The notes under the pieces are model-generated. The model made no database searches. It was not told the DNA's origin and saw only the letters and a list, made by a program, of their open reading frames with translations. DNA of 64,000 nt from Halichondria panicea. Taxonomy: Eukaryota > Porifera > Demospongiae > Suberitida > Halichondriidae. Where the stretch lies: NCBI RefSeq assembly GCF_963675165.1, contig NC_087389.1, forward strand, positions 4,882,620 to 4,946,619, read 5' to 3'. Of this stretch, positions 1 through 64,000 are shown one piece after another (within the stretch, counting starts at the first letter, position 1; every line of letters begins with the position of its first letter). The position numbers were made by a program, and so were the translations under genes.

Positions 1-1256
1 TTGAAGTTTATCGATCTTGGTTGCCAGAATGGTGTTGATCTCGGTGGTAATACTGTGAGCAAGGACTTGATACTCATGTGCAACAAACAGTTGGAGGTAT
101 TAATAAATATATTCATGCACTATAATCATTACACACTATTGCAGGCATTTGAGGAATCATGGAAAACTGCAATGCTGAATGAGTGGGAGAGAACGTGTTT
201 ACCTCCGCAAAATGAAGAGGTGACATAATTATGCATGGGTATGTACATAAACACTTAACTTCACTATAGATGACTCGTGTTTTCTACGAACTCTGGAATA
301 CGCTACTGTCGGAGATGATTGAGGTGGCTGAACTATTTGATGTGAGTGCATGTAGCACATTATTACATGTGAACGTTTGATTAATCTGACGTGTTCTTAT
401 TTGTAGCTCCACCAAACGGACAATGCACTGGACACTGAGAGTAATGTTGCCAATTACGAGATCTTCTTTCCAGAAATCCCCTCAAGCTACAGAACCACCC
501 AATGATGAGCCTACCTGTCCTATTGTACAGCCTACTGAAGTAACAGAACAAGAGGAAACAAGTGAGTTAACTTCATAATTACATTTAAGCCTTGGAGCTA
601 TAATAATAATATTATAATACTATACATGTATTTGTAGTGCAGCTATTGATTCAAATCTCACACCTGGCTTAATTGCAATACACTAACATGCTCAGTTGTT
701 GTGTCAGTTGCTGACTCTAGTAAAGATGACAGTGTTACGCCATCCCTCCCACCTTCATCTCCACGAACAGTTCAAGTTTGTTCAGGTATTATAAAAGCAC
801 TATCTCATATAATTATGGTTGTAACTCTTACAGTGCAAAGTTGGGCACTTTCATTCCATTACGATGTGCACGATTGCTAATTCACTCTATTATGTACAGA
901 GTTGACTCTCAGTGTTCTGGACAAGGAGCTCAAAACACTCACAAAACCAATACAGTTTGGTGTCAGTTTGGGCATTCCTCAACACCGACTGGAAGTCATC
1001 CAGCAAGACCATAGATTTGGTAAATAATATTGAATGGGTTTAATCTGCTCCTGCATGGTTTAATTGTTGAAGGCTTAATTTAATTTTAGTCTCTCCCCAT
1101 ACAGATACTGACGGTCAGAAGATTGCCCTGTTCCAGTTCATTGCCAAGAACCACAAGAGTCTAGTAATAACTTGGAGCAGTATTGCCGACGCTCTCCATG
1201 ACATTGATTATGGGGACTTGTCATCAGCTGTTAAGGGAAAATACTGCACTAGCTAG
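1..1256 (+). CDS. NLR-A: 3' end of an NLR-type gene, LRR tail plus C-terminal Death-like domain (partial)
   Basis: This is the 3' part of a NACHT-LRR gene whose body lies left of the window. Exons I read: 1-96 (last LRR, ending in the same NKQLE/K motif as NLR2 and NLR3), 145-219, 270-341, 407-440, 493-561, 708-785, 900-1019 and 1105-1256 (TAG). All junctions are GT-AG and phases agree, giving one open frame; the 407-440/493-561 split is needed to avoid a stop. The last two exons look like a Death-fold domain (SVLDKELKTL, GVSLGIPQHRLEVIQQDH, then VITWSSIADALHDID). Members of this family sense or scaffold innate signalling in the cytosol. The linker and Death exons differ from those of NLR2/NLR3, where the domain is in one exon. 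The neighbour RTK1 is convergent, about 680 bp away. Exon structure is inferred by eye. Confidence 0.72.
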
Positions 1257-1939
1257 ATCTAGTACGTAACTTTGCTAATAGACATTGTTCAATGATGTAT
1301 CACACGTATACTATAATGATTATGATGTATCAGAACCTTGTTAACGCACTAGAAAATGTGCAAAAGAATTGTCTCGTGATATTTACCTCCGAAAAGTGAA
1401 AAAATTCTGATTCGAACAACAATTCCCATATGAATTCTATATAATTATAGAGATGATTTGCAGTAGTGCATTAATTTGATCACAATAACAATGTCTTCAG
1501 TTGTTTCTCAGAAAAAATAAGTGGGGTATATATATATAACCCTTGTCTGACCAATTCATATTGTGAGTAATTTATTTTTAGTAAAGGTACATATAATAGG
1601 TGTGAAGCTCCTTCATCTATACTATAGGCCTCTACATACATTTGAGTACGTACAGTTATCATTATGACTTCAAGCGGAGTTACTATAATTAAAACCGACA
1701 TATGTAGTACCGTAGGTATAATCGATATCGCTATAATAATGTTTGCATATACACAAAATTATATTCACATTGACTTATTTTTCTTATACAGTATAATTAT
1801 AACTGCACCAAATATAAATGACTGTCACAAGGACTGACTGTATTTATTTATAATAGTGCACACAACATCCGTTACTTCAACATGACAATTACTATGGGCT
1901 CAGATCCATTATACGATATCCCAGTGAACCAGACATCAT
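1257..1939. other. AT-rich spacer between convergent NLR-A and RTK1
   Basis: No coding region is supported here. The stretch is AT-rich with several stop-dense frames and TATATA runs; it would have to hold both 3' ends and polyadenylation signals of the convergent genes. Confidence 0.5.
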
Positions 1940-4862
1940 CTACGAAGTTGTATTTAGTTCTTCTTTATTCTCGCTTGTGCTTGGTCCTTCACAGTACCTC
2001 CTCTGTAAGTCCATGTGCAGACAGTGGCCATTCTCCAGAGCTGTGCCCAGGGTTTGAGCCTCCTCAGGGTAGCGGCTAGTTTCACTGGCCTGCCACTTTA
2101 GGAAGATGAAGTCTGGCCGCTGTAGTTTTGTCACCAGATCACATGCTACAGGTCTGCACTCGGGATCAGGGTGCCTGCAGTTAGGGGGAAACAGTTTAAC
2201 AATCGATATAATTATATACTATAATTATTAGTGTAGCACATCATCCTTCCAGTAAAACATATTCTCTCCAAACTGCATTATATAGCACCAGAAACAACCT
2301 GTCATAGTCTATATTTTCAACAATTACGCAGGTGTTATATTCGATAGATAGATGGACGTACCAACAGTCGATCATGATGCTGTAGATAGGCCTGGGGCAA
2401 CCAGGGGGTGGGGGGAGCCTCTCACCACTGGTCACCGCTTCTATTGTCTGCAATAAGTGTGCTTATATAATTATAGCTACAGTTTCTCTTTCTTTTGTAC
2501 CTTTAACTATATTCCACATGAACATTAATACATATACCTCTGTGTTAGTGAGATGAGTGAACGGCTTCTCCCCCAGTGTCCATATCTCATAGAGCACACA
2601 GCCGTAGCTCCAGACATCACTGGCAGACGAGTACTTGTGATAGTTGATAGCCTCAGGGGCCGTCCACTTGACAGGGACTTTCCCTCCGTGGGAACGATAG
2701 TACTCCTCATTCTGAAGGTCTCGAGACAGTCCAAAGTCAGCAATCTGAAAGTAGGTGGCATGGAAGTACAGATGCATGTACACACTGCACTACACACACC
2801 TTACATATTCCCTCATCTGAGACTAGTACATTCCTGGCCGCCAGGTCCCTGTGAATATAGCCCTTCAAGGAGAGATAGCCCAACCCACATGCTACTTGTC
2901 GGGTGAAACTCATGAGCAGCTGTTTCAGTTCATACAGTGGCAGATCACCACTGGCAACACTGCATGAGTGTTGTGAGCCGGGTTAGCAACACAGGTATAT
3001 ATATTTCAGAGTGGAACCTCTCAATACACTTGGATCTTATAGGGCTTTTCCTGTTCATTGTGAGTAATAATAGTATTTGCTTCTAATTCAGGTGTATTGG
3101 GAGTTCCATGCATTACACTGTAAATGTAATTATGCATATACGCATGCTATCGCAGCAATTAAATGAACAGCTTACGATTGCCTGAGGGTGGACAAGTGTT
3201 GTAGTAGGTCTCCGTTATGCATCAGATCAACAACCAGTTTCAACTTTGGAGGAAATCAAATATCAATCACATGCACACAATGATTATTATATACCTTACC
3301 ATATCACCATCCATTATAATTCCTTGTATTCGCAGAATGTTAGCCTGCTTGAACTGGCCCATAATGGCCGCCTCCTGTAAGAACTTCACCTTGTCCTCTT
3401 TGGTTGCTTCCTCTGTCATAGTCTTTACAGCCACTTCACACAATATCTCTCTCCCTCCTTCCTCACGAAGCCACGCACCCTTGGTCACTGTGCCGAACTG
3501 ACCACTGCCTAGCACCTCCAGAAGTCTGTGTGAAGAGGGAGGGGCAGTGGTCATGCATGGATAGATACATTGTATAAGCTTGACTGTGCAGGCTAACCCT
3601 TACAGGTGCATGTATGGACAGATAATTAATTGTATACAGAAAGTCTTCACATGCATGTTTATCACAACCTAAAATAGTTCACACTGACTAGCAGATGCCC
3701 AGTTATCATAACTGAATTGAAACAATGTCAACCAACTGTTGAGTTTTTCTAGTATGAAGTTTCACAATGTGATTGGTACAATGATCATTGTCTCACTTGA
3801 CTTTGCTGGCTGGGATCAGCGGAATACTGAGTTCTGTGATCTGAAAGACAAGCTCCTCCTCCCGAGTGGCGGGTTCAAAGAATGGGTGGTCATAGTCGTG
3901 CTCGTAATCGGCAGGTTTTCTCTCACTACTGCCGTTATTGTCTGTACGTTATAAAGGGGAGCAATATTTGAATATCTTGGAATAAAAAGTTGACAAAATT
4001 ATAACATTCACTTTCCTGTCCCAAACACACAACATGCATGACCATCTGTAAAAACAGTAGCTATTGCCATGCTATAATTGTGTTGACTGTTGACTAACTT
4101 ACAGTGAAACATCAATTCAAAAGACTATACATAGACTACATACAAATGGTAATGCATCCCTGATAGGAAAAGTGGCTGTTCCCAAAGTTTCCATTACTCG
4201 AGGCTCCCAATAGCACAAACACAATCCCTATTAAATGAAGCTTGTCACCATGCAAATAAAATGAGTGGATGCCATAAAAAATTATTTTTACCTTCCAATA
4301 TGAAATAGAAATGATTATTGTCTCCCCCACCCAGCTGTGTCTTCTTTGCAGGCTCGTCTACCTCTGCATAATTATTGTCATCATATTCTCTCCGAGGTTG
4401 CCCCTCCACTCCGGCTATAGTTGTATATCTCTCCTCGATGGCAGGTGCTTCAGGTCTACGACCGCTGGGTCTCTGCACTAGAGTGTGTCTTCTTTGATAC
4501 TTTGGTTTTAACCTTCGTCTCCAGTAGATGCAGCAGACTAATGCAGTCACTGCAGCAGCTATTACTATGATAAATAACGATATGAACAACGGGATATTTT
4601 GGACACCATTACAGAAAAACTCATCGGGACATTCTGTTACGTGTGGAGAAATAGTTGGTGTCGATACATCACATGAATGCAGATAAGTTTCTGTAAGTGT
4701 TGAACTTGAAGTTGTTACTGATGGCATTATGGTAGACTCAGACAATGGCTGCATTGTTGCAGAAACGGTTGCTCCATGAATGCTTGATGTCATACTTGTG
4801 TTCATCATCACAGTAGAACTAGCTGAGTTAGTGACATTAGAGGTGATCATCATCACTGTCAT
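1940..4862 (-). CDS. RTK1: single-pass receptor tyrosine kinase, eight exons, apparently intact
   Basis: Exons on the minus strand: 4862-4292, 3941-3797, 3525-3300, 3243-3176, 2959-2800, 2744-2538, 2447-2362 and 2174-1940. All introns are GT-AG and the phases join to one 565-aa frame. The protein has a short Ser/Thr-rich ectodomain (residues 1-89), a membrane helix at about 90-113 followed by RRRLK, a Tyr-containing juxtamembrane tail (YTTI, YAEV), then a full kinase domain: GSGQFG loop 245-250, VAVK Lys273, alphaC Glu290, HRDLAARN (Asp375), DFG (Asp393), two activation-loop Tyr 405-406 and APE 419-421. Every catalytic residue expected of an active tyrosine kinase is present. No signal peptide follows the chosen ATG, and an in-frame stop lies just upstream, so a separate leader exon may be missing. 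Ligand unknown; family is an RTK but the subfamily is not recognised. Confidence 0.85.
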
Positions 4863-5330
4863 TGTGACTCAATGAAGTTCTTGATGTTTTCAATTTTGAG
4901 AGGCAAGTTGCATGTGTGTGAGAACTCTTCAATCTATGGTGAGATGTGAAAATCATAGCAAGGGAAATGAATAAAACACCAGCCCCTCCTCCTACTTTTG
5001 CTGGACCTGCCTACTGAGTGCATGCAGGCTAATGGTGAGTCTATCTCTATTCTAGAGCTCTTAACAGTGTGGCATGATCAATATATCTAGCCTTGTAGCT
5101 AGAGTATAATCTTCCTGTGAGTGAGCTTGTGAGCAGCACAAATTATGTAGAAACAATCAGTGCATGGTACAATTAAAATTTCTCGGGTGTATCTAAAAAA
5201 TTGTTGTCCCCTGTTCAGATGCATGTATTGTCAGATGAGGCTGTGTGGTGAGTAGCTCTATCACAAGTCAGTGGAGGACCAGGAGAGGAGCATCCTATAG
5301 AGAGGAAAAGGAAGATACAGCATACCATTA
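4863..5330 (-). other. RTK 5' flank conserved between copies
   Basis: This stretch is matched in order at 10561-10985 (RTK2), and its right-hand half at 25040-25160 (RTK3). It contains a hydrophobic minus-strand reading segment near 4940-4990 that could be part of a leader exon, but I could not join it to the RTK1 frame with convincing splice sites. It probably holds the promoter and first exon of the kinase gene. Confidence 0.35.
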
Positions 5331-5477
5331 TACAAGTGAGGGAGTGGCTACACAAACTCTTGAATAAAAACACAGCTCGACACCTTATAATGCCTGATTA
5401 TAATCGAGAAAAAAACAAGCTTACGTACATAGAAATTGGCAGGCACACTATTACGATCCTATTTATAAATTTCTTCA

Positions 5478-6390
5478 GCTGTTTCCAACAGCATCCCTGT
5501 ATAATGTGTTCCACTGGCAAACCAGCAGAATACACCCCAGTTTATGAGCTAGGTTGCCAATACAGTGGACATTCCTAGTGATGTCACTGCATGTCCAGAC
5601 ACTCTCATCAATAAACGAAGGCTAACTGAGCTTCTCTCAAACATTACTTGCAGAGCACCCTCCCTACAGCTAGTGACAAGGCTACTTGTAACAGCCATGC
5701 AGTGCACACAAATAACAGATCGATCAACATACAACAGGTTAGTGTCGCCATCTTTGTCAGTAGAATGTATAGATCTATAGTGTTCTTTAAATACCGTAAT
5801 CACTATACTTATTATATTACACACAGCCTCTATACTGCAATGCAAGACTAATGCTTTACCATTTAACTGGTGTCACTGAAGGAGATACCTCACAAGATGC
5901 CCTCACTTCATATCCACATACCATTCACTCAGGTATATGTGTGGATAAGTTGCATGTATGTGTCATGAGCTTTTGTTCATTGAATTTGAGGTGTTGTTGT
6001 ACTTTTAAATGAAGAAGAAATTTAATGTCTATGTCAAACATTGACGGAGATTCTGCTCATTAACCACACCCTTTCCTTATCCCAAGAGCTGGTGGACCAA
6101 GGACAGTGACCATTTAAAAATTGAAAGAGAATACAAAAGTGACCGACTCGCAACTTAATTGACACTGTGACCGACATGATCGTTCTGGCAGCTGACTTTG
6201 ACAATGTGGAGACCTAACCTGCAGCTACAACTGGGACGAGTCCTGCTGAACATATATCTTTATCATTTGACATTCAAACAGCGACGGACAAGGCCTTGAG
6301 ACTGTACAGAGCTCTGCATGGTGGAGATTTTATTGAGAATCGGAAAGGAAGCACTGGCATTTAAAATTTGTCTCGCAGTAAAAAAAATAA
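5478..6390 (+). pseudogene. NLR-B remnant: linker and Death exons of a dead NLR gene
   Basis: The sequence aligns by eye with the NLR2/NLR3 linker exons (5545-5735; Pro-Ser-Asp-Val and INxR motifs recognisable), the short exon near 5870-5935, and the single Death exon (6088-6385). It is interrupted by stops and deletions: for example the segments matching IEELKER and the N-terminal half of the Death domain carry in-frame stops, and part of the helical core is missing. No NACHT or LRR exon remains. It sits convergent to RTK2 in the same arrangement as NLR-A/RTK1 and NLR2/RTK3, so it is best read as the decayed NLR partner of the second module. Confidence 0.7.
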
Positions 6391-7916
6391 CTGAATCAGT
6401 AGTCGTATAATTGTATAATAATTATGATGTATCAATTCATCATGGAACATGCAGGAAACGTGTGGTGTGAAACAGGAGAAGATTTCTATAGTTTTAATTT
6501 TAGGGTTTTTTACTTTGCATTAATGAAAGGGCATGGCATTATATGAAATGTTGGTGTTATATACAGTGTTTGAATCCAGTTCTTCTTTCTCCTTGCGTGT
6601 GCTTGGTCCTTCACAGTACCTTTTCTGTAAGTCCATATGTAGACAGTGGCCATTCTCCAGAGCTGTGCCGAGTGTTTGAGCCTCCTCTGGATAGTGGCTA
6701 GTCTCACTGGCCCGCCACTTTTAGGAAGATGAAGTCTGGTCGCAGTAATTTGGTCACCAGATCACATGCTACTGGTCTGCACTCGGGATCAGGATGCCTG
6801 CAGTTATAGGGGGAACTAATACGAACTTCGTAAAAATATATAGAGCACATCATGGCCTTCCAATAAAAATGTTCTCTGGCTATGATTTTAAACAACCATT
6901 CCCTACGATTATCGGTACGACCGGATGCGAGAATCAACCACTCCCTCGGATTTTCATGAGCCGCCAAGAGCGCAATATACACAAGGATTTTTGTAGTATT
7001 GTAACACCTAAGACTTGTCATCGTCTCTATGCGACAAATGATTACACGTTTTGATCTTTTGATAGATGGACGTACCAGCAGTCGATCATGATGCTGTAGA
7101 TAGGCCTGGGGCAACCAGGGGGTGGGGGGAGCCTCTCACCACTGGTCACTGCTTCTATTGTCTGTAATATAATTAATTACCATCCAGTAAAATTTGTCAT
7201 GTGATGTTTTTACTATATGGAACCAAGAAATGTTAAATGATCATAATTATCTTTGATGTTTGTGCCTTTAATTAACTCCATATGAATACAGATGTGTAAC
7301 AGTATACATACCTCTGTGTTAGTAAGATGAGTGAACGGCTTCTCCCGCAGTGTCCATATCTCATAGAGCACACAGCCGTAGCTCCAGACATCACTGGCAG
7401 ACGAGTACTTGCGATAGTTGATAGCCTCAGGGGCCGTCCACTTGACTGGGACTTTTCCTCCGTGGGAACGATAGTACTCCTCATTCTGAAGGTCTCGAGA
7501 CAATCCAAAGTCAGCAATCTGAAAATAATAAGTGGCATGGAAGTATACAGATGCACATATACTACACTAAACACACCTTACATATTCCCTCATCTGAGAC
7601 AAGTACATTCCTGGCCGCCAGGTCCCTGTGTACAAAGCCCTTTAAGGAGAGATAGCCCAACCCACTCACCACTTGTCGGGTGAAACTCATGAGCAGCTGT
7701 TTCAGTTCATACAGCGGCAGATCACCACTGGCAACACTGAGTGTTGTGAGCCAGGGATTTAAATTAGCAATGCAGGTATAACATTTCAGAGTGGAACCTC
7801 TCAATATACATACACTTGGATCTTAACTCCTTAAGACTTAAGGGCTTTTGAAATGCAAAATGAGTATAATGGTATGTGCATCTATTGAGTTGCATTTGGA
7901 GGTTCCATGCATGCAC

Positions 7917-8078
7917 GTAATTGATATTTGATTTCCTCCAAAGTTGAAACTGGTTGTTGATCTGATGCATAGCGGAGACCTACTACAACACTTGTCCACC
8001 CTCAGGCAATCGTAAGCTATAGCTGCTGTTCATTTAATTGCTGCGCTTGCATGATATCCACAATTATACATTTACAGT
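7917..8078 (+). pseudogene. Inverted RTK2 exon (KLVVDLMH exon flipped to the plus strand)
   Basis: About 160 bp including the 68-nt exon reading KLVVDLMHSGDLLQHLS plus both splice borders lies in plus orientation, while all other RTK2 exons are on minus. In RTK1 (3116-3270) and the RTK3 scrap (about 24645-24690) the same exon is on minus. The flanks on both sides match RTK1 without inversion, so this is a local, clean inversion of one exon, derived in RTK2. Confidence 0.85.
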
Positions 8079-8427
8079 GCACACAATGATTATTATATAC
8101 CTTACCATATCACCATCCATTATAATTCCTTGTATCCGCAGAATGTTAGCCTGCTTGAACTGGCCCATAATGGCCGCCTCCTGTAAGAACTTCACCTTGA
8201 CGTCCTCTTCGGTAGCTTCCTAGTCTTCACGGCCACTTCACACGGTATCTCTATCCCTCCCTCCTCACGAAGCCACACATGCACCCTTGGTAACCGTGCC
8301 GAACTGACCACTGCCCAGCACCTCCAGCAGTCTGTGTGAGGGGGAGGGTGGCAGTAAACAGTTGCATGCATGGACAAATACATTGTATAAGCTTGACCGT
8401 ACAGGTTAACCCTTACAGATGCATGGA

Positions 8428-8504
8428 GAGCCTCGATCCCAGACCAAGTTTTCGCTTTTAACGGTTAGGCAAACAAGCGAAAACTCGGCCTGGGATCGAG
8501 GCTA
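8428..8504. mobile_element. 77-bp MITE with GCCTCGATCCCAG termini
   Basis: Near-perfect palindrome with ends related to TAGCCTCGATCCCAGGCC and an inner GCGAAAAC arm. It is flanked by ATGCATGGA (8419-8427) and GTGCATGGA (8505-8513), a probable 9-bp target duplication with one mismatch. RTK1 lacks the element at the matching place (about 3605-3622). Same termini as the elements at 17917, 27314 and 47525. Confidence 0.75.
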
Positions 8505-9101
8505 GTGCATGGACAGATACATTAATTGTATACAGAGAGTGCTTTCACAGTTTATAGCATGCAGATGTCCAGTTATCATAACTGAATTGTCAACCACTAT
8601 TGAGTTTTAGTAACAAGTTTCACAATGTGATTGGTACAAGGATTGTCGTCTCACTTGACTTTGCTGGCTGGGATCAGCGGAATGTTGAGTTCTGTGACCT
8701 GAGAGACAAGCTCCTCCTCTTGAGTGGCGGGTTTAAAGAACGGTTGGTCATAGTTGTGCTCGTAATCTCCCTCACTACTGTTGTTATTTTCTGTACGTTA
8801 GGGGAGCAATAATTATGAATGTCGAGTGAAAATTTACAAAATTATAGCCAATACTATTGCAGTATATAATTATGATAAAAGTTTGTCAATGAACACTAAT
8901 TGTTTGAGCTTGGCATGTACAAAACTCCCTCACAGTTATACGCATGACTGTTTAGTTAAGTTCCACTATATAAATTGATTTTGTAGAAATACTGAAACTA
9001 AACTCTTAACAGTTTATAACCATTTGGGAGAAAGTTAAACTTTCACTATTGCCTCATCATACCAGCACACTTAGCCATTGTCCCTACATGTGTGTGACTG
9101 T

Positions 9102-9665
9102 TATGAGACAAACTAACTCTACGAATGGAGGTAGTCCTCTGGTATCAAGGAATGGCTGCAGGTGCAAGTACAGAGTGAGGTGGTTCTATTCCAAGGGAGC
9201 CTTTAATTTCTCGTTCTGGTCTGGGTTATGTTATTGACTATATCTTGTATTTCGGTGTTTCATGTGTTCCATTCACGATCTGATGTCAAATTTGAAATTC
9301 CGAAATGGCTTTTTGTTATTCCAGTTGTGTTTGGTTTGTTGGGATCTGTTTTCTCAGGACAGTTAGCCAACGCTAAGCTGGGGAACTACAGAGTGATGAA
9401 ATACAGTTTTGTATTGTTGTTTCTCTTTTGTTTGCTTTCTAGTGTCGTTGCCCTAGTTCCTGGCATTGCACATTACGTGTATGTTGTGAGTGCCTTGTAT
9501 TGCATTGGTGGGAGTCTCTTTATAGTAGCTGTGGTAGCATGCTTTGTTACATTCACTTTCCGGTCCCAAACACACAACATTCATGACTATCTAGCAAAAA
9601 CAGTAGCTGCCGTATATATAGCACGAAATTTTCGAGGCACTCAAATTTTGTGGAATGGCCTCTAA
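9102..9665 (+). pseudogene. Fragment resembling the N-terminus of an MFS/POT-type transporter, nested in an RTK2 intron
   Basis: The open stretch 9228-9665 encodes three or four hydrophobic helices around a loop reading SGQLANAKLGNYRVMKYS, which recalls the loop after helix 2 in MFS and peptide-transporter families. A short basic segment upstream (9102-9227; KYRVRWFYSKGAF) is in another frame, so a frameshift separates them. No later helices are present. The tail (9540-9610) is matched in RTK1 at about 4003-4055, where the rest is missing, so the fragment predates the duplication and was lost from copy 1. The family call is by motif resemblance only. Confidence 0.4.
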
Positions 9666-9988
9666 AAGCATTTTGTTCGCGCTATTTGGTTAAATGTTAT
9701 TGTGTCTTCCGTTAGCTAAGCATTTTGTGGACCGCTAAACCACGAAAACAGGCAAAATTAAGCCGCTGAACAATTGTGCGCTTTAAGTTATGTCATGCTT
9801 TGTGTGTATCTCATGAAAGCTTACAGTGGAACATATAAACTCAAAGGACCATACAGTCATGCAAAATGGTCATGCATTCCTTCCATAAAATATTGAGAAA
9901 AGTACTATTCGCATTAGTCAAAGCTCCCAATAGCACAAACACAACTTTTCCCCTGTAAATGAAGCTGTGTTGTACGGTACCAAATAAT
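9666..9988. other. RTK2 intron sequence after the transporter fragment
   Basis: Part of this stretch (about 9785-9960) matches the RTK1 intron (4095-4250). No gene is seen. Confidence 0.4.
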
Positions 9989-10985
9989 TTATTTTCTAAT
10001 AATATTATTGTCTCCCCCACCCAGCTGTATCTTCTTCTTTGCAGGCTTGTCCACCTCTGCATAATTGTCATTACATTCTCTCCGAGGTTGCCCCTCCACT
10101 CCGGCTATTGTTGTATCCATAGTTACCTCCTCAATGGGGGGTGCTGCAGGCCCATTACCTCTGGGTCTCTGCACTAGAGTGTATCTTCTATGATACTTTT
10201 GTTTCAACCTGCATCTGCAGTAGATGCAGCAGACTAATGCAGTCACTGCACCAACTATTGCAATGAAAAATAACGATATGAACAACGGGATATTTTGGAC
10301 ACCATTACAGTAAAACTCATCGGGACATTCTGTTACGTGTGGAGAAATAGTTGGTGTCGATAGATCAAATGAATACAGATCAGTTTCTGTAAGTGTTGAC
10401 GTTGTTACTGATGGCATTATGGTAGACTCAGACAATGGCTGCATTGTTGCAGAAACGGTTGCTCCATCGATGCTTGCTGTACGTCGTACTTGTGTTCATC
10501 ATCACAGTATAGAACTAGCTGGGTTAGTGACATTAGAGGTGATCATCATCACTGTCATTGTGACTCAATGAAGTTCTTGATGTTATCAATTTGAGAGGCA
10601 AGTTGTGTGTGAGATGTGAAAATCATAGCAAGGGAAATGAATAAAACACCAGCCCCTCCTTTTACTTTTGCTGGACCTGCCTATACTGAGTGCATGCAGG
10701 CTAAAAGAATGGTGAGTCTATCTTTAGATGATGATCAATATCTAATCTAGCCTTGTAGCTTGAGTATAATCTTCCTGCGAGTGAGGTTGTGAGCAGCACA
10801 AATTATGTAATCCTCAGTGGTCCAATTAAAAATTATCTTGCTAAAAAATTTTTGCAAGTGTCCCCTGTTTAGTTGCCGTCGTCAGATTGTGTGGTGAGTA
10901 ACTCTATCGCAAGTCAGTGGAGGACCAGGAGAGGAGCATCCTAGAGAGGAACAGGAAGATACAGCACGCCATTACGGGTGAGGGA

Positions 10986-11460
10986 TGTGGCTACACTGAC
11001 CACCCTTGAAATAAAGACACCTCAGGCTCTGCATTACTACAATAATATTATCGGGAAAAACAAGCCCCAACTCAATCTGTTAAAACATCTATACCAACAA
11101 TAAATATAGTACACATCCACTTTTCGTAGTTTCATGTATAATTTATTATAGCCGGAATTTCCAGCATGCATGCATGTTTGTATTCTCCCCACTGTGTGCA
11201 GATGCATCGTCAGTCAGACTATCCTGACTGAGCTCATGCAGGGTAGCACTGAGCAGTTTCCATCAGGAAGGCCATCAAGTTCGATAACCGGCGGGTATTT
11301 ATGAATTGGATTTTACAGAAAATGTGGGTGTTTCAAATATCACGGGGTATAATGCTAAATCCCCACACCTGGCTTGCACGGACAAACACACACAGACTCC
11401 GTTCATAATTTTTTTACTCTCTAACACTTATAATGCATTAAACACCTTACAAGGTCCCAT
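10986..11460. other. Conserved right flank of RTK2
   Basis: This stretch matches 25140-25680 (right of RTK3) in order, and part of it matches 52190-52310. It contains no supported reading frame. It marks the duplicated unit and is useful for defining its borders. Confidence 0.5.
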
Positions 11461-11499
11461 TGCCATACTGCCGTTAGTATACTAATCATTCCTCCTCCC

Positions 11500-11830
11500 A
11501 TTCATGCAGTCCCTATAGAGTTGACTCTCAATGTTCTGGACAAGGAGCTCAAGACACTCACAAAACCAATACAGTTTGGGGTCAGTTTGGGCATTCCTTA
11601 ACACCAGCTGGAGGTCATCCAGCAAGACAATCGATTTGATAAACAAAAATTAATGCATCGTGGAATTGGTCCTCGCCTCCTTATATGCATGCATGTATAG
11701 AATCACATTAAATGCAGAAACTGAAGGTCAGTTCATTGCCAAGAACTATACATAGTCCATAGGAATAACTTGGAGCATTAATTGCCGACGCTCTACCAGG
11801 ACAATTATCGAGACATTATTTTACCAGGAC
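11500..11830 (+). pseudogene. Remnant of the NLR-A type Death exons
   Basis: The segment at 11518-11640 aligns with NLR-A exon 900-1019 (LTLNVLDKELKTLTKPIQ) but has a stop in the GIPQH motif. A second segment near 11715-11800 matches the NLR-A terminal exon, shortened and broken. Only the Death-like part of the gene is present. Confidence 0.7.
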
Positions 11831-11950
11831 AATTACCAGGACTAAAGCTGGGAACTTTGTCTCTAATACCCTTCCATATATTAGTCATCATGCAGCTGTT
11901 AGGGGGAAAAATACTGCACCACTATAGCACGTAACCAAGAGTAGATAAGG

Positions 11951-12201
11951 TAAGAGTGTTGAACTGCTGTAGTAATCATGGAACCGCATTTGCCTTGACA
12001 TGCGTCATCACTGCATGTCGTCACTATTCAATTAATGAGTGCTGTTAAGTAAACTGTGGTCTGTGGTTTGTAGCACTGAACTGCGCAATCACAGCATGTG
12101 CGGTTTCTGAGAAGTGTTGCTAACATAGCAAATTAGCTGATTACTATTAAGTGATGACGCAGGAGCAGGCAAATGCTGTTACTAGCAGTTCAACACTCTT
12201 A
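11951..12201. mobile_element. MITE with TAAGAGTGTTGAACTGC inverted ends
   Basis: A 17-bp inverted terminal repeat bounds 251 bp of non-coding sequence. A related 164-bp copy lies at 54709-54872 and shares inner blocks, with internal deletion. Non-autonomous; no transposase for it is recognised in the window. Confidence 0.7.
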
Positions 12202-12319
12202 CTTATACTCTTGACGTAACTTATATAGACTATACATGACATTGTAGACTACCGTATTGCATGCCATCGTATATAACTTTTATGGAACCGAAACTGCTAT
12301 ATTAAAACAAACACATTCA

Positions 12320-12363
12320 CCGAACAAATAGACTATATATATTATAATTGTCTATTTGTTCGG
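12320..12363. repeat. 14-bp perfect hairpin (CCGAACAAATAGAC arms)
   Basis: Two 14-bp inverted arms are separated by 16 bp of A/T. The paralogous site near 26180-26215 has only one arm, so the other was added by a local inverted duplication. Confidence 0.6.
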
Positions 12364-12399
12364 TTTTAACATACCGCCTGGATATTAGACTCTAAATGT

Positions 12400-12960
12400 T
12401 GCATTTTCATGGCCATTTAAATTAATTTTTAGCTGCATGGCTATCGTATTGAGTTTCCTGTGCTGTGGTCACAATAATCTATATTTGGCCAGACCACATT
12501 TATTTACTAAAGAGGTTTGGATACTTCCTGTATTACATAATACTGTCACGAGCCCTTAGAACGATTAGAATACAAGCTCTCGCTATACAAGGTATCACAT
12601 TGAAACCCTCACTCTGCAAGTTGTGAGTTGTAAGTATTAATTATGTATTACAAGATATTATCTTGATTATGTATAGTCTTCCGTAATTGAGGTAATTACA
12701 ATGCCACAAAAATTTAATTCCACTTCTGAGTGACGCATCTTTAGAACAACAAAAGTTGCGTTCAGCCCTAGATGACGGGTTTCAAGTGTATCAAGCATTT
12801 GTTTTTCTGCACTGCGTACCGTATATATAGCTATAGCAGGAAATTTTGCAAATTTTCGCTTAACACTGGAAACCACGCCCTTTCTTTTGGGAATGGGACG
12901 GCCAGGTGACTATCAAGTCCCAAAGAGGAATGTAGTTAATGTGACTGCCTTGCTGGTTTG
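12400..12960. repeat. NLR/RTK-flank repeat, copy 1
   Basis: A non-coding block recognisable by a CTGTGGTCACAATAATCT core, then AAGAGGTTTGGATACTTCCT and, further on, a segment beginning near TGAGGTAATTACA. Copies: here, 26390-26935, 52700-53100 and 53104-53250 continued at 54323-54565. It may be an old transposon or simply part of the duplicated genomic unit. Confidence 0.6.
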
Positions 12961-13520
12961 CATAAATGCTGTAACTACACCCCCGTGGTCACCGAACCGC
13001 AACACAGGAAACCACACCCTTTTCTTTGAACCACTTCCGCAAAATTCATGAAGACGAGTTATTGTCTGGCAAGACATCTATACGTGCAGTGTATAGCTGC
13101 TAGTGCTATAATTATTGGGAAGCATTGAAGACAGCATTCTTCTTCACTATATATAAGTGACTGATCAAAATCAACTGAGAAGAAGCTCATACATCTATAC
13201 TGCCCAGTGGCGTATCCAGCTAAGGGCTCAGGGTGCTCAAGCACCCCTCTAAGCTTAACATTAATTACTGCAACTTACTGGATAGCTGGGAGCTGAGCCT
13301 GAGCTTGCACTACGGAGCTAGCTAGAGCTCGCAGAAGAGTTTTTATACTGATTGGAGAGTCAGACCACACCTTCAGATAATAAGTTTCCTGGGCATGCGT
13401 ACTGTGACTTATTAACCGAATAGCCGCGGTTATGATTTCATACGTAGTACCGCCCACCGCGGAACCAAAATCTAATTAAATTTTTTTCAAAATTATAATG
13501 TGGACAGTTAGAAAAAATAA
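12961..13520. other. No gene seen; one CAGTGGCG terminus
   Basis: Nothing coding is supported. At about 13204 there is a CAGTGGCG motif like the ends of the MITE at 23953, but no matching partner end is visible. Confidence 0.4.
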
Positions 13521-13529
13521 ACTACTTTC

Positions 13530-14400
13530 ATTATCAGAAAGATGCGTAGCTAAGAAGCAGTAGCAGTTTTCTGCAGGCAACTTTGTTGCAAACTAGTCTA
13601 GAATAGCTACTCTGCCAGGATCTCTAAGTTTCGAACGGAGGAGTATACCAGCCAAGGCCCCGGCCCCAGCGAAGGATCATTTCACAAGTAAGCTCTGTGT
13701 GTGTATAGCGATCATCATTTTCCTAGTTCAGCCTTTATAAGCCTGATTTAATATGCTTGTCCACCTACCTAGATAGCCTCTGAGTGTGTGAAATATACTG
13801 GAAGAGTAGCTTAGTTAGTTTAGAGCCTGTTTTTAGAGTGTAGTCTACAACATTTGATATTCAATTATTATCTCTTTTTCAGCATTCGCCTCTTGCATGC
13901 AAAGAAAGATGCATAACTTGGAAACAGTGACAGTTTTCTTTATTCAACTTCGTAGCAAAATAGTCTACAGTAGTTACTGTGTCAGGATCTCCTGGTTTCC
14001 AACGAAACAGTCAACCAGCCAAGGCCAGAGCAAGGGATCACTTCAGAGGTAAGCTTTGTGTGCGTATATAGCAAGCATTATGTAGCTAGTACTTGCCTAG
14101 ATAGCTTATGAGTGTGTAAAGTATATACTTGTGTAGAAGCTGAGTTAGTTTAGAGCCTGTTTTTAGAGTGTAGTGTACAGTGTTTGATATTCAATTTATT
14201 TGTTTCAGTGTGGCAAAGAAAGATGCACCCCTTAGTAACAGTAACAGTTCTCTTCAAGCTACCTTGTAGTTCTATCTGAACAGTCGAACAGTCAACCAGC
14301 CAAGGACAGAGCGAGAGATTACTTTAGAGGTAAGCTTTGTGTGCGTATTATTAGCTAGCTGATAATACTATACGCTTACCTACGTAGCTTGTAAAGTATA
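13530..14400 (+). repeat. Three diverged tandem copies of an exon-like unit (about 310-370 bp)
   Basis: Copies start near 13538, 13904 and 14217 at a GAAAGATGC motif, run through CAGCCAAGG and end at a GTAAGCT splice-donor-like motif; copies 2 and 3 are preceded by TTTCAG-like acceptors. The middle copy is open for about 55 codons, but the first and third contain stops in the same frame, so conserved protein coding is unlikely. A spliced non-coding transcript or decayed exon array are both possible. Confidence 0.5.
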
Positions 14401-14637
14401 CTGGCTCCAGCAGTGTGTTGAAGCCCGAGTTTAAAATACAGAAGCCTATATGTACGCTCAGCAGTGTTGCAATGTAAAGGGGTTATCATTGATTTGCTTA
14501 GCTATCTGTTGGTCTCATCCACAATGTATTCTGTTATCAGCTGTGAAGAATGCTGGACACCGGAAAGTTTGGGCCAACAGATTGGTTGAGATGGTGCGAG
14601 TCCATAGGCAGGCCAGGAGTGGAACTGCTTACCGTAA

Positions 14638-14900
14638 GTGGTGTTTGTGTGCGTGTGTGCACTTGTGTGTGTATCTTTATGTGCGTGTGCGTGTGTCTGT
14701 ATATGTGTGCCCGCGCGAGTGTATGTGTGTGTGTGTGTCTGTATGTGTGCCTGCGCGGGTGTACGTGTGTGTGTGGCTGCCTGCGCGCGTGTGTGTGTGT
14801 ATCTGTGCACACGTGCGCGCTTGTGTGTATCTGTGTGTGTGTGTATTGGTGTGCGCACGTGTGTGTATTCACTATTGGTGCCCACGTGTTTGTGTGTGTG

Positions 14901-14931
<31 letters not shown>

Positions 14932-14960
14932 GTGTGCGTGCCCGCCCGTGCCGTGTGTGC
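14638..14960. repeat. Imperfect TG/CG dinucleotide-rich tract
   Basis: More than 300 bp of TGTG with CGCG and TATG interruptions. Long apparent reading frames on both strands, rich in Val/Cys or His/Thr, are products of the repeat. A potential exon with GTAAGTG donor ends just before it (about 14633). Confidence 0.9.
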
Positions 14961-16183
14961 TTGTGGCATGATACTTTATACCATGCTAACAATTTACATT
15001 ATCAGTGCTGCCAAAAGTTAATTCTTATGCCTATAGTAAGCTTGTGTGAAGTTCCTGTTTGCTTCCAAGGTCAATTAGGCTCCTACTCATTATTAGGCTC
15101 ATGTACACATGTACAGAGGTTGATTGCATAATGAAAGCACCACAGGTGCTGATGCCTCGGTGGAGATGCCAAAGCTATACATAACATGAAGCTACTAATA
15201 GCTTTTATACTGATGAACATTTTTGCAATAATTATTTTGCTGCCATGCAGACTCAAAGAGTGGGTAATGATCGACCATGATTGTTGTTAAAAACGATCGA
15301 TGCCAAAAGTTCAAGTCTAAAATTAATGGCTGCCATCAACAGAGCCTTGCAGCTCTCTTCCTCACTCTTGCAGCTACCAATAGCTAGCGTTCTAGTGCAG
15401 AGCTAACTACTAAGTAGAGTAGTAACACTCGGTAAACAAGTTTGGCTACGTGCTCTTCTGAAAAGGCTGCAATGGCATTCCAAGTAAGCAAAACTAGGCA
15501 TAACTCGAGAACGAAGCATTATTTTGCAAATCCACGAATTAAAATCCAAGTAAACATGACTAGAAGCCTATAGAAACTCTTACTTGCACTTGATTCATCC
15601 TTGAGCAGCTGTAGCAGTCTACACACACAGACACACAGACACACAAACACACTACCGTATACCTCGCTTGCGCATGCGCACCGAGGCATAATAATGTTCT
15701 GACCTTTTCAGGGGAAAGCAAAGGCTTGTTGGGTTTATGAGTGTACTGTTTACTTGTGTAAGGACATTTTCTTCCCAACATAATAGGCTTGTTGGTTGTG
15801 TTATGCTCCCCAGCTAGGATTAGGTCACAATTTGTCATTAGTTGGCTTGTGTGATTAGTTTGGTTGTGTGTTTGCCTGTTATGCATTGTAATTCTCTGCC
15901 CAAAGTTGAATCTTTTTATGAACTCTCAGTTTGTTGTAGGATCACAATTACTTTATATGTGCCTATGAGTGCCATTGCATGTAAGTTTGCTTGTGGGAGC
16001 CTGTACATAAGGTTGCATGATTCATAATTTTTTGTCACCCTCATATGAGATGTACTGTACTTTGTGTATGGCCATTCTCAGTATACTTCTTTAGGTTTAT
16101 TGGCTTGTGAGTTAGTGCTGTGTTACATGTATCTATACCCAGTGTGCTGTCTGTTATAGCAATTCAATTATAATTATGTAATT
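14961..16183. other. No gene recognised
   Basis: A short CA-rich tract lies near 15622-15652. No reading frame with recognisable domains or credible splice structure is seen. Confidence 0.4.
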
Positions 16184-16577
16184 ACCGTATATCTTCTAAT
16201 TTATCGGACACTTCTAATTACCCCGGACACTCTTTTGGGCAATTTTCGTTGTTCTAATACAACGGACACTCCATATACTTTAATATTACATTTGTTCTAA
16301 GTATCCGGACAATACCTTGAAAAGTTGAGTTACCATTCATAGACGGCAAGTAAGACTTAGAGTGCTGCAGTTCAATAGCTTTGAGTAGCTAGTTTTAGAT
16401 AGCTAGCTAGTGCAACTATTCAGTCGTACCTTGTTCTATTAAACTTAGCTAGCTCGCATGCAGCTGCTTGCTTGTTCTAATTATTCCGGACACTTCGCAT
16501 GCTCTATAAAAGTCTGTTCCAATTATACCCGGACAATTTCCAAAAGAATTATTTTTTGCTGTCAGAAGATATACGGT
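16184..16577 (+). mobile_element. MITE with six internal CGGACA motifs, copy 1
   Basis: A 394-bp non-coding element with terminal inverted repeats ACCGTATATCTTCT. It contains six copies of a motif of the form TTCTAAT-TA-N-CGGACA (C or A follows), three near the left end and three towards the right. Copy 2 lies in opposite orientation at 18075-18464. Confidence 0.8.
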
Positions 16578-17916
16578 ATATGGCTGAATGTTATTATTCA
16601 ATTTAGTATGTGTATTGATTGCATGATAATCTTTTGATCTTTTAGGCACCACCCCAAAGGTTACATTTAAAATTCAATTCTTTATGGCTGGCTTGTTGGC
16701 TGGTGTTCGCAGGTTCTGTGCTACTTGTGTGTAAGAACCATTGATTCTAGAGGTGATCTGCTTGGTTGGTAATACTCTTCTTCCTACATGCAGATCTGTG
16801 AAACAATCGTCATGCACTGCTATCTGCCATGGTACCACCACCATCTTATGGTTCTGAGAAGTCCCACTCACTATCACTACTATCCAGGATACCTCATCCC
16901 CTATGTACAGAGGCCTCTTTGTCATTGTTGTATACCATAGAATTAATTGTAATTGTAATTATTATAATGTATGTTCACTTTTTTGAGATTGATATTGATA
17001 AATACAAATTTCACACGAAATTTTAAGTAAATTTTTGATTGCTAACCTATGGTGATCGGACTCGGTATGGCTTCTGTTGACCTTCGAGAGAAGCCTTGCA
17101 AAGATGTGGAGCTCAGAGGTTGTAGCTTACCACAAATTAAATAAGAGTAGAGCAATGTGCACGGTTGAAACAAATATGTGTCATCCGCGGCGGTTACCAG
17201 CTTTTTCCGTAATTAGGCAAATTTGTGTCATCCGCGGTTGATCAATTAAAGCTACATGCTACAAAAATCAATAGTACAAGTCAAGAGCCTGCATCAGAGA
17301 AGGTTGTTCTTTCTCACTGTCAGTGTCTATATATTCAGCCAACATCACCAGCAGAAACTTGATCACACTCTAAATACCAGGTAGAAGACAAAAACAAAAC
17401 AATAATTAAACAATGGTTTCAATACAGATTTTTTTCGTGATAGTATAATTATTGTGCACTCTGCCTGTCACTCAGCTGCTCAGCAGAGAGGTCTTTCAGT
17501 GGTCTGAAGAGAATAAAGACAGCATTACGATCACACAGAATGATTTGCTAACTGGACTATATATATATACACATACACTGTGACATACCTGTATAGTAGA
17601 TATTGATATAGCTATAATTATAGTTATGTCAAATATCAGGCGCATCTATGCATGTTGAGTAAGTGCAGCGGAAATAGTTTCTACGCATGCCCGCGCCCAT
17701 TTGTATACACTATTTATCTTTGTCGGAGTAGACTGCCATGGGTCGTCGAGCATTTTTCTTTCCCAAAGTAACTTTTTTTGTCCTCAGGGCATGCATGGGC
17801 TCTTTTGGCCTTTACCGTACTCCCTCAAATCTATAGCTTTAATTTGTCTGTACATATGTATGTATATCTACATGCATGCATGAATGCAGATAATATACTA
17901 TAAAGCTAATAATTAG
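16578..17916. other. No gene recognised
   Basis: AT-rich; several short open stretches without domains. Nothing supported as a gene. Confidence 0.4.
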
Positions 17917-17957
17917 TAGCCTCGGCTCCACTGAAGTGCGGCCTGGGATCGAGGCTA
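17917..17957. mobile_element. 41-bp remnant of the TAGCCTCG MITE family
   Basis: Almost only the two inverted ends (TAGCCTCGGC and CCTGGGATCGAGGCTA) remain. No clear target duplication. Confidence 0.55.
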
Positions 17958-18074
17958 AAATTATCAATTTTCTCAGATTCGTTCATGCAAAATACTGAAG
18001 GGCTTCTCTTAGAAACCTATAGCTGTCCAAGTATCCTAACATCGTTCTCAAGCTGCACGGTACATATACCCGGT

Positions 18075-18464
18075 ACCGTATATCTTCTAATTTATCGGAC
18101 AGCAAAAATAATTATTTTGGAAATTGTCCGGATATAATTGGAACAGATTTTAATACAGCATGCGAAGTGTCCGGAATAATAAGAACAAGCAAGCAGCTGC
18201 ATGCGAGCTAGCTAAGTTTAATAGAACAGCTATAGGGTACGACTGAATAGTTGCACTATAGCTATCTAAAACTAGCTACTCAAAGCTATCTAACTGCAGC
18301 ACTCTAAGTCTTACTTGCCGTCTATGAATGGTAACTCAACTTTTCAAGGTATTGTCCGGATATTTAGTATAATATTAAAGTACTGGAGTGTCCGTTGTAT
18401 TAGAACAACAAAAATTTCCCAAAAGAATGTCCGGGGTAACTAGAAGTGTCCGATAAATTACGGT
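18075..18464 (-). mobile_element. MITE with CGGACA motifs, copy 2 (inverted relative to copy 1)
   Basis: About 390 bp, reverse-complement match to 16184-16577 over its whole length; the terminus at the right has lost about nine bases of the TATCTTCTA stretch. The two copies could pair as a 1.5-kb-loop hairpin. Confidence 0.8.
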
Positions 18465-19100
18465 ATATATAGCTCTCTCCATTTTCTAGAGTGCTAAGAA
18501 TAGCCGCAACACTCTATTTAGATTTATTGAGTGAATTGTGTAAAATTTCTGGCTAGACCCTCTATATATACACTACTCAAAACGGTTTACAACTGTGCAT
18601 GCTTGCCGTTCTTGCAGTATTGAGATTCTTGGTCTTATCCTTCAATCGTAGCAGCTCATTCACCTCAGCAGAGTTGGTTTGTGTTGTTTCATCATAAAAA
18701 GAGTACAATTCATCAGTCAGAAGGTCATTTAGAGCTGGCTATCCTCTGCCGACCATTGCCCAGGCTTCTCCATTTGACAGAAACACACTCAATACATATC
18801 TTGCAGCAACTGGCAACCGTCTTCTGCTTTGTTTTTACTTATGTTGCTATATATAATTATATGCTCAGCCAGAGGCCTTCAACCATGCACGCGCATGCGT
18901 TTTTCTTGTGTTAGCGTTTAACTGAACGAATCTAATTTCCTGAGGCACTTGACGACGTGTAATTTACTGGACCGGATATATAATAGCTGTACTATATAGT
19001 AAGAATAGCAGTATAATTATAGTAATAGTGATTATGTAGACGTGCATAGTCTAGAGTGTTAGTCATATAAATATCATAATCAAATTTCAATATTCTATCC
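18465..19100 (+). other. NLR2 upstream region, shared with NLR3
   Basis: The segment 18520-19100 is matched in order upstream of NLR3 (29838-30080 and 30492-31300, interrupted by a MITE) and in part at 27130-27310. A short open stretch at 18681-18914 lacks domains. It likely contains the NLR promoter and 5' exons, but I could not identify an N-terminal effector domain. Confidence 0.45.
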
Positions 19101-19187
19101 TCTGCTAGGTTTGCAACCCGATTTTCAGAACTTCAAAAATCCATACAAACATTGTTGTATAAACAGAAATTCAAGCATAGAATTAGA

Positions 19188-22100
19188 ATGGATAGATTCA
19201 TTGCCAGCATTCGCCGGAAATACGAAGAAAGACTCTTGAATCGTGAAGAACAATGGCCACCTGTTAGAGGGGACAGGCTCATCAACTTGCAGTTAGTGGA
19301 GGCTGAAAAAGAAGAAGGATTTAGAGCCGGCTTACCACAACATGGTACACCTGATGATAAGGTCAAACGTACTCCAATTCTCCATGACAACCTATTCAAA
19401 GTCGAAGAAGGTAGGAAACCAGTCAAGAAGCTCATCGTTGAAGGCAATGCTGGGATTGGTAAAACCACACTGTGTACCATGCTTGCTGAAGGGTGGGCAG
19501 AGGGCAAGATCCTGACACGATTCGACTGTGTTTTGTTATTTCCACTGAGAGAAAATCGAGTGTCCTCTGCCACAAGTCTTGCTAAACTGTTCAAACTTCT
19601 CCACTCCAGTAAGAAAATCCGAGCATCTGTTATAGAAGAGTTGGAGGAGAGAGAGGGAGACGGTGTCCTCATCTTAGCTGATGGCTGGGACGAACTCAGT
19701 GTAGAAAATCGTTCCAAAATATCCTTTCTGTATGACCTTCTATTTGGTGATGTTCTTCCATTTGCTTCTGTTCTCCTCACCTCACGACCTTCTGCTTCAG
19801 CTCCTCTTCACGACCTTCCTTCTGTGGACCGTTTAATCGAAGTAGTTGGCTTCAATGAAGATAATATAAGACAGTACATAGTATCAGAGTTTGAGCAATT
19901 CCAAGAGAAAGCTTCTTCTCTTATCGAGCAGCTTGAGAACAACCCAGTCATTCAGAGTGTGTGTTCTGTGCCCCTCAATTGTGCCATTGTTTGTAACTTG
20001 TGGCACACTTTAGACCAAGAGCTTCCTCGTACGCTAACTGAGCTGTACACTCAAATTGTTCTTAGCATTATCTTTCGCAATGCCAAAAAGAAGTTATCTG
20101 ATTGTCTATCTCTAAGTAGCTTTGACAAGATTCCAACAGATCTACAAGACACATTTTGGTTGATCTGTGAGTTTGCCTACAAGTGCTTATTATTAGATCA
20201 GCTGGTTTTCTCAGAAGCTGAATTGTCCTCCCACTTGCCCGAAGTTGGTGACAAGTTGCATTGCTTTGGTTTGTTGCAGTCTGCACGATCACTTCTACTT
20301 GTTGGCCATGGTCTGTCTTTTCATTTCGCTCACCTGACCATCCAGGAGTTCTTGGCTGCCCTCCATCTTGCTACTCTACCCAATGAGGAGAAACTGAAGG
20401 TTGTTGAGGCTCACGCTATGAGTCGCCGGTTTGATACGGTGTGGAGATTTATGTTTGGTCTTGCTAGTAGTTGTAGTGATAAGGTGATCCGTTTGGATGA
20501 TAGTTTGATGGATAAATTTCTGTTTCTGATGGTTAAAGAGTTCAGAAAGTTGCTTTTATGTCTTGTGGCTTTCGAAGCTTCAGATCCTAAGTTTTCAACA
20601 AAAGTTTGTAAAATGTGTCGAGAAAAACTTAGTCTAAACAATAATATTTTAGACAATGATTTCATTCCCTTTGAGCAGAGGAAATTTGATAGTCGCATAC
20701 ATTGTGTAGCTAGGTTATATGTTCTTCGTCATGCTGCACAATTTGATGATATGGTTATCGAAATACATGATTTTGTAATCGACGATAAGCTGTTGAAGGA
20801 ACTAACTGATATACTATGTAATGCAAATGGTAAACTGCAAGTTCGAAGCGTAATTTTCAAGGAGATTAAATTGTCTGAAGAAGGTGTTGCTGATCTATTC
20901 AAGAGAGCATCAGTTGCCTTTACAGCTTTAGATTACCTATTGTTGTGTGGAAGTAACTTCTCTAACATTATGTCGTCATTCATGCACACATCTTGCACTA
21001 GCCTGACACAACTGCACTTATCTCACAACCTTCTTGGAGTGTCTGGTATACAGTCATTAGAGACAGCTGTACAGTATGGTACTCTTATTAACCTGAAGGA
21101 CCTGGAGCTCTCCAACACCCTCACTGAGGATGCTGACGTCAATGGAGCTCTACTAACAACCCTCTTACAGTCCATTGCCTCTCACTGTCCTGATCTGAGA
21201 ATTTTATACCTCTCTAAAAACACGCTTGGCTTACCTGGATTATGTTCCGTTGTGGAAAACATTCCGTTAGTATTAAATGAAGTTTATTTATGGAATACCC
21301 ATCCTACCACTTCATTTCACTCAGAGCCTCAATACGCAGTCACCTGTGAGATGTTGAATCTTCACCCAAACTGTTTAACAACGATGGACTTGCATAGCTC
21401 TAATTTCCGAGGAACTGCTGGAACTCTTTTGCTGGCAAAGTTTCTTCAAGCATTTCAATCACTGGAACGTCTTGACTGCTCTAACTGTTCTCTCACCTCT
21501 GCCGACATCATAATGCTTATCCACCATCTTAAGTCCAATAATGTGATATGTAAGAATTTACATTGGTTGAATCTCAGGGCCAACTCCATTGTGGGAGTGA
21601 TGGCTCTCACTGAGTGTCTACCAGAGCTGTTTCCTAGATTGGACAACTTCAATTTCAGTGACCTGAGTGGCGTTCTTCTCCATGGTAATCCTGTGAGCAT
21701 AAGGCTCATAAATATGTGTAACGAACAGTTGAAGGTACCTCGATCGTTCATGGTTATATGTTGCGTTTATCTTAATAATTATGCATGCAGGCCTCAAAGG
21801 AATTAAGGGAAGCAGCAGTGTTGAATGAGGGGGAGAGAATGTGTTTACCTCCACAAAATGAAGAAGTAAGTAAATATTGATGAATACATAAACTTTTACA
21901 GTCTTTACTTATAGATAAATCATATTTTGCGTTCTTGGGATACGCTACTGTCGGAGATGATTGACATCTTCATGGACATGTGTAGCCCTTCTTCTGTGAG
22001 TGTGTCAATATTATTTTTTAACACTGATTATTCTGATTATATAATTATTGTAGATCTATTTGGATAATCTTCTTTATGATGATGATAATGACCCAGTAGA

Positions 22101-22990
22101 ACATCACCCAATAGATGAGGTTGTGGATACAGTAGACACTCCTAGTGATGTCACTGATCCAGACACTCTCATCAATGAACAGAGCTTCTCTCAGGTATCA
22201 CCAGTAGAGCACCACCCCACAGCTAGTGACGAGGCTACTTGTACTACAGCCCTGCAGTCTACACACGGAACAGACCAACATACAACAGGTGAGCATATGT
22301 CTGCATGTGTTTGGTATACGTATAATTATGTATAGCGCACACGGAAATACCATCGGATATCACTGAATTAGGAGATACATCACAAGATGTCCACACTTCA
22401 TATCCACATACCATAACCTCAGGTATGTGTGATCAGCTATACATGATTACAATATTATAATTATACAGTAAACCGCATTAATATAATTTTTGAGCTTATG
22501 CTCGATCATTGAATTTGTAGTGTTCTATGCATGTATGCATGCATGGGTTTGTATTTATATATAGAGAGCATGTAATTATGTCAAACAATTTTATCAATGT
22601 CGGAGTTTCTGCCTCATTAACCGCACCTCTTTCCTTCTCCCAGGAGCTGGTGGACCGAGGACTGTGACCATTGAGGAATTGAAGGAGCGTACAAAAGTGA
22701 CTGACTCTCAACTTGACACTGAAATTAAAGAGACTGACATGATTGTTCTGGCAGCTCACTTCGACAATGTGGAGACCTACCCTGTACAACTGGGACTGAA
22801 CCCTGCTGAACATCAAACTGTTAGATCCTTATCATTGCAATATGACATTCAAACTGCGATGGACAAGGCCTTGAGACTGTGGAGACAGCATAATCCAGGG
22901 GCCGCTACTTACAGAGCTCTGGTGATGATTTTGTTGAGAATAGGAAAGGAAGCATTGGCATATGACATTTGTCAGTCAGCAGCTAAGTAA
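19188..22990 (+). CDS. NLR2: NACHT-LRR protein with C-terminal Death-like domain
   Basis: Exons: 19188-21734, 21791-21865, 21915-21995, 22054-22288, 22336-22422 and 22644-22990 (TAA). GT-AG junctions and phases agree, giving about 1123 aa. Start set at the ATG of MDRFIASIRRKY, which is shared with NLR3; the frame is open a further 80 bp to a TGCTAG acceptor, so an upstream exon is possible. The NACHT ATPase has Walker A GNAGIGKTTLC (about residues 86-96) and Walker B GVLILADGWDEL (about 159-170). Winged-helix/linker follows, then ribonuclease-inhibitor-type LRRs (LTQLHLSHNLLGVSGIQSL and similar) to about residue 849. After an acidic linker comes a single-exon Death-fold (IVLAAHFDNVETYPVQLGL ... 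ATYRALVMILLRIG). Predicted cytosolic pattern sensor or scaffold. Convergent with RTK3. Confidence 0.88.
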
Positions 22991-23259
22991 GTGAACCAAT
23001 GGTTGTACTAATTATTTATCAATTCATCGTGCAACATACAGGAAACATGTGATATGCAACAGGAGATCCATTTAACTCCCTATATATACAATTAAAGTGT
23101 TATCCATCATTTCATAATCATAATTTTATTTTGCTTAATGCAATCATGATTAGCATGCTGAACACCTTAAAGCTTCACTGAATGAAGCACAGCATTATAT
23201 GAATATAACATCTTTAAGGAAATATTAATGAAATATTAATGTTGGTGTTATATACAGTG

Positions 23260-24973
23260 TTTGAATCCAGTTCTTCTTTCTCCTTGCGCCTGCTTGTGGT
23301 CCTTCACAGTACCTCCTCTGCATGTAAGTCCATATGTTGACAGTTACCATTCTCTAGAGCTGTGCCGAGGGTTTGAGCCTCTTCATGGTAGAGGCTAGTA
23401 TCACTGACCTGCCACTTTAGGAAGATGAAGTCTGGTCGCAGTAATTTGGTCACTAGATCACATGCTACTGGTCTGCACTCGGGATCAGGATGCCTGCAGT
23501 TATAGGGGGAATTAATGCAAACTTCGTCATCATGGCCTTCCAATAAAAATGTTCTTTGGATATATTTTTAAAGGATCATTCAAAATAATTATTGTCCCTA
23601 ATATTATAATTATATACATAGGATTTTATGGACAATTTCATGGACCAAACTGTAGTATTTGTAACGTAAGATCTAGACTCATCGTCTCTATAATGCAACA
23701 TGTACAGATGATTAAACGTCTTGATCTTTTGATAGATTGAACGTACTAGCAGTCGATCATGATGCTGTAGATAGGGCCTGGGGCAACCAAGGGGTGGGGG
23801 CAGCCCCTTAACACTGGTCACTGCTTCTATATTGTCTGCAATATATAGCTACTTAGCTAATTGCAATCAGTATAAGATGTTTACCATAATTATAGAATCC
23901 AGAAATGTTAAATGATCATAATAATTATTGATGTTTGTGCCTTTAATTAACTCAGTGGCGCAATTTCTCAATGGGGGGGACTCTAGTTTTTTTTGTATGC
24001 AAAAAAAGTACGTCTATCTACATAGTGCAGCTTGATAAGCTATCTCTACTTAATAGCTTAGAATGATGAGGGGGGGCTCTATGTAGCCCCGGAGCCCCCT
24101 TCCTACGCCACTGTAACTCCATATGAATATAGAATTAATTGTGTTGCACTATATATACATACCTCAGCGTTAGTAAGATAAGAGAACGGCTTCTCCCCCA
24201 GTGTCCACATCTCGTAGAGCACACAGCCGTAGCTCCAGACATCACTAGCAGACGAGTACTTGCGATAGTTGATATAGCCTCAGGGGCCGTCCACTTGATA
24301 GGAGACTTTCCCTCCGTGGGAACGATAGTACTCCTCATTCTGAAGGTTTCGAGACAGTCCAAAGTCAGCAATCTGAAAGTAATAAGTGGCATGGAAGTAG
24401 TACAGATGCATGTACACACTGCACTACTTTCAAGGAGAGATAACCCAACCCACTTACCACTTGTCAGGTGAAACTCATGTGCAGCCGTTTCAGTTGATAC
24501 AGCGGCAGATCACCACTGTCAACACTGAGTGTATGGTGTGTGTGTGTGAGCGATACAGGTACATAAATAAAGAGTGGAACCTCTCAATTTATTGAAATGC
24601 TTATAGTGAGTAATTTAATGATAATAATTATGTGTTTCTACAGATCAACAACCAGTTTCAACTTTGGAGGAAATTAAGTAATCACGTAATACACATGCAG
24701 TGATTATCACCATACCATATCACCATCCATTATAATTCCTTGTATTCGCAGAATGTTAGCCTGCTTGAACTGACCCATAATGGCCACCTTTTGTAAGAAC
24801 TTCACCTTGTCCTCTTCGCTAGTTTCCTCCGTCATAGTCTTCATGGCCACTTCACACGATATCTCTCTCCCTCTCTCCTCACGAAGCCACACACCCTTAG
24901 TAACCGTGCCGAACTGACCACTGCCCAGCACCTCCAGCAGTCTGTGTGAAGAGGGAGGGGGGGCAGTGGTCAT
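23260..24973 (-). pseudogene. RTK3: truncated, decayed RTK paralog
   Basis: Counterparts of RTK1 exons: N-lobe 24945-24717, a scrap of the KLVVDLMH exon near 24645-24675, a broken catalytic exon near 24430-24520, DFG/APE region near 24375-24165, and the last two exons near 23830-23745 and 23500-23304. The sequence encoding HRDLAARN and the following strand is deleted (abrupt junction near 24425). The alphaC Glu is replaced by Lys (FLQKVAIM), the DFG exon has insertions and a frameshift near 24290, and the penultimate exon is frameshifted. Juxtamembrane and membrane exons are absent: the N-lobe flank runs directly into the 5' flank. A MITE sits at 23953-24113. It cannot encode an active kinase. 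Confidence 0.87.
23953..24113. mobile_element. 161-bp MITE with CAGTGGCG ends and TAACT target duplication
   Basis: Ends are CAGTGGCG and CGCCACTG; TAACT is repeated immediately outside (23948-23952 and 24114-24118). The RTK2 intron at about 7268-7282 shows the empty site with a single TAACT followed by CCATATG. Non-coding. Confidence 0.85.
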
Positions 24974-25139
24974 GCATGGATGGATACATTAATTGTATAT
25001 ACAGAGTTTTCACACATTTATATAAAATAAATCACAAAATAAAATTGTTGTCCCCTGTTCAGTTGCGTCGTCAGATGAGGCTGTGTCTATCACAAGTCAG
25101 TGGAGGACCAGGAGAGGAGCATGCATCTTAGAGAGGAAG

Positions 25140-25690
25140 AGGAAGATACAGCACACCCTTATGAGTGACGGGTGTGGCTACACTGAACCCTTGAAATAAA
25201 GACACTTGACCTTTGCATTACTATCGGGAAAAACAAGCCCCAACTCAATCTGTTTATTAAAAATTATCTGCACCAACAATAAACAGTACACGTCCACTTT
25301 TCGTAGTTTCAAAATTGTCTGTATTTCCAGCATGTTTGTATTATTATATTCTCCCCACTAAGTGCAGATGGTCGGACTATCCCGACTGAGCTCAGGGGAG
25401 AACCGTCGCCATCAGGAAGGCCATCAAGTTAACAACCGGGTATATGGATTTACACAAGTGATGTAAATGTGATATTACAGGGTATAAAATGAAGCTATAT
25501 AATTATAGCCAAATCCCCACACCTGCAGGCTTACACGAACAAACACACACTGACTCCGTTGTATCAGTTAGTGTTACGCCATCCCTCCCAGCATGAGCAA
25601 CTCGATCAAGCCAGCTAGTTCAGATAGAGCACCGCCAATAATTTTGTTTACTCTACATTAAACACCTTGCAAGGTCCCATTACCTTACTG
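25140..25690. other. Conserved right flank of RTK3
   Basis: Collinear with 10986-11480. No coding sequence is supported. Confidence 0.5.
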
Positions 25691-25699
25691 CCAAATCAC

Positions 25700-26010
25700 A
25701 TCACTCTTCTCCCATTCAGTCCCTCCAGAGTTGACTCTGGACAAGCTAGGAGCTCAAGATACTTACACAACCAATACAGTTTAGGGTCAGTTTGGGCATT
25801 CCTCAACACCAACTGGAGGTCATCTAGCAAGCCAATCGATTCGGTACGCAAAAATATTATTATGCATCGTGGAATTAGTCCTCACCTCCTTATAACATAT
25901 TATACAATCACAGATACTGCATACTGCATGAAGGTCAGTTCATTGCCAAGAACTACATAGTCCATAGAGTAATAACTTGGAGCATTATGATTATTGCCAA
26001 CGCTCTACCG
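25700..26010 (+). pseudogene. Second remnant of NLR-A type Death exons
   Basis: Segment 25722-25850 matches NLR-A exon 900-1019 with deletions and a stop (the KPIQFG stretch is broken), and 25925-26010 matches the terminal exon. Same position relative to RTK3 as 11500-11830 has to RTK2. Confidence 0.7.
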
Positions 26011-26389
26011 GGACATTAATTTACCAGGACAAATTATCGGGACATAATTTTACCGGGACAATTACCGTGACAAAAGCTGGGGGAAAATACTGCATCACTA
26101 TATAGTATATATAATTATACATGAAATTGTAGACTACCGTATTGCATGTCATCGTATACTTTTTATGGAACCGAAACTGCTAGTCTATTGTTCGGTGAAT
26201 GTGTTTGTTTTTAATATACCGCCCGGATATTTTTACTAGAATATTTTGCTGGTGTAAAACCTTTGCGAATGAGCCAAATCAGCAGAAAATTTGACACTTT
26301 GCGATCTAACTTGCATTCTGACAAGGATCGTGTGTATTTATTGGTAGGTGTTGTGATTTTATTGTTTCGAATTGAGCAAAGCTCGCAAA

Positions 26390-26935
26390 TAGTGATGCAT
26401 CTTCATGGCCATTTAGCTGCATGGGAGTTTTCTGTGCTGTGGTCACAATAATCTATATTTGGCCAGACCACATCACTAAAGAGGTTTGGATACTTCCTGT
26501 ATTACATAATACTGAGCCCTTAGCCCTCACTACAAAGAAACCCTCACTCTACTTGGAAGTTGTGAGTTGTCAGTATAATTATGTTACAAAGTTATGTGTT
26601 CTAATATATACCTACGGTAATAATTATGTAGACTAGTCTATACCATAATATGTAGTCTATCGTTTGAGGTAATTACAGTGCCACAAAAAATTTTGAGTGA
26701 CGCATCTTTTAGAGCACCAAAAGTTGCGTTCAGCCCTATACATTAATTTAGATGAGCTTGCCCGTCTAAAGGGGGGGGACGGGTAATTTCAAGCGTATTA
26801 ATCATTTGTTTTTCTGCATTGCGTACTGTTATAGCGAGAAATATTTGCTGGTGCAAAATTTTCGCTATAGACTGGAAACCACACTCTGTTTTTGGGGAAA
26901 GGGACTGGGCTATCAACGACTCATTTGCTATATAG
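26390..26935. repeat. NLR/RTK-flank repeat, copy 2
   Basis: Collinear with 12400-12960. Non-coding. Confidence 0.6.
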
Positions 26936-27313
26936 CGACGTTACTAGCTGCCTTGCTGGTTTGCATAAATGCTGTAACTATATATACATGTGGTCACCAA
27001 ACCGCAACACAGGAAACCACACTGAACCACTTCCACTGAAGGGCTTTCTTGTTGTTGTCTCGTAGAAACCTATAGCTGTCCGAGTATCCTGACATCGTTC
27101 TCAAGCTGCATGCCTGATGGTACAAACCCGGTATATATAGCTCTCTCCATTTTCTAGAGCTAAAAATAGCCGCAACACTCCATTTAGATTATCTTAAGTG
27201 AATTGTGTAAATATCTGGCTATTGACCTCCATTTCTCAAAACAGTTCACTCTGGTGCTTGCCATTCTTGCAGTATTGACTTCAAGTATCCTACAACCGTA
27301 GCAGCTCGTTCAC

Positions 27314-29836
27314 TAGCCTCGGTCCCAGGCCAATTTTTTTTTAATAAAACAAAGTTGAAAAATCAGGGCGTGGCAAGAACCGGAAACCAAAGCAGTTACA
27401 CTTTGTTTCCTGTATAATATTTCCCCGTATAAGTTTAATACCGTAATTTAGCTCCGTGTATGCTCTTAATTAAGTAACTGAAATCCAGCCATAGATTATC
27501 TAGCTAGCTAGCTACTGCAAGTTTAAGTTGTTCAGATTAACGTATACATTGTCTGCTTCACAAGAAGGCCCCACTCAGTGTGGTTAAGGTTGCGGTAAAC
27601 AGTTTGCTCATGAATAATTCATGATTTTCTTATAATGATTTTTGTGAAACTATAAATGCCATGATAAAAATTTGAAGCACACACATGATAAATATATTGG
27701 TGTATCATCCTGTATGACAAGTATCAGTCTTCAAAACATTTTCCAGTGGACGCTCTGAGCGATCATCAAGTTACTAGAAACAACACAAAACTAGTAGTCA
27801 TTTTAAACTTCCAAAAACACTTTTAGCTCTGTGTTCTTGGTCTTATATGATGCTTCTTACCATTCTGGAGGGCGTGCATGTAGAAGCGTTTTTTTCTTTC
27901 CAGGCCACGGCAACAAACTCTCACAAAATAATAATATGTAGACTAAACTCCACTTAAAATGGCGGCCAGAGCCAAGGAAAAGAGCTTCTTGTGAGCTTTC
28001 AGTAGCCTTTTTTCGAAATATCTCTTCTACCCGCCCTGCATATAGTGAAGCTACAGTAGACTGTACCTAAGCTTTATAGTAAAAATGTCCATGAAATGAC
28101 TACTGCGTTTCAGCTGGACTTCCAGCTCATTCTAGCTGGAACTGAAAGATCACTGACTAGATTTAGCTCATGAATAATTAATAAGCAAACGGTTGACCGT
28201 AACCTTAAGGCATGCCCAATAACACAATATGCAAGTGATCATATCTTTGAGATAGTTTCATATCAGAGGAGGTACGCCAATGTCAAAAGGTCACTAATTA
28301 AAACATCACGTGGGCTTATGTTTTACATGTAAAACTGAGTTTACCCTCGCGCCCCAGGGTTTATACACAACCACTAGCTTCATCCCCTTCATAATCATAG
28401 GAGAAAAATCAGTTGAGCTATCGCGCCCCAGACGAAACAGCTTGAGAGAAGAGATCTCAGATTTAATTGCAACCTTTGACCTTTGACTGCATGTGAGGTA
28501 TCATTGGAAAGAGTAATAGCTAGATTATAGAATAGAGAGCATACTGAAATCTTTTTAAGGTAAAATTCCTTCTTTTTTAGTGTTTAAAGTACAAATTGTG
28601 TGTTTTTGTCTTACATTTGTATACTTGTAGATTAAATGTTTGATGACAACTTTACATATTTTTTACATACATTTGACAAATGTTTTGATATGATTGCATT
28701 CTTTGAAACCACAAGATATGGAAAATTAGCCTTCTGTAGCTAGGGTATAAATTTTGATGTACTGGTTTGCTGCACTGGATAGAACTATAGGTATAGCAAG
28801 CTTTCCAAGCAAGCAAATAAACGGTCAAGAGCAACAGAAACGGTAGCTGCTATAATCCAAGCAAAGGTCAAGAACCCAGGACAAGATGATTAATGTTTCA
28901 TTAAAAGTGACCCTGTTGACCTTGGCTTACCTCCTCTGGTTTTCAATAAAATTTTGTAGGAATGTAGTCTCATAAAAAAGCTACATGCTGAACAAATGTG
29001 TAGACCTTTGAGGTCGAGGGTGGTGTTACAGTGTAATTAACTTTAATTGAAAATCCGGAATGCATACAAGTGCAGCCACACCCCCAAATTTTTTTTGTAA
29101 GAAGAATTTCATTTTGTCTTTCTTGTTTTGGGTGTAAAATTTGTGCAGCATTTGCAGGCACGCATAAATCTGGGAAACTGTTGTTTTTTCTATTTAGAGC
29201 CCCCTTATTATATATGCGTATTTTAAGTATCCGCTGAACTAAAAATGCTGGACAATTTTTCCAGGCACCACAAGAAAGATAAAATGAAGATCTTTTTCCT
29301 AAAAAAATTTGGGGGTGTGGCTGCACTTGTATGCATTCCGGATTTTCAATTAAAGGTAATTACACTGTAACACCACCCCTCAAAGGTAACATGACCTACA
29401 AATTTGTTCAGCATGTAGCTTCTTTATGAGACTACATTCCTACAAAATTTCATTGATTCATGTGAAACTATCTCAAAGATATGATCACTTGTACAAAAAA
29501 GTCCTTAACAATCACAGGGACAGTCCTTAACTACATTGAGTGCACTCTCATTGCAGAACAGGCCCAGCTCTTGTCAGAGGAAGAAACGTCTTTGCCATGG
29601 TTTTCAACATGGTATGGCAAGTCTCTTGCTTTCATGCACTCATACACTGCCCTTTGTGATGGACTACAAACTAGTAGGTAGGACCAACACTGTCGGCTCT
29701 TGTCGACAGATGTGTTGTTCTTGCAATTCTCCCTGCTTCTTGATTTTTGATTCCTAACCACGCCCAGATACAATCACCACCAGGCCTATAGTTGTCGGCC
29801 TATAGCTAGAAACAACTCGGCCTGGAATTGAGGCTA
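27314..29836. mobile_element. 2.5-kb insertion with TAGCCTCG inverted ends and 9-bp target duplication
   Basis: The ends are TAGCCTCGGTCCCAGGCC and, inverted, GGCCTGGAATTGAGGCTA. CTCGTTCAC (27305-27313) and CTCATTCAC (29837-29845) flank it, and the uninterrupted paralogous site CTCATTCAC is at 18655-18663 in front of NLR2. No transposase or other domain is recognised inside; it has internal inverted repeats (28948-29451). The 9-bp duplication is what Mutator-like transposons make, but this assignment is inference. Confidence 0.75.
28948..29451. repeat. Inverted repeat, two arms of about 150 bp
   Basis: Arms 28948-29098 and 29301-29451 are near reverse complements (both include GCATACAAGTGCAGCCACAC or its complement) with about 200 bp between. 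A further pair, AAGTGATCATATCTTTGAGA at about 28232 and its complement at about 29469, extends the symmetry outward. Reading frames inside are side effects. Confidence 0.8.
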
Positions 29837-30087
29837 CTCATTCACCTCCAGCAGAGTTGGTTTGTGTTCATAAAAAGTGTACAATTAGTCAATTTATCAG
29901 TCAGAAGAATTGCATGTTGAAGGCCCAAGCTTTTCCATTTGATCTCTTGCAGCAACTGTGCATGCATGGGAACCGTCTTCTGCTTTATCTGTTGCTATAA
30001 TATTATAATTATGCTCAGCCAGAGGCCTTTGACCATGCGCATGCATTTTTCTCGTCGTGGCGTTTAATCGAATCTAGAATAAGTCAC

Positions 30088-30491
30088 CGAACTCCGTCAG
30101 ACATCAAAGTGCGTCCGGTAGAATATTGCTGACTCAGCACTTTACAACCTCACAAAGAAACAAGTGTAGCTCCGCTTTGCAGAGTCGCCTGATTCTGGGA
30201 ATTGCTCCACTCTACTCTATCTAGATTGTACTCAGCTTGTGTCAGTTAGCTCTAGCTGTGTAGTTTGGCAAAAACGGGGATCGGTACTTTCTGACAAAAA
30301 TCGAAAAATTTCGGTAGTTTTTTTCAAGATATCACTGCTCAGACTGGAAGCGACTTGGCCTATCCAAGTTTTCGCTGGATTATAGGCCAATGGCCATCTG
30401 TTAGTGTGTGTAATTAGTTTGAATCAGTCTTGTTTTGTTTGTGCGTTACACGCCCTTTTACCTGGCGCACTTTGATGTCTGACGGAGTTCG
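30088..30491. mobile_element. 404-bp MITE with 26-bp perfect inverted ends
   Basis: Ends start CGAACTCCGTCAGACATC on the left and match in reverse complement on the right. It interrupts the NLR3 upstream region; the corresponding NLR2 sequence (about 18920-18955) is continuous there. Non-coding. Confidence 0.82.
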
Positions 30492-31340
30492 TGAGGCACT
30501 CGACGACGTGCAATTACTGGACCAGATGTATAATAGCTGTAAGAATAGTAGTACAGTAATAAATTATAGTGATTACCTTACTGTTACTATTATAGACGGG
30601 TAGTAATTTTAGCGTTTTCAGATTTTTCTCTGTTTTTAGGGTACTCATTTTGGCGGATTTGGCAAATTCATAAAAGATGTGCAAGTATAATATTATGAGT
30701 TCAAGTTTAAGGTTGAATGGAAAGTTTCAGATGAAGAAAGGGCTAGCTTGCTCTCAAAAGTACATGACATTATACAAAGTACATAAACAAAAAATGTTTA
30801 TTTATTTTTTTTATCATAATTGCGTTTTATTATTAGCGTGTACTTACAATAGTTCATGAGGCCTGAAACACTGCAGTTGAATTCTTGCTCTATGTTTCTA
30901 GTCAAGGCTGTGGCTCAGAGGTACTGAGAGGAGTTGAGTACAGAGCAATGTTGGTAGAGTTGCGGGGGTAGACTTGTGCAATGCAAAACTGCAGCTGCTG
31001 ATATGGGTGGGTGGGTCTGGTCAAAGTGTATGGCTTCAGTAGAACCTAGCTGCTTGGGAGAAAGTAGTAGTCTCATACATGACTGTTCTGCAAGCTTGAC
31101 TGTCTCCATTGATGTTCAAATGACTGTTTTGCAGTAAATAAATCAGTTGTTCACTGGTTGACTGGTAATTATGGCTTATAAACAACCTCAGCCTCGGGCG
31201 CAGTCATATAAAGTGAGAGCTAGCTACTACTTTCTCCCAAGCAACATAGTCTAGAGTGTTAGTCATAAATATCATCAATGCTCCATCCTCTTGCTAGGTT
31301 GTTGCTGCTACGTTTGTCGTTAGCTAAAAACGTCATAAAT
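30492..31340 (+). other. NLR3 upstream region
   Basis: Shares blocks with 18940-19100 in front of NLR2 but holds an extra segment (about 30600-31240) without recognisable genes. The reading frame found upstream of the NLR2 start is broken here by one extra base near 31365, which argues that translation starts at the shared MDRF methionine. Confidence 0.45.
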
Positions 31341-31410
31341 CCAAACCGATTGGCAGAACTTCAAGAAATCCATACAAACATTGCTGTATAAGCAGAGATT
31401 CAAGCATAGA

Positions 31411-34400
31411 ATGGATAGATTCATTGCCAGCATTCGCCGGAAATACAAAGAAAGACTCTTGAATCGTGAAGAGCAATGGCCACCAGTTAGAGGAGACAGG
31501 CTCATCAACTTGCAGTTAGTGGAGGGTGCAAAAGAAGAAGGATTTAGAGCTGGCTTGCCACAACATGGTGCATCTGATGATAAGGTCAAACGTACTCCGA
31601 TTCTCCTTTACAACTTATTTAAAGTCGAAGAAGGCAAGAAACCAGTGAGGAAGCTCATCGTTGAAGGCAATGCTGGGATCGGTAAAACCACACTGTGTAC
31701 CATGCTTGCTGAGGGGTGGGCAGAGGGCAAGATCTTGACACAATTCGACTGTGTTCTGTTGCTTCCACTGAGAGAGAATCGAGTGTCCTCTGCCACAAAT
31801 CTCACTGAACTGTTCAAACTTTTCCACTCCAGTGAGAGGATCCGTACAACTGTTATAGAAGAGTTGGAAGAGAGAGAGGGAGAAGGTGTCCTCATCATAG
31901 CTGATGGCTGGGACGAACTCAGTGAAGAAAACCATTCCAAAATGTCCTTTCTGTATGACTTTCTCTTTGGTGATGTTCTTACATTTGCTTCTGTTCTCCT
32001 CACCTCACGACCTTCTGCTTCAGCTCCTCTTCACAACCTTCCTTCAGTGGACCGTTTGGTTGAAGTAACTGGTTTTAATGAAGACAGTATCAAGCAATAC
32101 ATAGCATCAGAGTTTGAACACTTCCCAGAGAAAGCTTCTTCTCTTATGAAGCAGCTTGAGAACAACCCAGTCATTCAGAGTGTGTGTTCTGTACCCCTCA
32201 ATTGTGCCATTGTTTGTAACTTGTGGCACACTTTAGATCAAGAGCTTCCTCATACACTAACTGAGCTGTACACTCAAATTGTTCTTAGTATTATCCTTCG
32301 CAATGTTAAAAAGAAATTCCCCGATTGTCCGATTAGCCTAAATAGATTTGATGAGATTCCAAATGATCTACAAGACACGTTCTGGTTCATCTGTGAGTTT
32401 GCATACGAATGCTTATTATTAGATCAGCTGGTTTTCTCAGAAGCTGAATTGTCCTCTCGCTTGCCCGAAGTCGGTGACAAGTTGCATTGCTTTGGTCTGT
32501 TGCAGTCGGCACGATCACTTCTACCTGTTGGTCATGGTCTGTCTTTTCACTTTGCTCACCTGACCATCCAAGAGTTCTTGGCTGCCCTCCATCTTGCTAC
32601 TCTAGCCAATGAGGAGAAACTGAAGGTTGTTATGCCTCATGCTAAAAGTGGCCGGTTCAGTATGGTGTGGAGATTTATGTTTGGTCTTACTAGTAAGTAC
32701 AATGGTAGTCGTAGTGATAAGGTGATCATTTTGAATGATAGTTTCATGGATCAATTTCTGGTTGCTAGGAATGGTTATGCTACAAGATTGATCTCTTTAT
32801 GTCATGTGGCTTTCGAATCTTTAAACCCTAGATTTTCAACCAAAGTTGGTAAAATACACAATAGGAAATATTCATTACATTTTATAAACACTCCCTTTGA
32901 CTTTGTAACTTGGTTCTATGTTCTTCGTCATGCTGCAAAATGTGATGATATAGATATCATGATCATGAATTGTGCAATCGATGATAAACTGTTGAAGGAA
33001 CTAACTGACATACTTTCCGATGCAAATAGTAAACTGCAAGTCCGAAAATTATGTCTCCAACATACTAAGTTGTCTGACAAAGGTGTTGCTAATCTATTAA
33101 AGAAAGCCTCAGCTGCCTTTACAACTTTAGGTGAACTCCTGTTGACTCATAACAACTTCACTGACGTAATGTCTTCATTCATCAACACATCTTATACGAG
33201 CCTCACATTTTTAGACTTATCCGACAACCCTCTTGGAGTATCTGGCATGCAGTCATTAGAGACAGCTGTACAGTCTGGTGCTCTTATCAACCTGAAGATA
33301 CTGGCGCTCTCCGAAACTCTCACTGACGATGCTGACGTCAATGGAGCTCTACTGACCACCCTCTTACAGTCCATTGACTCTCATTGTACTGGACTAGAAT
33401 TCTTAAACCTCTTAAATAATGATATTGGTTTACCTGGATTATGTTCAGTTGTGGAGAACATTCCGTTACGATTGAATACGATTTGCTTAGGAGCTACTCA
33501 TCTCACCACTTCATTTCACTCGGAGTCTCAATATACAGTCACCTATGAGATGCTGGATTTCCATCCAAACAGTTTAACAAAAATGGATTTGACTGGCTCT
33601 AATTTTGGAACTCTCTCACTGGCAAAGTTTCTTCAAGCATTTCAATCACTGGAAAGGCTTAGCTGCTCTGACTGTTCTCTCACCTCTGCTGACATCATAA
33701 TGCTTATCCACCATCTCAAGTCCGCTAAAGTGATATGTAAGAATTTAAAGGAATTGTTTCTCAGAGACAACTCCATTGATGATGAGGGAGTGATAGCTCT
33801 CACTGAGTGTCTACCAGAGCTGTTTCCTAGACTGAACAGATTCGGCGCCAATTACCTGGCTGGTAAGGTTGATGTCCGTCGTAATCCTGTGAGTGAGGAG
33901 TTGATAGACATGTGCAACAAACAGTTGAAGGTATACTCACTCCATAGTTCATTATAAGAAATTGTCTTGATCACATGCAGACCATACAGGAATCAAGGAA
34001 TTCTTCAGTGCTGACTGAGTGGGAGAGAACATGTTTACCTCCACAAAATGAAGAGGTAAGTAAATTTTTGTTTCAAATTATTTACTCATCATTTCCTAGA
34101 TGAATCGTACTTTCCATTCTCTTTGGGATACACTACTGTCGGAGATGATTCGCAAAGCTTCAATGGTGAGAGGGCGTCATTATTATTATTTGTATATACA
34201 TGCATAATAATTCTATATAGATATCTTCAGCTGTTTCCAACGGCATCCTTTCATGGCCAACTGCTAACAAACCGGTGGAATACAACCGAATAGTTTGTGA
34301 GGTTGTGGATACAGTGGACACTCCTAGTGATGTCACTGATCCAGACACTCTCATCAATGAACAGAGCTTCTCTCAAGCATCACCAGTAGAGCACCACCCC

Positions 34401-36095
34401 ACAGCTAGTGAAGAGGCTACTTGTACTACAGCCCTGCAGTCTACACACAGAACAGACCAACATGCAACAGGTGAGAGTTGCTACCATATCAGTGTTTTGT
34501 CATAATATATATAATTATGTAGATCATTAGGTATCATGAACGAGTCGTTTCGCCGTGGTTATCATTCTTTCTGCGTTCCTTATAAGTATTAAATTTTGAT
34601 CTTAATTTGATACCGCAAATAATCACAAAAAGCTACCCAGTTCCAAAGGGATGCAAGTCCAAGGGCGTTATATAGTTGCATGGTGATTTAGGTGATAATT
34701 GCTACTACATCTTGGTATGATATTGATATCAGCTTATGTACTGTATAGTGCTCCATGCATAAAGCCTTTGAATTGATGTGGTCTGCCAGTCTAAATATTA
34801 ATTTTTTATATCACATGCATATACAATCTCTACTGTACTCACTGTACTCATTGAAGGAGATACCTCACAAGATGTCCTCACTTCATATCCACATATACCA
34901 TTTACTCAGGTTCAGCTACGTGATTTACATGGTCATAAAATTAATAAATGCATGAGCTTCTTTGGTGTACGTTTGTCAAACACTTAAGTTCACTGTCGAA
35001 GGTTCAGCCCCATTAACCACACCTTTTTCCTTATCCTAGGAGCTAGTGGACCGAGGACTGTGACCATTGAGGAATTGAAGGAGTGTACACCAGTGAGTGT
35101 GTCATCCCTTAATTATAACTTAATCGTGGCTTATTACAGATGAGATCTTCCGATGATGATGATGATGATGATGACAGCATTGATTCATGGTATTCCACTA
35201 ACGAACCAGTAGAACACCAACCAATAGATGAGGTTGTGGATACAGTGGACACTCCTAGTGATGTCACTGATCCAGACACTCTCATCAATGAACAGAGCTT
35301 CTCTCAAGCATCACCAGTAGAGCTCCCTCCCACAGCTAGTGACGAGGCTACTTGTACTACAGCCCTGCAGTCTACCCACAAAACAGAACGACATACAACA
35401 GGTAAGCGTTGCTATATCTTTACTATATAGTGTGCGTGTAAATCGTTCACACATGCAGTTATTATTGTTACATACAGCCTCTGCTGTACTGACTGATGCT
35501 GTACCATCTGATGTCACTGAAGAAGATACCTCACAAGATGTCCTCACTTCATATCCACACACCATTCCCTCAGGTATGTGTGAATCAGTTATGTGATTAC
35601 AGTAACCATGCATTGAATTATTAAATGAGCTTTTGCATGTAAATTATAAATGGGTTGTTCTACTGCACCCCTTTCCTTCTCCCAGGAGCTGGTGGACCGA
35701 GGACTGTTACCATTGAGGAATTGAAGGAGCGTACACAAGTGACCGACTCTCAACTTGACACTGAAATTGAAGACACTGACTTGATTATTCTGGCAGATCA
35801 CTTTGATAATATTGAAACATATTCTACTCTATTTGAACTAACAAATTCAAAAAAGCAAGATATTATTGATGAGAAGATGAGGTACAACACTCAAGCAGCC
35901 ATGTCCCTGGCCATGAAGCTGTGGAAGAGACGCAACCCTGCAGCTGCTACCTACAGAGCTCTGGTGGAGATTGTGCTGAGTCTGAGAAAGGTCGATGTCG
36001 CTACTACAGTGTGTGAATTCCTGACTCGTAAATGTGAGTATAGCGAATTGATGCAATGTCGATCTGTGAACCTCCCTCCACTATTATTAGAATGA
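31411..36095 (+). CDS. NLR3: NACHT-LRR-Death protein with duplicated linker exons
   Basis: Close paralog of NLR2. Main exon 31411-33930 (840 codons) encodes MDRFIASIRRKY, Walker A GNAGIGKTTLC, Walker B GVLIIADGWDEL and ribonuclease-inhibitor-type LRRs. Then 33981-34055, 34100-34165, 34221-34470, 35040-35092, 35140-35401, 35478-35573 and 35686-36095 (TGA). All phases fit, giving about 1243 aa. The block linker-to-Death is duplicated: 34221-35092 is a first, degraded copy whose Death exon is cut to 53 nt by a new GTGAGT donor; 35140-36095 is the full copy. The first copy of the short exon near 34830-34910 has lost its acceptor. The two linker exons have identical phase (0 in, 1 out), so either could also be used alone. 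Final domain: IILADHFDNIETYSTLFEL ... ATYRALVEIVLSLRK. No RTK follows it. Confidence 0.85.
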
Positions 36096-36560
36096 TCGTG
36101 CAATCGTGCACTTTAAACTGTGTCACTATCAATGTTGCATATATACATGACATTGCATGCATTTATAGATGGACACATTATTTTCTGTACAGCATCTCCA
36201 CTCTAATCACAAGACTGCATGTAAGGACTAGCTGCATTGAAAAAAATTACATGATAGCTAAATAACATGGATACTGAAAATATATAATAGCTGTTGTATA
36301 ATTATGTGTCCCTGTCTTTGCTCTATAGCTCATTATATGTATGTAGATATTTGTATTTTGATTTGAGAAATGGGCAATAATTTAAACACAGCATCTGCAG
36401 TACACAACAGCAATGAAACAGAGAAGAGGCCAACACTATGAACTAGTTATTAATAGCTGGTCAAAATTTAATATTTATCACATTATATATATTATTATAT
36501 ATATAATGTGCTATAATACCATTTTAATTAACGGGGAGCACCTTTGTAAGGCAATGTAGC
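36096..36560. other. AT-rich NLR3 downstream region
   Basis: Contains a palindromic TATATAATGTG-type stretch near 36481-36511. No gene seen. Confidence 0.4.
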
Positions 36561-36570
36561 CTATGCGTCA

Positions 36571-36990
36571 CTCTTCGTGAATTGTCGTATACACATGCAG
36601 TTTCGGAGGTGCAGTGCCAATTCTGAGAAAGCTAGTGCTCAGTTGTAACTAAAATGCAAGTACAGTCACTAGGTAACTATACTCAACACTGCAAAGAACA
36701 CAGCATCAAGCAGCAGAGTCAACTCACATGGAGTTGTCCTTTTTCGTGAATTGTCGTACACAGTTTCCGAGACGTAGTGCCAATTCTGAGCAAGGAAAAG
36801 TGAAAATCAGTGCTCAGTTATAGCTATAGAATGCAAGTACAGTCACTAGGTAATTACTCAACACTGCAGCTAAGAATACAGCATCAAGCAGCCGAGTTAA
36901 CTCACATGCATGGAGTGGTCCTTGTTCTTGAATTGTCGTATACCGTTTCCAAGACGCAGCACTACGTCTGAGAAAGGGAAAGTGAACTTT
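36571..36990. repeat. Three tandem copies of a 170-190 bp unit
   Basis: Starts near 36571, 36742 and 36929 at GTGAATTGTCGTA or its variant; each includes the blocks AATGCAAGTACAGTCACTAG and CAGCATCAAGCAGC in the first two. Non-coding. Confidence 0.75.
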
Positions 36991-37385
36991 CAGTGTATGT
37001 CCATACACAAATGTGGTGAATAGTCAGGAGTGCAAATACTGGATTTCAGTACTCCACTCACAAGCCTGAGATTGGTTTGGTACATGAGGTAGGTAGCTAG
37101 TGGCATCTGCATGTAAATACATTGGAACTCTTCTAGATTCTACTACAACCTAGTCATTCACTGATGCTCAGAGGTTTTAAATGACCTTGTGTTGAGCTTC
37201 CTCTTGCCACAAGTTGCGTTTTCAGGTGCCTCTGTGCTTTCTCTCTCCTGCATGTTCTCTGGCCCTAGAGCTACGTACCTGCTTTGTGTAAAACTATATA
37301 TAGCATGCATGCGTGGGCGTTCACATTCACTTGGCAAGTGGTCATAAAATTGGCGCGCGGATAGAAAAGTGTGAGGTGGTTCCAG

Positions 37386-37604
37386 TTAGTTACAGCTAAT
37401 GAGGCCACATTCGGCACTCATTAGGTCTACAGGAGATCTTAGGAAGCATCCCGGGTGCGAGCGTGCTCCCCTGATGCAGCGAATTGATGATCTCAACAGA
37501 GGTGACATCTTAGCCAGGATATGGTGGATTATATGTGATGCCAGGCTAAAACTACAAAGGGTTATAGTCAGCATGCTCATTACCTGTCTTGCTGCCATAT
37601 ACAA
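37386..37604 (-). pseudogene. C-terminal scrap of an RT/endonuclease retroelement
   Basis: The minus-strand frame reads LLRSSIRCIRGARS followed by a VDLMSAEC motif. The same end motif (SIMSIRGARS, VDLVNSEC) occurs at the decayed end of the element at 47690-50565, in another frame. So this is an isolated 3' fragment of the same family, without RT or nuclease. Confidence 0.6.
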
Positions 37605-37832
37605 TTAATGTGCTGTATACCAAGGGCGTATAAGAGATATTGTCACACGCCCTTGGTTTTACTAAGCCAATCCTATGTAAAACCTACTGGTTATTAATGT
37701 CCACCTCTTACATGCACGAGAATGCATGCATGCAGCTATATATATACCTGCATGCTTCAGTATCTATAATTATTTAGATCATGTTTGCCATAAATACTGC
37801 AATTTGATTGGCTAAAGGAAGTGTTCTATCCA

Positions 37833-37912
37833 ACTTAGAAAATCATGTACTTATTTAGAAAATCATGTACTTACTTAGAAAATCATGTACTTCACTTAGA
37901 AAATCATGTAGC
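37833..37912. repeat. Minisatellite, four units of about 21 bp
   Basis: Unit TTAGAAAATCATGTACTT plus 2-4 bp, four copies with single-base differences. Confidence 0.85.
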
Positions 37913-37978
37913 AAAGATTAGATAAGAACATTCAAATCTGATTGGCTAAATACTCATGGTTGCTTTGATCTAAAATGC

Positions 37979-38111
37979 TTAGACACTGTTTAGGAAGTTT
38001 CCACATGATTTAGAAGTCCTCAGGGCTAGTAGAACCCTCACTGCGTTCGGGATACTACAACCAGCCCTTTGGGCTTCTAAATCATGTCGAAACTTCCTAA
38101 ACAGTGTCTAA
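37979..38111. mobile_element. 133-bp palindromic MITE
   Basis: Arms of about 45 bp beginning TTAGACACTGTTTAGGAAG are inverted around a short centre. No clear target duplication. Confidence 0.7.
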
Positions 38112-38139
38112 CTATTATATAGCATTCATATATAACCCA

Positions 38140-38670
38140 GGTCTGCACGGTATGTAGAAATCTTTGTATAGCTATAATTATAGACTTCTATATAATCTTT
38201 ATACTACTTCAAAAATTAATTCGTTCTCCCAAGAGAGAGAAATTCCACTGAATAGAAAAAGTCAGCTAATTAATCTGGCTAGGATAAAAAAAACTATTAT
38301 ATATATGCGCTAGCCTGATAGGGAAAGGTTGTTTATATTATTTTTGTAGTCGTTATAATTAATGTTAGCTATATACATTATATTCAAGGAAATCACAGGT
38401 TGTCCACCTTATTTATGTAAAATGACAGTGTTCATGCAGTTTGTGTTGGTTGTTGCCTGGCCATTGCTACAATCATTACTTGATATGATGGCAGCCACGG
38501 CCCACGGCAAGTTCTTGCTAAACTACTATACAGAATAATTGCTAACGCACTTCAGCAGAAGAAACTTAATTGTGCATGTAATTAAATTTAGAATACATGA
38601 CTTTTTCTGAATCCATGATAGTTGTGTTAAGGGCTGTCATGAATGTGAGAAATGTCTTTGTATGTGTGTG

Positions 38671-38704
<34 letters not shown>

Positions 38705-39600
38705 AATTTTTAATTATAATCGGAACACCCATGCATGCATTCTCCGTACATGCAGGAGAGTATATACAGCTGAGATATAGCACAAGGCCATGCATACATA
38801 ATAATTATGTTGTTGAAGATGAACTCTCTAACTCTCCTCCTTGTGACCGTGGCCCTTGTTGGATCTGCCAGTGCTTATCCAAGAGTGAACCAGGAGGCAG
38901 TGGTACAGAATGCCTTGAAAACCATGATTCAAGAAGCTCAAGAGAAAGCAATGTTGGAACAAGCTTACAAACAGTTTGCCGTCAACCAGCTACACGCTAA
39001 AGAGCAAAAATTTCCGCTGCAAGAGGAAGATATGGAAACTACAAATGAATGGACGCTGCGAACATAATAACTGAAAATAGGAAGATGCATGGCCAAGGCT
39101 ATTCAGATGTTACTAGGGAAACTGGATACGACCAATGAGATGGCAGATCTTCAGGTAGTAGGTTGGTGGTGTGTTTGGATACCACAACCAGTTATAGGAT
39201 AACTCTTCCAGGCTGCCAATAACTGACGAGCGAACTGTTATATAATAATAGGCTATATAGCTATATATTACACAGTAGAAAATAATGTGTTTGCATTAAT
39301 GATCAGCTTGTCATTGAACATTCAGACTATAGTAGGCGTAGCTATAGCTACATGTACATGTGTTGTGTTGGTTTTTAGTAGAGAAAGTAGTTTTGTGACT
39401 ATAATTTTATGTGTTCTTGCATAGCTAACATGCTGTAACCTAAAAACACATTACTATAGTCTAGTGCAAAATCTAAATTGTGGTCGTAAATACTAATCAT
39501 GCAAGTAAAATTATATATAGCTATATATAGCCATGCAGCCAAAAAAGCATCATGCATATAATATAGGAGGAAACTGATAGTACATGCATGACTCTATTCC
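38140..39600 (+). repeat. Segmental duplication, copy A (secreted-protein unit)
   Basis: Collinear with 44990-46450 including the flanks, the small secreted-protein gene and 3' sequence. Contains a TG microsatellite at 38670-38702. Confidence 0.8.
38807..39160 (+). pseudogene. Small secreted protein, copy A (frameshifted)
   Basis: Starts MLLKMNSLTLLLVTVALVG, a typical signal peptide with SASA/YP cleavage, then a Gln/Glu/Ala-rich helical chain (VVQNALKTMIQEAQEKAM). At about 39048 one base is missing relative to copy C, so the frame ends after 86 residues at 39067; the rest of the homologous region (to about 39153) continues in another frame. No family recognised. The paralog at 45705 has the base but carries a stop that this copy lacks. 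Confidence 0.6.
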
Positions 39601-40071
39601 CCTGCTCAATGTCTAATGGGGTGGGGCTCTCTAAATTATGTGCGCATGCTATAGTTTTAGAACGTCACGCGCACATTGAGTGTATTATTCCGAGCGAAGC
39701 GAGGCTTTAATTGGGTCACGTTGAGATTTTGGCGGATGATGTCAGACACTATCGAACTAGTGCATGGCTCTGGCTGCTGCAGACTGTAACGATTCGACTT
39801 CAAAGTTAGAGGACATGTTAGTGATTGTACTGAGGACACTTCAGCTCCATTCTATAAGCAACTGGTTAGCAAGGTTCTTCCTTCATACTAGCTTTCACAT
39901 GCACTTATCACTTATCTTTAGTCCTTAAATTGTTATAGTCTGCGAAGCTTTGTCTGTGCAGTTTCAGTGACTATGAAGGTTAAAAACTCTCCAGCGTAGC
40001 GCATGTAGACTTTTTATGAAAGGTGATAACCTTTTTAGAAAAAAATTCCGTGTGTCATTGCGCATGCTCAC
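39601..40071. repeat. Dispersed repeat ending in TATTCCGAGCGAAGCGAGG, copy 1
   Basis: The block running from a CTGCTCAATGTCTAATGGGG motif through CCGAGCGAAGCGAGGCTTTA and on to GCGCATGCTCACT recurs at 46445-46910 and, rearranged, at 42320-42980. It continues after the foldback at 41318-41430. Non-coding. Confidence 0.65.
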
Positions 40072-40073
40072 TA

Positions 40074-41315
40074 CAGTGCAACAACCAAAGAGAGTAGATT
40101 TTTTTTTTTTGGTACACATTTTTTACATTTTGTGGCATATCTTCTAAAGTAAAAGTGATATGATCTATTTGAGTGCAGGTACTGAAAGTTCAACTATTGG
40201 CGCTTCCATTGGACCACCACCTGTTACATCACATGACATCATCAGTATAAAATGGCTGTCTGAAGATGTGTACTTCCGAAAATATGTTAGGAATAGAAGT
40301 AGCTTATTTGTTTGAGTTAAGATCTGAAATTTGTTGTGCATGTACCTGAGTATATTGCTCATCTTTTGAGCTTCAACAGAAGTCTGGGCTACTAGTAAGT
40401 TCTGAGAAATACTGCATTTTGTTGTTTTTTGGTGGCAAATATGTTAGGAATACAACTTTCGATTTTATGTTAGTTAAGGTCTGATTTTTGAGCAGCATGT
40501 ACTACAATAGTGTACTTTTCATCTGTACTAACTTACAGGAGTTAGGCTAGCCTCTTCTTTGCTAGAGCGGCCCATCTTGTCAAAAACAGTGCTTTTTATG
40601 ACTTTTGGGGCAATTTGGCTACGTAGTAAGCTCAATTACCACGCCCCTGTGACACAGAATGACCAACACCAACTGTGTATTTGCAGGTAGACATCACATG
40701 ACCTTTGGATGTAGCAAATAACAACAAAATGATTTGTGATGTCACAAATCAATGAATATCATTGCATACGTCAGCAAAAGTAGCAAAACGGAGCAAAATC
40801 ACCATTTTTGACAAGAAGGGCTGCTCTAGCAAAGATGAGACTTGTCTAGCTCCTGTAAGTTAGTACAGATGAATTCTATGCTATTGTAGTACATGCTCCT
40901 CAAAAATCAGACCTTAACTAGCATAAAATTGAAAGTTGTATTCCTAACATATTTGCCACCAAAAAACAACAAAATTCAGTATTTCTCAGAACTTACTAGC
41001 AGCCCAGACTTCTGTTGAAGCTCAAAAGATGAGCAATATAGTCAGGTATATACACAATAAATTTCAGATCTTAACTCAAACAAATAAGCTACTTCTATTC
41101 CTAACATATTTTCGGAGGTACACATCTTCAGACAGCCATTTCATAGTGATGATGTCATATGATGTAACAGGTGGTGGTCCAATGGAAGCGCCAATAATTG
41201 AACTTTCAGTACCTGCACTCAAATAGATCATATCACTTTTACTTCAGAAGATATGCCACAAAATGTGAAAAAAAATAATATAAAAAAAAATCTACTCTCT
41301 TTGGTTGTTGCACTG
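40074..41315. mobile_element. 1.24-kb foldback element, Tc1/mariner-like ends
   Basis: Two arms of about 518 bp (40074-40592 and 40800-41315) are reverse complements, around a roughly 207-bp centre. Ends are CAGTGCAACAACC and GGTTGTTGCACTG, each next to TA, as expected for Tc1/mariner-type insertion. Uninterrupted paralogous sequence is near 42545-42565 and 46892-46915. Mirror reading frames of 65 codons in the arms are not genes. No transposase inside. Confidence 0.85.
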
Positions 41316-41317
41316 TA

Positions 41318-41450
41318 GCTGTTTCTAAAAAAAGTGAAAACTTTTTTTTAGTTGAGGAATCCTTGACCCGCTCAGAGCCCTGTGCCACTAGAACCCCCCT
41401 TTCAAGAATCCTATGTAGATCCGCCACTGTGACCCTTTCCCTTACATGTA
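41318..41450. repeat. Dispersed repeat, right part after the foldback
   Basis: GTTTCTAAAAAAAGTG followed by TTGACCCGCTCAGAGCCC and CCGCCACTGTGACC. Same blocks at 42553-42690, 46906-47035 and 47490-47523. Confidence 0.6.
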
Positions 41451-42300
41451 CGGATAAACTTATTCAATTCACATGCACACACACACACATGCACACAATA
41501 CATATCAGGTTATCATGCATAGACTGCACATGCACACACACTTATATCAGGTTACAATAAGCATGCAATTATAGACTGCCCAAAACCATAATAATGACAT
41601 CTCCCACATTGGATTCACAGAACTCTTAAATTAATTACACAATGAAATAGTTTCTGATGAAATGTATTGATAGTGATTTGGTACTGGCTATTGCATGGTT
41701 TAACAAGAACTTGGAACTACCTGCATGTATATATGTATATAGCTATTTGAATTGTTGTAGCTATATACATGTATAGGTACCTGCTGTGTAGCATATATAG
41801 CTACAACTTTACTGATCCATGAACATTTTTGGCTAGAGCTTTTGGTGCATGTACAATACATTAACTATTAGATGGTGTGATCAGTTCATATATATATACT
41901 TGTGCCTGTTGATATACTCAACTATAGCATGGTTTACTGCGGGTATAACACTTTATAGACCTGGCTTTGATTGATTGTGCAAAAGTAATCAGTGAAAATA
42001 CGGTCAATACCTGATACAACAACCTGGTAAATCTGTGAAATTAGTTCAGAAGTTCATATATAAAGTGTCGAAAGTGCAAATGGTTAAGTAAAATGGAAAA
42101 TCAGATTAAGTACTGGAGAGCAACTCAACTTAGTATTATTGTGCACGATTGTACACATTAAAAAAAAAAAGCACTCATGCTAACTGCATGCACGAGTGCA
42201 TGCATCAACAACCTATGTGCTCTTGTATGTTCTATATTATTATTATGTGTTCTCGTATGTTCTTGTTTATGCTCTTATGTTATTGTTAGCCATTGTCTAG
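41451..42300. other. No gene recognised
   Basis: CA-rich patches and AT-rich DNA; 41580-41700 matches 47110-47215. Nothing coding is supported. Confidence 0.4.
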
Positions 42301-42319
42301 CCTCGATCCCAGGCCGAGT

Positions 42320-42697
42320 TTTAATCGGGTCACATTGAGATTTTAGCGGACGATGTCGGACACTATATCGAACTAGTGGCTCTGGCTGTTGCAGACTGTA
42401 ACGGTTCGACTTCAATGCAAAGTTGGAGATGTGTTAGTGATTGTACTGAGGACACTTCAGCTCCATTCTAATCAGCAAGTTCTTCCTTTCATACTAGCTT
42501 TCACATGCACTTATCACTTGTCTTTAAGTCCTTGTTAGTCCAATGCGCATGCTCACTATTTCTAAAAAGTGCATGTAGCGACCTTTTTTTTAGGTAAAAT
42601 TGAAGAGTCCTTGACCCGCTCAGAGCCCTGTGCCACTGGAACCCCCCTTTCAAGAATCCTATAGATCTACCACTGTGACCCTTTCCCCTATACGCAT

Positions 42698-42781
<84 letters not shown>

Positions 42782-42985
42782 ACTATTCTCCTGTTCAATG
42801 CATGTCTGGGGCGGGGCTCTTTAAATCACGTGCACCTACTATTTTTAGAACGTCACGCCCACATTAATTAATTGAGGGTATTATTCCGAGCGAAACGAGG
42901 CTTTATTTTATTAAAGGTTTAGCAATTAATGCAAGGATACAACAAATAGCTATAAAGCTAGTCGGGTCACGTTTAAATTTTGGCA
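42320..42985. repeat. Dispersed repeat, rearranged copy, with long CA microsatellite
   Basis: Contains the blocks seen at 39600-40071 and 41318-41450 in changed order, and an uninterrupted (CA)n of about 76 bp at 42702-42779. Confidence 0.65.
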
Positions 42986-43000
42986 GATGATGTCGGACAC

Positions 43001-43671
43001 TGTGAATATATGTGAACTCACTCTGCTACTAGATATCCCACAAAATCACCTGAAGAAAAATGTTGCTACATGACCTTCTCTAGGAAACACTCACCCACAC
43101 TTCTGAACTCCACTCTTACTATTGACGACAATTTTTCCCTCTCAAGGGTAGATGTTTTCAAATACCTTGGCGTCAACTTCTCAAGTGATTTCTCCTGGAC
43201 CAAGCATATTACTTCTACATGCAATAAATCGAGAAAACTTATTGGCATGCTCCACAGGAGCTTTTACAAATACTCGAAACCTGACACTACCTCAAAACTA
43301 TACTTAGACCTCATTTAGAATACACCTCTGCTGTCTGGAGTCCCCACTTGGCTAAGGACATTAAGTTACTGGAGGACAGAACACTATACTCAGCTTTTGG
43401 TCCCATTTGCGATATCTAACACTTTCAAATCTTCCTTCTTCCCGGATACTATATCAGCCTGGAACCAATTAGGTTTTGACACTGATGGTATATCACTTGT
43501 ATTCTTTAAAAATCAGCTATATATACTGTAGATCAATTAAGTGTATGTTCTGTTGTAGGTATATGCATATGTATTGTTTTTGTGTAGGTAACTGATTTGG
43601 ATTAGCTTCTATTCTGCTACCTTTGCTGTATGCATTAATAAAAAAACAAAAAAACAAAAAAAAAAGTGTAC
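43001..43671 (+). pseudogene. 5'-truncated non-LTR retrotransposon (reverse transcriptase C-terminal part)
   Basis: Frame from 43070 reads a typical C-terminal LINE region (VDVFKYLGVNFSSDFSWTKH, then CNKSRKLIGMLHRSFYKYS), followed after a stop by EYTSAVWSPHLAKD in the same frame. It ends in an A-rich tail near 43640-43671. The left edge interrupts the dispersed repeat after TGTCGGACACT. Related in type, not identical, to the element at 53251-54322. Confidence 0.8.
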
Positions 43672-44990
43672 AAAGTTTTCTCTGCATAATAAAAGGGTGG
43701 GGCTGGTTCTCTCTGCATAACAAGAGGGTGGGGCTGGCTACTGCAGCCACATTGATTTGCACGTGGTCAAGTGATATCTAGCCATGAATCCTTGACTCCT
43801 GAGGAAAGTTTTAGGTAAGGGAGAGTGCATGGCACTGCATACTTACATGTATATTTGCTATAATCATTAATAAATTATTAATGGTCAAGTTCTACAAGTC
43901 TACAGCCAAGTCTCCTCTTCACCAGCCACCACTGTCTGTCGGGGCCACCATGCACTATCTCTCCTCCAGTCACAAAACCATATCTCCTGCGTTTATATCG
44001 ACTTAAAGGGAGAACGTGGTTAATTAGTAACCTGATATTGTGTGTGTGTGTGTGTGTGTGTGTGCATGTGGTTACTATAGCACCATAACACCCATGCATG
44101 CAGTGCATCGAGTAGAGATTACCACAAATGTGTGAGTAGTTGTACTTAATAAATGTTGATTGGAACCTTTCTAAGAAATGGTGCTGATACCATGCATTGT
44201 GTAGGTGAATGAATAATCCAAAAAATTTTCATGAAAACATGAGGTGATGGGTTTAGGGGGATCAATAAGAACAACAGCGAATGGTTATAGTGGGTAATCG
44301 ATTAGAGTAATAAAACAACCTTAAACAGCTAAGATCTCAGACTTCATAAGATAATTGTTGAATGGTTTTAGGTATCCTGGCTATCCTTCATGGGTCTTAT
44401 ATAATTATGTCCACAGTGTATATAATTCATGATTTACTGGTTTTCAGGTATATTTTTGGTTAGAGTAATAACTGAAAGATTAATAGCTTAGCTTTCAAAT
44501 TTCTGTATAGTAAGTTTACAGGTAGCTAAATGGGCTAAATTTTGATACAAGAACATCCTCTATGTTTATTCCATTGCTGAAATAACACTGAAAAACTACT
44601 ACTCTATTGGTATAGCTGCAAGAGTGAGAAGAGAGCTACAATTAAGGCTCTGCTGATGCACCCATTAATTATAATTTGAAATGATTGTGTTTGCATAAAT
44701 GCTCATGCATGCAGCTTGTCATTGAACATTGTGTTAGTAGAAAGTTTATTTTTTCGCTATAACATACTGTAACCTAAGAACACATTAGTATAATACTGGT
44801 CTAGTGCATGCAAAGTCTAAATTGTGGTCGTAAATACTATATAGCCATGCAGGTGCAGTTTAAGCTATATAGCTATATATATACAGAGAAATGTACATGC
44901 ACAATTTTTTTGCATTGCCATATAAGTGGATTGCATGTGCATGGCTGAGGCTAGCATGCATGAATCTATATACCTGCTTTGCATCCAATA
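43672..44990. other. Mostly no gene; one possible terminal exon on minus
   Basis: At 43881-44010 the minus strand reads an orderly tail (YGFVTGGEIVHGGPDRQWW to VELDH and stop) that is less repeat-like than its surroundings and could be a last coding exon. I do not recognise it and see no partner exon. A (TG)n tract is at 44039-44064. Confidence 0.2.
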
Positions 44991-46450
44991 GCCCAGGTCT
45001 GCAAGGGTATATAATTATGTTGTACTACTTCTATATATATATGTTATAATGGCAAAAAATGAAATAATTTCATTCTCCCAAGAAAGAGAAATCCCATGCA
45101 TATACACTGAATAGAAAAAAGTAAGCTTATTATTCTGGCTAGGAAAAAAAGATTCTATATGCCCTAGCCTATATTAATTGCTTATATAGTCGTTATAATG
45201 TTAGCTATAATATTATAATACATTATATTCACAAGGAAATCACATGCAGGCTGTCCACCTTATTTATGTAAAATGTACTGTTCATGTAGTTTGTGTTAGT
45301 TGTTGGCGTTGGCCATTCCTACAATCATTAGCTATGTGATGGCAGCCCCGACCCATGGCAAGTTCTTGCTAAAACCACTATATACCTAACAGAATCACTA
45401 TAGATCTAATGGACTTCAGCAGAAGACATAATTGTGCATTTAGAATGCATGCATGAGACATGAGTTTTATCTGAATCCATGCATGATGTTTGTGTTGGCT
45501 GTCATCTTTGTAAACTGATATCGTGTGTGTATACATGCATGGTGTGTGTGGTTTAATACTATAAGAATTACTATATTGTAAGAGTATAATTGGAACACCC
45601 ATGCATTCTCGGAACACCCATGCATGCATTCTCTGTACATGCAGGAGAATATAAAGCTGAGACATATAGCTCAAGGCCATGCATACATGTAGTATATATC
45701 TCATATGTTGTTGAAGATGAACTCTCTCACTCTCCTCTTTGTGACCGTGGCCCTTGTTGGATCTGCCAGTGCTAATCCAAGAGTGAACCAGAAGGCAGTG
45801 GTACAGAATGCCTTGAAAACCATGATTCAACAAGCTCAATAAGAGGAAGCAATGTTGGAACATGCTTACAAACAGTTTGCAGACCAGCAACAGGCTAAAG
45901 AGCAACACATTTCATTGCAAGAGGAAGAAAAGGAAACTACAAATGAAATGGACGCTGCGAACATAATGACTGAAAATAGGAAGATGGCCGTGGCTATTCA
46001 GATGTTACTAGGGAAACTGGATACGACCAATGAGATGGCAGATCTTCAGGAAGAGTTTTGGTGTGTTTTGGTACCACAACAAACAAAGATAACTCTTCCA
46101 GCCTGCCAATAACTGATGAGCGAACTTTTATATAGGCTAGCTATATTACACAGTAGAAATGTGTTTGCATAAATGCTCAGTATAATGGCTTGTCCTTGAA
46201 CATTCAGACTATAGTAGGCGTAGCTATAGCTATAGCTACATGTGTTGTGTTGATTTTTAGTAGAAAGTTAATTTTGTGACTATAATTTTATGTGTTCTTG
46301 CATAGCTAATATGCTGTAACCTAAGTATAATACTGGTCTAGTGCATGCAAAGTCTAAATTGTGGTCGTAAATACTAATAATGCATGTAACAATAATAAAA
46401 TTATATAGTTATATAGCCATGCATGCATCATGCGTAGGAGGAAACTGATA
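44990..46450 (+). repeat. Segmental duplication, copy C (secreted-protein unit)
   Basis: Collinear with 38140-39600; small insertions and deletions and scattered substitutions. Confidence 0.8.
45705..46112 (+). pseudogene. Small secreted protein, copy C (premature stop)
   Basis: Starts MLLKMNSLTLLFVTVALVG (signal peptide) and reads 45 residues to a TAA at 45840-45842 created by a 3-bp insertion relative to copy A. Without that codon the frame runs on to 46112 (135 codons in all, Gln/Glu/Lys-rich, ending in LPACQ). A TATAAAG motif is at about 45650. The family is not recognised. Stop-codon readthrough or a true pseudogene are both possible. Confidence 0.6.
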
Positions 46451-47035
46451 GTACATGACTCTATTCTCCTGCTCAATGTCTAATGGGGTGAGGCTCTCAA
46501 AATTACGTGCACATGCTATTTTTAGAACGTCACGCCCACATTGAGGGTATTATTCCGAGCGAAGTGAGGCTTTAATCGGATCACATTGAGATTTTGGCTG
46601 ACACTATCGAACTAGTGGCTCTGGCTGTTGCAGACTGTAACGATTCGACTTCAAAGTTAGAGGACGTGTTAGTGATTGTACTGAGGACACTTCAGCTCCA
46701 TTCTAGTTTATAGCATGCAAGGTTCTTTCCTTTCATGCTTTCACATGCACTTATCACTCATCTTTAGTCCTTGTTAGAAGCTTTGTCTGTGCAGTTTAAG
46801 TTTCAGTGACTATAAAGGTTAAAAACCTTCCAGCATGCAGACTGTTTATAAAAAGTGATGACCTTTTTTTAGGAAAAAATTCGTTGTGTCATGCGCATGC
46901 TCACTGTTTCTAAAAAAAGTGACGATCTTTTTTTTAGGTAAAATTGAAAAGTCCTTGACCCGCTCAGTCGAGCCCTAGCTGTGCCACTGGAATAAGAATC
47001 TTAAATCCGCCACTGCGTCTGCGTGACCTTTCCCC
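46445..47035. repeat. Dispersed repeat ending in TATTCCGAGCGAAG, copy 3
   Basis: Collinear with 39600-40071 plus 41318-41450 but without the foldback, which makes it the empty-site reference. Confidence 0.65.
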
Positions 47036-47524
47036 TACGGATAAATTCACACACACACATGCATGCACACATGCACACAATACATATCAGGTTACAATAA
47101 GCATGCAATTATAGACTGCCCATGCAAAACTATATGACATCTCCCACATTGGATTCACAGAACTCTTAAATTAATTACACATGCAATGAAATTGAAATGT
47201 ATTGATAGTGATTTGAACTTGCATGTATTTTATATATATAGCTATTTAAATTGTTGTAGCTATAATTATATAGGTATATACTTGCATTCATTTTGCAACT
47301 GAGGTTAACAAAAATTTTACTGAACATTTTGGCTCAGAGCTTTTAATTGGTGCATGTACATGTGTGTGTGTGTGTGTGTGTTGTACATGCAGTAGATGGT
47401 GCATGTTATCAGTTCATATGTACTTGTGCTTGATACTCGACTATCAATTAATGCATGGTTTACTGTGTATATTTTATAGCTTTTTTTTAGGTAAAATTGA
47501 AGAGTCCTTGACCCGCTCAGAGCC

Positions 47525-47615
47525 TAACCTCGGTCCCAGGCCGATTTTTTTTTAATAGAACGAAGTTGGTGACCTAGCGTTCAATTGGAGACAGATCGGC
47601 CTGGGATCGAGGCTA
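47525..47615. mobile_element. 91-bp MITE of the TAGCCTCG family
   Basis: Ends TAACCTCGGTCCCAGGCCGA and the inverted TCGGCCTGGGATCGAGGCTA. Its left inner sequence (poly-T, then AATAGAACGAAGTTG) resembles the left end of the 2.5-kb element at 27314, which supports a non-autonomous derivative. Confidence 0.72.
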
Positions 47616-47689
47616 GCGCAATGATATAGAAGGTTCAAAGTAAGTGAAAAAAGGGTAAGTGAAAATAGTTCATAATGTAATGTTACATT

Positions 47690-50565
47690 CAGAGTTAACC
47701 AGGTCCACGGCTGTAGGGGTTAACGCTGCGTGCCCACATGAGGACCTTGCTCCTCTAATGGACATGATTGATGATCGGAGGAGAGAGAAAGATAGTCGGC
47801 ATCTTAGCCAGCACATAGTACTATACTGTAGGGATTGTTCCATTTGGTTGCCAGAAGTGATGCCAGTCTTTTGTAAAATGTGTTGGCCTCATTACTTAGC
47901 CCCCCTGTGGCAGAAAGTACAAGTGGTGTAAAGGTGGCATGTTCGATCTCTCTTATTCTTTGTTCATAGGCCCGCTTTTTGATCCTTTCATGCTTTCTGT
48001 ATGCGGAGGAGAGTTGGGTATGTCTGTTGGACGGGGCCAGGGGGTTAAATACTCTAACGTCAAAGTAAGTTCTTTCAAATGTTCCTCCCCAAAAATCGTT
48101 GGCTGCTATATCTAGCCGTGCTCCATCCTGGCAGTTGGCTGAGGCACCTCTCAGAGCTTCCTGTGACACAGGTTGTAATTCCGGCTCTGTACAAACATTA
48201 TTGCACGCTTCTGTTAGGAGGGTGGCTGTTAGGTCCCTGATCTCGTTGTGCCTGATTGAGGGGAATCCTCCCCTAGCACAGGACATGGCATGTTCCACTG
48301 ATAAGTTTTTTCCACATTCACATTTTAGGGGCATGTCTGCTGGAGTCCAGCCATATCTGAGGGCTAGGGAATCTTGAAAAGCGCCCTTGTGGAGTGCAAA
48401 ACCGTGTTCCACCAATGGTATGGCAGTGAGTCATGTTGATGCTCCCTTCTCTTTTGCGAAATCCATTGCTCTCCTTAGTGGGTCCGGCAAGACCTCCGAG
48501 ATCCTATTCGCTTCTGCAAGGCTATTTGCTTGATTTTGTTGATGAACTTGTCTCTTGGATTCCAGCTGCTTCGAAACAATGGTGGGGCCATAGTTAGGGT
48601 CCTGAGAGAGGATGTGGTCACAGAGAGTCGACGTGACTAGAAGGGATGATGCTATCTTATGAGCCGCTGTTCTTGATGGAATGTCTATCCCAAGGCCACC
48701 AAACCTTGCTGGTAGAGCAAACAATGTGCACTGTAGGTCATTTGGTGGTGGTCTTCCTGTCAGTGCTGGAAGAAGATCTGAGCTAAGTGCATTGTCAATA
48801 GGCTTCAGCAGGTGGCCTATATCAGGGGTGGTGCGACTCAGGTAGGTCCATTTGCTCATCAGACCATGGGTGACAGCAGAAAAGGCTGCATGAGGTTGAG
48901 TTGTAGCGATTCTTGCCAGGCTCTTCACATTAGAGACCCATTCTTTGACCTTCAACTCAGTATGAGTTGTTACATATTCTCTAGGGCCAATGGCGACTCC
49001 CAGGTATGGTCTGCCATCAGTTGTTACGTTCACACCTGTGCCGGTGAAGAGGGTGTTGGCCTCAGCATTGCAGTCCTTCTTGGTAATCAACCATGTCTTC
49101 GATGCTTTTGGAAAGTAGCCATAGCCCGGGCCTGCTGTAGTTAATTTGTTCCACCATTCACGTAGTTCTGTAATTTTTCCCATGGCTGCGGCATCGTCTG
49201 CATACCATATCTGTTTGTAGTTTCCTTCCAGTTTCCTGATGAGTGGTATGGTCGCAAGGGCGTACATGGGCATCGCAAGTGGGTCTCCCTGAGTGGTTCC
49301 CTCTTGAGATAGTAATGTGTCTCCATCCACGAACAGTTCGGTGGGGGCTCTGTAATTGTTAATTAGTATGATGGCGAGGGGTGGACACAGTCTTTGAATA
49401 TTATGAAGAGCAACTTGTCTGTTAAGCGAGTTAAAGGCGTTGCTGGCATCGACCAGGAGCACACCTTCGCTGTCATCTGATTCAAAGGAAGTTCTTATAA
49501 TTACCGCATGCACTGCAGCTTTAATTCCAGCGATCTGTCCCCCACACAGTTGAAGACATCCAGCGGTGTCTTGTATGTCCTGCCTAGTAATGGAGAGGAC
49601 TGCTTTAGCAATAATCCGTCTGGCAGTGTCTCCAACACCTATATAGGATGTACACCTGGGATTTTGTCCAGGGCGATAAGCCTGCAGGCAAGTAGGGGTG
49701 AGATAGATTTGGGATCAATATAAGATGTGCAGATCCGCCTTGCTGCCAGAGCGAGCGAGTTGCATATGTCAGCAGAGGCACCTTTATATGATGTACATAT
49801 TCTTCTCCAACCGTGTGCGTCTATGCCCGATGGTCCCGCTGAGCCGGTGGTCCTCAATGCGGCCGATCTTATGGTGCTAGCATCAATAGAGTCAAAGATA
49901 ACAGGGTGGATAGGTTGGGGATCGGAATTTATGATGCATTCTGTTCTGGCCGGTTGGCCCAGAGGGTGCTTGCTGTTCAGTGCTTCTCTGACTGTGGGGG
50001 AGTCTTAGATGTTTGGGTCTGATGGATCGGTCAGGTGAAGAGTGCCACCTTTCTCCCCATTGTTCGATAGCAGATCCAATGCTGCCTTTATTTTTTCGGC
50101 AAACATCAGCTTGGCAAAGGAATGTGAGAGGTTCTGTTTGGCTGTGGGGGGATAGGTCTTTGGTAAGCGATTCTGTAAGGCCCTACTTTCCAATACTAAT
50201 TCATTTAAGTCACCATTCTTCCAAACTCTCAGCCTTCTATCCAGAAATGTGATGTGTTCCTTTGACTTGGAGGTGCGGTTTGGTTTTTGAAGAAGCAGGA
50301 TAGGCAGTACGGTGGCAGCCCGAAGGGCGATTAACTCCATCGAAGATTCTGTGGCAAAGGCTAAGAATAGCCTAGAGAGCTCTCGCACAAATTCTTTCCC
50401 GGCTTTGCCTAGTGGTATAGTAAAATAGTTTGGTCTCCAGTGTACGACTTCTGAGTACGTTGCTTCAATTATTTGAGTGAAATCTGTGGCACTGTGGATA
50501 CCCCATGTAAAATTGGGGGTGCTTATCGGTAAGAAGAAGCCATTGAAGTCCAGGCGCGACACCAT
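47690..50565 (-). pseudogene. Decayed retroelement: reverse transcriptase plus CCHC and restriction-like endonuclease
   Basis: On the minus strand: an N-terminal region (50565-50005), an in-frame TAA at 50002-50004, continuation (49857-49639 with GPSGIDAHGWRR), a 2-bp slip near 49640, then the RT core (49513-48431) with DASNAFNSLNR, TTQGDPLAMP and the catalytic YADD. A stop and frameshift at about 48431-48415 precede a C-terminal domain (48415-47804) with a CxC-x6-H-x3-C type zinc motif (CECGKNLSVEHAMSC) and DxARLD...FDVRV, consistent with a PD-(D/E)XK nuclease as in R2-like non-LTR elements. A last frameshift near 47820 separates the end motif SIRGARS. One stop and three frameshifts: dead. 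Family placement beyond RT plus RLE is uncertain. Confidence 0.82.
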
Positions 50566-50944
50566 ACCCCCACAGTTTGACCTCTGAACTCGTACAGCTT
50601 ATCTATAATAATATGAAGGCATGCTTAGAATGTATTGAGGAGGACATCTGTTGGATGTAATACACAAAAATGTGGCTTATTGCGTGCTGCTCTCTCTCTC
50701 TCTCTCTCTGCTATTTTGTGGTTTTGTGGCCATATTTAGTTCTGGAAGCAGAAAATAAACTGCAAAGGAAGAAAAAATGCTACTTTAGCGCAAACAATTG
50801 CGAATAGCTCATTAATAATTATATTCATGAGAAAATAAAACTCCACAGGTGTAGGAGCGCGCATGCGCTGGAACCATTGCGGTTTCGACTGGGTTGGAGA
50901 AGAACAATCAAGAAACTGAACCAGTAGCGCATAGCCTGGTCATA
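50566..50944. other. CT microsatellite and probable SUGT1 5' region
   Basis: (CT)n at about 50691-50709. The last 80 bp before the SUGT1-like ATG are more GC-rich (GCGCGCATGCGC) than the surroundings and could be the promoter/5' UTR. Confidence 0.4.
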
Positions 50945-51530
50945 ATGTCGGACACGGCCCCAGCAGAGAATAATCCGAGCAGCAAGGAAGCCCCCAAGTA
51001 TCGCCATGAGTGGTATCAGACCGCCTCTGACGTGTGTGTCAATGTCATGACTAAAGGGCTCAAGAAAGAGCAAGTACAAGTGGAATTCACTGAAAGGACT
51101 GTGCGTTACATTGTTAGACAGTACCATGATAATGGCCCTCACACACATTCCACCATTCCACTGTAGTTGCGTGTAGCCATTGAGTTGGTTAGAGAAAGTC
51201 CGTATGCTCTTGATCTACATCTGGCTCACTCCATTGACTGCGGCAAATGCAGTTTTAAAGTTTTAAGCACCAAGGTAGCGCTATTCCAACTTGTTGGCTT
51301 TAATTATATTAGTGTGTTGTTTACTGCAGGTAGAGATAAAGCTTCGGAAGGTGAAGTTCCAACAGTGGTGCAGCCTCGAGGAGACAGATGCCACTACAAA
51401 GACTAAGATGATACCCTCAATGCCATCCAAGTACCCCACCTCGTCCCACCATTCTCGTGACTGGGGCAAGCTCGTGGCAGAGGTTGAGAAGGAGGAAAAG
51501 GAAGATGAGATAAAGAAAGCAGAGGTATAA
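50945..51530 (+). CDS. SUGT1: SGT1/SUGT1-like protein: CS domain plus start of SGS domain, no TPR
   Basis: Exons 50945-51100, 51167-51274 and 51330-51524 (or to the TAA at 51528-51530), introns of 66 and 55 bp, GT-AG, all phase 0. The 153-154 aa product starts MSDTAPAENNPS, then a CS domain (YRHEWYQTASDVCVNVM, VQVEFTERT, CSFKVLSTK, VEIKLRK) and the beginning of the SGS motif (YPTSSHHSRDWGKL followed by a Glu/Lys helix). SGT1 is an HSP90 co-chaperone that in plants and animals stabilises NLR proteins; the CS domain binds HSP90. The N-terminal TPR of full SUGT1 and the C-terminal half of SGS are not seen. Introns argue against a processed copy. Either a compact CS-only paralog or a truncated duplicate. 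Confidence 0.8.
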
Positions 51531-52080
51531 ATAACACATCTTGATTGTCCTGACAAGTTGTCCTAGCAAAATACATGTTGTTCTGCCATCAGGTGATATT
51601 GGTCAGACACTAAATTACCCATGCAATGTCCTTAGTAATATCTAGGCTTTAGGAAAGGTAAGGTAATGCTTAGCACATAAAATAGAAGCTTACCTTGTCG
51701 TCTTGTCACTCTGCTACATAGCTATATAAATATATATAGGCATCCTCTTGTGCATTGAACAAAGACACATGGCTGTTATGAGATCATTATTTTAGTGCAC
51801 ATGCGCATCATAACTATGACCTTTGGCCTTCAATTTTTGCATGCTAGGACACTATAACCGAGCAAGGCTAAATGGCCGGTCAAATAGGCTAATTGCTCGG
51901 AAATTGACCGATGACCAACTGTTATACTTCTGAGAAAGCTATGAACAAGTCTTTTGTGAGTTGAGAATTGACCATCAAGAGTTCTGATTGTATCTATCTA
52001 ACCGTGTCTGCACATGCACTATAGCTGCGTCTGATCAACTAACAGTACCCCTGTACTCCACGGCGTGGATTCGAGGATAT
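51531..52080. other. No SGS continuation or other gene found
   Basis: I looked for the rest of the SGS domain here and did not find it. Confidence 0.4.
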
Positions 52081-52310
52081 AGCGTCTTCTTTGATACTTT
52101 GGTTTTAACCTGCGTCTCCAGTAGATGCAGCACACTATAATGCTGTCACTGCAGTATCTATTGCAATGATAAATAATGATATGAACAAACAACTCGTGAA
52201 GTAAAGACGCCCCAGCTCAATCTGTTTAATAATATCCACCAACAATAAACATGCAGTACACTTTCACTTTCCGTAGTGTCAAAATTGTTTCAGTATTATA
52301 GAATTTCCAG
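52081..52310 (-). pseudogene. RTK membrane-exon scrap fused to RTK flank sequence
   Basis: Minus strand 52180-52083 matches the part of the RTK1 membrane exon coding CCIYWRRRLKPKYQRR, with base changes and a stop; it joins directly to the sequence found right of RTK2/RTK3 (GCCCCAACTCAATCTGTT and on). A deletion derivative of the RTK unit more than 25 kb from the main cluster. Confidence 0.75.
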
Positions 52311-52699
52311 CAACTGCACCCACTACCAATAAGAGGTAATTGTATCGATTAATCTGATTATTTGCACGTAAATTACCCCGTGCGTGCGCAGAAGGGGTAG
52401 ACTGACTGGTGTGTGTGTGTGTGGACACAAAAATGAGCTGTTTGAGCGAACTAGACGCTTTCATGGACTGCTTAGTCTTTAACTACTAATTAAATAGTAG
52501 CAGTTGAAACTTGTAGGCGATCTTCGAAAGCTACAAGAAACACTGTTTTCTAATTGTTGCTTTCTAGATTCACGATTCACGATCATTCTATATTAGGTCA
52601 TTACGGTAAAAAGGTATTGTATCTATTTGCTGCTGTGTGCGTGCAACGAAGCTCAACCCATGGGGTGAACGCTCTATTATGAGCAGGATATTCTATGAT

Positions 52700-53100
52700 A
52701 CATTTCATGGCCATTGGCTTCATGGAATATAATTACTATAGCTATCTTATTGGGTTTCTTATGCTGTGGTCACAATAATCTCATAATAGTGCATATATTG
52801 GACCAGACCACATTACCAAAGAGGTTTGGATACTTCCTGTAACTGCACGGAGCCCTTATACAATTAGCCCTTGCTACTAAGTATTGCCTCACTCTTGCTA
52901 TAGTAACTTACAAGATAGACTAGATATTATCTTATGTAGTCTACTGTAATTGAGGTAATTATAGTGCCACAAAAACTTCTTCTGAGTGGTGCATTTTTTA
53001 TAACACAAAAGTTGCTTTCAGCCCTAAATTTAGATGGGCTTGCCTGTCCCCAGCCCTAAAAGGGGGGGACAGGTTTCAAGCTTATCAAGCATTCGTTCTC
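52700..53100. repeat. NLR/RTK-flank repeat, copy 3
   Basis: Collinear with 12400-12960 and with copy 4 that follows immediately. Serves as the uninterrupted reference for the LINE insertion at 53251. Confidence 0.7.
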
Positions 53101-53103
53101 TGC

Positions 53104-53250
53104 ATGGAATATAATTACTATAGCTATCTTATTGGGTTTCTTTTGCTGTGGTCACAATAATCTCATAATAGTGCATAATTATATTGGACCAGACCACATT
53201 ACCAAAGAGGTTTGGATACTTCCTGTAACTGCACGAGCCCTTATACAATT
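53104..53250. repeat. NLR/RTK-flank repeat, copy 4, left part
   Basis: Tandem duplicate of 52728-52876. It breaks at ...TATACAATT and resumes at 54323 with GCCCTTGCTA, continuing to about 54565. Confidence 0.75.
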
Positions 53251-54322
53251 TTTTTTTTTTTATATAATAATTCTGCAAAATGCATGGATACACTAGTAGC
53301 ATATTTTATGCTAACCTAATGTGTGCCCTGTATATAATATTATTTACAATAGCGAGTACAAATTAAAAATAAAGACTAATATTACACTAATGCAAGTGAC
53401 AGAGTACATTTCTCTTAAATGACAAAATCGATGTACTTTCCTGCAGCTCCAGTGGTAATTCATTCCATACAGATATTGCTTTTGGGAAAAAAGAGTTCGC
53501 ATATGCATTTGTTCTGCAAATTGGTCTTTCAAACTGTATATTTTTTGTGCTTCTTAGATTGAGAGGGCATACTCTTCTTTCCAGTGGTGGATCAGGGAAA
53601 TTTAAAGTTACCATTTATTACCTGGTAAAGGTATGATAGTTTCAGGTACAATCTTTTTGTGGAAAGGGACGGTAGGTCCACAGTATCTAATAGGGAGTCG
53701 TAGTCCCTATTCCAAAGTTTTGTGCAGATTTTAAGGGCAAACTTTTGTACTTTTTCTATTTTTTGAGAATTTGTTTTTTGGTGTGGATCCCAAACAGGGG
53801 CAGCATATTCCAGTTTTGATCTCACAAGTGAGGTGTAGAGTTGTCTTAAACATTCTAGTGACGAGTGGCCATAGAACTGTCGGTAAATTATACCAACCTG
53901 CTTGCAGGCATTTCTGCACATTCCTTCTATGTGTTTTGACCATGAGAGGTCGTGAGAGATCCACACTCTAAGGTACTTGAGTGGTCAACTTTAAGTAGGG
54001 GACGTCCACTGATATTGAGACACATGTTGGGAAGTGGTGGGCTGAATTTTCTTGATATAGTCATGTATTTACACTTGCTTTGGTTAAACAAGAGTACATT
54101 TCTTTCAGACCATGCTTGGAGTTGATCAATATCTCCTTGCAATTTTATATAATCTTCAGGAGATTGAATAGGATGGTAAAGAAGAAGATCATCAGCATAG
54201 AGCAAGAGACTTCCTTCATTTTGATGTAGATCGATGTCATTTATATAGATTAGGAAAAGAAGAGGTCCCAGCACCAAACCCTGGGGAACTCCTGACACAA
54301 CCTCCGAGATATTTGATGACTA
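53251..54322 (-). pseudogene. 5'-truncated LINE inserted in the flank repeat
   Basis: Minus strand: RT motifs SGVPQGLVLGPLLFLIYIND and YADDLLLY (54298-53927), continuing in a second frame with SWSKHIEGMCRNACKQVG, LEYAAPVWDPH and a C-terminal tail (53966-53387). The frame breaks near 53965. A T-run at 53250-53261 is the poly(A) tail on minus. This is the C-terminal part of a non-LTR (CR1/Jockey-like pattern) reverse transcriptase; the 5' part is missing. Confidence 0.85.
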
Positions 54323-54565
54323 GCCCTTGCTACACAGTATTGCCTCACTCTTGCTATAGGAATTTACAAGATAGACTAGATATTATCTTATGTATATATA
54401 GTCTACTGTAATTGAGGTAATTACAGTGCCACAAAAACTTCTTCTGAGTGGCGCATTTTTTATAACACAAAAGTTGCTTTCAGCCCTAAATTTAGATGGG
54501 CTTGGCTGGGGACCCCTAAAAGGGGGGGACAGGTTTCAAGCTTATCAAGCATTCGTTCTCTGCAT
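54323..54565. repeat. NLR/RTK-flank repeat, copy 4, right part
   Basis: Resumes the repeat after the LINE; matches 52876-53100. Confidence 0.7.
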
Positions 54566-54708
54566 TGCGTACGTACTAGAAAATATTAGCCGCGCCTCTA
54601 ATCTGACATAGCTGTGGTGCTGTAATTAGAATGTATACGTTATACCGGATTTTGCAGAGCTAGTTAAGCAACAGTTGCAAGCTCTTCTTGGATAGAATAT
54701 ATCAAGAG

Positions 54709-54872
54709 TAAGAGTGTTGAACTGCTGTAGTAATCGTGGAACCGCATTATTCAGTAAACTGTGGTCTGTGGTTTGTAGCACTGCCTGTATCAGGAACTGG
54801 TGTGGTTCTGGAAGTGTTGTGATTATATTACTATCAAGTGATGACGTAGGAGCAGGCAGTTCAACACTCTTA
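54709..54872. mobile_element. MITE with TAAGAGTGTTGAACTGC ends, copy 2
   Basis: Internally deleted relative to 11951-12201; both ends intact. Followed by short ACTCTTACTCTATCT duplications. Confidence 0.72.
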
Positions 54873-55905
54873 CTCTATCTACTCTTACTCTATCTACTCT
54901 TGTAAACCACGCCCATGGACCCATAGAAGCTTAGCCATCTTGTTAGCGAGAGCACCTTTCGTGTTTCTGCCGTCGCTTTGAGTCTTATAGTAAAGGTCAA
55001 GCATGGCTCTTTTCTCTTTGCTTACTTTCTTGAACAAATGAAAAAACTAAGAAAAACTGTGGACGCCTGGGGCTGTATATCCTACAGCTGTGACCAATGA
55101 GATCAATTAGTGGTGACGTAAGTGTGGTATAATAATAGAACGACTACGGTAGTAAAGGAAATAATGTTTCCTTTACTATATCTATGAACAAGCTCTTGAA
55201 CAACAATGAATAAGATTGAGCTGCACTTGTAAACACTAACTGATAGTGATTGTGTCCATTGCTCAATAGACAGCTGATACCTATTACCTGTTATCTAAAT
55301 GTATTGTAGATGGCTGAATCTACAACACCGAATACTGCTAGTTCCCCACAGGTGATGGAGGAGGATGGACTCACTGACACGGAAAGGGTATGATATTCAC
55401 ACGATAGATAGATACTCAATGATCTGAGTGCATTCTCCTAGTGCCTTGATGTACTTGTTGACCACCCATAAACACACTTGGCATCATTCATTCATCATAG
55501 TATATAGTGCCTACATTCTACCCTGTCAGTGTGAGGTGTTTTATTTCATGTTGTTCTCTCCACATGTATACCACTCTCTCTGGATGGACAACAGATTTGG
55601 ATTGAGGTATGTTGTGTGTAAGCTGACATGCATGCGTGTGTTCTGAGCAGGATGTAGACCGTCAGTGTTATTATTCCTTAGGCTTCACAAAGTCAATTTG
55701 TAGGCTATTTTTAATAGCAAGGGGATTGAGGCAATTGATAGATAATGATAATTAGGCCAAGCCAACTTAATTGCATGCTTCACGGATGCAAGCGGGGTCT
55801 CTTTTTGTGAAAATCAAAAAAACCCACTACCACCAACTCCATACCTTATAAAGCTTATTTGTGACCACAACTTACCAGTGTGGTTTGGGAAGCCTAACAA
55901 TTTCT
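54873..55905. other. Unassigned; one possible small coding exon
   Basis: At 55313-55389 a plus-strand segment after TTGTAG reads MAESTTPNTASSPQVMEED and ends at a GTATGA donor-like site. It is isolated and unrecognised. Nothing else supported. Confidence 0.2.
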
Positions 55906-55925
55906 TTAACCCTTTCCTTGCCATT
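55906..55925. mobile_element. Possible piggyBac-type left terminus (TTAA-CCCTTTCC)
   Basis: TTAA at 55906-55909 is followed directly by CCCTTTCCTTGCCA, the form of a piggyBac-like element end and its TTAA target. It lies about 1.1 kb beyond the transposase stop codon. The opposite end would be right of the window. Confidence 0.4.
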
Positions 55926-56851
55926 CGTGAAATCTGGAACAGGAGCGTCTTTAGGTCGATCAATTAGTGTGGATCCGGCCTCACCACGCCTCCAAGTCAT
56001 TCTATTAGTCTAGATCCGGCTAGCAATTCTAGCTGGGACTCCCAGTTCTAGCTCCTTTTGTTTAGCGTGTCAGAGACTGGGAGAAGATGATTGGCACTCC
56101 CTGGCTCCTTTGGATGTACAGCTGTCCAGATCCCTAGAACATACCCTCCATTCTGACGAGTTATCAGTGCATAGGGTGCTTACTAGATTCTTGCCAGCCA
56201 GTACAGTTCAAGCTACACACAGCACCGCTCAACTATTCTCTACCCCATTATCTAGCTAAATCTGGTCCAACTAGACAGCAGACACAGCTAGTTAATTCAG
56301 TAAAGCCAGGGGTAGCCCTACTTCTACGGTTGTTCAGTACCCACGGTAACAATTCCTCTGGGCTGGGCTAACTAGTTGAGCCACGCCTCCCAATTCTCAA
56401 GGCTAGGTACATGTCTCTGTCTAGCTGCTTCTTCAGCTTCTTGCTCAGTTTTGTGGCTTAGAGAAAGGCCAGCTACTCAGGGGGAAGAGTCCAGATGAAA
56501 GTCTGGCAGCCAGGTGACGTCCAAACGGTCAGTTATTCTTTCCACCAACTTTTTAATCTAGTCTAGTCCTGCTTGCACTGCTACTACTACTGCTGCCTAC
56601 TGCTGCTACTCTTCCTAGCTAGTCAAAGGTTTCTTTTTTTTTTTTTTTTTTTTTTTATAACTACATATGCACAAAGAGACATCAAAGCTTACATCAAAGG
56701 ACACAGATTTTTAGCCTACTTGACTGATAAGGCGGTTACCTAGACTACAGTTTGTTTGTCAGGGAGGAGCTCACATACAACTTCATCTAATTCATCATAA
56801 CGATTCCTTACCCATTGTTGTAATTTCTACAACAGATTGCCAAGGAAAGAG
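55926..56851. other. Sequence between piggyBac terminus and duplicated segment
   Basis: Non-coding; has GATCCGGC repeats (about 55970-56025), a CTACTACTGCTGCC stretch near 56580 and a T-run of about 23 at 56634-56656. Confidence 0.4.
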
Positions 56852-57017
56852 ATAATTACAACAGAATTTACAACAGAGTGGGTTAGGGCCTCTCATATAC
56901 AACTGAATTCTTTATCACAATTTTATTAATCATTGAAATAATACCCCTTTCCTCCCCTCTCCAAGGCCAATTTAGACCAGGAGAGTACCATCTAACAAAA
57001 ATCAGTCACACAGCACA

Positions 57018-60000
57018 TTAGCTAGCACATGTGTGTCCGATAACAGAGTGTCCTTTGCATATTCTTATGCGACAGTGGGGACATGCCATTGCAGTGTGTT
57101 GCTGCTCTCTGCTAGGGATCTTCTCCCGAACACACACTTGACAGCGCCCACGAGACACTCCGACACTATTTGCACTCACACGTGCGCCCTGTGATGGGGG
57201 GAAAACGATATTTAGACTGGCCAGACCTGAGGCACTGCTACGAGTACGTGGCACACCCAATAGACTATGAATTAGTTCCAATCGAAACCCTTTCAAAGGC
57301 ATGGCCTTTGAACCCACCCTGACACAGTTGTGCCTGTATAGAATGTATGCATTATTCACACTAACGTCAAGGAATTGAAAGAAAATCCTGAACCAATACC
57401 GCCGACACTTTCTATCGTACCCATAGGTTTTCCTCATACGCCCTGTATTGTCAACTCCTCCCATGTACATGTTATATGCAGGGAGACAGGGGGGGACACT
57501 CTGAGAGCGTAGGGTACCGTCTTTGTGCATTCGCATTACAGTGTGGGGCATATGGTCAGGGAACACATTTGTTGCAAAGGACACAACTCTACGGTCGTTA
57601 AACATAGAGTAAGAAATATCACCAACAGTCATGGACGTATAGTCACCTTTGTCGAGTACCACATCCTTAAGACTTGCTGGGAAACCAGCAGCATTCTTCA
57701 AAATTGTGCCGACAGTAAACACATTTTGCTTAGCCAACTCTTCTATCAATGGACCGGACGTGTAAAAGTTGTCCATGTACACAACATGCTGATGACCATA
57801 AAAAGGAGTGAGTAAACGATGGACTACATTTTTCACAAGCCCTTTCACAGCTATCTTTTTCCCAGAGGAATCGGTGAGCTTACCACTGTATACATCAAAC
57901 ACACAGAGATACCCACAGCATGAACATGAGCAGCACCATACCTTGAACCCCAGTTTAACAGGCTTCTTGGGCATATGAATTTTCCCGCTTTTACGACCCT
58001 TGTACTTTATCATCATCTCATCAACGGAAAGCTCCTGACTGGGATTATACCTCATGAAGTAGTTGGCTTTAAGAGTCTCTAAAACAGTTTTTAGCTTGCT
58101 AGTTACCTTACGTGCATCAGTGATGGACGTATTGTCCTCACAGTGCAGATACCGCCATAAACTTTGGAACCTTTTGAGCGACATTACATTGCTCACACAT
58201 TGTACACCTAAAAGGGGATCCTTGGACCAGTAGTCCGTAATTTCAGGGAGCCTATGAATGCCCATCTCTAGTACAATCCCCAAAAACACCCACAATTCGG
58301 CACTGTTTGTAGCTGACCAACCCTTAGCACCACACTGCCTAGCGTACAGGTTGGTCTGTTCGGCTATGTACTCACACAAACTATCGGGCCAAAGTAACTT
58401 AACAAAATCTAGGCATGGAGTTACAGACGGATCAAGTTGATCGACAGGACCGACCACACCGCCAAAGACGGGGTATCTTCCTGTGGACTTAGCTTTTTGG
58501 AGTCCATTGTCCCTCGCCAGCTTCCTCCGTTTGGGAGTCGGAGCCATGCCATCGACCATTTCGTCATCATCCTCCACTGCAGCATCTGCACGGAAACAAA
58601 GCATGAATATCATTAGAGTACCACAAGAGTGCTCGCCAGTGCAGGTGGGGGACAGGCTATGAATGTCATTATGTGGGCGTACCACACGCTAGTGGTGCTA
58701 TGAATATCATTAACTACTGGGGGGGGTTAGGGCGCATAGGTACAGTACAGCAGAGGAAAAGGCTCGTCCACATCAAAGGCTCGTGGGAGGAGCCCAACAA
58801 ACCACAACAACCATGAATGTCATTAGTGGGCGTACCACACGCTAGTGGTGCTATGAATATCATTAACTACTGGGGGGGGGGGGTTAGGGCACATAGGTAC
58901 AGTACAGCAGAGGAAAAGGCTCGTCCACATCAAAGGCTCGTGGGAGGAGCCCAACAAACCACAACAACCATGAATGTCATTACGTGGGCGTACCGCACGC
59001 TAGTGGTGCTATGAATATCATTAACTACTGGGGGGGGTTAGGGCACATAGGTACAGTACAGCAGAGGAAAAGGCTCGTCCCCATCAAAGGCTCGTGGGAG
59101 GAGCCCAACAAACCACAACAACCATGAATGTCATTACGTGGGCGTACCACACGCTAGTGGTGCTATGAATATCATTAACTACTGAGGGGGAGGGGGTTAG
59201 GGCACATAGGTACAGTACAGCAGAGGAAAAGGCTCGTCCCCATCAAAGGCTCGTGGGAGGAGCCCAACAAACCACAACAACCATGAATGTCATTACGTGG
59301 GTGTACCACACGCTAGTGGTGCTATGAATATCATTAACTACTGGGGGGGGGGGGGGGTTAGGGCACATAGGTACAGTACAGCAGAGGAAAAGGCTCGTGG
59401 GAGGAGCCCAACAAACCACAACAACCATGAATGTCATTACGTGGGCGTACCGCACGAGTGTGGTGCTATGAATATAATTAACTACTGGGGGGGGGGGTTA
59501 GGGCACACAGGTACAGTACAGCAGAGGAAAAGGCTCGTGGAAAAGGCTCGTCCACATCAAAGGCTCGTGGGAGGAGCCCAACAAACCACAACAACCATGA
59601 ATGTCATTACGTGGGCGTACCACACGCTAGTGGTGCTATGAATATCATTAACTACTGGGGGGGGGGGGGGTTAGGGCACATAGGTACAGTACAGCAGAGG
59701 AAAAGGCTCGTCCACATCAAAGGCTCGTGGGAGGAGCCCAACAAACCACAACAACCATGAATGTCATTATGTGGGCGTACCGCACGCTAGTGGTGCTATG
59801 AATATAATTAACTACTGGGGGGGGTTAGGGCACATAGGTACAGTACAGCAGAGGAAAAGGCTCGTCCACATCAAAGGCTCGTGGGAGGAGCCCAACAAAC
59901 CACAACAACCATGAATATCAATATGTGGGCGTAATGCACGCGTGTGGTGCTATGAATATCATTAACAACTGGGGGTTAGGGTACAGTACAGTACTGCAGT

Positions 60001-60287
60001 CAAGGCGACGCCAAAAAGAGGCTCACACAATGTAGGAGGAGCCACAAAAGGCATGCACATGACGCCTCCGCCAAAAAGAGGCCACATATCGTTAGGGCAT
60101 CACAATGCTGCCTCCCCAACCACTATTTAATGGTGCAATGACACAAACCTGAATCACTCTCCAGATCTGTCTCAAAATCGTCATCACTGGGCTCGTCATG
60201 GTCATAACAGACTTCCTGGTCCTCCTCAAGCTCTCTGACAGTGTGCTCAAGCTCGCTGACAGTGTCAAGGAGTCCAATCAGCTCCAT
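57018..60287 (-). CDS. PiggyBac-type transposase, two exons, intron holds a minisatellite
   Basis: Exon 1 60287-60149 starts at the ATG of MELIGLLDTVSELEH and encodes an acidic coiled segment; exon 2 58585-57018 encodes the rest. Donor CAG|GTTTGT and acceptor GTGCAG join in phase 1, giving 568 aa. The main exon is open further upstream (to 58685) but that extension is intronic. DDD catalytic Asp residues: VDEMMIKYKGR (about 235), VYMDNFYTSG (about 318) and GGVDNTGRM (about 425). A C-terminal Cys/His cluster (CQVC ... CPHC ... CKGH ... HTC, about 528-566) matches the CRD that binds transposon ends. The length is typical of the family. Looks intact and could be active or domesticated. A near-identical main exon follows at 60476-62043. 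Confidence 0.88.
58640..59990. repeat. G-rich minisatellite, nine units of about 157 bp (array 1)
   Basis: Units contain GCTATGAATATCATTAACTA, a G-run of 5-15, TTAGGGC, and AAAGGCTCGTGGGAGGAGCC. TTAGGGC positions: 58727, 58884, 59038, 59197, 59358, 59498, 59671, 59825 and 59976. Lies inside the transposase intron. Small conserved-looking frames (NIINYWGGG) are repeat artefacts. Confidence 0.92.
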
Positions 60288-60475
60288 TTGGATTCAAAAG
60301 TTTTGAAAAATAATTACAACAGAATTTACAACAGAGTGGGTTAGGGCCTCTCATATACAACTGAATTCTTTATCACAATTTTATTAATCATTGAAATAAT
60401 ACCCCTTTCCTCCCCTCTCCAAGGCCAATTTAGACCAGGAGAGTACCATCTAACAAAAATCAGTCACACAGCACA

Positions 60476-62043
60476 TTAGCTAGCACATGTGTGTCCGATA
60501 ACAGAGTGTCCTTTGCATATTCTTATGCGACAGTGGGGACATGCCATTGCAGTGTGTTGCTGCTCTCTGCTAGGGATCTTCTCCCGAACACACACTTGAC
60601 AGCGCCCACGAGACACTCCGACACTATTTGCACTCACACGTGCGCCCTGTGATGGGGGGAAAACGATATTTAGACTGGCCAGACCTGAGGCACTGCTACG
60701 AGTACGTGGCACACCCAATAGACTATGAATTAGTTCCAATCGAAACCCTTTCAAAGGCATGGCCTTTGAACCCACCCTGACACAGTTGTGCCTGTATAGA
60801 ATGTATGCATTATTCACACTAACGTCAAGGAATTGAAAGAAAATCCTGAACCAATACCGCCGACACTTTCTATCGTACCCATAGGTTTTCCTCATACGCC
60901 CTGTATTGTCAACTCCTCCCATGTACATGTTATATGCAGGGAGACAGGGGGGGACACTCTGAGAGCGTAGGGTACCGTCTTTGTGCATTCGCATTACAGT
61001 GTGGGGCATATGGTCAGGGAACACATTTGTTGCAAAGGACACAACTCTACGGTCGTTAAACATAGAGTAAGAAATATCACCAACAGTCATGGACGTATAG
61101 TCACCTTTGTCGAGTACCACATCCTTAAGACTTGCTGGGAAACCAGCAGCATTCTTCAAAATTGTGCCGACAGTAAACACATTTTGCTTAGCCAACTCTT
61201 CTATCAATGGACCGGACGTGTAAAAGTTGTCCATGTACACAACATGCTGATGACCATAAAAAGGAGTGAGTAAACGATGGACTACATTTTTCACAAGCCC
61301 TTTCACAGCTATCTTTTTCCCAGAGGAATCGGTGAGCTTACCACTGTATACATCAAACACACAGAGATACCCACAGCATGAACATGAGCAGCACCATACC
61401 TTGAACCCCAGTTTAACAGGCTTCTTGGGCATATGAATTTTCCCGCTTTTACGACCCTTGTACTTTATCATCATCTCATCAACGGAAAGCTCCTGACTGG
61501 GATTATACCTCATGAAGTAGTTGGCTTTAAGAGTCTCTAAAACAGTTTTTAGCTTGCTAGTTACCTTACGTGCATCAGTGATGGACGTATTGTCCTCACA
61601 GTGCAGATACCGCCATAAACTTTGGAACCTTTTGAGCGACATTACATTGCTCACACATTGTACACCTAAAAGGGGATCCTTGGACCAGTAGTCCGTAATT
61701 TCAGGGAGCCTATGAATGCCCATCTCTAGTACAATCCCCAAAAACACCCACAATTCGGCACTGTTTGTAGCTGACCAACCCTTAGCACCACACTGCCTAG
61801 CGTACAGGTTGGTCTGTTCGGCTATGTACTCACACAAACTATCGGGCCAAAGTAACTTAACAAAATCTAGGCATGGAGTTACAGACGGATCAAGTTGATC
61901 GACAGGACCGACCTCACCGCCAAAGACGGGGTATCTTCCTGTGGACTTAGCTTTTTGGAGTCCATTGTCCCTCGCCAGCTTCCTCCGTTTGGGAGTCGGA
62001 GCCATGCCATCGACCATTTCGTCATCATCCTCCACTGCAGCAT
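60476..62043 (-). CDS. PiggyBac-type transposase main exon, second copy (partial gene)
   Basis: Same as 57018-58585 with one seen base change: the codon at 61914 gives Glu where copy 1 has Val (the GGxVGPVDQ segment, N-terminal to the catalytic core). All three catalytic Asp and the Cys/His cluster are kept. Its first exon should lie right of position 64000, beyond the expanded minisatellite. Exon acceptor GTGCAG at about 62049-62044. Confidence 0.86.
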
Positions 62044-62099
62044 CTGCACGGAAACAAAGCATGAATATCATTAGAGTACCACAAGAGTGCTCGCCAGTG

Positions 62100-64000
62100 C
62101 AGGTGGGGGACAGGCTATGAATGTCATTATGTGGGCGTACCACACGCTAGTGGTGCTATGAATATCATTAACTACTGGGGGGGGTTAGGGCGCATAGGTA
62201 CAGTACAGCAGAGGAAAAGGCTCGTCCACATCAAAGGCTCGTGGGAGGAGCCCAACAAACCACAACAACCATGAATGTCATTAGTGGGCGTACCACACGC
62301 TAGTGGTGCTATGAATATCATTAACTACTGGGGGGGGGGGGGGTTAGGGCGCATAGGTACAGTACAGCAGAGGAAAAGGCTCGTCCCCATCAAAGGCTCG
62401 TGGGAGGATCCCAACAAACCACAACAACCATGAATGTCATTACGTGGGCGTACCGCACGCTAGTGGTGCTATGAATATCATTAACTACTGGGGGGGGGGG
62501 GGGGTTAGGGCACATAGGTACAGTACAGCAGAGGAAAAGGCTCGTCCCCATCAAAGGCTCGTGGGAGGATCCCAACAAACCACAACAACCATGAATGTCA
62601 TTATGTGGGCGTACCGCACGCTAGTGGTGCTATGAATATCATTAACTACTGGGGGGGGGGGGTTTAGGGCACATAGGTACAGTACAGCAGAGGAAAAGGC
62701 TCGTCCACATCAAAGGCTCGTGGGAGGAGCCCAACAAACCACAACAACCATGAATGTCATTACGTGGGCGTACCGCACGCTAGTGGTGCTATGAATATCA
62801 TTAACTACTGGGGGGGGGGGGTTAGGGCACATAGGTACAGTACAGCAGAGGAAAAGGCTCGTCCCCATCAAAGGCTCGTGGGAGGAGCCCAACAAACCAC
62901 AACAACCATGAATGTCATTATGTGGGCGTACCGCACGCTAGTGGTGCTATGAATATCATTAACTACTGGGGGGGGGGGGGGTTAGGGCACATAGGTACAG
63001 TACAGCAGAGGAAAAGGCTCGTCCACATCAAAGGCTCGTGGGAGGAGCCCAACAAACCACAACAACCATGAATGTCATTACGTGGGTGTACCACACGCTA
63101 GTGGTGCTATGAATATCATTAACAACTGGGGGGTGGGGTTAGGGCACATAGGTACAGTACAGCAGAGGAAAAGGCTCGTCCCCATCAAAGGCTCGTGGGA
63201 GGAGCCCAACAAACCACAACAACCATGAATGTCATTATGTGGGCGTACCACACGCTAGTGGTGCTATGAATATCATTAACTACTGGGGGGGGGGGGGTTA
63301 GGGCACATAGGTACAGTACAGCAGAGGAAAAGGCTCGTCCACATCAAAGGCTCGTGGGAGGAGCCCAACAAACCACAACAACCATGAATGTCATTACGTG
63401 GGCGTACCGCACGCTAGTGGTGCTATGAATATCATTAACTACTGGGGGGGGTTAGGGCACATAGGTACAGTACAGCAGAGGAAAAGGCTCGTCCCCATCA
63501 AAGGCTCGTGGGAGGAGCCCAACAAACCACAACAACCATGAATGTCATTACGTGGGCGTACCACACGCTAGTGGTGCTATGAATATCATTAACTACTGAG
63601 GGGGAGGGGGTTAGGGCACATAGGTACAGTACAGCAGAGGAAAAGGCTCGTCCCCATCAAAGGCTCGTGGGAGGAGCCCAACAAACCACAACAACCATGA
63701 ATGTCATTACGTGGGTGTACCACACGCTAGTGGTGCTATGAATATCATTAACTACTGGGGGGGGGGGGGGGTTAGGGCACATAGGTACAGTACAGCAGAG
63801 GAAAAGGCTCGTGGGAGGAGCCCAACAAACCACAACAACCATGAATGTCATTACGTGGGCGTACCGCACGAGTGTGGTGCTATGAATATAATTAACTACT
63901 GGGGGGGGGGTTAGGGCACACAGGTACAGTACAGCAGAGGAAAAGGCTCGTGGAAAAGGCTCGTCCACATCAAAGGCTCGTGGGAGGAGCCCAACAAACC
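62100..64000. repeat. G-rich minisatellite array 2, at least twelve units
   Basis: TTAGGGC positions: 62185, 62344, 62505, 62663, 62822, 62982, 63139, 63298, 63452, 63611, 63772 and 63911, then the window ends. Units 1-2 match array 1 at offset 3458; units from 63452 on match array 1 from 59038 at offset 4414, including the GAGGGGGAGGGGG variant and the shortened unit. About 956 bp (six units) are extra. Confidence 0.92.

Follow-up and report, generated by a model that had tools for sequence, protein, structure and literature searches.

Along 64,000 nucleotides of a Halichondria panicea contig (the window), an NLR sequence on the plus strand is followed tail-to-tail by an RTK on the minus strand three times, and a fourth pair, NLR4 (C13:5097690) and RTK4, lies about 0.2 Mb from the window copies. 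This arrangement raises the question of whether a membrane receptor and a cytosolic NLR are linked by function or by shared duplication. Positions in the window are given as w, with w-2438 corresponding to C13:4880181, and C4, C6, C7, C13 and C17 are contigs.

The pairs and their state of preservation

All four RTK copies, fragments apart, adjoin NLR sequence tail-to-tail, those in the window on the minus strand against plus-strand NLR sequence (Table 1). The earlier note had described three pairs of an NLR gene and an RTK; order and orientation stand, but no NACHT or LRR was found for 'NLR-B', RTK2 and RTK3 are broken, and NLR-A bears a stop.

Table 1. Features of the NLR/RTK neighbourhoods, with window positions (w) or contig positions
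Feature	Position	Strand	Remarks
NLR-A 3' end (LRR exon end and first tail exons)	w1-332	+	NACHT upstream of the window
DD2 of NLR-A, two exons	w899-1253	+	no Pfam match
RTK1	w1943-4862	-	seven exons open in tblastn; HRDLAARN and DFG motifs
Shared RTK 5' flank	w5197-5373		copies at w10859-11403, w25049-25560 and C13:5106370-5106794
'NLR-B': NLR tail and DD1 fragment with stops, ~1 kb	w5551-6479	+	
RTK2 pseudogene	w6565-10558	-	exon w7912-8079 inverted
DD2 remnant with stop, behind RTK2	w11436-11852	+	
NLR2 NACHT-LRR exon, 872 codons open from Met	w19188-21806	+	
NLR2 death domain DD1, open	w22643-22987	+	
RTK3 pseudogene	w23277-24946	-	stops in three exons
DD2 remnant with stop, behind RTK3	w25656-26081	+	
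NLR3, next NLR of the array	w31411-33955	+	RTK3 lies 5' of NLR3
Stray RTK TM/JM exon fragment, no adjoining NLR	w52070-52188	-	
RTK4	C13:5102641-5106022	opposite NLR4	convergent

The NACHT part of NLR-A lies upstream of the window (C13:4880181-4881095), and the gene is truncated, with an in-frame stop at C13:4881876. Between RTK1 and RTK2, tblastn found no NACHT or LRR part that could belong to NLR-B, just the tail and DD1, and we rejected the reading of NLR-B as a decayed full NLR. We take it as a fragment made by duplication, although it may instead have lost its front part. NLR2 and NLR3 both contain a NACHT domain (81.5 and 83.4 bits, Pfam cut-off 26.7). C-terminal to it, NLR3 has an LRR match above the cut-off (LRR_6, 31.7 bits against 23.4), and the LRR_4 match of NLR2 reaches 18.8 bits, under its cut-off of 27. 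Pfam searches of the NACHT exon found no N-terminal death-fold domain in it. DD1, downstream of the LRR exon, matches Pfam Death at 18.1 bits, under the cut-off of 22.6, and DD2 can be called death-fold-like by analogy only.

Among the window's RTKs, RTK1 alone shows no break in any exon compared, its small kinase exon (about w3180-3250) having been read by eye. It has a tyrosine kinase domain (PF07714, 277 bits) in which the catalytic motifs can be read. The exon encoding the membrane-spanning and juxtamembrane parts (TM/JM) shows one hydrophobic stretch by eye, and what can be seen of the extracellular part is short and rich in Ser and Thr, with no Pfam domain in the exons found, the 5' exon not being among them. 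RTK2 has stops in its first kinase exon and TM/JM exon and a frame change in its last exon. RTK3 is without the juxtamembrane and membrane-spanning exons, about 1.9 kb of RTK4 corresponding to about 57 bases at w24990-25047. Genome-wide, the TM/JM exon was found at four places, one of them a fragment (7 of 7 candidates scored).

Both partners are intact in none of the three window copies and, counting pair 4, in one of four. Only in NLR4/RTK4 do the exons compared stay open in both genes; RTK1 is intact too, but its neighbour NLR-A is truncated. The exon DNA of RTK1, RTK2 and RTK3 is 90-94% identical. The short distances within the window, together with the partial breakage of the copies there, are what one might see if haplotype copies had been joined in tandem during assembly. 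We hold such an artefact to be extremely improbable, however, as the exon DNA of all four copies is 6-10% different, every copy has its own deletion, inversion or breakpoint, and pair 4 is distant.

The kinase exons of RTK1 and RTK4 compare with a dN/dS of 0.21 (Fisher P about 3.5e-8, site counts being approximate), which shows purifying selection on both copies; the RTK thus appears to be a functional gene in its own right.

Junctions and the copied unit

The NLR-B/RTK2, NLR2/RTK3 and NLR4/RTK4 junctions, three of the four, are one homologous junction, intergenic DNA included. C13:5101522-5103742 aligns to w22117-24427 with 78% identity over 2.4 kb in a single alignment that runs through the junction, and C13:5101523-5102466 and C13:5102578-5103277 align to w5551-6479 (65%) and w6522-7241 (77%), respectively. 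The flanks that had been described as shared are confirmed around the RTK copies, but the NLR-A/RTK1 junction shares no homology with the other three, and the homology of RTK1 to the other copies ends near its 3' end (w1948-1976). When the RTK tree is rooted with RTK5 (C13:3998k), RTK2-RTK4 cluster apart from RTK1 with support of 0.94 and RTK1 branches first of the four, a split that matches the split among the junctions.

The NLRs group otherwise. In the NACHT tree, NLR4 joins NLR5077 and NLR4985 (support 0.99), and a grouping of NLR2 with NLR3 receives just 0.34. The DD1 DNA of NLR2 and NLR4, on the other hand, is 95% identical, and each is 69-70% identical to that of NLR3. Synonymous divergence (dS) is 0.20-0.28 between NACHT exons, 0.17 between RTK1 and RTK4, and 0.13 between the DD1 exons of NLR2 and NLR4, although gene conversion could distort both the trees and these values. 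Because the NACHT exons group in this other way, the copied unit is, as read from the sequence, the last exons of an NLR (linker and DD1) together with the RTK and not a whole NLR with its RTK. Co-duplication of a whole NLR and RTK was rejected, the NACHT and DD1 histories being different. A further reading, in which the DD2 pieces beyond RTK2 and RTK3 would place the RTK inside an NLR intron, is not supported, since the stretch read behind RTK4 contained no DD2 and the NLR at C13 4985k also ends with DD2.

A decayed RTK end convergent to a DD1 was also found at C6:2617k, with collinear matches of 51.8, 43.7 and 26.5 bits; in 1000 shuffled controls the highest score was 31.0 bits, so that the third match alone is not significant.

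We consider it very probable that an NLR/RTK adjacency inside an NLR array was spread by segmental duplication and that most of the copies then decayed. An RTK would have landed tail-to-tail behind a DD1-bearing NLR within a tandem NLR array, and a block running from the last NLR exons through DD1 and the short intergenic stretch to the RTK and its 5' flank would have been copied by tandem or segmental duplication, leaving three copies on C13 and a decayed one on C6. RTK1 would have come to lie behind NLR-A via a separate junction that is either older or was made by later rearrangement. Purifying selection would keep the RTK as its own gene, and the pairing would be hitchhiking; we infer both this order of events and the pairing's lack of function. 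NLR-RTK pairs would be seen several times mainly because one stretch of DNA, an NLR end and a whole RTK, was copied. The earlier note had proposed that NLR and RTK co-duplicate as a unit and had left linked function and shared duplication as alternatives. The evidence favours shared duplication, the three DD1 junctions (two in the window) going back to one ancestral junction, but of a unit smaller than the one proposed.

The simplicity of this duplication account is spoiled by RTK1, the earliest branch and the one with a separate junction, and by the DD1 tree, which does not unite the RTK-linked copies: NLR-B groups with RTK-less NLRs at C6:338k and 347k (support 0.90), and NLR2 with C6:2617k and C4:6900k (0.76). 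It is very unlikely, in our estimate, that the linker-DD1 exons are instead a mobile end-piece with a death domain that has been exchanged among NLRs and has also entered other genes (next to a Kelch frame on C6, and on C4 amid frames of Roc/COR-, Ig- and kinase-like type), that the RTK was captured behind it, and that at least pair 4 now works across membrane and cytosol and shares its convergent 3' regulation.

Distribution of the pairs and the part of chance

Genome-wide, we compared 132 listed kinase loci with 147 listed NLR loci. The kinase loci come from the best 150 of 288 candidates scored (156 matches minus 6 unlisted and minus 18 rows that were second halves of a split exon, hand-merged), and the NLR loci from two hand-merged lists, the best 102 of 265 and the best 129 of 257 candidates scored. 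In the NLR list one C7 locus stands twice and two C7 loci are missing; no kinase loci are listed on C7. The 42 clade NLR loci are matches with at least 51% identity, split pieces merged. The surroundings of 34 of these 42 and of the RTK arrays on C4 and C17 were judged by exon searches.

Four of the 132 listed kinase loci have a listed NLR within 10 kb, and these are exactly the four pairs; RTK2 is counted by its distance of 9.75 kb to the NACHT of NLR-A, as NLR-B has none. The further NLR-RTK neighbours that the earlier note would have looked for elsewhere in the genome did not appear: none of the other 128 listed kinase loci is within 10 kb of any listed NLR locus. For the other RTKs of the wider family, too, no NLR is listed at that distance.

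These counts bear on a possible repeated and independent association, in which RTKs and NLRs would be drawn to the same sites by, for example, insertion preference or chromatin. When the seven C13 RTK loci were slid as a block along C13, P was 0.013 for at least three convergent NLR neighbours within 8 kb and 0.085 for one or more; both distances, 8 and 10 kb, were picked after the spacing had been seen, and the RTK copies are not independent. A single RTK placed at random meets a convergent clade NLR within 8 kb in 1.8% of placements over the whole of C13 and in 12.5% of those inside the 4.74-5.32 Mb NLR cluster. The listed clade NLRs at 4.88-5.31 Mb share one direction and the family's C13 RTKs all have the opposite one, so that any new neighbourhood there is automatically convergent. 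The P value of 0.013, the 1.8% and the early-branching RTK1, whose junction with NLR-A is a second one in the same arrangement, speak for independent association and count against duplication. The other three junctions are homologous, however, and no NLR is listed near the RTK arrays of C4 (21 loci) and C17 (14 loci), and we regard independent association as very unlikely.

Improbable, too, is a functional receptor pair of the Pto/Prf kind, in which the RTK would sense at the membrane, the NLR would act in the cytosol, and linkage would be kept for joint work. Such a pair would agree with all four RTK copies being behind NLR sequence and with pair 4 being open in both genes, points that also count against the duplication account, as well as with the selection on RTK1 and RTK4. 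Against it stand the broken window copies and the NACHT parts, which were not inherited together with the RTK. Moreover, behind two NLRs on C6 whose DD1 is 90-91% identical in DNA, the ~3.4 kb read for each contains no RTK and none is listed within 25 kb, and five array NLRs (NLR3 and those at 4985k, 4989k, 5064k and 5077k of C13) have none behind them in the stretches read. As far as the sequence can tell, there is no good sign of a functional NLR-RTK pairing.

Known systems and what the locus means

Mixed clusters in plants, with LRR-RLK and LRR-RLP genes near NLR genes at many loci in several species, likewise place membrane receptor kinases near NLRs (PMC9579050). That source raises indirect co-expansion via genomic clustering as a possibility to be excluded and then concludes against clustering as the cause, whereas we favour clustering here, for a tyrosine kinase in four mostly broken copies at one locus of one genome. 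In tomato, an NLR is also linked to kinase genes, Prf being embedded in the Pto kinase gene cluster according to a title in the reference list of PMC11537850. Pto, however, an intracellular Ser/Thr kinase, interacts with Prf (PMC11537850), whereas the NLR and RTK described here are known from their sequence, and linked copies with both partners intact number none of three in the window and one of four with pair 4.

The sponge Dysidea avara also has large NACHT-LRR families with near-identical chromosomal neighbours, for which duplication is proposed as the source; its NLR death domain is described as N-terminal, in contrast to DD1 and DD2 here, both of which come downstream of the LRR exon, and the main text contains 'tyrosine kinase' 0 times (PMC12909245). 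Among the papers listed on sponges, NLRs and RTKs, no title or abstract opening pointed to NLR-RTK neighbours. Against solved protein chains, Eph receptors make up 43 of the 44 best matches of the RTK (best 2.8e-66) and the top match is an entry named EGFR, among the 60 of 2646 matches listed. The likeness to Eph receptors is confined to the kinase domain, as Pfam found no ephrin-binding, fibronectin or SAM domains among the RTK1 exons identified, to which further 5' exons may have to be added.

Copying of a single neighbourhood, followed by decay, can produce what looks like a striking 'module' of membrane and cytosolic receptors, and counts of linked pairs consequently need correction for common descent. 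The differing histories suggest that the 3' ends of array NLRs were exchanged independently of their NACHT cores, which, if true, may help to diversify receptor signalling. If pair 4 turned out to be co-regulated, the idea of linked receptor pairs could be tested on it.

Gene order and state of the copies

The earlier note described plus-strand NLR genes followed tail-to-tail, three times, by minus-strand receptor tyrosine kinases (RTKs) of one family, and self-comparison and tblastn confirmed that this arrangement is real. The anatomy rests on window self-comparison, exon-by-exon tblastn, and DNA comparison of the tblastn stretches (166, 60, and 30 kb around the window, 5.1 Mb, and 4.0 Mb, respectively); the window spans C13:4882620-4946619, and the genome searched comprises 131 Mb in 39 contigs. 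The names DD1 and DD2 were coined in this analysis; DD1 scores against the Pfam Death family, but under the cut-off, and DD2 had no match in the Pfam search.

Features of the window (w, counted from its start) and of the fourth pair on the same contig (C13)
Feature	Position	Strand or remark
NLR-A	LRR end and tail w1-332; DD2 w899-1253	NACHT before window
RTK1	w1943-4862	minus
Shared flank	w5197-5373	
NLR-B	w5551-6479	NLR tail and DD1
RTK2	w6565-10558	minus
Short inverted repeat within RTK2	w8430-8510	
Hydrophobic frame, 152 aa	w9207-9665	plus; between two RTK2 exons
DD2 remnant after RTK2	w11436-11852	
Inverted repeat	w16197-16578; w18074-18460	
NLR2	NACHT-LRR w19188-21806; DD1 w22643-22987	
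RTK3	w23277-24946	minus
DD2 remnant after RTK3	w25656-26081	
NLR3	w31411-33955	no RTK found behind
Transposase frames	w57018-58688; w60476-62146	minus
Minisatellites	w58659-59975; w62117-63951	
NLR4	C13:5097690-5102387	NACHT-LRR exon and DD1; faces RTK4
RTK4	C13:5102641-5106022	

All compared exons of RTK1 are open, the HRDLAARN and DFG motifs are present, and its kinase domain scores 277 bits; among the matches listed, Eph receptors make up 43 of the 44 best solved chains. One exon of RTK2 is inverted, and this gene also carries stops and a frame change; in RTK3, three exons contain stops, and the juxtamembrane (JM) and membrane-spanning (TM) exons are gone; NLR-A contains an in-frame stop; and tblastn found no NACHT or LRR part of NLR-B. 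Because these four are broken or incomplete, none of the three window copies has both partners intact; the frame of NLR2 is open.

The hydrophobic frame has no Pfam match, and the short inverted repeat within RTK2, read by eye, is perhaps a small mobile element. The longer inverted repeat (~390 bases, 90% identity, arms ~1.5 kb apart) perhaps marks the ends of a mobile element. The two 556-aa transposase frames are near-identical, and the one tested matched DDE_Tnp_1_7 (233 bits), the family to which we take piggyBac to belong; each lies next to a minisatellite whose repeats are 154-159 bases long. The transposase-minisatellite unit occurs also at C13 4948-4956k and again (~98%) at C13:4001914-4004344, ~2 kb from RTK5, a relative from the wider family.

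Junction homology and extent of the copied unit

A single 2.4-kb alignment (78%) between C13:5101522-5103742, in the fourth pair, and w22117-24427 starts in the NLR tail, spans DD1 and the intergenic DNA, and reaches into the RTK, and the same junction matches NLR-B/RTK2 in two alignments, w5551-6479 (65%) and w6522-7241 (77%). Sequence comparison indicates that the NLR-B/RTK2, NLR2/RTK3, and NLR4/RTK4 junctions are descendants of one junction. In RTK1, local homology with RTK4 starts at w1976 (97.5% for the first 122 bases) and that with RTK2 and RTK3 at w1948, and the DNA between DD2 and RTK1 had no match in the two stretches compared. The RTK exon tree, rooted on RTK5, agrees with the junctions, with RTK2-RTK4 clustering separately from RTK1 (support 0.94). 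The neighbourhood of NLR-A and RTK1 is therefore a second one, of greater age or separate origin.

The earlier proposal that NLR and RTK co-duplicated as a unit, reflecting either linked function or only shared duplication, holds for the NLR tail-DD1-RTK junction, which was copied, but the unit was not the whole NLR, whose NACHT has a different history. NLR2 and NLR4 share 95% DNA identity in DD1 and 90% in the NACHT exons; the NACHT nearest to that of NLR2 belongs to NLR3 (91%, grouping support only 0.34), and that nearest to NLR4 belongs to an array NLR at 5077k (93%, support 0.99). dS is 0.20-0.28 for NACHT exons, 0.17 for RTK1 versus RTK4, and 0.13 for DD1 of NLR2 versus NLR4, an order that, with the caveat of gene conversion, looks as though the RTK block spread inside an already existing array.

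In the DD1 tree, the NLR-B copy clusters with RTK-less NLRs on contig C6 (0.90) and the NLR2 copy with two copies that lie outside NLRs (0.76); the tree is thus untidy, and DD1 has in addition either moved with no RTK alongside or lost its RTK. Behind two C6 NLRs with DD1 at 90-91% DNA identity, no RTK was present in the ~3.4 kb read for each, and homology stops where DD1 ends. Behind a DD1 copy at C6:2617k lies, in convergent orientation, the decayed last exon of an RTK, with collinear matches of 51.8, 43.7, and 26.5 bits (best of 1000 dinucleotide shuffles, 31.0). NLR queries found no match in the preceding 4 kb save a short linker exon (~100 bases) in DNA comparison, and this DD1 lies next to a Kelch frame and a piece of a reverse transcriptase. 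Its sister at C4:6900k shares a strand with COR-like, Ig, and kinase frames, the COR-like match (28.8 bits) being under the cut-off of 35.3. Both places carry linker and DD1 exons, with no NACHT found, and their DD1 has 89-91% DNA identity to NLR2/NLR4. In the genome search, the best 150 of 691 DD1 candidates all matched, many at 40-50% identity on C3, C5, C6, and C7. By these matches, DD1 is a very large domain family in this genome.

NLR neighbours of kinase genes across the genome

The TM/JM exon occurs at four places genome-wide; three belong to RTK1, RTK2, and RTK4, and the fourth, at w52070, is a fragment. RTK5 (C13:3998k), the next relative, had no NLR match within the 30 kb read, and its closest listed NLR is 61 kb away. 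NLR-RTK neighbours elsewhere did not materialize: when 132 listed kinase loci were set against 147 listed NLR loci, four lay within 10 kb of an NLR, namely RTK1-RTK4, and none beyond them. Within 25 kb there were seven, the extra three being diverged RTKs at 4857-4864k, and no listed NLR lay near the RTK array on C4 or that on C17, which count 21 and 14 loci by the first kinase exon.

When the seven C13 RTK loci were slid together along C13 in 20,000 block-shift trials, 1.3% of trials gave at least three convergent NLR neighbours within 8 kb, 8.5% gave one or more, and 4.9% gave four or more neighbours of whatever kind. A single RTK would have a convergent NLR with a probability of 1.8% on the whole of C13, rising to 12.5% inside the NLR cluster. 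Since three of the four junctions are copies, single-event figures are fairer, and they neither prove nor exclude attraction.

The fourth pair and the origin of the arrangement

Neither gene of the fourth pair has stops in the exons compared. Between RTK1 and RTK4, dN/dS is 0.21 over five kinase exons, whose 301 codons differ by 24 nonsynonymous and 30 synonymous changes (Fisher P 3.5e-8), and 0.45 over the TM/JM exon (Fisher P 0.014), both tests using approximate site counts. Selection has, to judge from these substitutions, maintained the RTK. That NLR and RTK form a functional receptor pair is conceivable for the fourth pair, and we regard it as very unlikely.

We consider hitchhiking highly probable: a neighbourhood lying inside an NLR array would have been copied by segmental duplication, and the majority of its copies would decay. 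The nearest published parallel that we found concerns receptor kinase/NLR clustering in plants, where one paper weighs genomic clustering as a possible cause of receptor kinase/NLR co-expansion and rejects it for its data (PMC9579050). In Halichondria panicea, the cause of the NLR-RTK arrangement looks ordinary.
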